From a virus: a DNA stretch of 47,402 nt. This document shows, one piece after another, positions 1-47,402 of this stretch. Position 1 is the stretch's first letter. The number at the start of each line of letters is the position of its first letter. The position numbers and the translations under genes were made by a program. The DNA is taken from positions 1 through 47,402 of the IMG/VR virus record IMGVR_UViG_3300010885_023842; one strand, written 5' to 3'. The notes below the pieces were generated by a model. That model was not told where the DNA came from and did no database searches. It saw only the letters and a program-made list of their open reading frames with translations.

Positions 1-638
1 AACCATGTTTTGTTAAGAGTCGGAGTGCTTGTACCAGCGTATGTTGTAACAGCATACGAGCCAATTGCACCAATGCTTGCCAACGGAGAGTATCCGTTAG
101 TTGCATCTAATTTAGCTGTATCGCTAATTACTGCTGGAACACGATTTGTAAATGTTTGTCCGCCTGAAGTAGTTGCGGCACTTGCGTTCCATTCAAATAT
201 ACCAAAAGCTGTATTTGTTGTATCAAACCAATAAGTTCCTGCTGTTGGACTACCAGCTGGAATATTGCTTGTTCCAACTAGTTGTGCTGTATTAATATCT
301 GCACGTACTACATAAGCACGACTGCTTACGCCTAAATAGCTGTAAGCGGCTTGCAATCCATATTCATTTAATTCACCTGCGTGTACAGGATTATTATTGG
401 AATCAGTTTGGAAGTAAGGTGTGCCAAATGTTGTACCTAAATCCATTTGACTGGTCATTAGATATACAGCGCCTGCGTTTGCTTTCAAAGTACCTGGAGC
501 TGTTCCAGTACCTGCTGAATTCGTTTTATTTTCTTGGGTTGCAACAAAAATTAAAGGTGTTGTCCCTGGGGCTGCGGGAGTATAAAAACTCTCGTCTATT
601 ACTGTAACCGCTACGCCTGGTGAACCGAGTGTGGCCAT
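1..638 (-). CDS. Contractile tail sheath protein, gp18-like, N-terminal part only
   Basis: The frame is open from an ATG at 638 to the window edge, giving about 212 residues with the C-terminal part outside. The start reads MATLGSPGVAVTVIDESFYT, followed by a stretch with an NEYGLQAAYSYLGV motif and a YVVRADIN strand. This is the N-terminal pattern I know from tail sheath proteins of T4-like cyanophages. The sheath polymerises around the tail tube and contracts at infection. A GGAG ribosome site precedes the ATG and a perfect TATAAATA late element lies about 36 bases upstream, fitting a major late structural gene. Assignment is from family memory, not a search; the sheath identity is likely, and another tail protein is the main alternative. 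Confidence 0.8.
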   Translation of the reverse strand, partial: MATLGSPGVAVTVIDESFYTPAAPGTTPLIFVATQENKTNSAGTGTAPGTLKANAGAVYLMTSQMDLGTTFGTPYFQTDSNNNPVHAGELNEYGLQAAYSYLGVSSRAYVVRADINTAQLVGTSNIPAGSPTAGTYWFDTTNTAFGIFEWNASAATTSGGQTFTNRVPAVISDTAKLDATNGYSPLASIGAIGSYAVTTYAGTSTPTLNKTW

Positions 639-673
639 ATTGTGATCTCCGGTGAATACAAGTTTCCTATATG

Positions 674-681
674 TATTTATA
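674..681 (-). promoter_or_regulatory. T4-type late promoter (TATAAATA) for the sheath gene
   Basis: The minus strand reads CTATAAATACATA here. TATAAATA is the -10 element recognised by the late sigma gp55 and sliding clamp system of T4-like phages. It lies about 36 bases before the sheath ATG, leaving room for a short leader with GGAG. No -35 element is expected. Confidence 0.8.
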
Positions 682-747
682 GATAATTGGTTAATTCAAG
701 TCACTACAGTCCCTTTTATAAAGGTTTAAAAAAGGCTTAAATAATGC

Positions 748-1074
748 ATGAGACCATTATGCTCGTGCGGCCGAGGGCCAGTAGCCATTAACTACTATAA
801 GGATGATGTCGCATACTATAGAAGTGTATGTGGTGCGTGTCTACGAGGTGTAAAAATAGCCCGATGGCAACATGCGGGCTATAAGATGAAAAATACTTGC
901 GATAAATGTGGGTTTAAAAGCATCTACAAAGAAGTATTTGCAGTATTCCATGTGGACGGCAATTTAAACAACTGCGCCCATTCGAATCTTAAGACGGTAT
1001 GTGCAAACTGCCAGCGTGTTTTACATCGAGATGGAGTTCGTTGGCGGCAAGGTGATCTTGTACCAGACCTTTAA
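748..1074 (+). CDS. Small HNH-like zinc protein
   Basis: The 108-residue product has two zinc-binding halves. The first has C5-x-C7 and C28-x2-C31. The second has C51-x2-C54, then H68-V-D70-G-N, N80 and C85-x2-C88, which is the order of an HNH endonuclease beta-beta-alpha-metal core framed by two CxxC knuckles. Similar short proteins occur in T4-like cyanophages, mostly without assigned function. It could nick DNA (homing or packaging role) or simply bind nucleic acid. The ribosome site is weak: an AAAGG sits about 12 bases from the ATG. Its last 86 bases run antisense over the 3' end of the dNMP kinase gene, the reverse of the phage's usual tidy spacing. Confidence 0.65.
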   Translation: MRPLCSCGRGPVAINYYKDDVAYYRSVCGACLRGVKIARWQHAGYKMKNTCDKCGFKSIYKEVFAVFHVDGNLNNCAHSNLKTVCANCQRVLHRDGVRWRQGDLVPDL

Positions 1075-1687
1075 CCTTAGACATCAAATCATCGATAGTG
1101 CTATCGTTAGATAATACTGCATCGAAATCAGTACCGACCCAAGCAGTTTCGCTAGCATGAATGCCTATTTTTTCTAATCTACTACGACTAGTGGCCCATG
1201 CAAAATTACCACTTTCGCCACGATTTGCGTTAACTGCATCATCATACCAGTCGGGCAATTCGCCTCGTTTGACCCATACAATAATGCCGCCGGCAGCTTT
1301 GATTGATTTAATTTCGTTAGGAAAACGGCAATCGCTAATAACAATATCGTCTGTACTATTACGGAGTTTGTTTTCTAAACTAGCGATCCAGATATCGTCA
1401 TGGAATCCTCGGCGGCAAACTTCTGTACCCCATAACTGTAGCATTAGTCTAGGAGTAAGGTTAGGCATCTTTAAACGTTCTGCCCACCACGGATCTACTT
1501 GTTCACGCCATTCGCGGGCTTGTTTAGTACGCCCTTCTAGCATAGTTCTATCCCAACCAAACACTTGCGCCACTGCATCTTTTAAACTGTTGGCAAAACT
1601 TTCTCGTCTAAAACCGTGGAAATTTGTAAGATAGTCGGCAATCGTATCCTTGCCAGAACCAATAAAACCGCATACACCTATAATCAT
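989..1687 (-). CDS. Deoxynucleoside monophosphate kinase, T4 gp1-like
   Basis: The 232-residue protein starts with a Walker A loop, GFIGSGKDT at residues 7-15. It also has an RLMLQLWGTEVCRRGF segment that matches the RRLMQALGTD region of T4 gp1, and an ISDCRFPNE strand matching the gp1 DTRQDHE region. The enzyme phosphorylates dNMPs, in T4 including a modified dCMP, and so feeds phage DNA synthesis. A GGAGG ribosome site stands five bases before the ATG. A consensus sigma70 promoter lies directly upstream, so expression is probably early or independent of the late genes around it. The last 20 or so residues, after KVKGLVQ, lie in the antisense overlap with the HNH-like gene and look like an extension beyond the usual fold. 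Confidence 0.85.
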   Translation of the reverse strand: MIIGVCGFIGSGKDTIADYLTNFHGFRRESFANSLKDAVAQVFGWDRTMLEGRTKQAREWREQVDPWWAERLKMPNLTPRLMLQLWGTEVCRRGFHDDIWIASLENKLRNSTDDIVISDCRFPNEIKSIKAAGGIIVWVKRGELPDWYDDAVNANRGESGNFAWATSRSRLEKIGIHASETAWVGTDFDAVLSNDSTIDDLMSKVKGLVQDHLAANELHLDVKHAGSLHIPS

Positions 1688-1708
1688 AGCGCCTCCGTAG
1701 ATATCGCT

Positions 1709-1737
1709 AGTATATAACAGTTTTATTACAATGTCAA
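1709..1737 (-). promoter_or_regulatory. Sigma70-type early promoter for the dNMP kinase gene
   Basis: On the minus strand, TTGACA (1732-1737) is followed after exactly 17 bases by TATACT (1709-1714). That is a full -35 match and a five-of-six -10 match at the optimal spacing. Transcription would start near 1702, about 15 bases before the kinase ATG, leaving space for GGAGG. Such promoters are used by unmodified host RNA polymerase, typical of early genes in T4-like phages. Confidence 0.8.
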
Positions 1738-1745
1738 ATTATTTC

Positions 1746-2537
1746 TTAGCCAAGAATAAAGGTCATTGGCTGTCCGCCAGCAACTAAATCGCCCAATTCT
1801 TTTTCAAGTTTTTCGATTTCTTTGTCGCCTTCTTGTTTTAGCGCACTGCCATTTAACTGTGTGCCGCTTTGAGGACCAACAATACTGGCAAATTTACCAC
1901 GTGCTTCTCCTAGCATTAGTTTACAAGTGGCTAGAGTATAATCGTACAACCATTGTTTGGCATACATGTCTTGTAAAATAACAAAATCAGGTCGGAAATT
2001 ATCAGTACGGATCAGCACTTGTTCGCCTTGTGCGAACGGACGTTGCAATAATGTCAACATGTGCTTGGTTGGATTCCAAGCAAATTCGATATAACTACCA
2101 AATATACGACCTAGCAATTTTTGATATCCGCTGTACATTTCGTAAGTAGCGATACCGCCTAGTTGACTGCTGTTCATCAAATAGGTATTGGTATAGGCCA
2201 AGTTAAACGGTTCAAACAAACTGCCGCCAGCGCCTTGGCCAGTTCTACTACCCACGCTACGACGGAACACTGTGCGAACACTAATAATTTCATTGGGTAA
2301 AATGTACTCGTTTTGATCTACGAATAGTTCTAAAAACAAGTAACTTTCTTCAGTTGCACCCGGACTACGTTGTCTAAACTTAGCAATGGCTCTGTTAAGA
2401 GCTGTTTCATAGTGTACTGGATCAAGCTCTACTTCAACCATGCCATTGCCTAACATGTTTTTAACATAGTCAAAAACTTTATTTCGCTCGGCTGTTGCAG
2501 TTGTAAGGGCAGGGTCTGTAGGGTAAATATCGGCCAT
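1746..2537 (-). CDS. Neck protein, gp13-like
   Basis: This is a head-completion protein of the neck that, with gp14, closes the DNA-filled head and offers the site for tail joining. With the ATG at 2537 it has 263 residues and begins MADIYPTDP. A VELDPVHYETALNRAIAKF segment near residue 38 corresponds to the VELTPDQIYDCIQRALELY region of T4 gp13, and the C-terminus MTFILG matches the gp13 ending FGILVG. Conserved pieces LMLGEARGKF and VGPQSGTQLNG are familiar from aquatic phage homologues. The frame stays open to an ATG at 2564, but that codon lies in the promoter; the chosen ATG has GGAG eight bases away. It is transcribed away from gp14, whereas T4 has 13 and 14 in one direction. Confidence 0.8.
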   Translation of the reverse strand: MADIYPTDPALTTATAERNKVFDYVKNMLGNGMVEVELDPVHYETALNRAIAKFRQRSPGATEESYLFLELFVDQNEYILPNEIISVRTVFRRSVGSRTGQGAGGSLFEPFNLAYTNTYLMNSSQLGGIATYEMYSGYQKLLGRIFGSYIEFAWNPTKHMLTLLQRPFAQGEQVLIRTDNFRPDFVILQDMYAKQWLYDYTLATCKLMLGEARGKFASIVGPQSGTQLNGSALKQEGDKEIEKLEKELGDLVAGGQPMTFILG

Positions 2538-2554
2538 ATTGGTTTCTCCACTCA

Positions 2555-2574
2555 TATTTATCATACGATAAATA
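2555..2574. promoter_or_regulatory. Divergent pair of late promoter elements in a near-palindrome
   Basis: The 20 bases read TATTTATCATACGATAAATA. The minus strand has GATAAATA at 2555-2562 and the plus strand has GATAAATA at 2567-2574, so one short inverted repeat carries two late -10 elements facing outward. The minus copy fits gp13 well, with leader, GGAG and ATG following. The plus copy ends only five bases before the gp14 ATG, so its transcript would have almost no leader. Confidence 0.6.
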
Positions 2575-2579
2575 TCACT

Positions 2580-3746
2580 ATGCCAAGAATATCCTTATAC
2601 AAACCCGAAAGAGGGTCAGACTTTAAATTTATGGATCGCCAAGCTAGCGAAATGTTCCAGCTTGGTGGAACCGACATTTATTTGCACAAATATCTAGGAG
2701 CAAACACCAGCTCTGAAAATGCTACTGCCGCAGAACCGCATTATGCTACAGACAATGTTACTAATATACAAGATTTACTGTTATTAGAAAACCGTGATAG
2801 AAAATACGACCCGGAAATTTATCGATTACGTGGTTGGTACAATGTACAAAATATAGATTTTAATCTAAGCCAATTTGGTTTGTTTATTGACAACGATACA
2901 ATTTATATGACTGTACATATTAATGATTTTTTCAAATATATCGGTCGTAAACCTGTAAGCGGTGATGTGTTTGAACTGCCGCATTTACGTGATGATTTTG
3001 CATTAAATGATTTCGATGTAACAATGCCACGATATTATCAAATTACCGACGTGGGTCGTGCAAGCGAGGGATTTAGTCCCACATGGTATCCGCATCTATA
3101 TAGATTAAAATGTACAAAAATTACTGATAGTCAACAATTTGCCGCTATTCTTAGTCTACCTGCAAATGCAGATAACCCGGCTGGTCCGACTATACAAGAT
3201 ATTCTTAGTACTCGTGCTAAAGATTTAGCAATTAATCAGGCAGTTATTAATCAAGCAGAGTCCGATGCGGCACTGAGCGGCTACCAAACAAAACAATTTT
3301 ATACACTAGCAGTTGATCCTACTAACGGAAAACCTATTATTAAAACAGCCGACGATGCTGACCTTGATGCAAGTGGCATAGATATTACTGCGTCTGATGT
3401 AGATGGCGCACCAACACGTAGTGGATATACAGGTTACATGTTAGGCGACGGAGTTGCTCCTAATGGTATTCCTAATTTTGGTGCAGATATTCAATTTCCG
3501 TCTAGTGCAGAACAAAATGATTATTTTTTAAGAACTGATTTTATGCCAAACAGATTATTCCGCTTTGATGGAACACGCTGGGTTAAAGTTGAAGATAGTG
3601 TACGTATGACCATGACTAATACTGATACTCGTCAAACATTAAAAACCGGCTTTATTAACAATACAAATACAAATATTATCGGTGGTACAACTATTACCGA
3701 ACGTCAACCCCTATCTTCAGCACTTAAACCTAAGGCGGATCTATAA
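2580..3746 (+). CDS. Neck protein, gp14-like
   Basis: This protein is the partner of gp13 in the neck ring between head and tail. The 388-residue sequence opens with MPRISLYKPERGSDFKFMDR and holds NDFFKYIGRKPVSGDVFELP, which parallels the [20 protein letters not shown] strand pair of T4 gp14. It also has EGFSPTWYPHLYRLK, well known in aquatic T4-like gp14 proteins. It is longer than T4 gp14 (256 residues); the extra C-terminal part contains a DYFLRTDFMPNRLFRFDGTR segment of fibre-like character. No Shine-Dalgarno sequence precedes the ATG, and a GATAAATA element ends five bases upstream, suggesting leaderless or poorly led translation from that promoter. Its TAA overlaps the next ATG as TAATG. 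Confidence 0.75.
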   Translation: MPRISLYKPERGSDFKFMDRQASEMFQLGGTDIYLHKYLGANTSSENATAAEPHYATDNVTNIQDLLLLENRDRKYDPEIYRLRGWYNVQNIDFNLSQFGLFIDNDTIYMTVHINDFFKYIGRKPVSGDVFELPHLRDDFALNDFDVTMPRYYQITDVGRASEGFSPTWYPHLYRLKCTKITDSQQFAAILSLPANADNPAGPTIQDILSTRAKDLAINQAVINQAESDAALSGYQTKQFYTLAVDPTNGKPIIKTADDADLDASGIDITASDVDGAPTRSGYTGYMLGDGVAPNGIPNFGADIQFPSSAEQNDYFLRTDFMPNRLFRFDGTRWVKVEDSVRMTMTNTDTRQTLKTGFINNTNTNIIGGTTITERQPLSSALKPKADL

Positions 3747-5197
3747 TGCAGTATTTTTACGACGGTCAAATCCGCAGATATCTAGTACAGACTATTAGAT
3801 TGTTTAGTAATTTTACAGTCAAGTATGGTGACGGAACATTACATCAGATTCCAGTTAGTTACGGAGACCCAGATAGACAAGCGGCCGCTATTATTAGACA
3901 AAATAGTGAAAATGCTATACAAAGTGTACCACGTATAGCTGTGCATATTAAAGATTTACAATTAGACCGTACACGATTATCTGATGCAACCTATGTTGGA
4001 AAACTACATTTACGTGAACGAGACACATACACTGATCCAATAACTGGTCAGTTAACATATAGTGAAGGGCAAGGTAAAAACTATACTGTAGAAAGATTAA
4101 TGCCAACTCCATTTAAATTAACACTAAGTGTTGATATTTGGTCAAGCAGTACAGAACAAAAATTACAAATACTTGAACAAATCTTAGTATTGTTTAATCC
4201 TAGTTTAGAAATACAAACAACTGACAACTATATAGACTGGACTAGTTTAAGTGTACTAGATTTAACACAAGTATTATGGTCAAGCAGGCAAGTTCCAGTA
4301 GGTACAAATGACACAATTGACTTGGCTACATTAACTTTAGAAGCTCCGGTATGGATCAGTCCGCCTGCTAAGGTTAAAAATCTTGGAGTTATTGCCACGA
4401 TTATTACTAGTATCTATGGAGCCGTTGACAAAGATACGGTAAATCAGTATATCGAAGGACTTGGGGTTGATATAATGGGTAACGACGCCACTATGAGCGA
4501 CTTACTCAGTACCCAATATACTACTAATATTGGTAATTTTGGAGTATTACTATTAAACAGCACTGCGCAAATTATAAATCCAGGTAGTAATGTTAGTGCG
4601 CCAAATGATAGCTTAACTGTTCCGGTCAATTTAAGTGTTCCTATCAATTGGCAGGAATTTTTAGCAGGATGTAATGGTAGTTATCTAGCAGGTTCTAGTA
4701 AAATATATTTTAGACAAGCCACTGGATTTGAAGTAGGCGGAACATTTACAATAAATGCGCTTGATAATACAACAATTTCAATTGTATTAGACTCGTCTAC
4801 ATATCCAAGTAATAGTATGCTTGCGCCTGCTAGCGGTAACAATAGAGCAAACGGATTTAGTGCAGGCACGTTCGATGCCATTATAGATCCTATGACAGTA
4901 TATCCAAATAATGGAATGACAAATTTAACTGCTGGCGACAGATTTTTAATCATAGAAGATATCGGACATACCGGTAATACTACTCAAGCATGGGGCAGTT
5001 TTGTGGCTAAAGCCAATGACATCATAGAATGGAACGGAACTGCTTGGATTATTGTGTTCGATCATGGCCAAAATTCCAACACCTTACTCTATCAAACGAA
5101 TATATACAGTGGAGTCCAATACAAATGGAACGGCGTAAGCTGGGTTAAATCGTTTGAGGGCGAGTACGGAGCAGGTTTATGGAGAGTAGCACTCTAA
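3746..5197 (+). CDS. Tail terminator and sheath stabiliser, gp15-like
   Basis: In T4, gp15 forms a ring that caps the tail tube and sheath and binds the neck. The N-terminus YFYDGQIRRY, LFSNFTVKYG and IPVSYGD aligns with T4 gp15 YFYNSSFRRY, LFSNIQIKR and VPITYAS. Further on PTPFKLTLSVDIW and QILEQILVLFNPS match PSPIKMIYELSIF and QIVEQILPYFQPH. The protein has 483 residues against 272 in T4; the C-terminal 250 residues are an added low-complexity region ending in a WNGTAW and a YKWNGVSW motif, as in aquatic relatives. It follows gp14 through a one-base TAATG overlap, and its last 19 bases overlap the Nudix gene, so the accessory cluster is probably read from the same transcript. Confidence 0.8.
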   Translation: MQYFYDGQIRRYLVQTIRLFSNFTVKYGDGTLHQIPVSYGDPDRQAAAIIRQNSENAIQSVPRIAVHIKDLQLDRTRLSDATYVGKLHLRERDTYTDPITGQLTYSEGQGKNYTVERLMPTPFKLTLSVDIWSSSTEQKLQILEQILVLFNPSLEIQTTDNYIDWTSLSVLDLTQVLWSSRQVPVGTNDTIDLATLTLEAPVWISPPAKVKNLGVIATIITSIYGAVDKDTVNQYIEGLGVDIMGNDATMSDLLSTQYTTNIGNFGVLLLNSTAQIINPGSNVSAPNDSLTVPVNLSVPINWQEFLAGCNGSYLAGSSKIYFRQATGFEVGGTFTINALDNTTISIVLDSSTYPSNSMLAPASGNNRANGFSAGTFDAIIDPMTVYPNNGMTNLTAGDRFLIIEDIGHTGNTTQAWGSFVAKANDIIEWNGTAWIIVFDHGQNSNTLLYQTNIYSGVQYKWNGVSWVKSFEGEYGAGLWRVAL

Positions 5198-5628
5198 GAG
5201 ATAAAATTGTATGTAGCGGCGCATTAGTATACGCTAGAAATACTCATAGGTTTTTACTTTTACAGAAAGCTCGCGGTAAACATCAAGGTACTTGGGGACT
5301 GGTAGGCGGAACTACTATAGAGGGTGAAAACCCTTGGCAAGGTCTCCAGCGCGAAATAGTTGAAGAGATTGGATCTCTTCCTAACATAATCAAAACAATC
5401 CCACTTGAAACATTTGTCAGCAACGATGCTGTGTTCAATTTTCACACATACTTGTGTCTAGTCGATGACGAGTTCGTTCCTGTATTAAGTGACGAACATT
5501 GTGCATGGGCCTGGGCCATACTAGACCAATCTCCAAAACCTTTGCATCAAGGTTTAAAAAATAGCTTTTCAAACAAAGCTATGAGAACAAAATTACAAAC
5601 AATTTTTGATTTAGTGGGGTTAATATAA
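5179..5628 (+). CDS. Nudix hydrolase
   Basis: The 149-residue protein carries a near-perfect Nudix box from G44 to S66: G-x5-E50-x7-R58-E59-I-V-E62-E63-x-G65. The glutamates bind divalent metal, and the family splits nucleoside diphosphates linked to another group. The stretch GTWGLVGGTTIEGE is typical of MutT-like members. The substrate cannot be read from the sequence; oxidised dNTPs, NAD-type dinucleotides, ADP-ribose or mRNA caps are all possible. The start lies 19 bases inside the gp15 gene, and the stop shares a base with the next ATG (TAATG), so its translation is tightly coupled to both neighbours. T4 has an unrelated-position Nudix gene (nudE); this copy belongs to the accessory cluster. 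Confidence 0.85.
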   Translation: MESSTLRDKIVCSGALVYARNTHRFLLLQKARGKHQGTWGLVGGTTIEGENPWQGLQREIVEEIGSLPNIIKTIPLETFVSNDAVFNFHTYLCLVDDEFVPVLSDEHCAWAWAILDQSPKPLHQGLKNSFSNKAMRTKLQTIFDLVGLI

Positions 5629-6239
5629 TGAATTCTTACATAGACAACGTATATACTACACCTTTATATGTAGCCGGTATAACGGAAGAAGAAGGGTTTA
5701 GTACTATACAAGAAGAAGCCAGGCGAGCAATTGAAGCTTGTGAATTTTCAGCCAAAGCAGAATGGGGTGCTACACATTATCTTTCACATACTAGCTTTAT
5801 TGAAAATGTTATAGACGAACAAAAAATGAAAATATTTTCAATTATTTTGCACTCACATTTAGGCAAATATATGGACACTATTGGATTTAATATGAGACCG
5901 TATATGGTAACTAGTTGGTTTAGTTTATTTCAAAAAGGACAATACGGTCATTTACATAATCACGGTAATGCCGATGTAAGCGGATGCTATTACGTAGAAA
6001 CATCTGGCAACGATGGTGATTTTTATATAGAAGATCCGCGGCCAGCAAATGAAACCAGTTATGTATTTGCTAATCGATATTGTTCAGGAAGAAGATCATA
6101 TAAACCCGAAGTAGGCAAGCTGATGATGTTTCCTGGATATCTTTATCACGGAATAAAAACAAATAATACAGATACGGATCGCGTTAGTTTAAGTTTTAAT
6201 ATTAAATTTATCGATCCTAGATTATGTTTAAAACCATAA
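5628..6239 (+). CDS. 2OG-Fe(II) oxygenase-like protein, TIGR02466 type
   Basis: The 203-residue protein has the pattern of the TIGR02466 family of putative 2-oxoglutarate/Fe(II) oxygenases. It has H110-x-H112 followed by VSGCYYV, a DPR turn, GKLMMFPGYLYH with distal H174, and R185 before SLSFN, where the arginine would hold the 2OG carboxylate. The fold is a double-stranded beta-helix. The second proximal ligand is His where classical enzymes have Asp or Glu. The substrate is unknown. It is the first of four relatives in this cluster and is translationally coupled to the Nudix gene. Function as an active oxygenase is likely from the family but not proven. Confidence 0.7.
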   Translation: MNSYIDNVYTTPLYVAGITEEEGFSTIQEEARRAIEACEFSAKAEWGATHYLSHTSFIENVIDEQKMKIFSIILHSHLGKYMDTIGFNMRPYMVTSWFSLFQKGQYGHLHNHGNADVSGCYYVETSGNDGDFYIEDPRPANETSYVFANRYCSGRRSYKPEVGKLMMFPGYLYHGIKTNNTDTDRVSLSFNIKFIDPRLCLKP

Positions 6240-6255
6240 TAAGCAACACACATAT

Positions 6256-6987
6256 ATGGATATATTTTTTAAACGTAAAAAAATTATAGTAGACTGTTTT
6301 ACATATAGTACTACAGTTTATGATTATTTTCCTATAGTTCCCGCAACTAATCAGTTTCCTAATTGGTGGTCCGATTTAAAAAAATCTAACGATTTAATTC
6401 CTAATCTCAATTTAAAAACATGTCAAGGGTTAATAGGGCTATATCAAACAGCATTTACTATGCGTATGTGGTCCGATTTAGCCATAACAGTAGGGCCAAT
6501 TTCTGATCCTAAATTTAATTTAAGATTTGCAGACACAGAATCGTCGGCTCAACCTCACGGTGCAGACCAGTGGGGATCTTGGTTATCTGAAAAAGAATGG
6601 CAACATTTAAAAATTATATCGCCGTGGGTAATTAATAGTAAATCTGACACTAAATTTTTAATGACTGATCCAATGTGGGGTCGAAATAGTTTAAAAGATT
6701 ATACTGTTTTAAACGGTGTTCTTGATTTTAAATATCAAGTAACATCTAATATTAATTTAATGATGCCAAGACCTGAAGCGATGTATAAAGAATTTTTAAT
6801 CCCGGTAGGATCTCCTTTAGCGCAGTTAGTGCCGTTGACTGAAGATAAAATTGAATTTAAAAGCCATTTAATATCTAAAGAAGAGTTTATACAAAAAAAT
6901 ACACGAAATCTTTCGTTTATTAACAACTTTAAAAAAAATAAAAAGTTTACAAAAGAATCAAAATGTCCTGTTAAGAAATTTTTATAA
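6256..6987 (+). CDS. Protein of unknown function, paralogue of the protein at 9913-10641
   Basis: I do not recognise a known enzyme. The 243-residue protein has no clear signal peptide or membrane span. It is rich in Trp and Pro and has a VGSPLAQLVPL motif near residue 195 and a SKCPVKKFL C-terminus (235-243). The protein encoded at 9913 shows the same order of features: KCPAF against TCQGL, then a similar strand region, RGQPLMYIRF in place of GSPLAQLVPL, and KKCPFKKWF at the end. The pattern is reminiscent of the DUF6065 family, which I hold loosely. There is no evident ribosome site in the 16-base gap before the ATG. It sits among 2OG oxygenases, so a role with them is plausible but unproven. 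Confidence 0.6.
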   Translation: MDIFFKRKKIIVDCFTYSTTVYDYFPIVPATNQFPNWWSDLKKSNDLIPNLNLKTCQGLIGLYQTAFTMRMWSDLAITVGPISDPKFNLRFADTESSAQPHGADQWGSWLSEKEWQHLKIISPWVINSKSDTKFLMTDPMWGRNSLKDYTVLNGVLDFKYQVTSNINLMMPRPEAMYKEFLIPVGSPLAQLVPLTEDKIEFKSHLISKEEFIQKNTRNLSFINNFKKNKKFTKESKCPVKKFL

Positions 6988-6999
6988 CAAAGAGATAAA

Positions 7000-7602
7000 A
7001 TGACTGTTCAAATTATAGAAAATTTATTACCCGTGTGCTGGCAAAAAGGATTACAGCAAACAGTAAAAGATTTACAATGGGTACATCAAAAAGGTACATC
7101 GTATAAAGTTTCCAACGACTCGTTTATCCAGGGTATGGATATTTTTATAGACGACAATACCATCGACAGCCCACAATTTGTTTGTTATATAATAGATTCT
7201 AAACAAACTAGTCCTCTTTTTCCCTACATCAGACCTGTGTTATATATGTTAGAAAATGCGTTAGGGAAGAAAATTACACGCATTATTAGAATAAAAATTA
7301 ATCATCAATTACCAGTAGTAGGATTTAACAAAGATAATCACAATATTGCCCATGTAGATGAACCAGACGAGAATTTAATGTCTGCGGTATATTATATTAA
7401 CGATAGTGACGGCGATACTTTTTTATTTAATGAACATTATAGCCATAATAAAGATATTAAAGAACTAACAATAGCACACCGGGTCACTCCAAAAGCTGGA
7501 AAAATTGTTGTATTTCCTTCAACTCAGATGCATGCCAGTGCTAACCCTATTGATACTTCTTCTAGATATGTAATTAATTTTGTATTTGAGGTAGAAAAAT
7601 GA
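7000..7602 (+). CDS. 2OG-Fe(II) oxygenase with classical HxD motif
   Basis: The 200-residue protein has H118-V-D120 in NIAHVDEPDENL, then the strand SAVYYIND, a GDTFLF turn, VTPKAGKIVVFPS, distal H178 in MHASANPI, and R189 in SSRYVINF. This is a complete Fe(II) and 2OG binding set for the double-stranded beta-helix fold. Similar proteins are common in T4-like cyanophages without a defined substrate. It differs from the four HxH members in this cluster and has a classical HxD. Its end overlaps the following oxygenase gene by an ATGA, so the two are co-translated. Confidence 0.75.
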   Translation: MTVQIIENLLPVCWQKGLQQTVKDLQWVHQKGTSYKVSNDSFIQGMDIFIDDNTIDSPQFVCYIIDSKQTSPLFPYIRPVLYMLENALGKKITRIIRIKINHQLPVVGFNKDNHNIAHVDEPDENLMSAVYYINDSDGDTFLFNEHYSHNKDIKELTIAHRVTPKAGKIVVFPSTQMHASANPIDTSSRYVINFVFEVEK

Positions 7603-8201
7603 ATATTGATAGATGGTTTCCTACTATTGTCTGTTGCATAGACGATAACTTAGTAGATTTATTACCTAGTTACCAAAAATACTGCGAAGAAATTACTAAC
7701 GATATACCTGTTGGTAGACCGTTTACTGGGTCGCAATTAGTTAGTACATTTAACCAACAAATGCCCCAGTACGATCGTCCTGTAGAAAATGATATTAGAT
7801 TCAAAGAATTGTTTGATTTAATTTTAGAAAAAGGAAAAATGTTTTCAGAATTTTTAGGGTACAAATATAATTTAAAAATATCACATGCATGGATTAATAA
7901 AATACAAACCCACGATTATCACGAATTACATAATCATGCACTTGGTGGCGATGCATTAATTTCTGGGGTATTTTATGTGGCTGCGCCCGATTCTGCTGTT
8001 ATTAGATTTAAAGATTCTATAGATTCGTACTGTCCAGTTCCGCCTACAGCGCATACTCCGTATAATAATAAACACGCAAGGTATCCGTGTTTACCTGGAA
8101 GATTAATATTGTTTCGATCAGATGTATTACACGGGTACGATTCCCATAACTCTGAAAAAATTAAATATAGCATTGCTTTTGACCTGGCGGTACAACCATG
8201 A
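7599..8201 (+). CDS. 2OG-Fe(II) oxygenase-like protein, TIGR02466 type, Arg replaced by Lys
   Basis: The protein has 200 residues. H111-x-H113 is followed after nine residues by SGVFYV, which is a longer loop than in the relatives. GRLILFRSDVLHGY carries distal H178. The residue that aligns with the 2OG-binding arginine is K189 in KYSIAF. A Lys in this place is compatible with 2OG binding in some families, but could mean a changed co-substrate or reduced activity. It overlaps its neighbours on both sides by ATGA. It is about as similar to the members at 5628 and 13453 as can be judged by eye, so it is not a fresh duplicate. Confidence 0.65.
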   Translation: MNIDRWFPTIVCCIDDNLVDLLPSYQKYCEEITNDIPVGRPFTGSQLVSTFNQQMPQYDRPVENDIRFKELFDLILEKGKMFSEFLGYKYNLKISHAWINKIQTHDYHELHNHALGGDALISGVFYVAAPDSAVIRFKDSIDSYCPVPPTAHTPYNNKHARYPCLPGRLILFRSDVLHGYDSHNSEKIKYSIAFDLAVQP

Positions 8202-8830
8202 TGAATCCAATCTTTTATAGACCGTTCGGACCTTGCATTTATAGCAACATGATAAGTGCAGATATTTTAAATTTGTTAATTGATTGCAAGGAAAAATCTA
8301 AAATAACTAATGAGAATGTTGGACACTATCTAGCAGGAGCTTTAGAAAGTCAATTAAGATTAACTACTACTGCCGAAGAAGAATCTATATTATCAGACCA
8401 CATTTTTGACCATGTAGCTATGTATACTAGGCAACAGCCAGCAGATGTTAAGAACGCATTTAAAATTGGTAGAAAAAACATGTGGTTAAATATTCAAAAA
8501 CCTGGAGAATTTAATCCAACCCACCATCATTCAGGAGAAATATCAGGAGTAATTTATCTAGATATACCTAAAGATATTTCCGAAGAAAATAAAAAAGTAG
8601 CGGAACAGCCTAATCCTAAACAATTCAAAGGATATGGGGAAATTAGTTTTTATTACGGAGAAGATATTTCCGTCCCTACATACTTTCATCTAATGCCAAT
8701 AACTGGGCAAATTATATTATTTCCAGCTAAACTAAAACATAATGTTCACCCGTTTTACAGCAATGTTGAAAGAATATCTGTTGCTTTTAATGTTTATAAT
8801 ATCGATGATGCCAAAAGTGATATAGCCTAA
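8198..8830 (+). CDS. 2OG-Fe(II) oxygenase-like protein, TIGR02466 type
   Basis: The 210-residue product has H109-H-H111 in NPTHHHSGEISG followed by VIYLDIP, a 30-residue charged insertion, YFHLMPITGQIILFPA, distal H181 in LKHNVHPF and R192 in ERISVAFN. These are the expected Fe and 2OG ligands in family order. The N-terminus YRPFGPCIYSN resembles the strand that starts TIGR02466 proteins. Two ATG codons are close together at 8198 and 8201; the first overlaps the preceding stop as ATGATG, and either could be used. The gene ends the first half of the cluster; a late promoter follows in the next gap. Confidence 0.7.
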   Translation: MMNPIFYRPFGPCIYSNMISADILNLLIDCKEKSKITNENVGHYLAGALESQLRLTTTAEEESILSDHIFDHVAMYTRQQPADVKNAFKIGRKNMWLNIQKPGEFNPTHHHSGEISGVIYLDIPKDISEENKKVAEQPNPKQFKGYGEISFYYGEDISVPTYFHLMPITGQIILFPAKLKHNVHPFYSNVERISVAFNVYNIDDAKSDIA

Positions 8831-8841
8831 CTATACGCTGT

Positions 8842-8849
8842 TATAAATA
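8842..8849 (+). promoter_or_regulatory. T4-type late promoter (TATAAATA) inside the accessory cluster
   Basis: A perfect TATAAATA stands in the 41-base gap between two oxygenase genes, 22 bases before the next ATG. An AGGAG ribosome site lies at 8862-8866, five bases from that ATG. Both suit late expression of 8872-14025, whereas genes before it are probably read through from gp14-gp15. Confidence 0.85.
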
Positions 8850-8871
8850 TTCAACCACACTAGGAGTAGCC

Positions 8872-9696
8872 ATGGAAACGTCATTATCCACAGAAAATAC
8901 CCAGCAAAATGAGATTGCTGTAAAAAGTAAAAAGCCATTAGAAATATTTTATCTAGAAAATGTTGCAAGATCCGATACATTTGCTAATGTAGTAGGCGAT
9001 GTAAATAAACCCGGTTGGGAATTTGGACGGATGACTGACGAAACAGAAGATAAAAATACAGCTATCATGTTCTGGACCCAAAGTATGCAACGCAGTCACT
9101 GGTGTACTGAAGTATTGTGGTATGAAATTTTAGCAAAATTAGAAGAAGTAGCTCCAAAAACTACAAATTATCAATTTAAAGTTAAATCTGTTGTATGTGG
9201 CGGTAAGACTTTTGGCCAAGACGGTGGAATCCATACTGATACCGATTTCCAGTTTAATGAAGAAGGCGACGGTTGGATGACTGTTTGTTTCTTTCCTAAT
9301 GAAGAATGGAATGCTGAGTGGGGTGGCGAATTTCAATTTTTTAGTGATGAGGGAGAAGTTATAGCAACTTATTACCCTAAACCTAATACATGTTTAGTAT
9401 TTGATTCTAATATCCCTCACAGAGGGTTGGCTCCTATTAGGACTTGCAACAGATTAAGAAAATGTTTAACTTATAAAACATTTGTACACAAGCAATGGTT
9501 TCTAGAAAAGAATCCAGATGTGAAAATGATAGACGGAAGTGTTGTTCCTGGTTTGGTAGGAACTCCTACAAGAACCAACTTAGATAAAATAACTGATAAC
9601 AATACAAACGAAACGTTTAAAGATGTGGAAATACCATTGACTATTTCACAGGATATGGGAACTCCAACTCCGTCTAAGAAAAATATAAAAAAATAA
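8872..9696 (+). CDS. Prolyl-4-hydroxylase-like 2OG-Fe(II) oxygenase
   Basis: The 274-residue enzyme carries H121-T-D123 in GGIHTDTD, a GGEFQFF strand, PKPNTCLVFDSNIPHRGLAP with distal H183, and R194 and R196 in CNRLRKCLTYKT. These fit the prolyl-hydroxylase/SM-20 type of 2OG-Fe(II) oxygenases, which hydroxylate proteins or small molecules. Residues 1-22 and about 210-274 lie outside the core; the tail is Thr, Asn and Lys rich and probably disordered. It has the strongest translation signals of the cluster: a perfect late promoter, AGGAG and a five-base spacer, so it may be the most expressed. A protein substrate such as a virion fibre is an attractive but unproven idea. Confidence 0.8.
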   Translation: METSLSTENTQQNEIAVKSKKPLEIFYLENVARSDTFANVVGDVNKPGWEFGRMTDETEDKNTAIMFWTQSMQRSHWCTEVLWYEILAKLEEVAPKTTNYQFKVKSVVCGGKTFGQDGGIHTDTDFQFNEEGDGWMTVCFFPNEEWNAEWGGEFQFFSDEGEVIATYYPKPNTCLVFDSNIPHRGLAPIRTCNRLRKCLTYKTFVHKQWFLEKNPDVKMIDGSVVPGLVGTPTRTNLDKITDNNTNETFKDVEIPLTISQDMGTPTPSKKNIKK

Positions 9697-9698
9697 TC

Positions 9699-9923
9699 AT
9701 GGATAATACTAAGAAAACTGCTATAAGACGGCCTCACTTTCCAGATAGACTAGTATTAGTGCCAATTCATATTCGAGACGAACGTCTTTCAATATGTAGT
9801 ACTTGTCCGGATGCTACTTCTGATCAAATATGCAGGGTAAATGATAAACCGATACATGCTTTAGCTATCAAAAGAAATTATCAATGCCCACACGGGTTTT
9901 GGTCGCTATACTATGGCAGTTAA
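9699..9923 (+). CDS. Small four-cysteine protein, likely zinc-binding
   Basis: The 74-residue product has C33-x2-C36-P, C45 and C63-P in that order, followed by W68. The spacing C-x2-C-x8-C-x17-C resembles short phage proteins that end in a CP..W motif and are thought to bind zinc. No enzyme activity is suggested. It starts two bases after the stop of the oxygenase gene and overlaps the next gene by 11 bases, so it is part of the same operon. Its job may be as an adaptor or a regulator; nothing in the sequence decides this. Confidence 0.6.
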   Translation: MDNTKKTAIRRPHFPDRLVLVPIHIRDERLSICSTCPDATSDQICRVNDKPIHALAIKRNYQCPHGFWSLYYGS

Positions 9924-10641
9924 AGTTGGTTGGTGCCCGTGGGGAGAAAGAGGCCCGCATACTAATGAATCATCTGCGGTGTACTGGGGACAGGCTGAAA
10001 TACTGACTATAGCTCCTACAAAATTAGACACATGGGAAAACAGCCATAGTGGATTTACTAAATGTCCAGCTTTTAGTACGTATGTGGCAAACACATACAT
10101 GATGTGTGCTAACATAGATCTTGAATTAACATGGAATAAAGAAACCAAACGATTATCAAGCAACTTGTTGCCGATGGCCCATGATACCCATATACACTTA
10201 CATGCATATGATTTTGCTCCTGATGTTGATCCTCCTATTGTTTCCATGTTATCCAGCATGTTATTTGTGGCCGATGAACCAGTAATTATAGAAATGACAC
10301 CGCCGTATAACCATATCGATCCAGCATGGAGAAGTATGCCCGGCTCATTCAATATCTACAATTGGTTTAGGCCTGTTATACCGGCTATTGAAATGTTACA
10401 TAGCACAGTATCAATAAAGCGTGGGCAACCTTTGATGTATATCAGATTTAAAACTGAAAATTTTAAAGATAACGTGGTGCTAGAACGCATTGAACGGACT
10501 GATAAACTTGAGCACTTAGTTAATTCTTGCTTGTCAGTTAAAAATTATCAACCTTCACTTAGTTGGAAGATAGCTAATTCGTTAAATCCTATTAGACCCA
10601 AGAATCTTTTAAAAAAATGTCCGTTTAAAAAATGGTTTTAA
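9913..10641 (+). CDS. Protein of unknown function, paralogue of the protein at 6256-6987
   Basis: The 242-residue protein starts MAVKVGWCPWGERG and contains SMPGSFNIYNWFRPVIPA and RGQPLMYIRF in its middle and end thirds, with a KKCPFKKWF C-terminus (234-242). It shares this order of features with the protein encoded at 6256, so the two are divergent relatives. It is Trp- and Pro-rich and probably all-beta. DUF6065 came to mind, without a firm match. It overlaps the four-cysteine gene by 11 bases and is followed by the halogenase-like gene after a single base, so it is embedded in the halogenase operon. The long antisense frame over its first half is a shadow. Confidence 0.65.
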   Translation: MAVKVGWCPWGERGPHTNESSAVYWGQAEILTIAPTKLDTWENSHSGFTKCPAFSTYVANTYMMCANIDLELTWNKETKRLSSNLLPMAHDTHIHLHAYDFAPDVDPPIVSMLSSMLFVADEPVIIEMTPPYNHIDPAWRSMPGSFNIYNWFRPVIPAIEMLHSTVSIKRGQPLMYIRFKTENFKDNVVLERIERTDKLEHLVNSCLSVKNYQPSLSWKIANSLNPIRPKNLLKKCPFKKWF

Positions 10642-10642
10642 C

Positions 10643-11851
10643 ATGGCAAGATCACTAGTTGTTATTGGCGCAGGTACATCGGGTATTCAAAGTGTATGCC
10701 ATTATCTAGCATTTCTTGCAAGCCACGGCTGGACTATTACACTTATACATTCCCCTAAAATTAATACTCTTGGTATTGGAGAAAGTACTAATCCGCCATT
10801 TGTAGAAGCACTTGAAGATGCGGCTAATTTTAATATAATCGACGATTTACCTGAATTAGATGCCACATTAAAATTTGGAACATATTATGTAAACTGGAGA
10901 AATAATCCATTTACTATTCCAGTACTTACCGGCCATGCGGCTGTTCACATTAACACATTTAAACTGCAAAATTTTGCGCTGCCTCGTCTTAAATCAATAT
11001 GGGGCGATAAATTTCAAATAATCGAAGGCAAAGTTTCTAGTGTAACAAATACTGAAAATGCAGTACAGGTTGTAGTTGATGATAAAAAATTATACTTTGA
11101 TTTTGCAGTTGACAATAGAGGATTTCCCGAGTCGTATGATGACTATCACGTTATTGAAGACAATCCAGTTAATCATGCACTAGTACATAACATGCCAAAA
11201 ACAGCCGCATGGAACGCAACCTTACATCAAGCTACTCCGGATGGATGGATGTTTGGAGTGCCGTTAACCTCGCGAACCAGTTATGGATACTTGTTTAATC
11301 GTAACATTACACCGGTTGAACAAGCCAAAATTAATTTTAGTAAAGAAATAAATGTTCCAGTAGATCAATTAGATAATATAGAATATAAATTTAAATCTTA
11401 TTATATTAAAAAAGTGCTGGATAAACGTATACTTAAAAACGGTAATAGGGCAGTATTCTTTGAACCCATGTTTGCCAATAGTTTGTGGTTGTACAAACAC
11501 ACTGACAAGTTGTTTATTAGCTATATTAAACAAGGTATTCCTGAAGATCATATTAATAACGTGTTTAATGACATGGCTAAAGACGTAGAAGAATTAATTT
11601 GTTATTTTTATCATGGCGGTAGTCAGCACGATACAGAATTTTGGAATAAAGTAAAACCATATGCTAGTAAAAAACTAGAGGCCAGCAAATCTTTCCATAC
11701 TATGAAAACAGTTGCACGACGACAATATAAAAATAAACAATTTGATCCTGAAGTAAATGACTATAGCTGGGTATTCGCTGAAAAACACATGATGTATATC
11801 GACGAAAAATTAGAATATAATTATTTCAGCCGGCAAGACGACGATAATTAA
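10643..11851 (+). CDS. Flavin-dependent halogenase-like protein lacking the catalytic Glu
   Basis: The 402-residue protein belongs to the tryptophan-halogenase (PrnA-like) superfamily. It has the FAD dinucleotide motif G9-x-G11-x2-G14, the GIGEST motif at 44-49 and LKFGTYYVNW with K77, aligning with the catalytic Lys of PrnA (Lys79). The WxWxIP signature is altered to W202-M-F-G-V-P207. The EPLES-type motif that carries the catalytic Glu is EPMFANSL at 274-281, so the Glu is replaced by Phe. It is about 125 residues shorter than its neighbour. It may keep FAD and Lys but not act as a normal halogenase; a role as partner or regulator of the neighbour, or another flavin reaction, is possible. 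It starts one base after the preceding stop. Confidence 0.75.
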   Translation: MARSLVVIGAGTSGIQSVCHYLAFLASHGWTITLIHSPKINTLGIGESTNPPFVEALEDAANFNIIDDLPELDATLKFGTYYVNWRNNPFTIPVLTGHAAVHINTFKLQNFALPRLKSIWGDKFQIIEGKVSSVTNTENAVQVVVDDKKLYFDFAVDNRGFPESYDDYHVIEDNPVNHALVHNMPKTAAWNATLHQATPDGWMFGVPLTSRTSYGYLFNRNITPVEQAKINFSKEINVPVDQLDNIEYKFKSYYIKKVLDKRILKNGNRAVFFEPMFANSLWLYKHTDKLFISYIKQGIPEDHINNVFNDMAKDVEELICYFYHGGSQHDTEFWNKVKPYASKKLEASKSFHTMKTVARRQYKNKQFDPEVNDYSWVFAEKHMMYIDEKLEYNYFSRQDDDN

Positions 11852-11873
11852 ATATATAAAAGTAAAGGACAGT

Positions 11874-13460
11874 ATGCCAAGCATAAACAAAATTGTAATT
11901 GTAGGCGGAGGATCCGCAGGATGGATGACTGCGGCCACATTAAAACATCATCTTCCTGATAGAGAAGTATACGTTATTGAAAGTCCTAACATAGCTACTG
12001 TGGGTGTGGGCGAAAGCACTATTGGACAAATTAACACTTGGCTCCACGATTTAGATATCAAAGACGAAGATTGGATGCCGCATTGTGATGCTAGTTATAA
12101 ACTAAGCATTAAATTTACTGATTTTGCCAAAGAAAATTCGGGCGGATTCCATTATCCGTTTGGGTTGCCGTGTCTTGATGGCACCGTATTTGGCATCAAC
12201 GATTGGTATTTTAAAAAAATGAAATTTCCAGATACTCCAAACAGTGATTATGCTTATACTTACTATCCAGCAACCATGTTGTCTGAAGCAAATAAAATTA
12301 CTACAAACGAAAATAATGAAATTCCAGTATGGCGGTTTGATAATGATACTGCTTATCATTTTGATGCGGCAAAATTTGGTGCTTGGTTAAGAGATATCTA
12401 TTGCAAACCAAGGGGAGTAGTACATATTCCAAGTGAAGTAGTAAGCGTAGAAACAGGCGATGCCGGAATAGAAACACTAACCCTTACTGATGGTACTACA
12501 ATAACTGCTGACTTGTTTGTGGACTGCACTGGATTCAAAGCTATGTTAATAGATAAAGCGTTGCAAGTGCCATTTATTTCATATGATCATATGTTGCCTA
12601 ACAACAGTGCGTGGGCTACCCGGGTACCTTATCAAAATAAGCCTTTAGAATTAGAACCTTATACTAATTGTACAGCCATCGACAACGGATGGGTGTGGAA
12701 TATTCCTTTATGGAGTAGAATAGGGACTGGGTATGTATACAGTGACAAGTTTATTAGCGATGCAGATGCTTTAGAAGAATTTAAAGAGTATCTACGCCAA
12801 AGAAAACCAGTTGCTGTACCAGAAGAAATTATTGATACCTTAGAATTTAGAAATATTAAAATGAGAATTGGTATTCATAAAGAAATCTATGTAAAAAATG
12901 TGTGTGCAATTGGTCTTGCGGCAGGCTTTATCGAGCCTTTAGAAAGTAACGGGTTATATACAGTGCATGAATTTGTTACTAAACTAGCAAAAACTTTACG
13001 TAGAGACAGTATTAATCAATGGGACAAAGATTGTCTTAATACTGTATGCCGTAGAGATTTTAAAATATTTGCGCAGTTTGTGTCATTACATTATGCGTTG
13101 AGTCAAAGAGATAAGTCGGCTTATTGGAAAGCTATCAGCAACAAGCAATTTAATCTTGACATGATCAATGACAATATTACACGATCAGGATATGAAGATT
13201 TAATGTATGGTCGTATGAATTCAAACAACTATAGTCAGGATTTAGGAGGAATTCCTCCAATTGCTACAGGTATGGGATTTTTTCCGCTAGATGAAAGCAG
13301 TGTAAAACGCAGTATGTTTACTAATAATCACACCATGTTGCACGATGTTGTTTCTAATACATTTGAAAAATGGGAACAACAACAAATAAGATGGAAAAAG
13401 ATAGTTGATCAAGCCCCTACGCTATTTGATTTCTTACGAAAAAACTATTATAATGATTAA
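11874..13460 (+). CDS. Flavin-dependent (tryptophan-type) halogenase
   Basis: The 528-residue enzyme has all main landmarks of flavin-dependent halogenases: G11-x-G13-x2-G16, GVGEST (44-49), the catalytic lysine region YKLSIKF with K76, DLFVDCTGF (214-221), the signature W273-V-W275-N-I277-P278, and FIEPLESNGL with E357 as the catalytic glutamate. These enzymes use FADH2 and O2 to make HOCl or HOBr, or iodine species, that are passed to Lys and then to an aromatic substrate. PrnA has Thr where this protein has N359, next to the halide site, which may change halide choice. A related cyanophage enzyme, VirX1 from phage Syn10, is reported to iodinate. Reduced flavin must come from a host reductase, as none is seen here. 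An AAAGGA site precedes the ATG. Confidence 0.88.
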   Translation: MPSINKIVIVGGGSAGWMTAATLKHHLPDREVYVIESPNIATVGVGESTIGQINTWLHDLDIKDEDWMPHCDASYKLSIKFTDFAKENSGGFHYPFGLPCLDGTVFGINDWYFKKMKFPDTPNSDYAYTYYPATMLSEANKITTNENNEIPVWRFDNDTAYHFDAAKFGAWLRDIYCKPRGVVHIPSEVVSVETGDAGIETLTLTDGTTITADLFVDCTGFKAMLIDKALQVPFISYDHMLPNNSAWATRVPYQNKPLELEPYTNCTAIDNGWVWNIPLWSRIGTGYVYSDKFISDADALEEFKEYLRQRKPVAVPEEIIDTLEFRNIKMRIGIHKEIYVKNVCAIGLAAGFIEPLESNGLYTVHEFVTKLAKTLRRDSINQWDKDCLNTVCRRDFKIFAQFVSLHYALSQRDKSAYWKAISNKQFNLDMINDNITRSGYEDLMYGRMNSNNYSQDLGGIPPIATGMGFFPLDESSVKRSMFTNNHTMLHDVVSNTFEKWEQQQIRWKKIVDQAPTLFDFLRKNYYND

Positions 13461-14025
13461 TTATTATTTGCACAAACTACAATGGACTGATTTTGACAAA
13501 TATAAAGATGGTATTATACAGTATTGTTTAGATAACGAAAAGCCAAATACTGTTGAAGAAAATATTACCAGTACTATAAAACACGGAATGTGGGAAAGTA
13601 AGTTTAATTTTTTAGAATCATCTGACAATGATGCCATTACTCAATTAAAACTTTGGATTCTTACAACTTGCGAATCGTATATAGCACAGCTAAACGAAGA
13701 ATATCACAGATTAGTTATTACAGAATCATGGGCCCATGTTACTAGAACCGGCGGATACCATCTTCCACACGATCATTGCGGATGTACATGGTCAGGAATA
13801 ATGTATATTACAGAAGGTGATTTAGATTCGGGCGGTAAAACTAGCTGGATTCCGCCGTTGCATATTGAAAGAAAAACAGGATTAGAATTTTTAAGAGATA
13901 GTTTCTTTTTTAAACCTGAAGCAGGTTCTATGATGATATTTCCTAGTGCATTAATACACTATGTAGAACCGTATCGGGGAACTAGCCCCCGAATAACAAT
14001 CGCTTTTAATGCTATCTGTATCTAA
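13453..14025 (+). CDS. 2OG-Fe(II) oxygenase-like protein, TIGR02466 type
   Basis: With the ATG at 13453 the product has 190 residues. H106-D-H108 in LPHDHCGCTWSGIMYI, a GGKTSW turn, AGSMMIFPSALIH with distal H169 and R180 in SPRITIAFN form the family ligand set. The ATG lies in an 8-base overlap with the halogenase stop (ATGATTAA), so the two are translationally coupled and probably made in similar amounts. The frame also opens at an upstream TTG (13405), which is inside the halogenase and lacks support. It is the last gene of the cluster and ends two bases from the stop of a minus-strand fibre gene. Confidence 0.72.
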   Translation: MINYYLHKLQWTDFDKYKDGIIQYCLDNEKPNTVEENITSTIKHGMWESKFNFLESSDNDAITQLKLWILTTCESYIAQLNEEYHRLVITESWAHVTRTGGYHLPHDHCGCTWSGIMYITEGDLDSGGKTSWIPPLHIERKTGLEFLRDSFFFKPEAGSMMIFPSALIHYVEPYRGTSPRITIAFNAICI

Positions 14026-14027
14026 TA

Positions 14028-14498
14028 TTATTGTCTAACAATATTTGGAGTACCAGCTGGCGGAGTTTGTCCATATCCTTCTGGCGGGTTTGACGGCACA
14101 ACAATATCTGGTTGACTAGCACCAGGCATTTGGCTTAATCTTGCAGGCTTAGGTATTGCCGCTTTAACTGTGGTGATATGTGTTGCCCAGGGACCATTAG
14201 CACTAAGTGTTCCGGTAGACATTAGTTCTTTGTACAACATATCTAATTGTTCGCCTGATCCTGCATACGCTCGCATACGTTGCATATAGAAAGGTTCAAC
14301 AGTTTGCCCAAATGCATCTCTGTTAGCTTCGTGCGGATCTTCAAACGATCCATCGTCTTTTAATAAGAAATAACTTTCGGTATTATCGGGGCAATCCATC
14401 CAATATAACCCGCCGTGTACTTCAAACTGATCTGCTTCAGTCTGTACGATCTGTACAACCCGGTTAGTGTTATTTTCTATTAGTGCTCGTTTTGTCAT
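14028..14498 (-). CDS. Tail-associated protein, probable fibre accessory protein
   Basis: The 156-residue protein starts with RALIENNTNRVVQIV and GGLYWMDCPDN, followed by a helical segment RMRAYAGSGEQLDMLYKELM and a Pro-rich tail. The order of an N-terminal beta domain and an EQLDMLY helix with WATHITTVKAAIPKP after it is seen in small proteins located next to phage tail fibre genes; some are assembly factors or trailing structural proteins. The role is not established. It is the last gene of the minus fibre block. AGGA lies 11 bases upstream of the ATG, within a GATAAATA element. Its C-terminus lies against the plus cluster. Confidence 0.55.
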   Translation of the reverse strand: MTKRALIENNTNRVVQIVQTEADQFEVHGGLYWMDCPDNTESYFLLKDDGSFEDPHEANRDAFGQTVEPFYMQRMRAYAGSGEQLDMLYKELMSTGTLSANGPWATHITTVKAAIPKPARLSQMPGASQPDIVVPSNPPEGYGQTPPAGTPNIVRQ

Positions 14499-14503
14499 AA
14501 TAA

Positions 14504-14511
14504 TATTTATC
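14504..14511 (-). promoter_or_regulatory. Possible late promoter element next to the start of the gene at 14498
   Basis: The minus strand reads AGGATAAATATTATT then ATG. GATAAATA fits the late element but leaves only five bases before the ATG, so a transcript from it would be almost leaderless. The same bases contain AGGA as a distant ribosome site. The match could be chance. Confidence 0.35.
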
Positions 14512-14519
14512 CTAATCTG

Positions 14520-15500
14520 TTATCTATATTCGTAAACTATGCAGATTCCGCCTTGTCCGGTGTATCCGCCTTGTCCGTTATGGTTAGCGGCCACAGTTCC
14601 GCCGCCTGCGCCTTTGGCACCTACGTTAGTGCCCGGTCTACTAGTATGAAATGTTGACATCCCGCCGCCAAAGTATCCAACGCCACCACCTGCGTCATAT
14701 GCGCTTCCACCGTTTGTTTGGTCTTCATTGCTATGGCCGCCGTTAGTGCCGCCTTTTGAGTTTAATGTGCCGCCGTATCCGTATCCGCCATGGCCGCTAG
14801 CATGTCCATAATTAGCATCTGCACCATATCCGCCAGTAGCTGATATTAAGGCGCCAAAACTTGTAGTTCCGCCAGCACCGATATTTGCATAGTATGAGGC
14901 TCCAGAACTACCGCTAGAGCTGACTGTGACTGCTTGACTGGTTCCTACCTGAGCGGCTGTAAATATGCCTTCAGAATATCCGCCTGCGCCGCCGCCGATA
15001 TTGTAACTTGTGCCGCCGCCTCCGGCTCCTACACAAATAACATGCACTTGGTTAACATCGGTACCACTTCTAGTATATGTTCCACTTGCCGTAAATGTAT
15101 AGATATTTTTTAATCGGCCTTTTAACGAATTGTCGTGATATGTTTTAGCGGCATTTTGTGTAACTGTATAACTGTTAGTAGCACTATTGACATAGTTGGC
15201 ATTATTCATAGCGGTATCGTTTGATACCTGGGTAAGTGCTGTTCCGCCAATAGACAAACTACTTGCACTAATTGTAGTAGCTGTAGTAGTTCCAAGGCTT
15301 GCTACAGAAACACTTCCGCCTGTGATTGTCACACTACTAGCATCCTGATTACCTAAACTTTGTACAACTAATACTGGAACGTTACTAGCATTGCCAATCC
15401 ACATTTTGTTATCGGGAATGTTGATGGCAATTTCACCTTGCTGTAAACTAGCAGGTACGTTACCAGGTGTTGTTGAATTTTTAAATTGAAATTTTGGCAT
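14520..15500 (-). CDS. Gly-rich tail fibre or adhesin protein, first paralogue
   Basis: The 326-residue protein starts at MPKFQFKNSTT, which matches the starts MPIIQTKFSTT and MPIIKIKTSTG of the next two genes; the longer ATG at 15527 is rejected for that reason. The N-terminal 60 residues have a fibre-attachment look, including KMWIGNA. From about residue 130 comes a YTFTASGTYTRSG strand, then a Gly-rich region with motifs such as GAGGGG and GYSEG, and a QGGICIVYEYR end. This is the pattern of the Gly-rich domain in phage tail proteins, comparable to polyglycine-type adhesins such as gp38 of T-even-like phages. It probably binds a host surface ligand. Its start is one base from the preceding stop. 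Confidence 0.7.
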   Translation of the reverse strand: MPKFQFKNSTTPGNVPASLQQGEIAINIPDNKMWIGNASNVPVLVVQSLGNQDASSVTITGGSVSVASLGTTTATTISASSLSIGGTALTQVSNDTAMNNANYVNSATNSYTVTQNAAKTYHDNSLKGRLKNIYTFTASGTYTRSGTDVNQVHVICVGAGGGGTSYNIGGGAGGYSEGIFTAAQVGTSQAVTVSSSGSSGASYYANIGAGGTTSFGALISATGGYGADANYGHASGHGGYGYGGTLNSKGGTNGGHSNEDQTNGGSAYDAGGGVGYFGGGMSTFHTSRPGTNVGAKGAGGGTVAANHNGQGGYTGQGGICIVYEYR

Positions 15501-15501
15501 A

Positions 15502-16443
15502 TTATTTAAACTCGTAAACCATAACAACTCCTATACGTCCACTTTGGCCATACGTACCTGAATTTCCTCCCGGACATCCTGCGCCAAACGCACTAGGAGG
15601 AGTCATTCCCCAGCCGCTGTGACAACTTGGCTGGCCTCCGCCGAAGAAACTTGCTCCGCCAACTCCGCCACTTCCAGAACCGTTGTTATGTGATGTTAAA
15701 TGACCGGTTCCTCCACCACCGTAAGTTTGAATCTGGCCACCTGAACCTACTCCGCCATGGCCGCCACTATGCGCCTGGTTATTATTTGCTCCGTAGCCGC
15801 CAGTAGCAGAAAGATAAGCACCAAAGCTAGTTGTTCCACCTTGGCCATAGTTACCATAATATCCGCCGCCTGAGCCACCGTTTCCAATTGTAATAGTCAC
15901 TGGCGTGGTTAATGATGACACTTGAAAAAATCCTTCTGCATATCCGCCGCCTCCGCCGCTTTCGTGATGGCCCGCGGCGCCTCCGCCTCCGCCGACTAGT
16001 ATAACCTTAATAGTAGTAATTCGAGAACTACTTGGAGTCCAACTGCTAGTAGCATTATATGTGTATACATTTACCAGTACACCTGTACCAAACGTATCAA
16101 CATAAGTTTTAACTGCATTCTGCGTTGGAAGTACTCCTGCTCCTGTACCTAATGTACTGGCAGTATTATCAACAGCAGTAAGGGCAGTACTTGATCCAAC
16201 TACCAAACTGGTTGTGTTTAAATTTGTTGCTGTTACACTGGTGCCGTTAATTGTGCCGCCTGTGATTGCTACACTATTTGCGGCTTGACTACCAATCGTA
16301 CCAACTACTACTACCGGATTACCGCTTGCATTACCTATATGCATCTTAGGAGTTTGCGTAGCATGTGCAAGTTCTCCTTGCAATAGTGTGCCGTTTGTAG
16401 GAGTTGCAGTAGTTGTTGAAAATTTTGTTTGAATTATTGGCAT
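15502..16443 (-). CDS. Gly-rich tail fibre or adhesin protein, second paralogue
   Basis: The 313-residue protein has the same architecture as its neighbours: MPIIQTKFSTT start, KMHIGNASGN, a YTYNATSSWTPSS strand, VILVGGGGG, a Gly-rich array with GGYGANNNQAHSGGHGG, and a VVMVYEFK end. It shares a 29-base identical run (15761-15789) with the gene at 16445, pointing to recent duplication or gene conversion. Variable glycine loops on a fixed frame would allow altered receptor specificity. The start is separated from the preceding stop by a single base, so ribosomes probably pass directly from gene to gene. Confidence 0.7.
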   Translation of the reverse strand: MPIIQTKFSTTTATPTNGTLLQGELAHATQTPKMHIGNASGNPVVVVGTIGSQAANSVAITGGTINGTSVTATNLNTTSLVVGSSTALTAVDNTASTLGTGAGVLPTQNAVKTYVDTFGTGVLVNVYTYNATSSWTPSSSRITTIKVILVGGGGGAAGHHESGGGGGYAEGFFQVSSLTTPVTITIGNGGSGGGYYGNYGQGGTTSFGAYLSATGGYGANNNQAHSGGHGGVGSGGQIQTYGGGGTGHLTSHNNGSGSGGVGGASFFGGGQPSCHSGWGMTPPSAFGAGCPGGNSGTYGQSGRIGVVMVYEFK

Positions 16444-16444
16444 T

Positions 16445-17392
16445 TTATTTGTACTCGTATACTATGCATACACCACCTTGGCCCTGGGTACCAGCACCGT
16501 GTGTACTAACTCCCCCGGCACCTAGTGCCGCATTTGCGTAATTCCATGGATCACTGTGTCCATAATGTCCGCTTTCAATACCGCCACCAAAAAAACTGGC
16601 TCCACCATGCCCGCAATTATGATTGCCGGTAGAGTGTTGATTTCTATGGCCGCTTCCGCCGCCGCCAGTAGCATTAATATTTCCGCCAGTGCCAACACCA
16701 CCATGCCCGCCACTATGCGCCTGGTTATTATTTGCACCATAGCCGCCGCTGGCTGATACATAACCACCAAAGCTAGTTGTTCCGCCTGAGTTATAATTAC
16801 CATAGTAACCACCGCCGGTACCACCAGAAGCTGAAACGGTTACAGCTACAGTAGTAATGGCCGCGGCGGCTATTAGTAATTCTGCATAGCCGCCTGATCC
16901 GCCACTTTCTCCGTAAGTTTGTGCGGCTCCGCCTCCGGCACCTACACACACTACTCTAATATAACTTACATCAGTTCCACTTTTTGTGTAAGTTCCGCCC
17001 GATGTAAATGTATACATAGTTTTAAGAGCACCTTTTTTACTATTAACATAAGTGGCTACTGCCAATTGTGTTGGAATAGCAGTTGTGCTAGTACCTAATG
17101 CAGTATTTGTATCTACTGATGTTATAGCTGGCGTATTTCCGTTAATTTGTAAATTGCTAGTAGCCACAGTTCCTTGTGTAGTTGCTCCAACTGTAACATT
17201 GTTTACTGCTCCGCCTGTGATTGCTACACTATTTGCTGCCTGTGCTGCCAAAGTGCTTTTAATTAAAACAGGAGCAGTTCCATTACCTACCCATAGCTTG
17301 TCATCTGCTATGTTATAGGCCATTTCGCCAGCGGCTAAACTAGCTGGAGTAACACCTGTGCCTGTACTTGTTTTAATCTTGATGATTGGCAT
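16445..17392 (-). CDS. Gly-rich tail fibre or adhesin protein, third paralogue
   Basis: This 315-residue protein begins MPIIKIKTSTGTG and has a KLWVGNG motif, a TFTSGGTYTKSGT strand and VVCVGAGGGA. A Gly-rich region follows with the same GGYGANNNQAHSGGHGG piece as the gene at 15502, and an IVYEYK end. It is the first of the three in transcription order. Two long frames overlap it in other phases; they arise from the GC-rich Gly codons and are not genes. Function as an adhesin follows from the family of Gly-rich fibre domains and the context, not from any catalytic motif. Confidence 0.7.
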   Translation of the reverse strand: MPIIKIKTSTGTGVTPASLAAGEMAYNIADDKLWVGNGTAPVLIKSTLAAQAANSVAITGGAVNNVTVGATTQGTVATSNLQINGNTPAITSVDTNTALGTSTTAIPTQLAVATYVNSKKGALKTMYTFTSGGTYTKSGTDVSYIRVVCVGAGGGAAQTYGESGGSGGYAELLIAAAAITTVAVTVSASGGTGGGYYGNYNSGGTTSFGGYVSASGGYGANNNQAHSGGHGGVGTGGNINATGGGGSGHRNQHSTGNHNCGHGGASFFGGGIESGHYGHSDPWNYANAALGAGGVSTHGAGTQGQGGVCIVYEYK

Positions 17393-17394
17393 TT

Positions 17395-17964
17395 TTAGAA
17401 TGTCCCGCCACTAATAGTTCCGCTGCCAGCTAGTGAAGTATTAACAGTGATAGTATTTGCTGTTATATCTGCCGCAGTAGTTCCGCCAATCGTCACATTA
17501 TTAATTGTACCAGCAGTTGCAGGAGCAATAGTTACTGTGCCAGTTCCAGTTGGGCTAATTGTTACCGAAGTGTTGGCTGGAGTTAGTGAAACTGTACCAG
17601 CGGCTGTCAAGTTGTTAACGAATGTATTAGCACCGTTCAAACTTATCAACTGGAAGTTTGTTCCGTCGGAAAATATTATAAGCGTTGCGCCTGCTACTAG
17701 ACTGTAAGTAGATGTTGTTGCATTTGGTTGACCTGGGCCTTGAATATAGCCGCCATTGGTCACCGTACTCAACGTGACAATACCCGCTGGAGAAGTGTTA
17801 TTATAAAACGCCATCTGACTACCTGCAAAAAGAACCGGGCTAGGTAATTGTGCAGTATACGGTGCTGAACCTGTAAATTGTGTGTACAGTCCTGCATTAG
17901 GTGTATTAATTGTAGATGCTGAGCCAATTGTAGAAGTTGAACTTACTGTATTATAGCGTGCCAT
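17395..17964 (-). CDS. Tail fibre-like protein, 189 residues
   Basis: The protein starts MARYNTVSSTSTIGSAST and is rich in Thr, Ser, Gly and Ala, with an AYTAQLPSP strand near residue 35. Its last third has alternating small residues (VSLTPANTSVTISPTGTG) like a beta-structured fibre stalk. No enzyme motif is visible. GAGGA precedes the ATG by five bases. It lies between the 112-residue gene and the Gly-rich genes, so it probably belongs to the same fibre complex, perhaps as a connector. The low-complexity composition limits any firm assignment. Confidence 0.6.
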   Translation of the reverse strand: MARYNTVSSTSTIGSASTINTPNAGLYTQFTGSAPYTAQLPSPVLFAGSQMAFYNNTSPAGIVTLSTVTNGGYIQGPGQPNATTSTYSLVAGATLIIFSDGTNFQLISLNGANTFVNNLTAAGTVSLTPANTSVTISPTGTGTVTIAPATAGTINNVTIGGTTAADITANTITVNTSLAGSGTISGGTF

Positions 17965-17977
17965 GTTATGTCCTCAA

Positions 17978-18316
17978 TTATGATGTTGATGTTTCAATAC
18001 CGTAAATGTTTACGTTTACAGCAGTGCCACTTGACATCACAACAATGTTTTTACCAGCATCGATAACTATACCGGTGCGTTCAAACACACCGTAAGCAAT
18101 TACAGCCGTTTGAAATTCAAATGCTTCTGCTGCCTGCGGCACACCTACTGTACTGGCACCTATGTACATACGTATATTAACTGCTGAAGCTGTTGCATTA
18201 GTAAATGATACGTTATACACTCCGTAGTAGCCTGTTGGTACAGTATACAATAAAGTTCCTGATGCAATGTTACCAGCTGTTAGCTGAACTGATGCTTTTA
18301 TTCCTGATCCTGCCAT
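17978..18316 (-). CDS. Small virion-associated beta protein, 112 residues
   Basis: The sequence MAGSGIKASVQLTAGNIASG is followed by strands LLYTVPTGYYGVYNVSFTNA and AVNIRMYIGA, an FERTGIVIDAG turn and VNVNIYGIET. The pattern of short strands and a turn with a GIVIDAG motif is shared with the 106-residue protein encoded at 44568, which has an IPAGETVSLDQEK turn. Proteins of this kind occur in phage fibre regions as small jelly-roll-like head or tail decorations. A GGAG site precedes the ATG. The function is not known. Confidence 0.6.
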   Translation of the reverse strand: MAGSGIKASVQLTAGNIASGTLLYTVPTGYYGVYNVSFTNATASAVNIRMYIGASTVGVPQAAEAFEFQTAVIAYGVFERTGIVIDAGKNIVVMSSGTAVNVNIYGIETSTS

Positions 18317-18331
18317 GTTATATCTCCGTTA

Positions 18332-21300
18332 TTATTTTTGGCTAAAGAAAGCTAGTGCTACTGGAGCACCATCTATTCCACCGATAAATGTCATCTTACT
18401 TGTGACATAAATCTGATTACCTGTTGTATTACTTATCGTATTATTGGCAATGTAGATCTGTCCTGAAGTTAATGTATTTACGTTCAAACTACTTGATCCG
18501 CCACCAATTTGGGCTGTAATATAGCTCTTAATAGCCTTTTGTGTGGGTACAATGCTGTCACTGTTGGCTGTAAAGTACGGATCTGTACTAAAACTTGTAA
18601 TAGTTGCTGATCCTGTACCAACTGCTAAGGTACCCAATGTCAAACTTTGTAATCCGCTTAGAGCAAACGCACTAGCATTTAATGTAGCAGTACCAGTTGA
18701 CTGTTGAACTCCGAACAAATTACCCACGTTAAAGTTACCGTCTTGGTCAGTTGATGTAAAGAACACTCGTCCGCCGCCAGTTGGGTAAGTTTGGTTTGCC
18801 GCGATGGCATTTCCAGGAATCACATTTGGATAGTTTGTCTGTGTTTGGTTACCAGTACCGATATACAAGAAGTCATGTCCAGTTAAACGAACCTGGCTGT
18901 ATTTCAAACGAGTGGTAATTAACACGTTGTGCGCCGGTGCAAGAAGTGTACTTAATGCAGGGTTAATCTGGAATGTAGCTGTATAGTTGCCTGGAGTACC
19001 TAACACGTTTGACACTAACACCAGTTTATACCACTGACTTGTACCAGTAATACTTGAAAACTGTACGTTTGCGCCTGCTGTTGGTAAAGCAAATACGTTG
19101 CTTACGTTTACATAAGCTGAATTTTGATAAATGTCGCCGTATCCATCACCTAATGTGTTTGCAGTAGCAGTTGCGTTATTCAAACCACGATTAGTAAAAC
19201 TTGGATTGCCTAATACTCCGTCACTAGTACGTACACGAATTGGTGCTGTGTTAACCTTGTTAGGATCAAATTGTGTTGCAACCGGACCTGCTGTATAAAT
19301 CATATTTTGCGGAACTGTAGTTGTCAATGTCACCGCAGTTGTGCTACCTGCTGTAGCAGTTACACTAAACTGTGTGCTTGTTACACTTGAACCAATTACA
19401 TAATATGTTGTGTTAGTAGTTAAGCCAGCAATACTTACTGTAAATTCAATAGGTTGATTGTTAGCTAGACTGGTTGATAAGTTAGTAGTATCGTCCGCAG
19501 TAATTAAATTAGTACTTGTTGTGGTAGCAGTAACGTTACCTTTAGCGTAACCAGAACCTGGTTCAATTACGCGAATTTCTGTCACTACGTTGGCCGCTAC
19601 TTTCATACGTCCAAGCGGTGTTGCACCAGTTCGTATACTTGCGGCCGCTGTGCCAGATGTTGAACTGACAGCCGCCCATACTGGCTGTGCTCCAATAACT
19701 GTGCTAGACAAGTTACTTGGATTACCAAATGCTATGGCACTCCAGTTGCTACTGCTTGGCATTGCACGTATAGTCCAAACTAAACCGTCTGGGCTTGTGG
19801 CCGCCACTGTACCTTGCGATATAGCAAAGAATAAACCTTGTGCGTAAACAACTTTTGTCCAAGTATATGCAGAACTTAGCGTACTAGTGATAGTTCCAGT
19901 ACAAGTTGGATTTGCGATCCAACTTGTTCCATAGTTGTATGTGTATGCTACTGCACCAGTTGTTGCTAATGCAACAAATCTGTTATTACCGTATGCAATA
20001 CTTGTCCAAGTTGTTGAGCTTGGTAGTACTCCACCAGTAGTCCAAGTTTGGCCGTTATTCGAAATGCTAGTTACGTTACCGCCATTATTAATAGCAATGA
20101 ATGTTCCTGAAGCACTTCCGCCTGCACCATAAGCAACAGCTGAATAGTAACCAGCACTTAAACTGGTTAATGTTCTTGCGATCCAGTTAGCAGAAGCAAT
20201 TGGATTTGTGCTTGATACCGCTACGGCTGTACCGCTTGCGCCACCTACTGCTACATAGCTACCATTACCATAAGCTAAACCATATAAGTTTAACTGGCTA
20301 ATGTAAGCATTACCGACACCATTGTTAAGCACAGTCCATGCTGATGATAGCGCACTTGCTGTGTTGTAGGCAAAGTATGTACCGGTAGATGCGGTTGTAC
20401 TCATTGCTAAGAATACAGCACTGGTATCTAATATAGTAACAGATGGTACACTAGTATATCCGTAACCTGCAATAAGTGTAGTAAGGGCTGTTACTGCGCC
20501 GTTGCTAATAGTAGGGCTTGCACTTGCTTGTGTAGCAACGTAGGTAAGTGTTGCTGTACCGTTAGTTATGTTGGTATATCCACTAGAAGTTGTGTAATCA
20601 AAAGCTGGTGTAGTACTACTTGTTGTACCACTTGCTGTACATTGATAAATTCTTCCGCTAGCTAATACTTGATAATAAGTTCCGTTAGTAACTGCGCCGC
20701 TTACTGGGTAAGTGGTTGGAGTTAGTCCTTGCGGCTGGCTGATAGTCACTGTTGGAGCACTGAAATAATTCTTACCCCATGTATTCATAGCTATGCCAGT
20801 CATCACACCAGTTACTACTGTAGTAGTTGGAGGGGTTACATATCCAGAACCATTAATAGTCATAGTTACTGCTTGAATAACACCGTTTAGTACTGTACAA
20901 GTTGCGGCTGCACCACTACCTGTTCCACTTACAAACACAATAGTTGGAGGAGTTGAATAGTTATAACCGCCGTTAGTAACAATTACACTTACAACTTGAC
21001 TTGCTGAAGTTCCTGTACCAAGTACTGCTGTCAATACTGCGCTAGCTCCGCCAAATCCGCCTAATGTTACTGTAGCTGTAGCGCCTGAGCCACCACCAAA
21101 AATAACGTTGTTCCATACTTGACTACTTGGCAGTGCGCCACCTGCCGACCACGTTGTACCATTTGTTGAATACTGTGTTGTTGTTCCGTTATTATTGGTA
21201 GCAACAAAACGTCCAGCGCCGTAAGTAACTGCACCATACGCGGCACTGGTAACTGATCTTGCAGTACCAACATAACCCGGCGAACTATAACCAATACGTG

Positions 21301-24300
21301 GTTCAATAATATAACCGGTTGTCAAATCCAATTGCGATACAATAGCTGTTCCAGGTATTACATGATCCCAGCCTGCGGCATATACCGCTGTGCCAATAGT
21401 GCCAGTTGAACTTGTTGAACCAGTCGCTGTAATTGTAACAGTAGTTCCAGCAAATGGACTTGTGCTTACGGCAAATACACTAGTAGTTAAGTTTGTTGCA
21501 TTGACAAAATATGTAGTTGCTGTATCGATACCATTAAATGCAGTACCAAAAGATAACGTCTGTCCTGCTGTTAGTGTATTTGTTGCAGTAATCAAATTGT
21601 TAACTATATTTGTTGCGGTTACTGTTAGAGTTGACGATGCAACAGTTGTAACAGCCACAATATTAGCATTGCTAGCAGTAATTGTTGCACCTGATGCCAC
21701 ACTGAACGCTCCAGCAGTAACGCCTTGCACATAGTAAGGACTCAATGCTGTTAATCCACCAATTGATGTACCAAAGAATATTGGCATACCATTGTACATG
21801 TTTGCAGTACTTGATACAGTCAATGTATTTTGTGTGCCGGTAATAGTTGTACTTGATTGTGCAACAGTTGTGTTTGTGTTCCATGTAGAGCCAGCGCCAG
21901 TACCGCTAATATTAGAAGTAATGTATGTGCCTGCGGCAATTGATCCGCCTGTCAAGAACATGCCAACTGCAATCGTTCCGCTTACAGTACCCACTGTTAA
22001 AATACCAGTAGTTACAGCAATGCTCGATGCTGATAATGTAGCAGTTGCAGTTGTCGACGCTGTAACGGCATATGGTGCAATACTATCTCTAATTACTTGT
22101 GCAACTTTGGTTGGGTTGGAATATGAAATAATATTTGCATACTGTCCAACGCCAGTACCAGCAATAACTTGTATACGATCACCGTTGTAGGCATTATTCA
22201 ATGCTGTGTCAGTAGCCGCAATGGTAATAGAATACACGTTAGCAGTTATCTGACCAACGTTACTAGCAGTGATATAGTTAGTACCGCCAGCGCCGTTACC
22301 ATCATTTTTATCAATTAATCGTGTTTCAAACAATGCCGCATCACGGAATTCATCTTGGAATGCCGCCGCATTATATCCGCTACCACTAATGCTTGGTACT
22401 GTACTTGTATAGTTTGTTCCAGCATTTGCATATTCAAGTCGTAAAACTTGAGTTGTAGCATCTGTTACCACGTTTGTAATATATGCTTGGTTAGCGCGAT
22501 TATTTAAATTTGCATATAGCGGAACTTCAGTTGTATCAACACCTTCAGCAACAACTCCATACACACCGTATGAACTGTTACCATTAGTAGCACGAATACG
22601 ACCGCCCAAATCTGCCATATATCCTGCATAACTATAATAGTTAAACACTGATACTAGTTCCGATAATGCGCCAGCGCCAGTTGTTTGCCAGCCAATACCG
22701 TCGCCAATAATACATGTATAGTCGTTAGCCACCATTGAATGGTATCCACCGCTATGCAATGCTCCGTCAACTTTAGCACCGTATGCCGCGTAACCAAACA
22801 TTGTACAGTTTTGTACATAGCAACTACGTGAATAAATCCATGCGTTACTGTCGTTTGGACCAAAACCTGGATCTAAACTTGTATATGCTCCGCCTGTTGG
22901 ACGCTTAGTTCCAAACGCCACGCTGGCTGTTCCTAAGTAACCTGTTAATCCGTTCATAGTCATATTACGGATGCCAGAAGCATTACGTACTAACCACATG
23001 TTAGAGCCTGCCGATCCATTGATTGAATTTAACAATACTTGCGCATAACGTAAACTTCTATAGTTGCCAGTATATTGTAAATCGTAAACAATAGCATTTA
23101 AATAGTAACCGATATCAGTTTGTGTAAGTGCAGTTGGCGCATAGTATGACACTGTCATGGCAGGTGCTGACACAGCTGACAAGATGACTGTTGCACCAAC
23201 TGTGCCAGTATTAATATTGGTAAAACCTTCGATAGTTGTTAGTGTAAATGTTGTAGTACTAGGAACACTTGCAACATAGTAAATTGTACCAGCAGTTACA
23301 CCGCCTGATACGAATCCTGTATATGTTACAGTACTAGACATACTGCCGCTTGCACCAACCGACAGCGCGGCACCTCCTGCGCTAATCGCAGAAATTGTTA
23401 TTGCGCCTGCACTTGCTGTCAGTACCCAGTAACTTGTGCCGGCAGTTACAGCTCCAAAACTAGTACCAAATACAACAGTACCGTTTGGAACTAAACCTGT
23501 AATAGATCCAACTGTAATGCTAGTAGTTGTATAAGCAGTTGCAGTTGTTGAAGCAGTAGTACTGGTAAATTGTACAGGATCGTTAACTACTAATGCATGT
23601 GCCGCACTGGTGGTAAACGTATTTGTTGGATTAGCTGCCAATGCTGTTAAACTATATGTATAAGTTGAGGCAAAGTATGCTGTAACTTCGTTTTGTAAGA
23701 ATGGAATATTAGCACGTAAAATTTCAGCGCCTTCAATAATACCTAAATTATTATTATAACTAATTGTACCATTCATTTGTGGCTGAACATACTGTGTTGA
23801 TGTCAAATAACTAATAATTGTATTAATATTAGACGTAGCAACTGTTAGTTGTGTAGTATATGATGAAGATGATAATGTTGTTGCTACAAGAGTCTGTAAG
23901 TAATTTAAAGATGCAGTAGTTACAGTTAATTCATAACCTTGTACTTTATAATCTTGGCTTCTGTTATAAGCACGACCAGCTTGAACCGTAGCAAAGTTAC
24001 TACCTAATAATAAATCTAAGAACATTGCCAAAGTAACGTTAAACACGTCGCGTTGTACGTATGTTGACAAGTATGTAAATGCTGTATAATTAGTGTTAAT
24101 ATACCCTGGAACACTAGATTGGCTAATACCTGCAACGCTTACACCGGTTACTGGTACTGCTACAGTACCGCTTGTTGCGGCAACACTCATAGTATATGTA
24201 CCTGTGTTTCCAGTACCAGTACCTAATGCTGTAATAACTGCGCCACCGCCTAATCCAGTTCCAGTAACACTCATGCCTAATGCAATAGTACCAGCTGAAA

Positions 24301-27300
24301 TTGCTGCAACATTTAATGTAGTTGTACCAGTAATAGTAGCAGTAAAGGCCGCTGTTGAACCTGATTGATATGTTGGAACACTTGCACTTACTGCCTGCCA
24401 GGCAGCTAACGATGTTGAACTTGCCGTATTTAATTGCGGCATGTTAATAGTTTGAACAGTTAGTGTTAAACTTGCGCCATTAGTAAATGTACTAATTGCG
24501 GTGCCGTTATAACTGTTTGCCAACTGGAATTGTGTAGTTGTTAAACCTGTGCTAATAACATAGTAAGGAGTAACAGTAGAACCAATAATAGTTGAAGTTA
24601 ATCCGTTACTAGTTGACTGAGGAATAATCATATCGCCAGCACTTAGTCCATGATTGGCTGAACCAACTGTTACTGCACCGTTGCTGATTGCTGTTGAACC
24701 ACCAGTGAATGTAATTGCTGTGCCAGCTAGTGCATTAGCCAGTGTAGTTGCTAAAGTAACTGTTGTTGAACTAGTAGTTGTAGCGGCAACATAATAAGTT
24801 GTTGTTGCGGCTAGTCCGCTTGATGTTGTTACACTGCCACCAGTTGTAATTGGTGTACCTTGAATATAACTAGCTGATGTAATTGTTACTGCTGTGCCAT
24901 TAGTATTGGTAATTGTATTTGCAGTTGTACCAGTAGTGAATGTATTAGTACCGCTAATAGTAACGATTGTTGCTGTTGGTACACCTGTTGTTAATCCGTT
25001 AGTTACAATAGCTGTTACAGTTACAAACAACTGAGCTAGTGTGGCCGCATGAGTACTCGCACCAATCAATCCTGCTCCTACTTGTAATACTTGAGGAACG
25101 GTTGCTTGGACTGGGCTTCCTACGGCTGTGTTAACTACTACAGATTGTGCTAGTGTACTAACGTAGTTGATAGTTGCCGCAAACGCCGCACCAAATCCAG
25201 ATGATATTTGCGTACCGTATAGTGCTGAATAATATGCCATGCCAGCATTAGAACTTGCCCAGTTACCGCCGTAAACTAAATCGTAATGCACACCATCTAA
25301 AATATAACCCATGTCACGGTTTGCTTTTGTTAAACTGTAGTTAGGATTAGATACTAGTGATGAATAATTAGTATTGAAATATGCAACAGATTCAGCTAAC
25401 AAGAATGCACGGTTAGATTCAAGCAAACCAGCTGCCGCTGATGCATCAGAATATGTTGCATAAGTGACGCCGCCTGAACTTACTTGTGTAACTCTTATAA
25501 CAATATCGTTAACCGGTGTGTAACCACCAATACTTGTTCCAAGAATTTTAATCAAACTACCAACTGTGTAACTTGATCCAGCTGTTGTTGGAGTAATAGT
25601 ATAATTGTAATATCCGTTGCCGTTATAAGCACGTACAATAGTAAACACTGCGCTAGAACCACCACCTGAAAGTGTAGTTCCGGATACTGTAGTGTAAGTT
25701 GTTCCGCCAGATAATGAAGTAGATGTTGCTATTGTTGAAAGTGCTGGCTGAGGCCATGTAATTTGTGGAGGAGCCGCTGGACCACCTTGCATGTATGCAG
25801 TAAGGTCGTCAATAGTAGTTTGAATTTGTGCTACTGCACCACTTGCCGCAATTTGTTTCATCTTGTAATACATGAAATTAATTGCACCAAGTGTTGGTGT
25901 TAATTGGCTACTTGTTGAACTACGTAAGTTTGTAGCACTGGTATTACCTCTGTTAAACGCACGACCTATTTGAATAGCATTAAAGTTACTGCCAAATACC
26001 ATATCGTACGCTGTATAAGTTGCAATAAGGCCAGCATCTCTGTTAATTAATGTTGGATTTGTATAAGTTACACTTTGATAATATTTGTAAACCCAATATT
26101 GTGCATCGCTAGCAATATTACTATTTTGTGCTACTACAGCGTTGTAAGCAGTTTGTAGTGCAATGCTTTGTGCTCCAATATAAGGAGCTACTGTAGCATC
26201 AGCGACACCGTTTGCAATCCAGTTGATAACGTTTTGTACACGATCTTGTGCAAATCCGCCAGCGGCCGCACTGCCTGCGCTACCTGCTGTAACTTGAGTA
26301 ACGTTGTTACCGCTTGTTGCACTAACAGCACTGCCTTGTGCCACAGTTGTAATAACTGCTTTTAAACGAGTCATAGCCGCTTGATAAGCCGCCGATTGTG
26401 CAGTAGTAATTTGTAAAATGTTTAATGAATAATATGCACCGCCAGAAATTAATGATTGTGTATTTCCACCATAGGTTAAATCATATAAAATACTGTCTAA
26501 GATATATGTAATATCTCTAACGCCTAAATTATATTGACCGGCTTGTCCTGTAAATCCTGAAGTACCTGGATTATTAATTAGATAAGTTAATGTTTCTGTA
26601 ATTAAGAAATTATAGTTTTGACGAATTTGTGCAACTGCGTTTGCATATCCAGTTGTCGTTCCAGTTGCATTGCTACCGGTTGTGGTAGCATAAGCAGTAT
26701 TAGTAATTGAACCGGCACTATAGCCAGTTGGCTGCGGCATACTAATAGCTGGCTCACCGCCTAAACCATTAGCAACTAGCTGATAGACAATGTTAAAACT
26801 TGCTTGCAAGTTAGTAACTGCTGTTGTACTACCAGTACTTGCGGCTGGTAAGCTAGTGATTTGTGTTGCAGTATTTCCGGTTGTTGGAGTAATAGCAGTA
26901 TTACTCATCAGATTTGGAATTAGTGTTTTAATTCTGTTTAATGCAACAACTGCCTTAGGTACAACTGTAGCTAAAGTTACATCAGGTGCAAATGGTTGAA
27001 CTACTGTTGAACGTAATTCGTCACCAACTAATGCAGTATAAGCTGGCACGTTGATTGGAAGAATTTCGTTATATGTTCCAGTTTTAATATTAATTGTAGT
27101 TGCTGGATTGATAACAGCTGGTAATACGTTGTTAGTAGTGCCAGCCGATAAACAACTAGTTGCATATCCAATTAAAGTTTGTGCTTTCGATACTACACCG
27201 GATTCAACTGTATAATTTGAATTAATTTGTTGTTTTGCTTTTTCTGTTTGTACAGTACCTGCAACAGTTTGACTGCCAGTAGCAGAACTTAAGAAGCTTA

Positions 27301-30300
27301 CACTTCCTGAACTACTTGCAGTAACTTGCCATGTGCCATTGTATGCAAGAGGTGTTACGCCAGCAACTGTTACAAAACTTCCAACAGTAAATGCTGATCC
27401 AGTATATGTAATGGTAGCAGTACCACCTGAAGCACTTGCACCAGTTGTTGCAATACTTGGGTTAAACACCAGTTGATAATTTGTACCAGGTGCAGTATTA
27501 GCCAGTACGTTTGGAATTAAAGTAGATGATAGATAATTTAAACCTGCGTTAAACGGAGGTATATCAAATGCACTAACTCCGCTAGTATATGTTGCTCCGG
27601 TCGAAGTAAAATATGCTTGTACGTTTGTAGTTGTTTGATATGTACCGTTGTGTGTAATATCAAATATCAAACCTTGGATCATTAATCCAGTGTCGCGCTC
27701 AGTTTTGCTTTGGCTGTAACTGAATGTACCGACGTTGCTACTGCCTGTGCCTACTGAAAATAGTGTTGGTACCAAAGCAGCCGCGTAACTGCTAGCAACT
27801 GTAAATGTTGTGCCAGTTAATACCTGAGCTACATAATAAGTTGTTCCTGCAACAATATTACCTTGTGTAGAACTAAACACAATTGGCATTCCAACATACA
27901 TATTAGCTGTAGTGGTCTGTGCTGTTGTGCTTGATCCGCCAACTGTAATAGTATTGCTTGAAGTTCCTGTTACGTTAAAACTATATTGATAAAGAACATA
28001 ACTGTTAACTTCTTTCATCATAAATTCTTTGCTAGTAGTTAACAAGAATTTGGCATTAGGATTTAAATATCCATCTTCGATTTGTTGGCAAGCATAACGA
28101 ATACTTGCCCAAGGTTTGTCAACAGTTGTGCCTTGGCCGTTGGTAACAATGTCTGTTCCGCTAGTAGCAACAAACACAGCATTATTGATTTGCCCATAAT
28201 ATTGCCATGCTGGGGTTGTACCGTTAACACGAAGGATCTGTCCGTCTGTACCAATGGGTAAACGTGTTGGGCCGTTGGCACCATAATAAAACATGTCGCC
28301 TTGAGTGGTAAGAACAGCTTGTTCTGTACCACTGGCCATTAAGTTCCAATATAAACCAGTTGTATCGTTATCTGGACGATTGCCGCTTGCGCCAATGTGT
28401 GCTAATACGCAAATATATGTACTAACTCCCCATAAGACAGTATCACCGATAACATAAGTTGTTCCGCTGGCCCAAGTTACACTGATACCAGTTGCACTAA
28501 CGCCACCCGATTGTATTACGCCGCCGGATACCGTATTAACTGTGATTAATAAATCATTTGCTGGGCTCAAACCGCCCAATGCTGTACCAAGTACTTTTAT
28601 AGTATTAGTTGATGCATAGCCAGTTCCGCCAGCTGTTACTGTAACAGTATATGTTGTATTTTTTGCCAGAACTGTAAATGTTGCACCTGAACCCGATCCA
28701 GTAACGTTTGTAGTTGTAGGACTTGTGTATGTGTTATAGCTAGGATTCCATTTAATACCAGAATTTAACTGACCCCAGTAGGTTGTAAATGGTGGTTTAG
28801 GATTTGTAGTAGCGGTAACTGTACCGGTACTGTAGTTTGACATTGTTACTGGAGCACCGCCCGGGGTAAGACTCACAGTAAATGTTGTATTGCCTGTTGG
28901 CAATGTCAACACATAATACTGTGTTGTTGAACTTAATAATCCATAACTTGATGCAAATGTAATTGGCAAACCTGTTACTAAATTAAGTGTCGATGATGTG
29001 GTAATTAAATTGTTTGTACCTGTGATAGTTTGATTACTAATAGCTGTACCGCTATAATTAGTAGTCCAATTTGTTCCACTACCACCAGTAATATAATATG
29101 TGTTGGCAGCTAGTCCGCCGCCACTTAAGAACATGCCGATAGCAACTGTACCAGTAATTGACCCGCCGATCGATAATGCTCCAATGTTACTAATGTTAGT
29201 ATTGTTCATTGTTGCAGTAGCGGTAGCAGTTTGCGTAATCGATAGGGTTTGTACAGCATTATCTGCGGTACAAAGATATGTATATCCGTCAACACTTACA
29301 ACGTTACCAACTCTATAACCAGTTTGTCCAGCTTGTAATCCACTTGGGCTTGCAGACCAAGCGCCGGCAAATGTTATACCGGTTGTAAATGGTTGCCAGT
29401 AAGTTGTTGCTGTACTCGGAGTTTGTCCGGTATGATTTTGTAATGCAACGTATGTGTAACCACCATAGGTTACCACATCGCCTTGAACATAAACGGTTGC
29501 ATTTGACCATGAATTCAAAAATTCAAATCCAGATACAAACAATGTCCAGTTAGTTGCACCGCTGAATGTGCCCGATGAAGTATGTGCCAATGTACATAAC
29601 CATAAATCTGCACCATATGTTACAACGTCGTTAGCACGATATCGAACGCTACTACCACTCCAGGTACCTTGATAATATATTCCAGCATTAAATGTTGACC
29701 ATTTTGCTTGATCGTTTTCAAGACCTAAAGTTGCTGTGTTTGCCGATACGTGTGCAGTATTACAAATATAAGTGTATCCGCCGTAGCTTACCAAGTCGTT
29801 TAATTTAAAACGTGTATTAGTTGACCATGCGCCAATCCAATTGATGTTACTTGAATAAGGAACCCAATACTGAATAACAGATGTTAAACCGGAAGGAGTA
29901 CCAGCGGTAGTGGCAATTGCCGGGCCGCCTTGGGTGTTACTTAGTGTAAATCCTGTACCAAGTCCGTTAGTTGCAACAATGTAATAAGTACCAGATCCGC
30001 TAGCAGTACCATTAATAGTACCTGTGCCAACGTTAGTTCCGGAAATTACAACCGACATTCCTACATTTAATGTAGTAGACGAACAGGTAAAAGTTCCGTT
30101 AGAACCAATTGCTGATATAGTTAGTGCATTATATTGATTATTTTCTAATCCTAATTGACTCACGCCAGAAACTGTGCCAGCCGATGACAAGGCATATGAA
30201 CCGGACAGCGCAAAACTTACTGTACTAGTAGTACATGCGGTAACTGTGAATGTTGTGTTAATCGTATTAGTTGGGCTTGACGTAGTAGTTGGACTAAATC

Positions 30301-30718
30301 CAGCTAGTGTAATAGTCGATCCGATCAAAAATGGTTGTACTATCTGCGTAGAAAATGTTACAACTGCTGTGCCGCCACTAACAGTCATATTGCTAGCGGT
30401 TAATGTCGCTGTAGCACTTGCGCTAGTATGCGCTGTAGTACATTGGTAGATCACTCCGCCGTATAAAGATAGGTCGCCCAAATTATATGCCGTAGCATTT
30501 AACCAAGTACCTTTCCATTGCGATCCGTCTGCTATCAAATTCCATAGCGTTGGATTAGCTGTTAAATCTGTATTAAAAACACTAGAACTTGTATTTGTTA
30601 CAACACAAATATATGTTTTTCCGCCGACAGTAACTATGTCATCAACAACATATGAACTACTTGGTGCCCATGTACCTTGGTATACAGGTTTAATTCTACC
30701 TAATTTAAATTCTGCCAT
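18332..30718 (-). CDS. Giant modular tail fibre protein, 4128 residues
   Basis: One uninterrupted frame of 12.4 kb. Residues 1-17 (MAEFKLGRIKPVYQGTW) resemble the start of its 2958-residue paralogue. Then come about eight repeats of a carbohydrate-binding-like module with Trp, a YxxGDxVxYGG turn and YxC (to about residue 800), a VDKPWASIRYAC segment (about 850), six copies of a helical repeat (about 890-2560), a beta-helix-like segment RNMTMNGLTGYLG (about 2570-2760), beta-propeller-like repeats with YGNNRFVA and TYNYGTSW (about 3160-3690), and a C-terminal part (about 3940-4128) with HDFLYIGTGN and NSDSIVPTQKAIKSYI. It likely binds and perhaps digests host surface glycans. No hydrolase residue can be assigned. 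A late promoter and GAGGA precede it. Confidence 0.85.
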   Translation of the reverse strand: MAEFKLGRIKPVYQGTWAPSSSYVVDDIVTVGGKTYICVVTNTSSSVFNTDLTANPTLWNLIADGSQWKGTWLNATAYNLGDLSLYGGVIYQCTTAHTSASATATLTASNMTVSGGTAVVTFSTQIVQPFLIGSTITLAGFSPTTTSSPTNTINTTFTVTACTTSTVSFALSGSYALSSAGTVSGVSQLGLENNQYNALTISAIGSNGTFTCSSTTLNVGMSVVISGTNVGTGTINGTASGSGTYYIVATNGLGTGFTLSNTQGGPAIATTAGTPSGLTSVIQYWVPYSSNINWIGAWSTNTRFKLNDLVSYGGYTYICNTAHVSANTATLGLENDQAKWSTFNAGIYYQGTWSGSSVRYRANDVVTYGADLWLCTLAHTSSGTFSGATNWTLFVSGFEFLNSWSNATVYVQGDVVTYGGYTYVALQNHTGQTPSTATTYWQPFTTGITFAGAWSASPSGLQAGQTGYRVGNVVSVDGYTYLCTADNAVQTLSITQTATATATMNNTNISNIGALSIGGSITGTVAIGMFLSGGGLAANTYYITGGSGTNWTTNYSGTAISNQTITGTNNLITTSSTLNLVTGLPITFASSYGLLSSTTQYYVLTLPTGNTTFTVSLTPGGAPVTMSNYSTGTVTATTNPKPPFTTYWGQLNSGIKWNPSYNTYTSPTTTNVTGSGSGATFTVLAKNTTYTVTVTAGGTGYASTNTIKVLGTALGGLSPANDLLITVNTVSGGVIQSGGVSATGISVTWASGTTYVIGDTVLWGVSTYICVLAHIGASGNRPDNDTTGLYWNLMASGTEQAVLTTQGDMFYYGANGPTRLPIGTDGQILRVNGTTPAWQYYGQINNAVFVATSGTDIVTNGQGTTVDKPWASIRYACQQIEDGYLNPNAKFLLTTSKEFMMKEVNSYVLYQYSFNVTGTSSNTITVGGSSTTAQTTTANMYVGMPIVFSSTQGNIVAGTTYYVAQVLTGTTFTVASSYAAALVPTLFSVGTGSSNVGTFSYSQSKTERDTGLMIQGLIFDITHNGTYQTTTNVQAYFTSTGATYTSGVSAFDIPPFNAGLNYLSSTLIPNVLANTAPGTNYQLVFNPSIATTGASASGGTATITYTGSAFTVGSFVTVAGVTPLAYNGTWQVTASSSGSVSFLSSATGSQTVAGTVQTEKAKQQINSNYTVESGVVSKAQTLIGYATSCLSAGTTNNVLPAVINPATTINIKTGTYNEILPINVPAYTALVGDELRSTVVQPFAPDVTLATVVPKAVVALNRIKTLIPNLMSNTAITPTTGNTATQITSLPAASTGSTTAVTNLQASFNIVYQLVANGLGGEPAISMPQPTGYSAGSITNTAYATTTGSNATGTTTGYANAVAQIRQNYNFLITETLTYLINNPGTSGFTGQAGQYNLGVRDITYILDSILYDLTYGGNTQSLISGGAYYSLNILQITTAQSAAYQAAMTRLKAVITTVAQGSAVSATSGNNVTQVTAGSAGSAAAGGFAQDRVQNVINWIANGVADATVAPYIGAQSIALQTAYNAVVAQNSNIASDAQYWVYKYYQSVTYTNPTLINRDAGLIATYTAYDMVFGSNFNAIQIGRAFNRGNTSATNLRSSTSSQLTPTLGAINFMYYKMKQIAASGAVAQIQTTIDDLTAYMQGGPAAPPQITWPQPALSTIATSTSLSGGTTYTTVSGTTLSGGGSSAVFTIVRAYNGNGYYNYTITPTTAGSSYTVGSLIKILGTSIGGYTPVNDIVIRVTQVSSGGVTYATYSDASAAAGLLESNRAFLLAESVAYFNTNYSSLVSNPNYSLTKANRDMGYILDGVHYDLVYGGNWASSNAGMAYYSALYGTQISSGFGAAFAATINYVSTLAQSVVVNTAVGSPVQATVPQVLQVGAGLIGASTHAATLAQLFVTVTAIVTNGLTTGVPTATIVTISGTNTFTTGTTANTITNTNGTAVTITSASYIQGTPITTGGSVTTSSGLAATTTYYVAATTTSSTTVTLATTLANALAGTAITFTGGSTAISNGAVTVGSANHGLSAGDMIIPQSTSNGLTSTIIGSTVTPYYVISTGLTTTQFQLANSYNGTAISTFTNGASLTLTVQTINMPQLNTASSTSLAAWQAVSASVPTYQSGSTAAFTATITGTTTLNVAAISAGTIALGMSVTGTGLGGGAVITALGTGTGNTGTYTMSVAATSGTVAVPVTGVSVAGISQSSVPGYINTNYTAFTYLSTYVQRDVFNVTLAMFLDLLLGSNFATVQAGRAYNRSQDYKVQGYELTVTTASLNYLQTLVATTLSSSSYTTQLTVATSNINTIISYLTSTQYVQPQMNGTISYNNNLGIIEGAEILRANIPFLQNEVTAYFASTYTYSLTALAANPTNTFTTSAAHALVVNDPVQFTSTTASTTATAYTTTSITVGSITGLVPNGTVVFGTSFGAVTAGTSYWVLTASAGAITISAISAGGAALSVGASGSMSSTVTYTGFVSGGVTAGTIYYVASVPSTTTFTLTTIEGFTNINTGTVGATVILSAVSAPAMTVSYYAPTALTQTDIGYYLNAIVYDLQYTGNYRSLRYAQVLLNSINGSAGSNMWLVRNASGIRNMTMNGLTGYLGTASVAFGTKRPTGGAYTSLDPGFGPNDSNAWIYSRSCYVQNCTMFGYAAYGAKVDGALHSGGYHSMVANDYTCIIGDGIGWQTTGAGALSELVSVFNYYSYAGYMADLGGRIRATNGNSSYGVYGVVAEGVDTTEVPLYANLNNRANQAYITNVVTDATTQVLRLEYANAGTNYTSTVPSISGSGYNAAAFQDEFRDAALFETRLIDKNDGNGAGGTNYITASNVGQITANVYSITIAATDTALNNAYNGDRIQVIAGTGVGQYANIISYSNPTKVAQVIRDSIAPYAVTASTTATATLSASSIAVTTGILTVGTVSGTIAVGMFLTGGSIAAGTYITSNISGTGAGSTWNTNTTVAQSSTTITGTQNTLTVSSTANMYNGMPIFFGTSIGGLTALSPYYVQGVTAGAFSVASGATITASNANIVAVTTVASSTLTVTATNIVNNLITATNTLTAGQTLSFGTAFNGIDTATTYFVNATNLTTSVFAVSTSPFAGTTVTITATGSTSSTGTIGTAVYAAGWDHVIPGTAIVSQLDLTTGYIIEPRIGYSSPGYVGTARSVTSAAYGAVTYGAGRFVATNNNGTTTQYSTNGTTWSAGGALPSSQVWNNVIFGGGSGATATVTLGGFGGASAVLTAVLGTGTSASQVVSVIVTNGGYNYSTPPTIVFVSGTGSGAAATCTVLNGVIQAVTMTINGSGYVTPPTTTVVTGVMTGIAMNTWGKNYFSAPTVTISQPQGLTPTTYPVSGAVTNGTYYQVLASGRIYQCTASGTTSSTTPAFDYTTSSGYTNITNGTATLTYVATQASASPTISNGAVTALTTLIAGYGYTSVPSVTILDTSAVFLAMSTTASTGTYFAYNTASALSSAWTVLNNGVGNAYISQLNLYGLAYGNGSYVAVGGASGTAVAVSSTNPIASANWIARTLTSLSAGYYSAVAYGAGGSASGTFIAINNGGNVTSISNNGQTWTTGGVLPSSTTWTSIAYGNNRFVALATTGAVAYTYNYGTSWIANPTCTGTITSTLSSAYTWTKVVYAQGLFFAISQGTVAATSPDGLVWTIRAMPSSSNWSAIAFGNPSNLSSTVIGAQPVWAAVSSTSGTAAASIRTGATPLGRMKVAANVVTEIRVIEPGSGYAKGNVTATTTSTNLITADDTTNLSTSLANNQPIEFTVSIAGLTTNTTYYVIGSSVTSTQFSVTATAGSTTAVTLTTTVPQNMIYTAGPVATQFDPNKVNTAPIRVRTSDGVLGNPSFTNRGLNNATATANTLGDGYGDIYQNSAYVNVSNVFALPTAGANVQFSSITGTSQWYKLVLVSNVLGTPGNYTATFQINPALSTLLAPAHNVLITTRLKYSQVRLTGHDFLYIGTGNQTQTNYPNVIPGNAIAANQTYPTGGGRVFFTSTDQDGNFNVGNLFGVQQSTGTATLNASAFALSGLQSLTLGTLAVGTGSATITSFSTDPYFTANSDSIVPTQKAIKSYITAQIGGGSSSLNVNTLTSGQIYIANNTISNTTGNQIYVTSKMTFIGGIDGAPVALAFFSQK
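23030..28060 (-). repeat. Six divergent copies of a helical protein repeat within the 4128-residue gene
   Basis: Approximate nucleotide spans of the copies are 27610-28060, 26430-26640, 25950-26110, 25230-25440, 23950-24110 and 23030-23740. Each holds a variant of (R/T)D(I/A/M)GYI(L/V)D(A/G/S)xxYDLxYGGN followed by xxYYS or xGRAFNR. Several are preceded by an ExNxxFLxxE(V/T)xAYF helix. The 2958-residue paralogue has one such unit (about residues 560-634). The repeats are too divergent at DNA level for this to be recent slippage. Confidence 0.6.
28330..30718 (-). repeat. Tandem carbohydrate-binding-like modules at the N-terminus of the giant protein
   Basis: About eight units of 55-110 residues share WxGxW, Yxx(G/N)DxVxYGGxxYxC and an H(T/S)S motif, with one more Trp at the end. 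This arrangement resembles the small aromatic CBM5/12 or ChtBD-type modules often present in phage fibres. Extra loops are inserted in three units. The same modules open the paralogue at 39641. Confidence 0.65.
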
Positions 30719-30738
30719 TTTATATCATCCTCTGATAG

Positions 30739-30746
30739 TATTTATC
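30739..30746 (-). promoter_or_regulatory. Late promoter (GATAAATA) and leader for the 4128-residue gene
   Basis: The minus strand reads AAAGATAAATACTATC in the gap after the 2958-residue gene. GATAAATA ends 20 bases before the ATG at 30718, and the ribosome site GAGGA lies at 30728-30732. This gives the second giant gene and the smaller genes after it (to 14028) their own late transcript. Confidence 0.75.
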
Positions 30747-30764
30747 TTTGTTATATTTTACGAA

Positions 30765-33700
30765 TTATCTTGTGCCGGCTCTACTAAATGCATTTCGTCC
30801 GTAGAAATTCAGCGCAGCCAAATTGCCGTCTACATTGATGTTTAAATTAACCGATGGTGCGATTGATCCTGGAACAACTGCAAAATTAACTTTACTAGTC
30901 ATTTTTACATTAGAACCGGTTGTTCCGTTTGGTATTGTGGATTTTATAAGGTTTGGACCTCCTACCACAACAGTACCTGCTGTCAATTGTCCAGTAAAGG
31001 TATTTGCACCGCCCTGACTCAAACGACTGGTTAGATAAGTTTTAATCGCCTTCTGTGTAGGAACTACGTTATCGCTATTGGCGCTAAATGTAGAATCTGT
31101 ACTAAATTGATTAACAACCACACTAGAACCTCCTACACTAATACCGCCCAAGCTCAGTGTGGTTAATCCAGTTAATCCAAATTGGCTTGCACTCAATGTT
31201 ACAATACCAGTGGCCTGTTGAACTCCAAACAAACTACCCACTTTAAAATTACCGTCTTGGTCAGTCGAAGTATAGAATACACGCCCATAATTTGCTTCAA
31301 TAGTTTGATTGTTAGGATACGAATTTCCCGAGTTAGTCAACGGATACAATGAATTCACTAAATCGCCAGATCCTATGTATAAGAAATCGTGATTGGTTAA
31401 TCGTGCTTGACTGTATTTTGTACGAATACTGATTACAGTACCGTTAGCAGTTGCATTAGCTGTACTAATCGCCGGACTGACTGAAACGTTTGCTTCTAAG
31501 TTTGGAATACTAGTACCGTATACTGGATAGGCACTTGTAACTTTATAAATTTGACTTACTCCGGTAATAGTCAAGTTATCTCCTGGGCTTGGTAGCCTTG
31601 ACAAGTTATTGATAATCACCGACAATCCTGTTTGATACTGGTCGGCAAATCCCGATCCTGATATTAAAACAGATGTAGAATTACTGTTATAACCATTACC
31701 TTTATTATTAAATGTTGGACTGCTTAATGTACCATTACTTAATCTTAAAGAGGCCTGTACGTTAGTTGTAACATTAGGATCAGTAACGACTAATGTTGGG
31801 GAAGAAAATGTGTTAGACCCTGCCGATGTTTGATAGCCGCCGCCTGGTTCCCACTCGGCGATGCTGGTGATAATTCCCGAAGTTACACTAGGACGACCTT
31901 TTGTTTTACAACCTGCATTAATTAAACTACCGGCAGCTTGTCCGCCCAATGTTGTTATAGTACCAAAATAATTTGTTGGGTTAATACCAAATGCTGTGGC
32001 AAGGCCATATGCTTGTGATACTACTGCTTGTTGATTCCATTGTAAACAATCTTCGCTAGTATAAGCTACTGCACTATTGGAATTCAACGCAGTAAATGCG
32101 CCGTTTCCATAGACCACAACACTTGCCTGAACAGAAATATTACTGCTAGACCAAGTTTTTCCGTCTTGAGAAAATGCAGGTACTCGGCCAGAACTGCTTA
32201 CAACAACAAATGTCTGTTGTCCAAAAGCAATACTTGACCAGGTACTAGAAGCTGGTAATGCGCTGGCAATCCAAGTTTGGCCGTCGGCGCTATATGCCGC
32301 TGATCCGCTGTTGCTTGCTATTGCTACAAATAAACCATTACCATATGTTAATCCTACATTAGTTCCAGCGATAGTAGAACTTAACATCGCAGTACTAGCA
32401 TTTGCTCCGTCAAAGTGTAATAGCGTTACAGTATTAATATCAGGTATAAATGGATTTGTAGAAGGAGTAAATGTTGTACTATATGATCTCGAAGTAGTGC
32501 TAACTCTAAACTCATCAATATACCCGGTTAAGCGGCTCGCACTTGTATAATATGCACCTATCGTAAAACCTTTGGCCGCATAGTTATTAGTATCAGTGTA
32601 AGTTGTAGTTTGCACTGTTCCGCCTACAAATAAACGTGTTACACCGCTAGCTCTTGCTACAGCAATATGAGTCCATGTGTTGGCAGAAAGAGCTGTGTTG
32701 CCTGTGATAACATAACTTCCGTTTACATATAGTCTCAACAAGCCAACATCAGTGGTATCTAGTAAAAGAGATACTTCGGTCGCACTAGCACGTTGGTCAA
32801 ATATTCCTTGAACTGTGGTAACTGACGTTAAGTACACCCAACACTCGATAGCAAAATCGCCGACGCCGTACGCATAATCTGAGCTGGATGCAGTTGTAAT
32901 AAAAGTACTAGCAGTACCATCTAGGTATAGTGAACTTGTACCAAATTGTTTTTGTGTAGTGCTAATTTGTGCATTACCTACTGCCGGTGTGTTGCTTGCA
33001 GTATTGACAAATATGTGATTGCTTGGCAAGAATGAAGTCGTCCAAGTAGATCCGTAATTTGTCGAATATGCCGCAGTTGTACTGCCTGCATCGATTGCAA
33101 CAAATCTACCATTGCCGTATGTGATGTTTGACCACGTTGTACTGCTTGGTAAATTAAAAGTTCTCCAGCCAGCGCCACCAGATTTGCTAACTGCTACTTG
33201 TGATGATCCGCTTGCTATTGCAAGCCAATAGCCATTGCCGTATGCAATGCTTGACCAACTCTGTGACGATGGTAGTGTGATGGTTGACCAAGTTCGACCA
33301 TCAGGCGATCCTGCGGCAGTTTGTCCTAAATTTGGCAATGCAATAAAATAATTATTTCCGTAAGCCATCGATGTCCAAGATTGTCCAGGACTTAGTGAAA
33401 CTGCACTTGTATATGTACTTTGATTAAATGGCGGTGCGCTATAGATTAATCGAGGTTCAATAAAATACACACTAGAATTATCTAATACTGATTGTATCGG
33501 TGTACCGGGATTAATATGATCCCAACCTACAGCCGCGATATTCATTGATCCAGTCTTAGTTTGCAATGCTATTGGACTAGCATTAGTAGATGATCCGGAT
33601 ATAGTTCCTTGTGCTAGTGATACTGCAAATGTTGTTCCTGATGAACCAGTGGGTAAATTTTGAATATAATAAGTTTGCCCTATAGTTACAGCTGACCCAC

Positions 33701-36700
33701 CAAACAAACTTGTCGAGAATGTGGCTGTCATCGCACCAGTACCTAATGTTAACGATTTAACAGCAGTTGTACTAGATGCTGTCATCGATCCAGTAGTTCC
33801 ACTTAGTGTAAACGAGGTCGGACAAGTTTTTGCTGTCATCGATCCGGTTCCACCTGACATAGTAACGGCTTGCTGGCTTGGTAATTGACTAACTGTAATA
33901 GAACCGTTTAATCCTTGAGTACCAAACGCAAGTATATAATAGATAGATCCTGAAAGAATGTTAGGTTCCCAACTTGTTCCAATAAATTGTATAGGTTGAT
34001 TTGGAACAAGACCAGTAGTATCTGAAATTGTAATTAAATTAGTTGATACAGCCGTTGCTGTTACGGATACTCTAATTACACTGCTTGCAATAGTAAATTG
34101 TGTTGAATTAATAATACTACTGATATAATATTTCTGGCTGTCAACAATGTTGTCGTATACATTTGTAAATATTATTGGGTTCAACACCTGTAATGATGCT
34201 GTTGAAGCAACTGTAAGCGCATTTGTTCCGCTAGTGGTCGCTGTGACTGTAACTGTAGATAGTGTTGATGAAATTGTAAAATTACCGATATCGATAATGT
34301 CCGAGATGTAGTAAACTACGCTATCGGTTACGCCACCGATAGCAGTTCCTGTAAACTGAATCGGATAATTAACAACCATATTAGTAGTTGTAGCTTGCAG
34401 ATAATTATTATTTGCTGTAAAGTTTACAATCATTGAACCTGATGCAGTATTCAACTGATATACCGTACCGGCATAGTTTGCACTTATTTGAAAAGTAGTT
34501 GGTGTGATGGTTCCTGGAACAACATAGTAAATGTAATTTCCAATCACGTTACTAAGCAACGCACCTGCGCCAGCCGAGAATGTGACACCCATGTTGCCGG
34601 CAAGGCCTGCGGTAGAACTGCAAACAAAATAATTACTAACTCCGCCAACTGCGCTAGTTATTGTAGTTTGCGCTAAGTTGGTCGAAGCCACACTGGTTGT
34701 ATAATATGTTGGAATAAATTGTACAGCTTGATTCAAATACATTGTGCTGACATTAGTACCAAGACTCGCCAGTGTAAAAAATCCAGTACCTTGGTTTGTA
34801 CTTGCAATTTGTAAACTAGTAAATGATTCTTTTAACACCCATGCATATTTTGGTGTTGGGCCAGTATTTCGGCTATCAAAATAGCTGATGTATCCATACT
34901 GTCCTGCGCCAGTTCCGCTATTAACAAATACACGCATACCTGTATAGTTTGCATTTGTATTTGTATCAGCTGTTGCTAATTGAATGAATTGATTTGTTCC
35001 GCTTTGACAGTTATTGCTGGCTGTTAAATATCCAGAACCGCCTGTGACTCCTGTCGAATCGGTAGTAACGTATGTTTGGAATATACTTGCAGATCTAATT
35101 TCATCCGCAATAGTGACAACTCCTGTTCCAGATCCTGTAATATTTAAATTAGCATAAGCTGAATATTTCGAAGTTGCATACACTTCAAGATAGAAATTTG
35201 GTTTGTATGTGCTTGCAGAAAGTTCAGCTTGTGCTCCATACAGATAAGTGTATTGGCCGGCAGTACCGTTAAATCCTCTTGGATATATTCTAAATTGTAA
35301 ATTTGTATTTAGGCCAGTAGTGTCATTGATAGCGAACCATATTCTATACCAACCTATACTGTTACCTGTTGTTGAAATTGCTTGACTAATTGCTCCGTAT
35401 TGTTGTGATAATACGCCGCCGCCGGAGTTTGACACACTAGATACACCAGTAACGAAATTATAATTAAGTCCGCTAGTTACAGTTTGTGAACCAGAAAATA
35501 TACCTTGTATATCTATGCTAGTAGCTGTTCCTTTTTTAACATACACACTAAGTGTATAATTCAATGCACTATTGATTGGTACTGTTCCTGCACTGGTTAC
35601 TGTTAAAATAGAACTACCAGATAAAGAAAATACTGTAATGATACAATCGTTAACGCTGTTAACACCGCCTAGTTGTCCGCCTGCAATGTACAATTGATTT
35701 GAACCAACGTATCCACTACCGCCAGCATAAACTGTAACTACATAAGCAGTACTGGTAACAGTAACGTTGAATGTTGCTCCTGAACCAGATCCGCTAACGT
35801 TAACTGCACTAATATTAGTATATGTTGCTCCGGCAGCTGGAATTGCTATGTCTTGATAAACATAGCTTCCGCCTGGTCCCGATGTCAAACCTTGTAAAGT
35901 CCATGCTTCTGTTATACCAGTTAATGCTGTGGTATTTTTAGAAAATATAACATTGTTATCGCTAGTCCAGTTTGCACCTAAAAAGTTATTACTGAAATTT
36001 AATAAATTAGTAGTTGAAGTATTATACGAAGAGCCAGCATTAGCATAGCTTAATCGCAATAGTTGTGCGGCAGATCCGTAAGAGCTTTGTACTGTTGCTT
36101 GCGATTGACTACTTTGATTAAAAACTATTCCTGTAGCAGGAGTTTCTGTTGCATCAAAACCGGTTGCAATAACACCATATATTCCATATGAACTGTTACC
36201 GTTGGTAGCACGAATACGTCCGCCGGCCTCGGCCATGTATCCAGAATATCCGTAATATGAAAACACAGAAACTGCTTCACATAACGAACTAGGACCAGTA
36301 CACCATATGCCGATACCGTCATTGACGATATGTGTGAAGTCATTACATACAATAGATTTATTTCCGCCGTTGTGTAATGTTCCGTCAATTTTTAATGCGG
36401 TACATCCGTTACCAAACGCAGTTACGTTTTGTACATATGGGCTACGACGATAGATCCATGCTGTTGTATCGTTAGGGCCGGTACCTGGATCTAGACATGC
36501 ATAGCTTCCGCCTGTGGGTCTTTGAATCAAATTAACATCGATTTGACCTAGTGTTCCTGCCAACCCTGTTAAAGTCATGTTGCGAAGTCCAGTACCGTTG
36601 CGTAATCTAAACATATCTTTTAAATTATCACCGGCATACACTGTCATATTTCCGCCAGTATAACTGGTCAATCTTACAATAGTTGATCCAGTATTTGTTA

Positions 36701-39641
36701 AAGTTAAGATGCCGCCAGTTCCATTTATTGTGCTTACAGTGATGTTAATATCATTAACCGATAAATTAACAGTGCCTGTTCCAATACCTGCGACGGCCGA
36801 TGCTACGAACGAAGTTCCTACTGTATTGTTTGATGCTCCGTTTAATGTAAAATTAGTAGTACCAAGACTTGCAATAGTATAGGTAACACCTTGTATCATA
36901 GCTGTTGCTAAAATAGTCGGAGCATTTACTTGTCCTCCAGGTATTCTAAGCGTATCACCTGCCAAATAATTAGATCCTGCATAACTAACTGCTACAGAAT
37001 ATAATCCACTGCTTAATGGACTCACTGTAAATGTTGCATTGGATCCTGCGGCTACAATATTAACAGCCGATTGATATGTTAGCGATCCTGTTAAGCTAGT
37101 TACTCCAACTTGAAGAGTGCTAGGATTAATAGTAGATCCAACAATATAATATTTTTGTCCTGTTGTTATTCCGCCAAAACCTGCATAAGTTGTTCCGATT
37201 ACGTTTGTTATGTTTGGATTAGCAAACATTATCGGTTGTTGATCTGTCATGCCAGTTACGGTGTTAACCGTAAAAGTATTTGTTGTAGAACTGCTTGTAG
37301 TGGCAGTAGCAATAATGTTTATGTTAGGTTGTACAATAACGCCGCGCAATTCATCACCAACAATTGCAGTATTAGCCGGAACTGTAATTGGCAGGGTTTC
37401 ATTATAAGTACCAGTCTTAACAAAAATATTTACGCTTACACCAGTATTTGGTGGAGGAAGTGCCGCAGTACTTTGTGTAGTTAACGAACTTGTAACATAT
37501 CCAATCAGTGTCGCGGCAGAGCCTACGGCAGAAACTCCAGTTACTGCATTTGTTTCCGATCCAGGTAAACCGGTTATTTGATAAATGATTGGTGTTATTC
37601 CATTTGTTGTTTGATAATTTGCCGGTGGTGCAGTTTGTGTAAGTGTATAATTTATTAAACTAGTCAAGTATGTTAACATCGGCAAATAAAACGGAACATC
37701 TACTGCAACTGCACTACTAAAGAATTGATTGTTTTGACCAAAGGCAAAAAATGCTAAGGTAGCGGCTATAGTCTGACTATTACCACCTCGTCCGATATCA
37801 TAAGCGATTGCATCAACTATGTAGCCGGCATCTCTAGAAGCTTTTGTTGTATCTAACACATAAGAAGATGTATAAGGAGATAGGTTATTTGTAATCTGAT
37901 ATCTTGCCCACTGAATCATTTCTGCTAAAATCCAAGATTTATTAGCATTTAGTAGTGCTACTCCGTTTGGAAATTGTGTTCCGTTAAGTACCACATTACA
38001 TGCATACGCAATAGATTTAAATGGTCGGTCCCATGTTGATCCGTATTCTGTTGTATCTTGTCCAGTAGTTGAGCATACATAGTATACATTTGAAATAGTA
38101 TTGATGTTAGCCCAAGCAGGAGATGCTGTTTTTGTTCTCAACGTATAAGTGTGTGGTCCTATTGGTAATGCAGTATAACTAAGAGTAGAGCTAGAGTAAT
38201 ATTCTGAATCTCCTATAGTATTCATAGCATTTTTTCTAGCGTGTGTTACATAAATGCTCCAATAAGTATTTCCAGTATCTGAATCAGGTCTATTGTTTGT
38301 TGGACCAACAGCTTGCATACCTGTTAAGTACGCTGAATTATGGCTTTGTATACAAACATACGTGGTATTTTGCCATAATGCAATATCTCCAACGCTGTAG
38401 TAATTATTGAGAACCCAAGTTTTAGTCCAGTAAGTACTAGGTACTAATAAATTCCAGTAAAGATAATTTATTCCAGTAAAGATTAATTGTTGGCCGTCAG
38501 TTAATGTTGTTGTTGAATCAGGAGCCGCACTTAATGTTACGGTCACACCCGATACGCTTACTACCGTCTGACCTTGTGTAAATCCCACACCTATCACATA
38601 CATCCCTGAAGTAATGCCAGTTCCCGACCCAACTTTTAAAGTTGTTCCTGAACTACCAGAAGCAGTATAGGTAGTTGTTATGTTAACAGCTGATGGATCT
38701 TGATTTGAATTATTAGTATTCGCAGAGTATACTCTACCATGTCGACGAACAATCGTACCTACAAGATAATTCGTTACTGAATTCCATTCTCCGGAATAAG
38801 AAAATCCTTGAGTAAACAACGACCAGCTACTTGAACTAGTGCTTGGTGTGTTTCCAGAATTATTAGCTACTTTACTAATGTAAGTGTAACCACCGTATTC
38901 AACAGTGTCGCCTAATTGATAAGTTGCTCCTGCTGAATAAGGATTAGTAGGAGAGTATTGCTGGCCTGGTAACCATAATGTCCAGTTTGACGGAGTAAAT
39001 GTGCTGTCTGAATTATAAGTTGCACATTGATAAATGTTATCGCCAACTTTGGCTAGATCGTTAAGTTTGTATCGAGTTCCGCCACTCCATGTACCTTTAT
39101 ACTCCACGCCGCTAGAAAATATTTTCCAAGAACTTTGATTCGCTTCGAGTCCTAATAATGCTGTGGCCGCGCTGGTATGATTAGCAGTACAAATATATAC
39201 TATGCCGCCGTATTTGACTACATCGCCTATGCCGTAGACTGTACTAACAACCCATGTTATATGCCAGCTAGGAAATTGTGTATATAATGCCCAGTTGCTA
39301 GATTGACTTGCAAATGCTGTACTGGTATGTTGAGTCGTACAATAGTAAAGCTGACCGCCAAATATAGCAATATTTCCTAAACTATAAGGAGTTCCTGAAG
39401 ACCATTGGCCTGTAAATGTTTTACCTTCTACAATTAAATTCCAAAGTGGTGTAGTTGCGCCACTACCTGTCACATAATATAAGTCGTTGTAAAAACTAGA
39501 TGCATTGGAGGTGTTTGCAATCAAACACACATACGTTTTACCCTGGTAACTTACGATTGCATCTTTAGTATAAACCGTACTTGGTTTCCATGCACCTTGC
39601 CAGGTAAAACGTAATCTTCCTATTTTAAATTCTGCTGCCAT
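30765..39641 (-). CDS. Giant modular tail fibre protein, 2958 residues
   Basis: The frame of 8.9 kb encodes a paralogue of the 4128-residue protein. MAAEFKIGRLRFTWQGAW starts the protein; eight carbohydrate-binding-like modules follow (to about residue 480), then a RPFKSIAYAC segment, one helical repeat with SRDAGYIVDAIAYD (560-634), a KTGTYNETLPITVP and GDELRG segment (730-770) and a beta-helix-like part (1010-1170). Next is a beta-sandwich with YLYGAQAEL (1213-1484), then propeller-like repeats (2070-2560) interrupted by a LamG-type concanavalin-like domain (2227-2414), and a C-terminal HDFLYIGSGD and DNVVPTQKAIKTYL region. It probably is a second host-binding fibre. AGGA lies nine bases from the ATG. 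Confidence 0.85.
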   Translation of the reverse strand: MAAEFKIGRLRFTWQGAWKPSTVYTKDAIVSYQGKTYVCLIANTSNASSFYNDLYYVTGSGATTPLWNLIVEGKTFTGQWSSGTPYSLGNIAIFGGQLYYCTTQHTSTAFASQSSNWALYTQFPSWHITWVVSTVYGIGDVVKYGGIVYICTANHTSAATALLGLEANQSSWKIFSSGVEYKGTWSGGTRYKLNDLAKVGDNIYQCATYNSDSTFTPSNWTLWLPGQQYSPTNPYSAGATYQLGDTVEYGGYTYISKVANNSGNTPSTSSSSWSLFTQGFSYSGEWNSVTNYLVGTIVRRHGRVYSANTNNSNQDPSAVNITTTYTASGSSGTTLKVGSGTGITSGMYVIGVGFTQGQTVVSVSGVTVTLSAAPDSTTTLTDGQQLIFTGINYLYWNLLVPSTYWTKTWVLNNYYSVGDIALWQNTTYVCIQSHNSAYLTGMQAVGPTNNRPDSDTGNTYWSIYVTHARKNAMNTIGDSEYYSSSTLSYTALPIGPHTYTLRTKTASPAWANINTISNVYYVCSTTGQDTTEYGSTWDRPFKSIAYACNVVLNGTQFPNGVALLNANKSWILAEMIQWARYQITNNLSPYTSSYVLDTTKASRDAGYIVDAIAYDIGRGGNSQTIAATLAFFAFGQNNQFFSSAVAVDVPFYLPMLTYLTSLINYTLTQTAPPANYQTTNGITPIIYQITGLPGSETNAVTGVSAVGSAATLIGYVTSSLTTQSTAALPPPNTGVSVNIFVKTGTYNETLPITVPANTAIVGDELRGVIVQPNINIIATATTSSSTTNTFTVNTVTGMTDQQPIMFANPNITNVIGTTYAGFGGITTGQKYYIVGSTINPSTLQVGVTSLTGSLTYQSAVNIVAAGSNATFTVSPLSSGLYSVAVSYAGSNYLAGDTLRIPGGQVNAPTILATAMIQGVTYTIASLGTTNFTLNGASNNTVGTSFVASAVAGIGTGTVNLSVNDINITVSTINGTGGILTLTNTGSTIVRLTSYTGGNMTVYAGDNLKDMFRLRNGTGLRNMTLTGLAGTLGQIDVNLIQRPTGGSYACLDPGTGPNDTTAWIYRRSPYVQNVTAFGNGCTALKIDGTLHNGGNKSIVCNDFTHIVNDGIGIWCTGPSSLCEAVSVFSYYGYSGYMAEAGGRIRATNGNSSYGIYGVIATGFDATETPATGIVFNQSSQSQATVQSSYGSAAQLLRLSYANAGSSYNTSTTNLLNFSNNFLGANWTSDNNVIFSKNTTALTGITEAWTLQGLTSGPGGSYVYQDIAIPAAGATYTNISAVNVSGSGSGATFNVTVTSTAYVVTVYAGGSGYVGSNQLYIAGGQLGGVNSVNDCIITVFSLSGSSILTVTSAGTVPINSALNYTLSVYVKKGTATSIDIQGIFSGSQTVTSGLNYNFVTGVSSVSNSGGGVLSQQYGAISQAISTTGNSIGWYRIWFAINDTTGLNTNLQFRIYPRGFNGTAGQYTYLYGAQAELSASTYKPNFYLEVYATSKYSAYANLNITGSGTGVVTIADEIRSASIFQTYVTTDSTGVTGGSGYLTASNNCQSGTNQFIQLATADTNTNANYTGMRVFVNSGTGAGQYGYISYFDSRNTGPTPKYAWVLKESFTSLQIASTNQGTGFFTLASLGTNVSTMYLNQAVQFIPTYYTTSVASTNLAQTTITSAVGGVSNYFVCSSTAGLAGNMGVTFSAGAGALLSNVIGNYIYYVVPGTITPTTFQISANYAGTVYQLNTASGSMIVNFTANNNYLQATTTNMVVNYPIQFTGTAIGGVTDSVVYYISDIIDIGNFTISSTLSTVTVTATTSGTNALTVASTASLQVLNPIIFTNVYDNIVDSQKYYISSIINSTQFTIASSVIRVSVTATAVSTNLITISDTTGLVPNQPIQFIGTSWEPNILSGSIYYILAFGTQGLNGSITVSQLPSQQAVTMSGGTGSMTAKTCPTSFTLSGTTGSMTASSTTAVKSLTLGTGAMTATFSTSLFGGSAVTIGQTYYIQNLPTGSSGTTFAVSLAQGTISGSSTNASPIALQTKTGSMNIAAVGWDHINPGTPIQSVLDNSSVYFIEPRLIYSAPPFNQSTYTSAVSLSPGQSWTSMAYGNNYFIALPNLGQTAAGSPDGRTWSTITLPSSQSWSSIAYGNGYWLAIASGSSQVAVSKSGGAGWRTFNLPSSTTWSNITYGNGRFVAIDAGSTTAAYSTNYGSTWTTSFLPSNHIFVNTASNTPAVGNAQISTTQKQFGTSSLYLDGTASTFITTASSSDYAYGVGDFAIECWVYLTSVTTVQGIFDQRASATEVSLLLDTTDVGLLRLYVNGSYVITGNTALSANTWTHIAVARASGVTRLFVGGTVQTTTYTDTNNYAAKGFTIGAYYTSASRLTGYIDEFRVSTTSRSYSTTFTPSTNPFIPDINTVTLLHFDGANASTAMLSSTIAGTNVGLTYGNGLFVAIASNSGSAAYSADGQTWIASALPASSTWSSIAFGQQTFVVVSSSGRVPAFSQDGKTWSSSNISVQASVVVYGNGAFTALNSNSAVAYTSEDCLQWNQQAVVSQAYGLATAFGINPTNYFGTITTLGGQAAGSLINAGCKTKGRPSVTSGIITSIAEWEPGGGYQTSAGSNTFSSPTLVVTDPNVTTNVQASLRLSNGTLSSPTFNNKGNGYNSNSTSVLISGSGFADQYQTGLSVIINNLSRLPSPGDNLTITGVSQIYKVTSAYPVYGTSIPNLEANVSVSPAISTANATANGTVISIRTKYSQARLTNHDFLYIGSGDLVNSLYPLTNSGNSYPNNQTIEANYGRVFYTSTDQDGNFKVGSLFGVQQATGIVTLSASQFGLTGLTTLSLGGISVGGSSVVVNQFSTDSTFSANSDNVVPTQKAIKTYLTSRLSQGGANTFTGQLTAGTVVVGGPNLIKSTIPNGTTGSNVKMTSKVNFAVVPGSIAPSVNLNINVDGNLAALNFYGRNAFSRAGTR
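32400..32960 (-). other. LamG / concanavalin-like domain inside the 2958-residue fibre protein
   Basis: The segment starts with FGTSSLYLDGTAS and GDFAIECWVYL and ends with TGYIDEFRVSTTSRSY and LLHFDGAN. This is the usual order of a Laminin_G_3 jelly roll. It separates two propeller-like blades of the host protein and is absent at the matching place in the 4128-residue paralogue. LamG domains in phage fibres usually bind glycans. Confidence 0.7.
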
Positions 39642-39653
39642 GTTATTATCCTG

Positions 39654-40034
39654 TTAGTTTGAACTTACTATTTGTGCGGCTGGGTAAGTATAAGACTGGT
39701 TGATACGCACTACCAACTGTCCTGTATTATCGATATAATAAAAACAATTTTTCTGATCCCAGCGATATTGGTCAAAATATAAGTTAGGATATGGACGAGT
39801 ATGATCTGTGGCTAGACGTCCGTCAAAGAAATCTACACCATATTCAAAGTTTTCAAAGTTTCCACTGTTCGGCCCGGCTACGTTTAAACTAAAAGATGCC
39901 GTGCTAGTTAACTGATCTACTTTTTCAAAAAACAGTGTACCATCATCTGTTCTGCGTAATCCGTAAAAAAATCTAGGACTATCTCCAAGAATATCGCCTA
40001 ACGACGTGTCGCCTACATAATAATTTCCGCTCAT
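39654..40034 (-). CDS. Conserved virion-associated protein, 126 residues
   Basis: The protein starts MSGNYYVGDTSLGDILGDSP, followed by RFFYGLRRTDDGTLFFEKV, NFENFEYGVDFFDGR and a FDQYRWDQKNCFYYIDNTGQL block, then INQSYTYP. I know similar sequences from the fibre regions of T4-like cyanophages, where they have no assigned function. The Tyr, Phe and Asp content suggests a compact beta structure rather than a stalk. Its start has AGGA at nine bases. It lies directly before the 2958-residue giant gene and could be a baseplate-side connector or an accessory protein for it. Confidence 0.65.
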   Translation of the reverse strand: MSGNYYVGDTSLGDILGDSPRFFYGLRRTDDGTLFFEKVDQLTSTASFSLNVAGPNSGNFENFEYGVDFFDGRLATDHTRPYPNLYFDQYRWDQKNCFYYIDNTGQLVVRINQSYTYPAAQIVSSN

Positions 40035-40045
40035 AATATCAATCC

Positions 40046-40603
40046 TTAAACGATTTCAACCAAACTTACAACAGCATCTAAACTGGCCGCTGTGTTGGAG
40101 ACAATACTTAATGTGTTACTTCCGCCCAATACTAAACGTTCTCCGCCGTTAATTACACGCAAACTTTGATTTGGTGGAATAACTACATCTTTAATATAAT
40201 AGGCAGCTATCGGGCTCGCATCTGTAAAACTTACCACGATAGCTGTTGATGCAGAACCTGCTGAAGCATTTTGACTCATAGTAATTGTACCTGCGGCCGC
40301 ATTAAAACTGCTGATAGTTGTCAATGCTGGAATATATCCTACCGATGTAAGGGCCGCTCCATTTTGTATTTCACTAAATGTATTCACGTTACTAATAGTT
40401 GGACTACCACTTACAAATGTTCCTGTAAATGTCGATGTTGGTCCTGGGTCTGTAACAATTACACTAGCTGTGATAAAGCTACTAGTAACATTTGCAAGAC
40501 TAATGCCTAACACTGTAGTTCTTACGTTGCTACTTGCTGTATAAACAATAGTTGCAGTTGTTCCAAGGCCAGGGCTTAGTGCGTTTTTAAATGTGGTTGA
40601 CAT
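40046..40603 (-). CDS. Small fibre-associated beta protein with an inserted module
   Basis: The 185-residue protein has the core of the 106-112-residue family: MSTTFKNALSPGLGTTATIVYTA at the start (here truncated) and VVIPPNQSLRVINGGERLVL near the end, as in the IPAGETVSLDQEKLVF turn of the 44568 protein. In the middle (about residues 50-110) it carries a TFTGTFVSGSPTISNV module that recurs in other fibre proteins of this window, so it looks like the small family plus one module. No catalytic motif. The stop is four bases from the next upstream gene's end, and an AGGATAATAAC leader precedes the ATG. Confidence 0.6.
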   Translation of the reverse strand: MSTTFKNALSPGLGTTATIVYTASSNVRTTVLGISLANVTSSFITASVIVTDPGPTSTFTGTFVSGSPTISNVNTFSEIQNGAALTSVGYIPALTTISSFNAAAGTITMSQNASAGSASTAIVVSFTDASPIAAYYIKDVVIPPNQSLRVINGGERLVLGGSNTLSIVSNTAASLDAVVSLVEIV

Positions 40604-40607
40604 GTTA

Positions 40608-42104
40608 TTATCCTAATGTTAGTGCCCACTGGACACTGATGTCTGAAGCTTGGCTAACTGTAATACCACTTTGTACACCAGCAACACTAGTCCATGCCGA
40701 ACCGTTGTAAATTTCAACAGCAAGTGAACTATTGTCAGTATTAAATCGTATCATTCCAGTTGTTGGAATACTTGGACGCTGTAAAGTTGTGCCTGACGGA
40801 ATAACAACACCGTTGGTTCCGCCAATATTGATATAACCAGAAACTGTACCAGTAATACTTGTACTAGTACCTAGAGCTTGTGATGGTGTAACGTAATAAG
40901 TTCCAGCTCCGCCAGTACCAGTTAATAATGCAGTAATAACAGTCCCAGCAGTAACCGCTCCGCCTGCCGCTGATAATATCATGCCTTTATAAATGGTTGC
41001 TGTTGGAGTTCCTGTTACAGTTAATACTGTTGGAGTTACTGTAATTGTTGTATTGGCTTGTGTCAAATAATTATTAATTTGCCACTGGCTTCCGTTACCT
41101 GAACCTGCAATATTAGCTACAATGTAAGTTCCTGCTGGTAAACTACCGCCACTTAATACTTGCCCAACTGCAATTGTTCCGCCTGGTACTGAGTTAACAG
41201 TTAGTGTTGTTCCGCTTGTGCTTCCTGAAAAAGTAAAAGTTGAACCGAGTGCAATAGTACCGTTGAAGGTTGAACTTGATGTTTGTTGTTGGAAGTTTGA
41301 AATAGCATTTGGGCTAGTATTCTGTATAGTGTTTCCACTAATTTTAAAATTACCAATGTTTACACCAGCGGCTCCGGTTGTCACAATTGAAATATCCTGA
41401 CCGCTAGCTGTATTTGTTATGTTGTTGCCAGAAAATGTAAAATTAGCTGTGCTTAAATTACTAGCAGTAAATGTGCCCAGTGTCAATGTGTTAGCATATA
41501 CGTTAGCCCATTGTAAACTTGCACTACCTAAATTATATGTGTTAGTAGTAGCCGGTAAAATATTACTGCTGACGCCAGCAGTAATGGCTACAGTATCAGT
41601 TGTTTGATCACCAATTTGAATATTACCCGCAACAGTAAGTATACCTTGCACTGTTAAATTGCCGGCAGTATTAAAACTACCGTTAACTGTTAAGTTACCG
41701 TTTACTGTGGTAGCACCTGTACCCGTAGTTGTGAATACAATATTTTGATTGTAACTGATTGTGCTGATTGTACTGCCAGTAAGTTGTAAATTGCCTACTT
41801 GCAATAGACCTTGATAAACTACTGGATTTGCTCCGCTAGCTGTTAAATTTATAGTACCACTTGAACTAGTGATATTATTAGAGCTGAAGCTGATTGTGCC
41901 AAGGGTAGCTGTGCCACTGGCATTTAAGTTAGTGGTTCTGGTTGTACCATTTACTTGGAGATCGTCTGAAGGAGTGCTGGTATTAATACCGACACGGCGA
42001 TTGGTAACATCAAGATATAGTAGGGTCGTCTCAAAGGCTAAATCAACTCCGTTACGAAGTAGATTACTCTTTAAGAGCGGACCCGAAATTCGACCTAAGG
42101 CCAT
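40608..42104 (-). CDS. Tail fibre-like protein with VGIN motif, 498 residues
   Basis: The protein opens with MALGRISGPLLKSNLLRNG and LLYLDVTNRRVGIN, then shows fibre-type repeats and ends with a MIRFNTDNSSLAVEIYNGSAW segment and the tail SVQWALTLG. The gene at 42224 shares these three elements, so they are paralogues. In phage fibres the VGIN strand and the RYNT...YNGS.W strand occur at the trimeric ends. Two copies of a GTTLTVNSVPGGTIAVGQVLSGG module lie in the second half; the same module is found in the giant protein. A CTAAATA late element and GAGGAG lie upstream, with a hairpin in the leader. Confidence 0.7.
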   Translation of the reverse strand: MALGRISGPLLKSNLLRNGVDLAFETTLLYLDVTNRRVGINTSTPSDDLQVNGTTRTTNLNASGTATLGTISFSSNNITSSSGTINLTASGANPVVYQGLLQVGNLQLTGSTISTISYNQNIVFTTTGTGATTVNGNLTVNGSFNTAGNLTVQGILTVAGNIQIGDQTTDTVAITAGVSSNILPATTNTYNLGSASLQWANVYANTLTLGTFTASNLSTANFTFSGNNITNTASGQDISIVTTGAAGVNIGNFKISGNTIQNTSPNAISNFQQQTSSSTFNGTIALGSTFTFSGSTSGTTLTVNSVPGGTIAVGQVLSGGSLPAGTYIVANIAGSGNGSQWQINNYLTQANTTITVTPTVLTVTGTPTATIYKGMILSAAGGAVTAGTVITALLTGTGGAGTYYVTPSQALGTSTSITGTVSGYINIGGTNGVVIPSGTTLQRPSIPTTGMIRFNTDNSSLAVEIYNGSAWTSVAGVQSGITVSQASDISVQWALTLG

Positions 42105-42210
42105 GTACTCTCCTCAAACCCCGTGTTTCACGGTTAACCACCTTGCATTGCGGGTTTACCACAGTTTAATATCGGGAATTTTGGTCAAACTCCACAGTAA
42201 TAGTATTTAG
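42105..42210 (-). promoter_or_regulatory. Late promoter CTAAATA with structured leader for the gene at 42104
   Basis: The minus strand has CTAAATA at 42204-42210, a known variant of the late -10 element in aquatic T4-like phages. The leader of about 95 bases contains a hairpin, CCGTG-AAA-CACGG (42121-42133), followed after five bases by the ribosome site GAGGAG (42110-42115). Two imperfect repeats, GTGGTAAACC and GTGGTTAACC, precede the hairpin. Confidence 0.6.
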
Positions 42211-42223
42211 CGGATTGAGTTTT

Positions 42224-43345
42224 TTAACCTAGTATAATGTCGTATATGACACTAAGGTCTGCGGCATCTGAAGCTGATGTTGAAGCTCCGGAGCCAATGG
42301 CAGGTTGCCAAGTTGAACCGTTATAAATTTCTAAGTATTGTAAAGTAGTGTTATAACGAGTCATACCAACTGTTGGAAGAATACGTTGGGCTGTAGTTCC
42401 TGCTGGAATTACTAGTGCTGTTACGTTATTAAAATCCCAATATCCGTCGCTGGTTGAAAGTAAATTATAAGGCTGGCTGGTTGCGTTAACAACATTGTTG
42501 CCTGAAAAAGGATATATTCCGTTAAGACTAACTTTGCCTGCACCTTGTGTTATGAATGTAATATCTTGGGTAGGGTCAACGCTACTGATAGTATTGCCCG
42601 TAAAACGGATACCGCCAGCATTTAAGGTGGTTGTTGTTGTTGAAGTTACTCCGGCAGCAGTTGCGGCATATAAATTATTCCATTGTATACTAGCACTGCC
42701 TAATGTATCAGTATTAGTAATGCTGGGTATCAAATCGCTAGTTATTCCAGCAGTAAAATTTACAGTGTCTGAAGTTTGATCGCCGATATTGATAACACCG
42801 GTTGCCGATAAATTTCCAGTAACATAGCCGTTACCAGTAATAGTGGTTAAACTGCTTGCTCCATTAACTTTACCGTCTCCAGTCCAGCTTACAATGGCTG
42901 CTCCAGACGGGCTAATATTTACATCAGTATTGATGGTAGGTGCATAGATTCCAGTAAGATTATCTACATACAATCCAGATACGCCAACACCGCTAGCAAT
43001 AATAGTAGGAGTACTTGATTGATTTGGAGTTACATTTATTGCTGTGTTAAGGGCGTAACTAATTGTATTTCCGCTAACGGTCCAATTAGTATTTGTAAAT
43101 GTTGTATCAACTTTTAAATTAGTTGTACGTATTCCATTAGAGCCACCAATGAATAATGTGGTAGGACTTGTACCGAAATTATTGATACCAACACGTCGAT
43201 TAGCTACATCTAAGTATAATAAATCAGTGTCAAAACTTAAATCGCCCGCTTGGCTATTTTCAAAGTTAACGAGATTATCGGCTAATAATGGACCGCTTAT
43301 TCGTCCTAAACTTGCGGCATAATCCGGAGTTACATCCGCGGCCAT
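42224..43345 (-). CDS. Tail fibre-like protein with VGIN motif, 373 residues
   Basis: The protein begins MAADVTPDYAASLGRISGP and has DTDLLYLDVANRRVGIN, a repetitive middle with TNTDTLGSASIQWNNLYAA, and a final MTRYNTTLQYLEIYNGSTW plus VIYDIILG. The same three elements mark the gene at 40608, which is longer because it holds an additional repeat region. The NTYNLGSASLQWAN motif is also shared. Together they suggest duplicate fibre stalks or connecting chains. There is no evident late promoter directly before the gene; AGGA lies upstream of the ATG, which is 14 bases from the preceding stop. Confidence 0.7.
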   Translation of the reverse strand: MAADVTPDYAASLGRISGPLLADNLVNFENSQAGDLSFDTDLLYLDVANRRVGINNFGTSPTTLFIGGSNGIRTTNLKVDTTFTNTNWTVSGNTISYALNTAINVTPNQSSTPTIIASGVGVSGLYVDNLTGIYAPTINTDVNISPSGAAIVSWTGDGKVNGASSLTTITGNGYVTGNLSATGVINIGDQTSDTVNFTAGITSDLIPSITNTDTLGSASIQWNNLYAATAAGVTSTTTTTLNAGGIRFTGNTISSVDPTQDITFITQGAGKVSLNGIYPFSGNNVVNATSQPYNLLSTSDGYWDFNNVTALVIPAGTTAQRILPTVGMTRYNTTLQYLEIYNGSTWQPAIGSGASTSASDAADLSVIYDIILG

Positions 43346-43359
43346 TGTTTATTCCTTAA

Positions 43360-44568
43360 TTATTGATCAAAACCCGATAATACTATTACGGGTTTTCCCA
43401 GCGGTACTGCACTGGTAAATCTAAGATAATAACCTGCTGGTCTGACTACTTGAATTGCTCTAGCTGCCGCAATTCCGCCAGTGGTTGCATTATTAATGGT
43501 GATCACGTTAGTTATTGCGTTGACACTGGTAACGGTAGTGCTGGCCGCAAATACTGTACTACCGGCACTACTGGTAAACAGTATTGTTCCAACAGGAGTG
43601 CTGTCAGGAGGACTACTTAACACAACAAGATTGCCCGACGCTGAAACCACTGTAGTTTGAGATCCGCCAAATACTCCGTCGTCGTTAAAACCTTGACCGT
43701 AAACATACATGCCAGCAGTAATTCCAACAGTGCTGGCAACTAATAAATTATTACCCAACAGCGCACTAGATCCCGACGCATCAAATGTTAATGTTCCAGT
43801 GGGCTGAGTATTGGCAATCGCACTTAATACAATAGTCCAACCGCCGCCGCCGGTGTTTGTTGCCGATGACACATACTGATTACTATTGAATCCTGTTCCA
43901 GTTACTTTTTGGCCTGCTACGATTAATACACCGCTAAATCCAGTTACCAGCATAGTGGTTGATGTTATGGCTCCACTGGCATAGGTTGCTGTATTTGGAG
44001 TGGTATTAACTGTAGTGCTGACAGTAGTAGTTGGTGCGGCAGTAGTTAATGTATCACCAACATTAACATCCACAACACTAGATAATGTTAAACTTGTACT
44101 ACCACTGTTTGCCAATACACTTACAACAGTTTCAGTAACTGGATTTTGCGAAAGCAAATAGTTAGTTACTGCAACTTGCAGTACGTTTTCTACCATAACT
44201 AATAAATTCTGCGGACCAAATGTTGAACCAGTTTGTACTTGACTTGGGACAGTTCCAACAGACAACGGGCCAAATAATGTATTAAGTGCATTACCGTTGG
44301 CAAGTGTTTGCTGTGTAATTGCATTTGATTCTTTAAATCGCAATGCTCGCCAAGCACTACCTTGATAAACCATAACTTGGTTAGTTGTAGTATCATAACG
44401 CATCATACCGGTCGAACCTGATGGTTGCGCACTAGTCGGGCCGTTTGGCAATACCAAACTACCTTGACCTATTGGGCTAACATAAACGTTTGCTCGTGCG
44501 GCATCCGAATACAATGTTGTATTGTTTGCAGTTCTTCTATCTAGGGCTTGACGTTTTAAGAATCTCAT
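43360..44568 (-). CDS. Structural fibre-like protein, 402 residues
   Basis: The sequence MRFLKRQALDRRTANNTT is followed by a GMMRYDTTTNQVMVYQGSAW strand, then GPQNLLVMVENVLQVAVTNYLL, and ends in RPAGYYLRFTSAVPLGKPVIVLSGFDQ. I know the VMVENV and RFxSAVPxGKPV elements from structural proteins of T4-like cyanophages with no exact role given. In between lie two modules (residues about 150-340) of the SGTTLxV...GMYVxGxGF type that recur in the giant protein at 39641. The start codon shares a TAATG with the stop of the 106-residue gene, so the two are co-translated. Confidence 0.65.
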   Translation of the reverse strand: MRFLKRQALDRRTANNTTLYSDAARANVYVSPIGQGSLVLPNGPTSAQPSGSTGMMRYDTTTNQVMVYQGSAWRALRFKESNAITQQTLANGNALNTLFGPLSVGTVPSQVQTGSTFGPQNLLVMVENVLQVAVTNYLLSQNPVTETVVSVLANSGSTSLTLSSVVDVNVGDTLTTAAPTTTVSTTVNTTPNTATYASGAITSTTMLVTGFSGVLIVAGQKVTGTGFNSNQYVSSATNTGGGGWTIVLSAIANTQPTGTLTFDASGSSALLGNNLLVASTVGITAGMYVYGQGFNDDGVFGGSQTTVVSASGNLVVLSSPPDSTPVGTILFTSSAGSTVFAASTTVTSVNAITNVITINNATTGGIAAARAIQVVRPAGYYLRFTSAVPLGKPVIVLSGFDQ

Positions 44569-44888
44569 TATACTGCCAATGTGCTTATGGTAAATGCCAA
44601 CATACTGCCAACTGATGCGATTGCAATTAGTGTATCGCCGGTTGCAAATACTAATTTTTCTTGATCTAAACTTACAGTTTCGCCTGCCGGTATTGGTAAT
44701 GCTGAAATAATTGTATGTTTAACCTGTGTTGTTGTTCCGCTAACATCTGCCGCAGGAACTACAAATAATGTTAAATTACTAGTTGATGCTCCGTAGTTAC
44801 ATACAATCATAGTTGAAACTGCATTTGCTCCACTGCTTGCATACATCACCGAATTGCTTGTTGTAACTAATGTATTTGAAATTGCCAT
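44568..44888 (-). CDS. Small virion-associated beta protein, 106 residues
   Basis: The protein has MAISNTLVTTSNSVMYASSG, a strand TMIVCNYGAS, NLTLFVVPA, an IPAGETVSLDQEKLVF turn and AFTISTLAV at the end. The turn with PAGE(T/N) and the strand order resemble the proteins at 17978 and 40046, so at least three members of this small family sit in the fibre block. It may form a compact trimeric cap or collar. AGGA lies six bases from the ATG; the stop is in a TAATG overlap with the next gene. Confidence 0.6.
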   Translation of the reverse strand: MAISNTLVTTSNSVMYASSGANAVSTMIVCNYGASTSNLTLFVVPAADVSGTTTQVKHTIISALPIPAGETVSLDQEKLVFATGDTLIAIASVGSMLAFTISTLAV

Positions 44889-44897
44889 ATGTGTTCC

Positions 44898-46181
44898 TTA
44901 AAATAGTATGCTTAACAATAATGCTCTGTTTTTTGCAATCAACTCGTCATTATAATTAGCACTATTTACAAAATATATACCTGTCTTACCTGCACCTATG
45001 GTTGCTGATGCATACAGTTCAGCACCAGTTGATACATAAGTAGGAGTAACTGATTGATTATCTAATGTTAAATATCCGCTGACTTCAACAGCCGCACTGC
45101 TAGCCGCAGTTAATATTAAATTATTTCCGCCAGTGCCGCTAATTGTGTTTTGTGTTGTATTTCCACCGATGCGTACATTGCCAAGAAAGAAACCAGCATT
45201 GGTCATGGTTCCAATCGTAGTAGGCGAAGATGCAACTTGCGCTTGGAAAGTGATTGTACTACTGCCAGCTTGTATACTTGTGTTAGCGGTGCCAATTGTT
45301 GATCCAACTGTTGCTGGATATTGTAAATTTGATACTAATGCATTGCCCGGAACACCATTAGTATACGTGCTTGCAACATAATTTTGTAAAAATTTAAAAT
45401 TAGGAATGTCGCCATCTCTAATAACATAATTGGCATAACTGGTACTGTTTGTAATAGTCAATACTCGAGTAGTATTGCGCATGTCAAAAACGATATCACT
45501 TGTAGTACCGGCATTTGTTATGGTTTCAAGAGCTAGTCCACTTAACAAACCGTCTGCTGTTCTTAGTTGAAAACTTCCTGCCGAATCTGCTCCGGTGCTG
45601 GCTGTAACTGTAGCAGTTAATGCCGTTGCGCCACTGCTGGTAGTTGTAATAGCAGTGCCATTATATGTTTCAGATAAAGTAAATGTTGTTGTACCATTAG
45701 TAGTAATGATATAATATGTTTTTGGTGTTGTGTATCCAACTATCGTACCAGCATTAATTGTGCCAGTGATAGTAATAGTGGCTCCTACAATTAACGTTGA
45801 ACTGGCACAACTAAATTGTCCTGCGATACCTGTAATTTTTACAGTGGTAAGTGTTACTGAAAATTGATCCCAACGACTGATAGCTTCATTGAACAATAGT
45901 TGAGCTGGACTTTTTGCGCCACGCTCTATTTCAATTCCAGCTGTGCCGCTTGTAATGCCTCCGGCATTGCTGGTATCTCCAGAATTTATCTGAATGATGT
46001 TGTCGGTAATTGCACTATTAGTAGTTTCGATAGTTGTAGTACTACCAAGTACATCTAAATTACCTTTTATTAAAACTGTCCCGTAACTTGCTCCGCCCGC
46101 TTGTGTATCAAGCGTAATGGTTCCTCCAGTAGATACCTGGACTTTATAATTGCTATTGGGAACAACGACTATACGTGACAT
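44898..46181 (-). CDS. Fibre-like structural protein, 427 residues
   Basis: The start MSRIVVVPNSNYKVQVSTGG is followed by VLIKGNLDVLGSTTTIET, an ITDNIIQINSG strand and GTAGIEIERGAKSPAQLLF. These elements are familiar from cyanophage structural proteins, where the LDVxGxTTT repeat forms a beta stalk. Around residues 110-190 there is an inserted CASSTLIVGATITITG module with TYYIITTNGTTTFTLS, also seen several times in the giant proteins. The rest is a series of short strands. AGGA lies five bases from the ATG, and a 7-bp hairpin lies just upstream in the gap from the preceding gene. Confidence 0.65.
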   Translation of the reverse strand: MSRIVVVPNSNYKVQVSTGGTITLDTQAGGASYGTVLIKGNLDVLGSTTTIETTNSAITDNIIQINSGDTSNAGGITSGTAGIEIERGAKSPAQLLFNEAISRWDQFSVTLTTVKITGIAGQFSCASSTLIVGATITITGTINAGTIVGYTTPKTYYIITTNGTTTFTLSETYNGTAITTTSSGATALTATVTASTGADSAGSFQLRTADGLLSGLALETITNAGTTSDIVFDMRNTTRVLTITNSTSYANYVIRDGDIPNFKFLQNYVASTYTNGVPGNALVSNLQYPATVGSTIGTANTSIQAGSSTITFQAQVASSPTTIGTMTNAGFFLGNVRIGGNTTQNTISGTGGNNLILTAASSAAVEVSGYLTLDNQSVTPTYVSTGAELYASATIGAGKTGIYFVNSANYNDELIAKNRALLLSILF

Positions 46182-46193
46182 AAGAATCCTAGA

Positions 46194-46211
46194 AGGGGAC
46201 CAAAGTCCCCT
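46194..46211 (-). terminator. Strong stem-loop between two fibre genes, possible terminator or processing site
   Basis: The sequence AGGGGAC-CAAA-GTCCCCT is a perfect 7-bp GC-rich stem with a four-base loop, in the 39-base gap after the partial large gene. In the minus direction it is followed by TCTAGGATTCTT, without a clear T-run, so a Rho-independent terminator is weakly supported. It could stabilise or process the mRNA, or attenuate read-through into the 44898 gene. Confidence 0.5.
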
Positions 46212-46220
46212 GTTAAGTTA

Positions 46221-47402
46221 TTAAGCGTTATCAATTGTAACAGTTGTGCTTGCTACAGCTGATCCTGTTGTCCATAGTGCGGTTGCATTGTTGGAAAACT
46301 GGAAGCTAGAACCTACGTTTTGTTGTAATGTTACTTTGTTTTTTGTTAGTTTAGTAACAAAATATGTATTACCAGCAGAGTCAGTAGCACCAATAGTCAT
46401 AAATCCAGCTGACAACGGAATAGTTGATGTTAATAAACAAACATCAATTCCATCTGGAGTTTCAACTTTGTATCTACGTGAACCTTTTTGTGAAACAATA
46501 TCTGCTTCGCTGTATTCTTTTAAGCCTGTTGGCAAGAATGCTGATGCAATAATAGCCAGACCAAAGTTTCCTGTACCGCTTATTAATCCGCTAGCAGTTG
46601 TTAAAGCAACAGTAAGTGTACCTGAGCTACCTGTTAAACCACTAACTGCTACTACTAAATGTTGACTACCAACACCAGTTGTGCTGGCAATTGGGCCTGC
46701 ATCTGTTGTGATACTTGTTGCTGTGCTACTAGTGAAGTTTGTATAGTTTGACGCGATAGAAATCTGTTTTGTAGCTGAGTTAACTGCAATAATATGATAT
46801 GTACCAGCTGTTATAGTAGATGAACCACCTGTACCAGTTGTTACAAATTTCTGACCAGTTGCTACTAGACCATTAACACTTGATAATGTTAATGTACCAG
46901 CTGTGGTAAATGTTAGGCCAGTTGTTGTACCAGCTGACGTTACTTGAGCAGTTGTTGGTAAACCAGTTGCGGCATTTAAAGCTACTAGTGTAATTGTGCT
47001 TGTGCCGTTAGTTGCTGAAACAATATAGTTGTTACCTGTTGCATAACCTGTCCAAGTTGTACCGCCAATAGTACCTGTTACGTTAATAACTTGACCTACC
47101 CAGAATGTTCCAGCTGTTTGTGCTGTACTGAATGAGAAGTTACCTGTTGTACCACTTGTTACTGTACCAAGTGTTAGACCGGCGCCTGCTGTTGAAGCTG
47201 TGATTGGTAAAGCCGCTGTGCTTGTTGTTACATAGCCGTTACCAGATGCTGTGATAGTTGCACTAGTTAAACTCCATTGTGCTACAGCAATAGTATGGCC
47301 TGCACCACTTGATGGAACAGTTGTTGCTAGTGTTCCAGTATTAACAGTTGTACTTGGGCTACTTGCGTATACTGCTGATGTAACTGTACCAGCTACTGTA
47401 CC
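46221..47402 (-). CDS. C-terminal part of a large fibre-like structural protein (5' end outside window)
   Basis: I followed the frame from the stop codon to the window edge and it stays open, giving 393 residues with the N-terminus outside. A possible TTG start at 46535 is only an internal codon. The visible part is Thr, Gly, Ser and Ala rich, with strands such as TSTTGLT-like repeats; the last 80 residues (KEYSEADIVSQKGSRRYKV, VTKLTKNKVTLQQNV and a WTTGSAVASTTVTIDNA end) are more complex. Endings with a TGSAVAxTTxxIxNA pattern are known in cyanophage fibre-region proteins. It precedes the 44898 gene by a gap that has a hairpin. Confidence 0.65.
   Translation of the reverse strand, partial: GTVAGTVTSAVYASSPSTTVNTGTLATTVPSSGAGHTIAVAQWSLTSATITASGNGYVTTSTAALPITASTAGAGLTLGTVTSGTTGNFSFSTAQTAGTFWVGQVINVTGTIGGTTWTGYATGNNYIVSATNGTSTITLVALNAATGLPTTAQVTSAGTTTGLTFTTAGTLTLSSVNGLVATGQKFVTTGTGGSSTITAGTYHIIAVNSATKQISIASNYTNFTSSTATSITTDAGPIASTTGVGSQHLVVAVSGLTGSSGTLTVALTTASGLISGTGNFGLAIIASAFLPTGLKEYSEADIVSQKGSRRYKVETPDGIDVCLLTSTIPLSAGFMTIGATDSAGNTYFVTKLTKNKVTLQQNVGSSFQFSNNATALWTTGSAVASTTVTIDNA

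Follow-up and report, generated by a model that had tools for sequence, protein, structure and literature searches.

A broad phage lineage of halogenase-fold proteins that lack the catalytic glutamate and retain the catalytic lysine

The window analysed here, a virus record with a full length of 47.4 kb that also encodes a T4-type tail-sheath stabiliser (PF16724) and a glycine-rich protein, contains two adjoining halogenase-like genes (Table 1). The product of the second gene, P2, has the catalytic glutamate of tryptophan halogenases and that of the first, P1, does not, which raises the question of whether P1 is a dead enzyme, a helper of its neighbour or an enzyme in its own right. An earlier note on this DNA had listed K77, EPMFANS (residues 274-280) and WMFGVP for P1, and K76, E357 within EPLESNG, and WVWNIP for P2, and these residues are found as given. 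Both reading frames are intact and lie on the same strand, 22 bases apart. In a joint alignment, P1 F277 shares a column with P2 E357, and P1 K77 with P2 K76. A phmmer alignment of PrnA with P1 likewise places F277 at Glu346 and K77 at Lys79; the PrnA-type catalytic Glu is thus absent from P1 and present in P2. The loss of the Trp-halogenase Glu proposed in the note is borne out, as the alignment places no substitute Glu in the active site of P1, E274 being the Glu of the EP motif common to both proteins. Nor does the alignment reveal a compensating acidic residue near the active site that is specific to the Glu-less clade, with the sole exception of D387, near the C-terminus.

Table 1. Positions of the genes and catalytic codons in the window, and of the fused relatives on other contigs.
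Feature	Position	Strand	Description
Upstream cluster	5628..8830	+	2OG oxygenases 5628-6239, 7000-7602, 7599-8201 and 8198-8830; further ORF 6256-6987
2OG-Fe(II) oxygenase	8872..9696	+	PF13640; two genes upstream of P1
242-aa protein, function not assigned	9913..10641	+	phrog_17480; ends 1 base before P1
P1	10643..11851	+	short Glu-less flavin-dependent-halogenase-like protein, 402 aa; GxGxxG G9/G11/G14, K77, WMFGVP, FFEPMFANS
P1 K77 codon	10871..10873	+	counterpart of PrnA Lys79; invariant in 101/101 short-clade proteins
P1 F277 codon	11471..11473	+	at the PrnA Glu346 position
P2	11874..13460	+	canonical VirX1-like flavin-dependent halogenase, 528 aa; K76, WVWNIP, FIEPLESNG
P2 E357 codon	12942..12944	+	catalytic Glu, retained
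2OG-Fe(II) oxygenase	13405..14025	+	PF13759; ATG start probably 13447, overlapping the P2 end
Two giant ORFs	18332-30718; 30765-39641		4128 aa and 2958 aa; beside glycine-rich genes
Glu-less FDH-2OG fusions	L111:6001-7923; L113:5980-7953; L144:6001-7968; L157:6001-7959		four metagenome samples

The F277 residue is not a product of chance or sequencing error, since a 74%-identical relative of P1 (L004) has the same residues and the same gene order, and since Phe occupies this site in 19 distinct relatives. A pseudogene or frameshift was likewise rejected on the basis of the open frames, the conserved relative and purifying selection: comparison of P1 with the 74%-identical protein by NG86 gave a dN of 0.18 and a dS of about 1.9 (saturated), hence a dN/dS of about 0.1, in line with the neighbouring genes. 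Together with the fixation of the Glu-less form in one clade (see below), this supports the earlier proposal that Glu-less P1 has a selected role. The 242-aa protein encoded immediately upstream is 85% conserved in L004, above P1 itself.

The genes from 2580 to 14025 all lie on one strand; among them are P1, P2, a NUDIX gene and the six 2OG-Fe(II) oxygenase-like genes of Table 1. Several of the 2OG genes also match phrog_274, whose name 'DNA endonuclease V' is apparently a mislabel.

P2 is an ordinary, VirX1-like halogenase that keeps every halogenase motif. Its best solved-structure match, over the full length, is VirX1 (E 5e-111), the viral variant-A flavin-dependent halogenase (FDH) of cyanophage Syn10 (PDB 6QGM), with which it shares the Lys, WVWNIP and EPLES. 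Over 99% of its length P2 shares 39% identity with the Syn10 protein, and it shares 49% with a protein of cyanophage Sf-CH11. Two adjoining halogenase-family genes also occur in Syn10 and P-RSM6, so an adjacent pair as such is already known.

P1 passes PF04820 (106.8 bits, as compared with 347.5 bits for P2, at a gathering cut-off of 21), as do 43 of 43 relatives tested. An AF2 model of P1 alone, built from 43 sequences, has a pLDDT of 93.7 and a pTM of 0.91, and its top 50 matches in the PDB are all halogenases (PyrH: E 2e-28, TM 0.80/0.66). P1 is therefore predicted to have the FDH fold and, as the note had held, to be a halogenase-family flavoprotein as opposed to a member of an unrelated family. 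The family profile matched Trp halogenases far above the CndH-/CmlS-type (phenol, alkyl) FDHs. P1 has the GxGxxG motif (G9, G11 and G14 are invariant across the aligned relatives), the Lys79 equivalent, the EP motif and the fold in common with PrnA, RebH and PyrH, but lacks the equivalents of Glu346 and Ser347, has WxF for WxW, and has shortened substrate-binding elements. In the alignment P1 has no counterpart of P2 residues 99-157 or of most of the P2 C-terminal region, and by this measure its substrate side is much reduced. VirX1 is of the same superfamily and fold, is also phage-encoded and has the conserved Lys; its match to P1 is nevertheless weak (E 2e-5), with P1 lacking the Glu, carrying WxF, being about 130 residues shorter and falling in a separate clade.

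A single-sequence scan of viral contigs with P1 yielded only 1 relative, in contrast to the hundreds obtained by profile scanning; the alignment-based scan gave 558 relatives, the best 80 of which were kept. In a quick-search tree built from 139 proteins with the trait column left out, and midpoint-rooted for display only, a short clade, mostly of 360-420 aa, stands apart from a long clade with an SH-aLRT of 100. P1 as a recent duplicate of P2 was rejected, the two being 21% identical and in separate clades. The short clade is represented by 101 distinct proteins from two scans, each contributing its best 80 matches, so that the proportions given here are not unbiased frequencies. All 101 have the catalytic Lys, and all 101, the Glu-bearing ones included, have WxF instead of WxW; this universality indicates that the WMF motif of P1 is not a second loss tied to the missing Glu. 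Within the same set of best matches, the Glu position is occupied by E in 44, S in 33, F in 19, Q in 2, and Y, A and T in 1 each. The Glu-less proteins form a single clade (SH-aLRT 99) nested among the Glu-bearing short proteins, which is most simply explained by one loss of the Glu, the site having varied since. As to whether the Glu-to-Phe change is fixed, a question posed by the earlier note, the Glu-less state is fixed in one clade but the residue itself varies. Of all the lysines, K77 alone is invariant across 48 Glu-less proteins with a median pairwise identity of 42%. P1 is thus no quirk of one gene pair but a member of a broad phage lineage of halogenase-fold enzymes that have kept the Lys without the Glu.

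No characterised member of the short viral clade was found among the matches. The clade does include the annotated 'tryptophan halogenases' of the T4-like cyanophages S-SSM5, S-MS29, S-SSM7 and S-ShM2 (phrog_2928), which share WxF and the Lys with P1 and are 29-36% identical to it over the alignment, but keep the Glu (EPIEAFS, EPMEATS) or have Gln (EPIQATS). Relatives 37-41% identical also occur on contigs filed under Myxococcaceae, Polyangiaceae, Vampirovibrio and other MAGs (L165-L171), possibly misbinned phage contigs; in contigs filed under bacterial genomes the Glu site is Val or Ile (EPLVANS, EPLIANS). The long clade also replaces the Glu, as six of its phage halogenases (L033, L061, L074, L075, L011 and L083) have Gln or Asn at this position (EPLQATS, EPLQSTG, EPLNSTG, EPLNSSG). 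In one further long phage halogenase (L055:2579-4255) EPLEASG is kept and the residue that aligns to the catalytic Lys is Asn (NAVYNASIQ); by its sequence this protein is a better candidate than P1 for a dead halogenase.

An FDH without the Glu is not for that reason inactive, as phenol halogenases naturally lack it (PMC8407142). In PrnA, K79A abolishes activity, while E346Q slows the enzyme about 100-fold (PMC5727139). The published FDH motif FX[DE]PX[EFL] allows Phe at the place of the Glu (PMC8407142), and P1 fits this motif with FFEPMF (F272-F277), unlike its Ser-bearing relatives. The phenol-type enzymes RadH/Rdc2 and CHEESY1 all share with P1 the absence of the Trp-halogenase Glu. In CHEESY1, which has been shown to be active, Phe310 lies two residues past the motif Pro (PMC12645471), matching F277 of P1, two residues after P275; RadH needs K74, D325 and F328 (PMC10377541). 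P1 differs from phenol-type FDHs in that its profile lies nearer the Trp halogenases, and it lacks the Ser and Gly of the Fx.Px.SxG motif. As both profile and fold place P1 with the Trp halogenases, the loss of Glu in its lineage was probably independent of that in phenol halogenases. Taken together, the invariance of K77, the natural absence of the Glu in phenol halogenases with a motif that P1 fits, and purifying selection suggest that P1 is probably not a dead enzyme.

Other features speak against ordinary halogenase chemistry. The Fx.Px.SxG motif is said to be present in all active FDHs (PMC8407142), and P1 (FFEPMFANS) has A278 for the Ser and S280 for the Gly. The second Trp of WxWxIP is Phe in P1 (WMFGVP); as some other FDHs have variants of this motif or lack it (PMC8407142), it does not strictly define them. 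The reduced substrate side also counts on this side.

A number of Glu-less proteins point to possible working partners. Four of them, from four metagenome samples, carry a further domain of about 200 aa at the C-terminus (Table 1). These are close relatives in the tree, and may therefore stem from one fusion event. The PDB matches of an AF2 model of the fused domain (pLDDT 71) are 2OG-Fe(II) dioxygenases, prolyl-4-hydroxylases among them (4j25, E 3e-10), with 557 PDB chains found at E <= 0.001. The PHROGs label 'ferrochelatase' (phrog_2954, phrog_3531) for this domain was rejected, being contradicted by the fold search. Profile comparison of the fused domain with the 2OG proteins of the window and relatives gave no match, the second alignment being poor. 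Genes that encode the prolyl-4-hydroxylase-like domain on its own also lie close to other short FDHs, of the Glu-less as well as the Glu-bearing kind (L098, L120, L153 and L249 are examples). The window itself is without this 2OG subtype, its six 2OG genes around P1 being of other kinds. The number of 2OG genes per locus is similar in the two kinds of short-FDH locus, at 2.3 for Glu-less and 2.4 for Glu-bearing proteins. Fusion and gene neighbourhood together support a functional coupling of Glu-less FDHs to 2OG dioxygenases.

Our preferred reading, which we hold with roughly even confidence on the strength of sequence, model and analogy, is that P1 would be a catalytically active, Glu-independent FDH that acts on an electron-rich aromatic substrate together with 2OG dioxygenases. 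A host reductase would supply reduced FAD, which would bind the GxGxxG fold of P1 and give the C4a-hydroperoxide. Attack of halide on the C4a-hydroperoxide would yield HOX, which would reach the invariant K77, and K77 would hold and activate it toward the substrate. An electron-rich substrate would need no carboxylate base, leaving the Glu position free to drift to Ser or Phe (cf. phenol halogenases). The substrate would probably be bulky or polymeric, and would also be worked on by the 2OG-Fe(II) dioxygenases encoded beside or fused to the halogenase-like protein. We infer each of these elements, namely catalysis, the halogenation outcome, the substrate type and the joint action with dioxygenases.

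The main rival to a halogenase that relies on Lys only, serious even if rather unlikely in our estimate, is a flavin monooxygenase, such as a QhpG-like peptidyl-Trp/Tyr hydroxylase, in which the flavin would have become open to the substrate once the Glu and the second Trp of WxWxIP were lost. The neofunctionalised flavoprotein that the note had offered as one possibility may be of this type. WxWxIP has been proposed to block monooxygenation (PMC8407142), and the change from WxW to WxF is clade-wide; the prolyl-4-hydroxylase-like fusion also suggests a hydroxylation type of tailoring. QhpG has a halogenase-like fold (PMC7876137), as P1 is predicted to have, and the protein-Trp hydroxylase QhpG is the only NCBIfam match of P1 (E 7e-6). 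At 25.2 bits this match is weak, far from the equivalog cut-off of 240, and it is non-decisive because the halogenase P2 scores higher on QhpG (46.5 bits). By fold, QhpG is closest to CmlS (PMC7876137), whereas the predicted fold of P1 is closest to Trp halogenases, which both profile and fold searches return. The invariance of K77 also argues against pure oxygenation, which would not need the Lys. In a different proposal, P1 would be active as a FAD-dependent oxidase or generator of HOX, releasing for instance hypohalite or H2O2, and would have no defined organic substrate; this would fit a reduced substrate-binding part next to conserved FAD and Lys sites. We consider it the least probable of the readings, as both the fixed substrate-side differences of the Glu-less clade (N50, P51, F53 and Y214) and the dioxygenase fusion argue for a specific substrate.

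The earlier note had also suggested that P1 might be a pseudo-enzyme partner of the 528-aa protein or a flavin carrier; on such a reading P1 would bind and assist P2 as a heterodimer subunit, flavin carrier or regulator. The adjacency of the two genes on the same strand, in both the window and L004, is in keeping with this, as are the 7 of 39 Glu-less loci that lie next to a long FDH, including other arrangements (such as L083 and the L100/L103/L112/L116 group). However, P1 and P2 fall in separate clades, and of the 39 Glu-less loci for which enough sequence is available, 24 lack a long FDH at any distance up to 6 kb. Virus records of 331, 223, 165 and 102 kb, of uncertain completeness, contain no PF04820 match besides the Glu-less protein. 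Compared with Glu-bearing short proteins, Glu-less ones do not lie significantly more often next to a long FDH (7/39 versus 1/14 loci, p = 0.67) or within 6 kb of one (p = 0.35), the numbers being small and related loci not independent. The catalytic Lys, FAD motif and EP are invariant, and the loss or drift of the essential Lys expected of a pseudo-enzyme is not seen in the 48 Glu-less proteins. The suggestion of a pseudo-enzyme partner is thus not upheld and appears improbable, and an obligate P1-P2 heterodimer is unlikely; it is possible that P1 and P2 act in a joint pathway in this phage.

Returning to the reading of P1 as a Glu-independent halogenase, a protein substrate is chemically plausible, as RebH is able to brominate peptides (PMC13184988). 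The products of the two giant ORFs of the window are possible substrates of the tailoring enzymes. We suggest, very tentatively and with some doubt, that Glu-less short FDHs and prolyl-4-hydroxylase-like 2OG dioxygenases could form a phage two-enzyme tailoring machine, sometimes on one polypeptide, that would halogenate or hydroxylate aromatic residues and hydroxylate others on a phage structural or host protein. We know of no phage with a protein modification of this kind.

Phage halogenases are common, though we found no paper that states a substrate for one during infection. In the natural fusions with a prolyl-4-hydroxylase-like domain there is a concrete hint at working partners, which makes the question of the substrate directly testable. 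The Glu-less lineage may supply compact enzymes for electron-rich substrates. As a large natural lineage in which the Glu has given way to Ser, Phe and other residues while the Lys has stayed constant, it offers a ready test of the role of the Glu in FDHs.

Follow-up and report, generated by a model that had tools for sequence, protein, structure and literature searches.

Two neighbouring genes of an uncultured virus (IMG/VR record IMGVR_UViG_3300010885_023842) encode giant tail fibres that appear to be built on one plan but differ by 1170 residues, which raises the question of where the additional length resides and what it consists of. The stretch analysed here, referred to as the window, is one whole IMG/VR contig of 47,402 bases. 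A preliminary description based on the sequence alone had proposed that both proteins share the same order of parts, that the difference lies in one segment between a GDELR motif and a beta-helix (about 1330 residues in the larger and 240 in the smaller protein), and that domain duplication created a longer arm on the same scaffold. The observation is confirmed by our analysis, whereas its interpretation is only partly supported, since the size difference is a net of three unequal terms and the unit that changes is a pair of domains. In addition, the helical repeats, whose affinity the preliminary description had not seen, are distant relatives of the phycobiliproteins, the light-harvesting antenna proteins of cyanobacteria.

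Two colinear paralogues on one scaffold

The larger protein (L, 4128 aa) and the smaller protein (S, 2958 aa) are both encoded on the minus strand. A BLASTP comparison gave colinear blocks (L/S) at residues 2-99/3-107, 269-501/101-328, 1004-1242/599-772, 2572-2770/1008-1206 and 3818-4111/2621-2920, at 31-55% identity. Three further blocks are not colinear: two pair the repeated N-terminal modules with each other (11-113/124-222 and 294-493/14-216) and one is a mobile beta module (663-735/1273-1345). The landmarks follow the same order, with EFKLGR at residue 3 of L and EFKIGR at residue 4 of S, GDELR at 1232 and 762, and PTQKAIK at 4058 and 2861, respectively; the propeller named in the preliminary description remains putative. 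Both proteins match the tail fibre family PHROG 9851 over several parts (L, E 3.1e-125 in 6 stretches; S, E 3.6e-122 in 4), and both start with modules that exceed the Pfam cut-off of 26.2 bits for the carbohydrate-binding module CBM_5_12 (PF02839), with 96.3 and 86.7 bits. The features discussed below are the following, with approximate boundaries where stated:

18332-30718, minus strand: L, larger giant tail fibre, 4128 aa
30765-39641, minus strand: S, smaller giant tail fibre, 2958 aa
29159-30718, minus strand: N-terminal part of L with CBM_5_12-like modules (PF02839, 6 stretches, E 1e-27 for the protein; boundary approximate)
27149-27766, minus strand: repeat R0 of L, before GDELR, corresponding to the single S repeat (HMM match at residues 988-1079; boundary approximate)
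26969-27112, minus strand: GDELR block of L, read from its sequence pattern as the first coil of the inferred beta-helix
22991-27025, minus strand: amplified segment of L from GDELR to the next inferred beta-helix coil, 1345 aa
26669-26962, minus strand: half repeat (helices h4-h5) directly after GDELR (sub-threshold HMM match at 1253-1277; helices in models of relatives)
26219-26656, minus strand: repeat A1 (HMM 1384-1467)
25715-26206, minus strand: repeat B1 (HMM 1541-1631)
25484-25711, minus strand: beta module between the two A-B pairs (from sequence; strands at the equivalent place in the model of a relative)
24929-25456, minus strand: repeat A2, phycobiliprotein-like (HMM 1779-1867; six-frame PF00502 match at 25214-25450, E 0.003, 12.6 bits, below cut-off)
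24164-24928, minus strand: beta modules between A2 and B2 (from sequence; strands in the model of a relative; approximate)
23684-24136, minus strand: repeat B2 (HMM 2206-2289)
23006-23683, minus strand: Cap repeat, interrupted by beta modules, next to the inferred beta-helix (HMM 2516-2608)
22349-23005, minus strand: inferred beta-helix block of L (54.5% identical to S over 200 columns; not confidently modelled)
18386-19267, minus strand: conserved C-terminal part of L with PTQKAIK (44.6% identical to S; found in 14 of 14 related records)
37452-37979, minus strand: single repeat of S, R0 equivalent (HMM 581-674, 98.9 bits)
37317-37439, minus strand: GDELR block of S
36633-37316, minus strand: segment of S between GDELR and the inferred beta-helix, beta modules only, with no repeat hit
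36012-36632, minus strand: inferred beta-helix block of S
32337-33002, minus strand: Laminin_G_3 domain found only in S
30882-31781, minus strand: conserved C-terminal part of S with PTQKAIK

At the nucleotide level, similarity between the two genes, tested with one 1001-base piece, is confined to short stretches. Positions 31042-31286 resemble parts of 18400-19400 at the 3' ends of the two genes (82% over 101 bases and 77% over 65), while most of the pair is similar only as protein.

The distance from GDELR to the beta-helix marker is 1345 residues in L and 251 in S. However, a single amplified segment does not account for the whole size difference, as the 1170 residues are the net of +470 before GDELR, +1094 in the segment and -394 after it, and the match to the total is partly coincidence. 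In addition, roughly 520 of the 1345 residues are beta modules according to our own division of the sequence. Among the 11 unique S/L pairs (one S, G006_S of the related locus G006, is truncated at its start) the middle term is 876-1094 aa and is always the largest positive one, while the total ranges from 595 to 1602. Module traffic is also seen elsewhere: S contains its own Laminin_G_3 domain (PF13385, E 6.1e-18, query window 32307-33008, minus strand) at a place where the relative G002_S has no residues, and the relatives G001_L and G003_L carry an extra block of roughly 230-250 aa after the position equivalent to residue about 2930 of the window's L, pointing to another insertion site.

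Copy number changes by pairs of repeats

A profile HMM built from the repeat motif finds six copies in L, five of them after GDELR, and one in S. Each repeat scores 64-99 bits and the gene pair is conserved in 11 related contigs, which argues against chance. The single S repeat corresponds to R0, the L repeat before GDELR, so all five in the segment are extra to L. Natural intermediates, whose existence had been set as a test beforehand, were found in related loci and in further regions of the same contigs. After four fragment loci (L030, L046, L055, L063) and identical proteins were dropped, 28 distinct L and 11 distinct S proteins remained (L045, cut by its contig end, is counted among the L proteins but left out of the length statistics). 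L has six repeats in 13, four in 12 and two in 3 proteins, never three or five, while S has one in 11 of 11. The counts are the same with two HMMs, and the sub-threshold hits are mostly the half repeat after GDELR, which together with the even copy numbers led us to reject amplification of single repeats. Copy number rises with the length of the segment (Spearman 0.78, n 27), although the sequences are related and thus not independent.

Mean identities are 37% for A1-A2 and 29% for B1-B2, against 23-28% between the A and B classes, so that A1 resembles A2, B1 resembles B2, and the changing unit is an A-B pair. On a tree of backbone columns that leaves the segment out, copy number needs at least 4 changes among L, and the number of independent changes is therefore small. 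In L057, a related L protein with six copies inside a four-copy clade, the second pair is orthologous to the only pair of its neighbours (81 and 87%), whereas the extra first pair is most like the A1/B1 of another clade (52 and 45%) and less like its own second pair (45 and 33%). The extra pair was thus gained in different places in different lineages, which suggests repeated gain, loss or exchange rather than one duplication. The pairs of the relative G006_L do not sort as cleanly into A and B classes. The two-copy L proteins also have an upstream paralogue (1467 and 1729 aa beside 1902 and 1586 aa), so paralogues are of similar size when no A-B pair is present. S as the short ancestor of L was rejected, as both are old and both are present in two-copy relatives.

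Position of the amplified segment

In the cyanophage DSL-LC03 and in S-SSM7, a GDxLR-type coil is followed within a few dozen residues by the next coil, and in P-SSM5 the stretch before that coil is uninterrupted. In the window's proteins both places are interrupted, which we read as inserts in loops of what looks like one beta-helix, the amplified segment being a loop insertion between two of its coils. The beta-helix itself, putatively right-handed and pectate-lyase-like, is inferred from a sequence pattern, with only a weak Pectinesterase match in Pfam (E 0.16) and a model in which pLDDT is under 50 from residue 407 on.

The repeats are predicted to adopt a phycobiliprotein-like fold

A Pfam search with the whole proteins found no repeat family, and sequence searches of the PDB with the whole proteins or with the query A3 returned only chitin-binding-like and other weak N-terminal matches, or nothing. 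We examined predicted structures of relatives of the window's protein. The arm of the relative G005_L (1188 aa, 32-row alignment) was modelled with pLDDT 73 and pTM 0.66, with helices mostly at 80-92, and each repeat has about five helices. Foldseek gave no PDB match at E below 0.001 (0.06 or worse), but its best small targets included many phycobiliproteins. VIA-align 2 listed 50 entries, all of them phycobiliproteins or derived fluorescent proteins (Z 14.8-16.9, best 2.2 A over 138 residues on repeat A2). A second model, of repeat R0 in the minimal fibre L060, again gave 50 of 50 listed entries (Z 14.2-15.5). As mostly helical models may reach a best Z near 14 by common arrangement, the relation was tested separately by sequence.

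A profile of 37 repeat units searched against 177,635 PDB sequences at E up to 10 gave 57 hits, 56 of them phycobiliproteins (best E 1.6e-4), aligned on the bilin-site motif C-x-R-D; the remaining hit is an autotransporter adhesin (2wpr, E 9.9e-4). With isolates left out, leaving the window's clade alone, 22 of 23 hits are phycobiliproteins, with a best E-value of only 0.016. With isolate rows only, there were 133 hits, of which the 60 examined are all phycobiliproteins or derived, with a best E-value of 2.1e-6. The Pfam family PF00502 exceeds its cut-off of 22.2 bits in units of DSL-LC03 (33.6 bits), S-CAM1 (27.8) and S-WAM2 (27.3), but only 6 of 37 units match it at all, and the window's own repeats do not reach the cut-off, A2 having 12.7 bits. 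In six-frame searches of 33 records (32 besides the window) PF00502 gave a match in 11 at E up to 1, all in giant-fibre frames, and over the cut-off in 2; four of 14 controls also gave a match, three of them below the cut-off.

A tblastn search with A2 at E up to 1 hit 117 of 50,697 phage records, nearly all cyanophages, and a repeat profile found units in 20 of 24 isolates examined, often in several giant frames, although a different profile was used for the last five. The bilin-attachment Cys of C-x-R-D is present in 77 of 82 isolate units, but in only 27 of 143 units of the window's clade, where the R is kept in 126 and the D in 139. It is absent in all seven repeats of the window (0 of 7), indicating that there they are most likely structural. 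The window's clade has neither psbA nor CpeT in the 25 virus records searched (the longest 153.7 kb, many of them fragments), so a cyanobacterial host is not indicated.

Comparison with other fibres

The PHROG 9851 scaffold of Kyanoviridae and pelagiphage (P-SSM5, S-SSM7, Mosig) has N-terminal modules, a GDxLR-type coil, an inferred beta-helix block and a conserved C-terminal part in the same order, but in the three that were read it is a single gene of 1245-1477 aa without phycobiliprotein-like repeats. The giant fibre or virion proteins of cyanophages (S-CAM1, DSL-LC03, S-CAM4, S-PM2, Syn1 and others) carry arrays of the same helical domain in frames of about 3000-7300 aa; there the bilin-type Cys is kept, and the arrays lie before the GDxLR coil in DSL-LC03 or further on in S-CAM4. 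The phycobiliproteins themselves (PF00502: phycocyanin, phycoerythrin, allophycocyanin) share with the repeats the fold predicted by the two models, the R-D of the bilin motif and the overall helix order, whereas the phage domains are embedded as repeats in a fibre, show low similarity and, in the window, lack the Cys. The BFVD entry A0A6J7WHK8 ('ChiC_BD domain containing protein', uncultured Caudovirales phage) covers nearly the whole arm at 39% identity and TM 0.63, and its name does not describe the repeats. In S-CREM2, a T4-like cyanophage, a 14.9-kb long-tail-fibre ORF was detected in virions with 286 unique peptides (PMC10665884), so giant fibres of this size are real virion proteins, irrespective of whether that ORF holds the repeats. 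We found no publication describing phycobiliprotein-like domains in phage fibres, although only openly licensed papers were searched, so that absence from print is not shown.

Proposed architecture and alternative explanations

We propose, with reasonable though not full confidence, that S and L are tandem paralogous giant tail fibres of a T4-like (Kyanoviridae-related) phage, built on one scaffold of N-terminal modules, a beta-helix, a variable stalk and a conserved C-terminal part. In this view, two loops of the beta-helix accept inserts. Loop 1, before the GDELR coil, would hold one helical domain in both proteins, while loop 2, between GDELR and the next coil, would hold beta modules in S and, in L, an array of phycobiliprotein-fold domains that grows or shrinks by A-B pairs. 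The colinearity, the copy numbers, the pair-wise classes and the relation to phycobiliproteins in sequence and predicted fold are demonstrated by our data. In contrast, it is by inference that the scaffold is a beta-helix, that both ends of the array meet at it to form a side arm, that A and B pair with each other as alpha and beta subunits do (which would explain the steps of two), and that the arm changes reach or receptor contact; carbohydrate binding by the N-terminal modules, the presence of either protein in the particle and any bilin binding or light harvesting are likewise no more than inferences from sequence. The loop geometry depends on the beta-helix, and both models are of relatives rather than of the window's protein.

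Convergence of a helical bundle that merely resembles phycobiliproteins would be compatible with the weak Foldseek values, the Z scores reachable by common helical arrangement and the sub-threshold Pfam scores of the window's copies. However, we consider it very unlikely, as sequence searches independent of any model return almost only phycobiliproteins with the motif in register, three isolates pass the Pfam cut-off, and the Z score at rank 50 is still 14.2-14.8. That the differences reflect only general module traffic, with the repeats being incidental, finds some support in the three segments of unequal length, in the beta modules that fill part of the segment and in a four-copy L that reaches 4890 aa, and it is true of the rest of the protein. 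As an account of the segment it seems unlikely, since the loop is the largest positive term in 11 of 11 unique pairs and its length tracks copy number.

The direction and the route of the changes are less certain. Loss from an ancestral L with four or six repeats is possible, since on the tree the two-copy group is nested beside a four-copy protein, L053 (96/89 support), and G007 (four copies) is sister to G006 (six copies); yet S has one copy, the marine single-scaffold fibres of Mosig, P-SSM5 and S-SSM7 have none, and L057 shows a clear gain. Arrival of the extra pairs mainly by recombination between phages, rather than by duplication in place, can likewise be suggested only tentatively. It is favored by the affinity of the first pair of L057 to another clade's A1/B1 and by whole-module insertions elsewhere, such as the Laminin_G_3 domain of the window, whereas in the main clade the A1-A2 and B1-B2 similarity fits an old duplication.

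Overall, these results show how the arm of a phage fibre, putatively a receptor arm, changes length by discrete domain pairs at one place, with natural two-, four- and six-copy forms. They also identify a large unannotated part of the giant virion proteins of cyanophages as relatives of the host's antenna proteins, which bears on where the cyanophage fibre domains came from and gives cyanophage cpeT a testable alternative substrate.

Association with cpeT and other observations in the window

In 11 of 11 isolates with full-length CpeT (records W05-W13, W17 and W18) the gene lies 1-4 kb from a fibre with these domains on the same strand, just upstream of the giant fibre whose repeats carry the bilin-type Cys (e.g., 4404-4940 and 6005-17086 in locus L066, and 2939-3478 and 4184-16237 in locus L068). 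CpeT is counted among the T-type lyases, and the T-type lyase CpcT serves the Cys-155 site of beta subunits (PMC2327270, PMC10452541). A Cys two positions before the conserved R occurs in 77 of 82 isolate units and a second Cys 70-130 residues later in 63 of 82, in frames with 0.58% Cys, although any Cys within a 61-residue span is expected by chance in 0.30 of units. These counts were not selected for Cys, unlike the conservation in a 36-row alignment whose rows were chosen to have C-x-R-D and a second Cys, which is thus not evidence for it. One could speculate that the fibres are stacks of phycobilisome-like (AB)3 discs, in which three fibre chains each give an A-B pair, explaining the steps of two, and that in cyanobacterial isolates the domains still carry bilins attached by the phage's own CpeT. 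We regard this as very improbable on present evidence and the association with cpeT as a lead rather than a result. Eight further CpeT carriers have a shorter, divergent CpeT far from the fibre, most of the 11 isolates were picked because they hit the repeat, and of the eight CpeT carriers picked by name only S-PM2 is adjacent. Moreover, the synteny may simply be inherited, DSL-LC03 keeps the Cys without CpeT, and paired Cys could be disulphides. In the window's clade, which lacks the Cys in most units and CpeT in all 25 records searched, bilins are unlikely.

Elsewhere in the window, three neighbouring Gly-rich ORFs (335, 313 and 315 aa; 14520-17392, minus strand) look like paralogues of one another. 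A block of genes at 5628-14025 (plus strand) resembles, by eye, 2OG-Fe(II) oxygenases and two flavin-dependent halogenase-like proteins (10643-11851 and 11874-13460).
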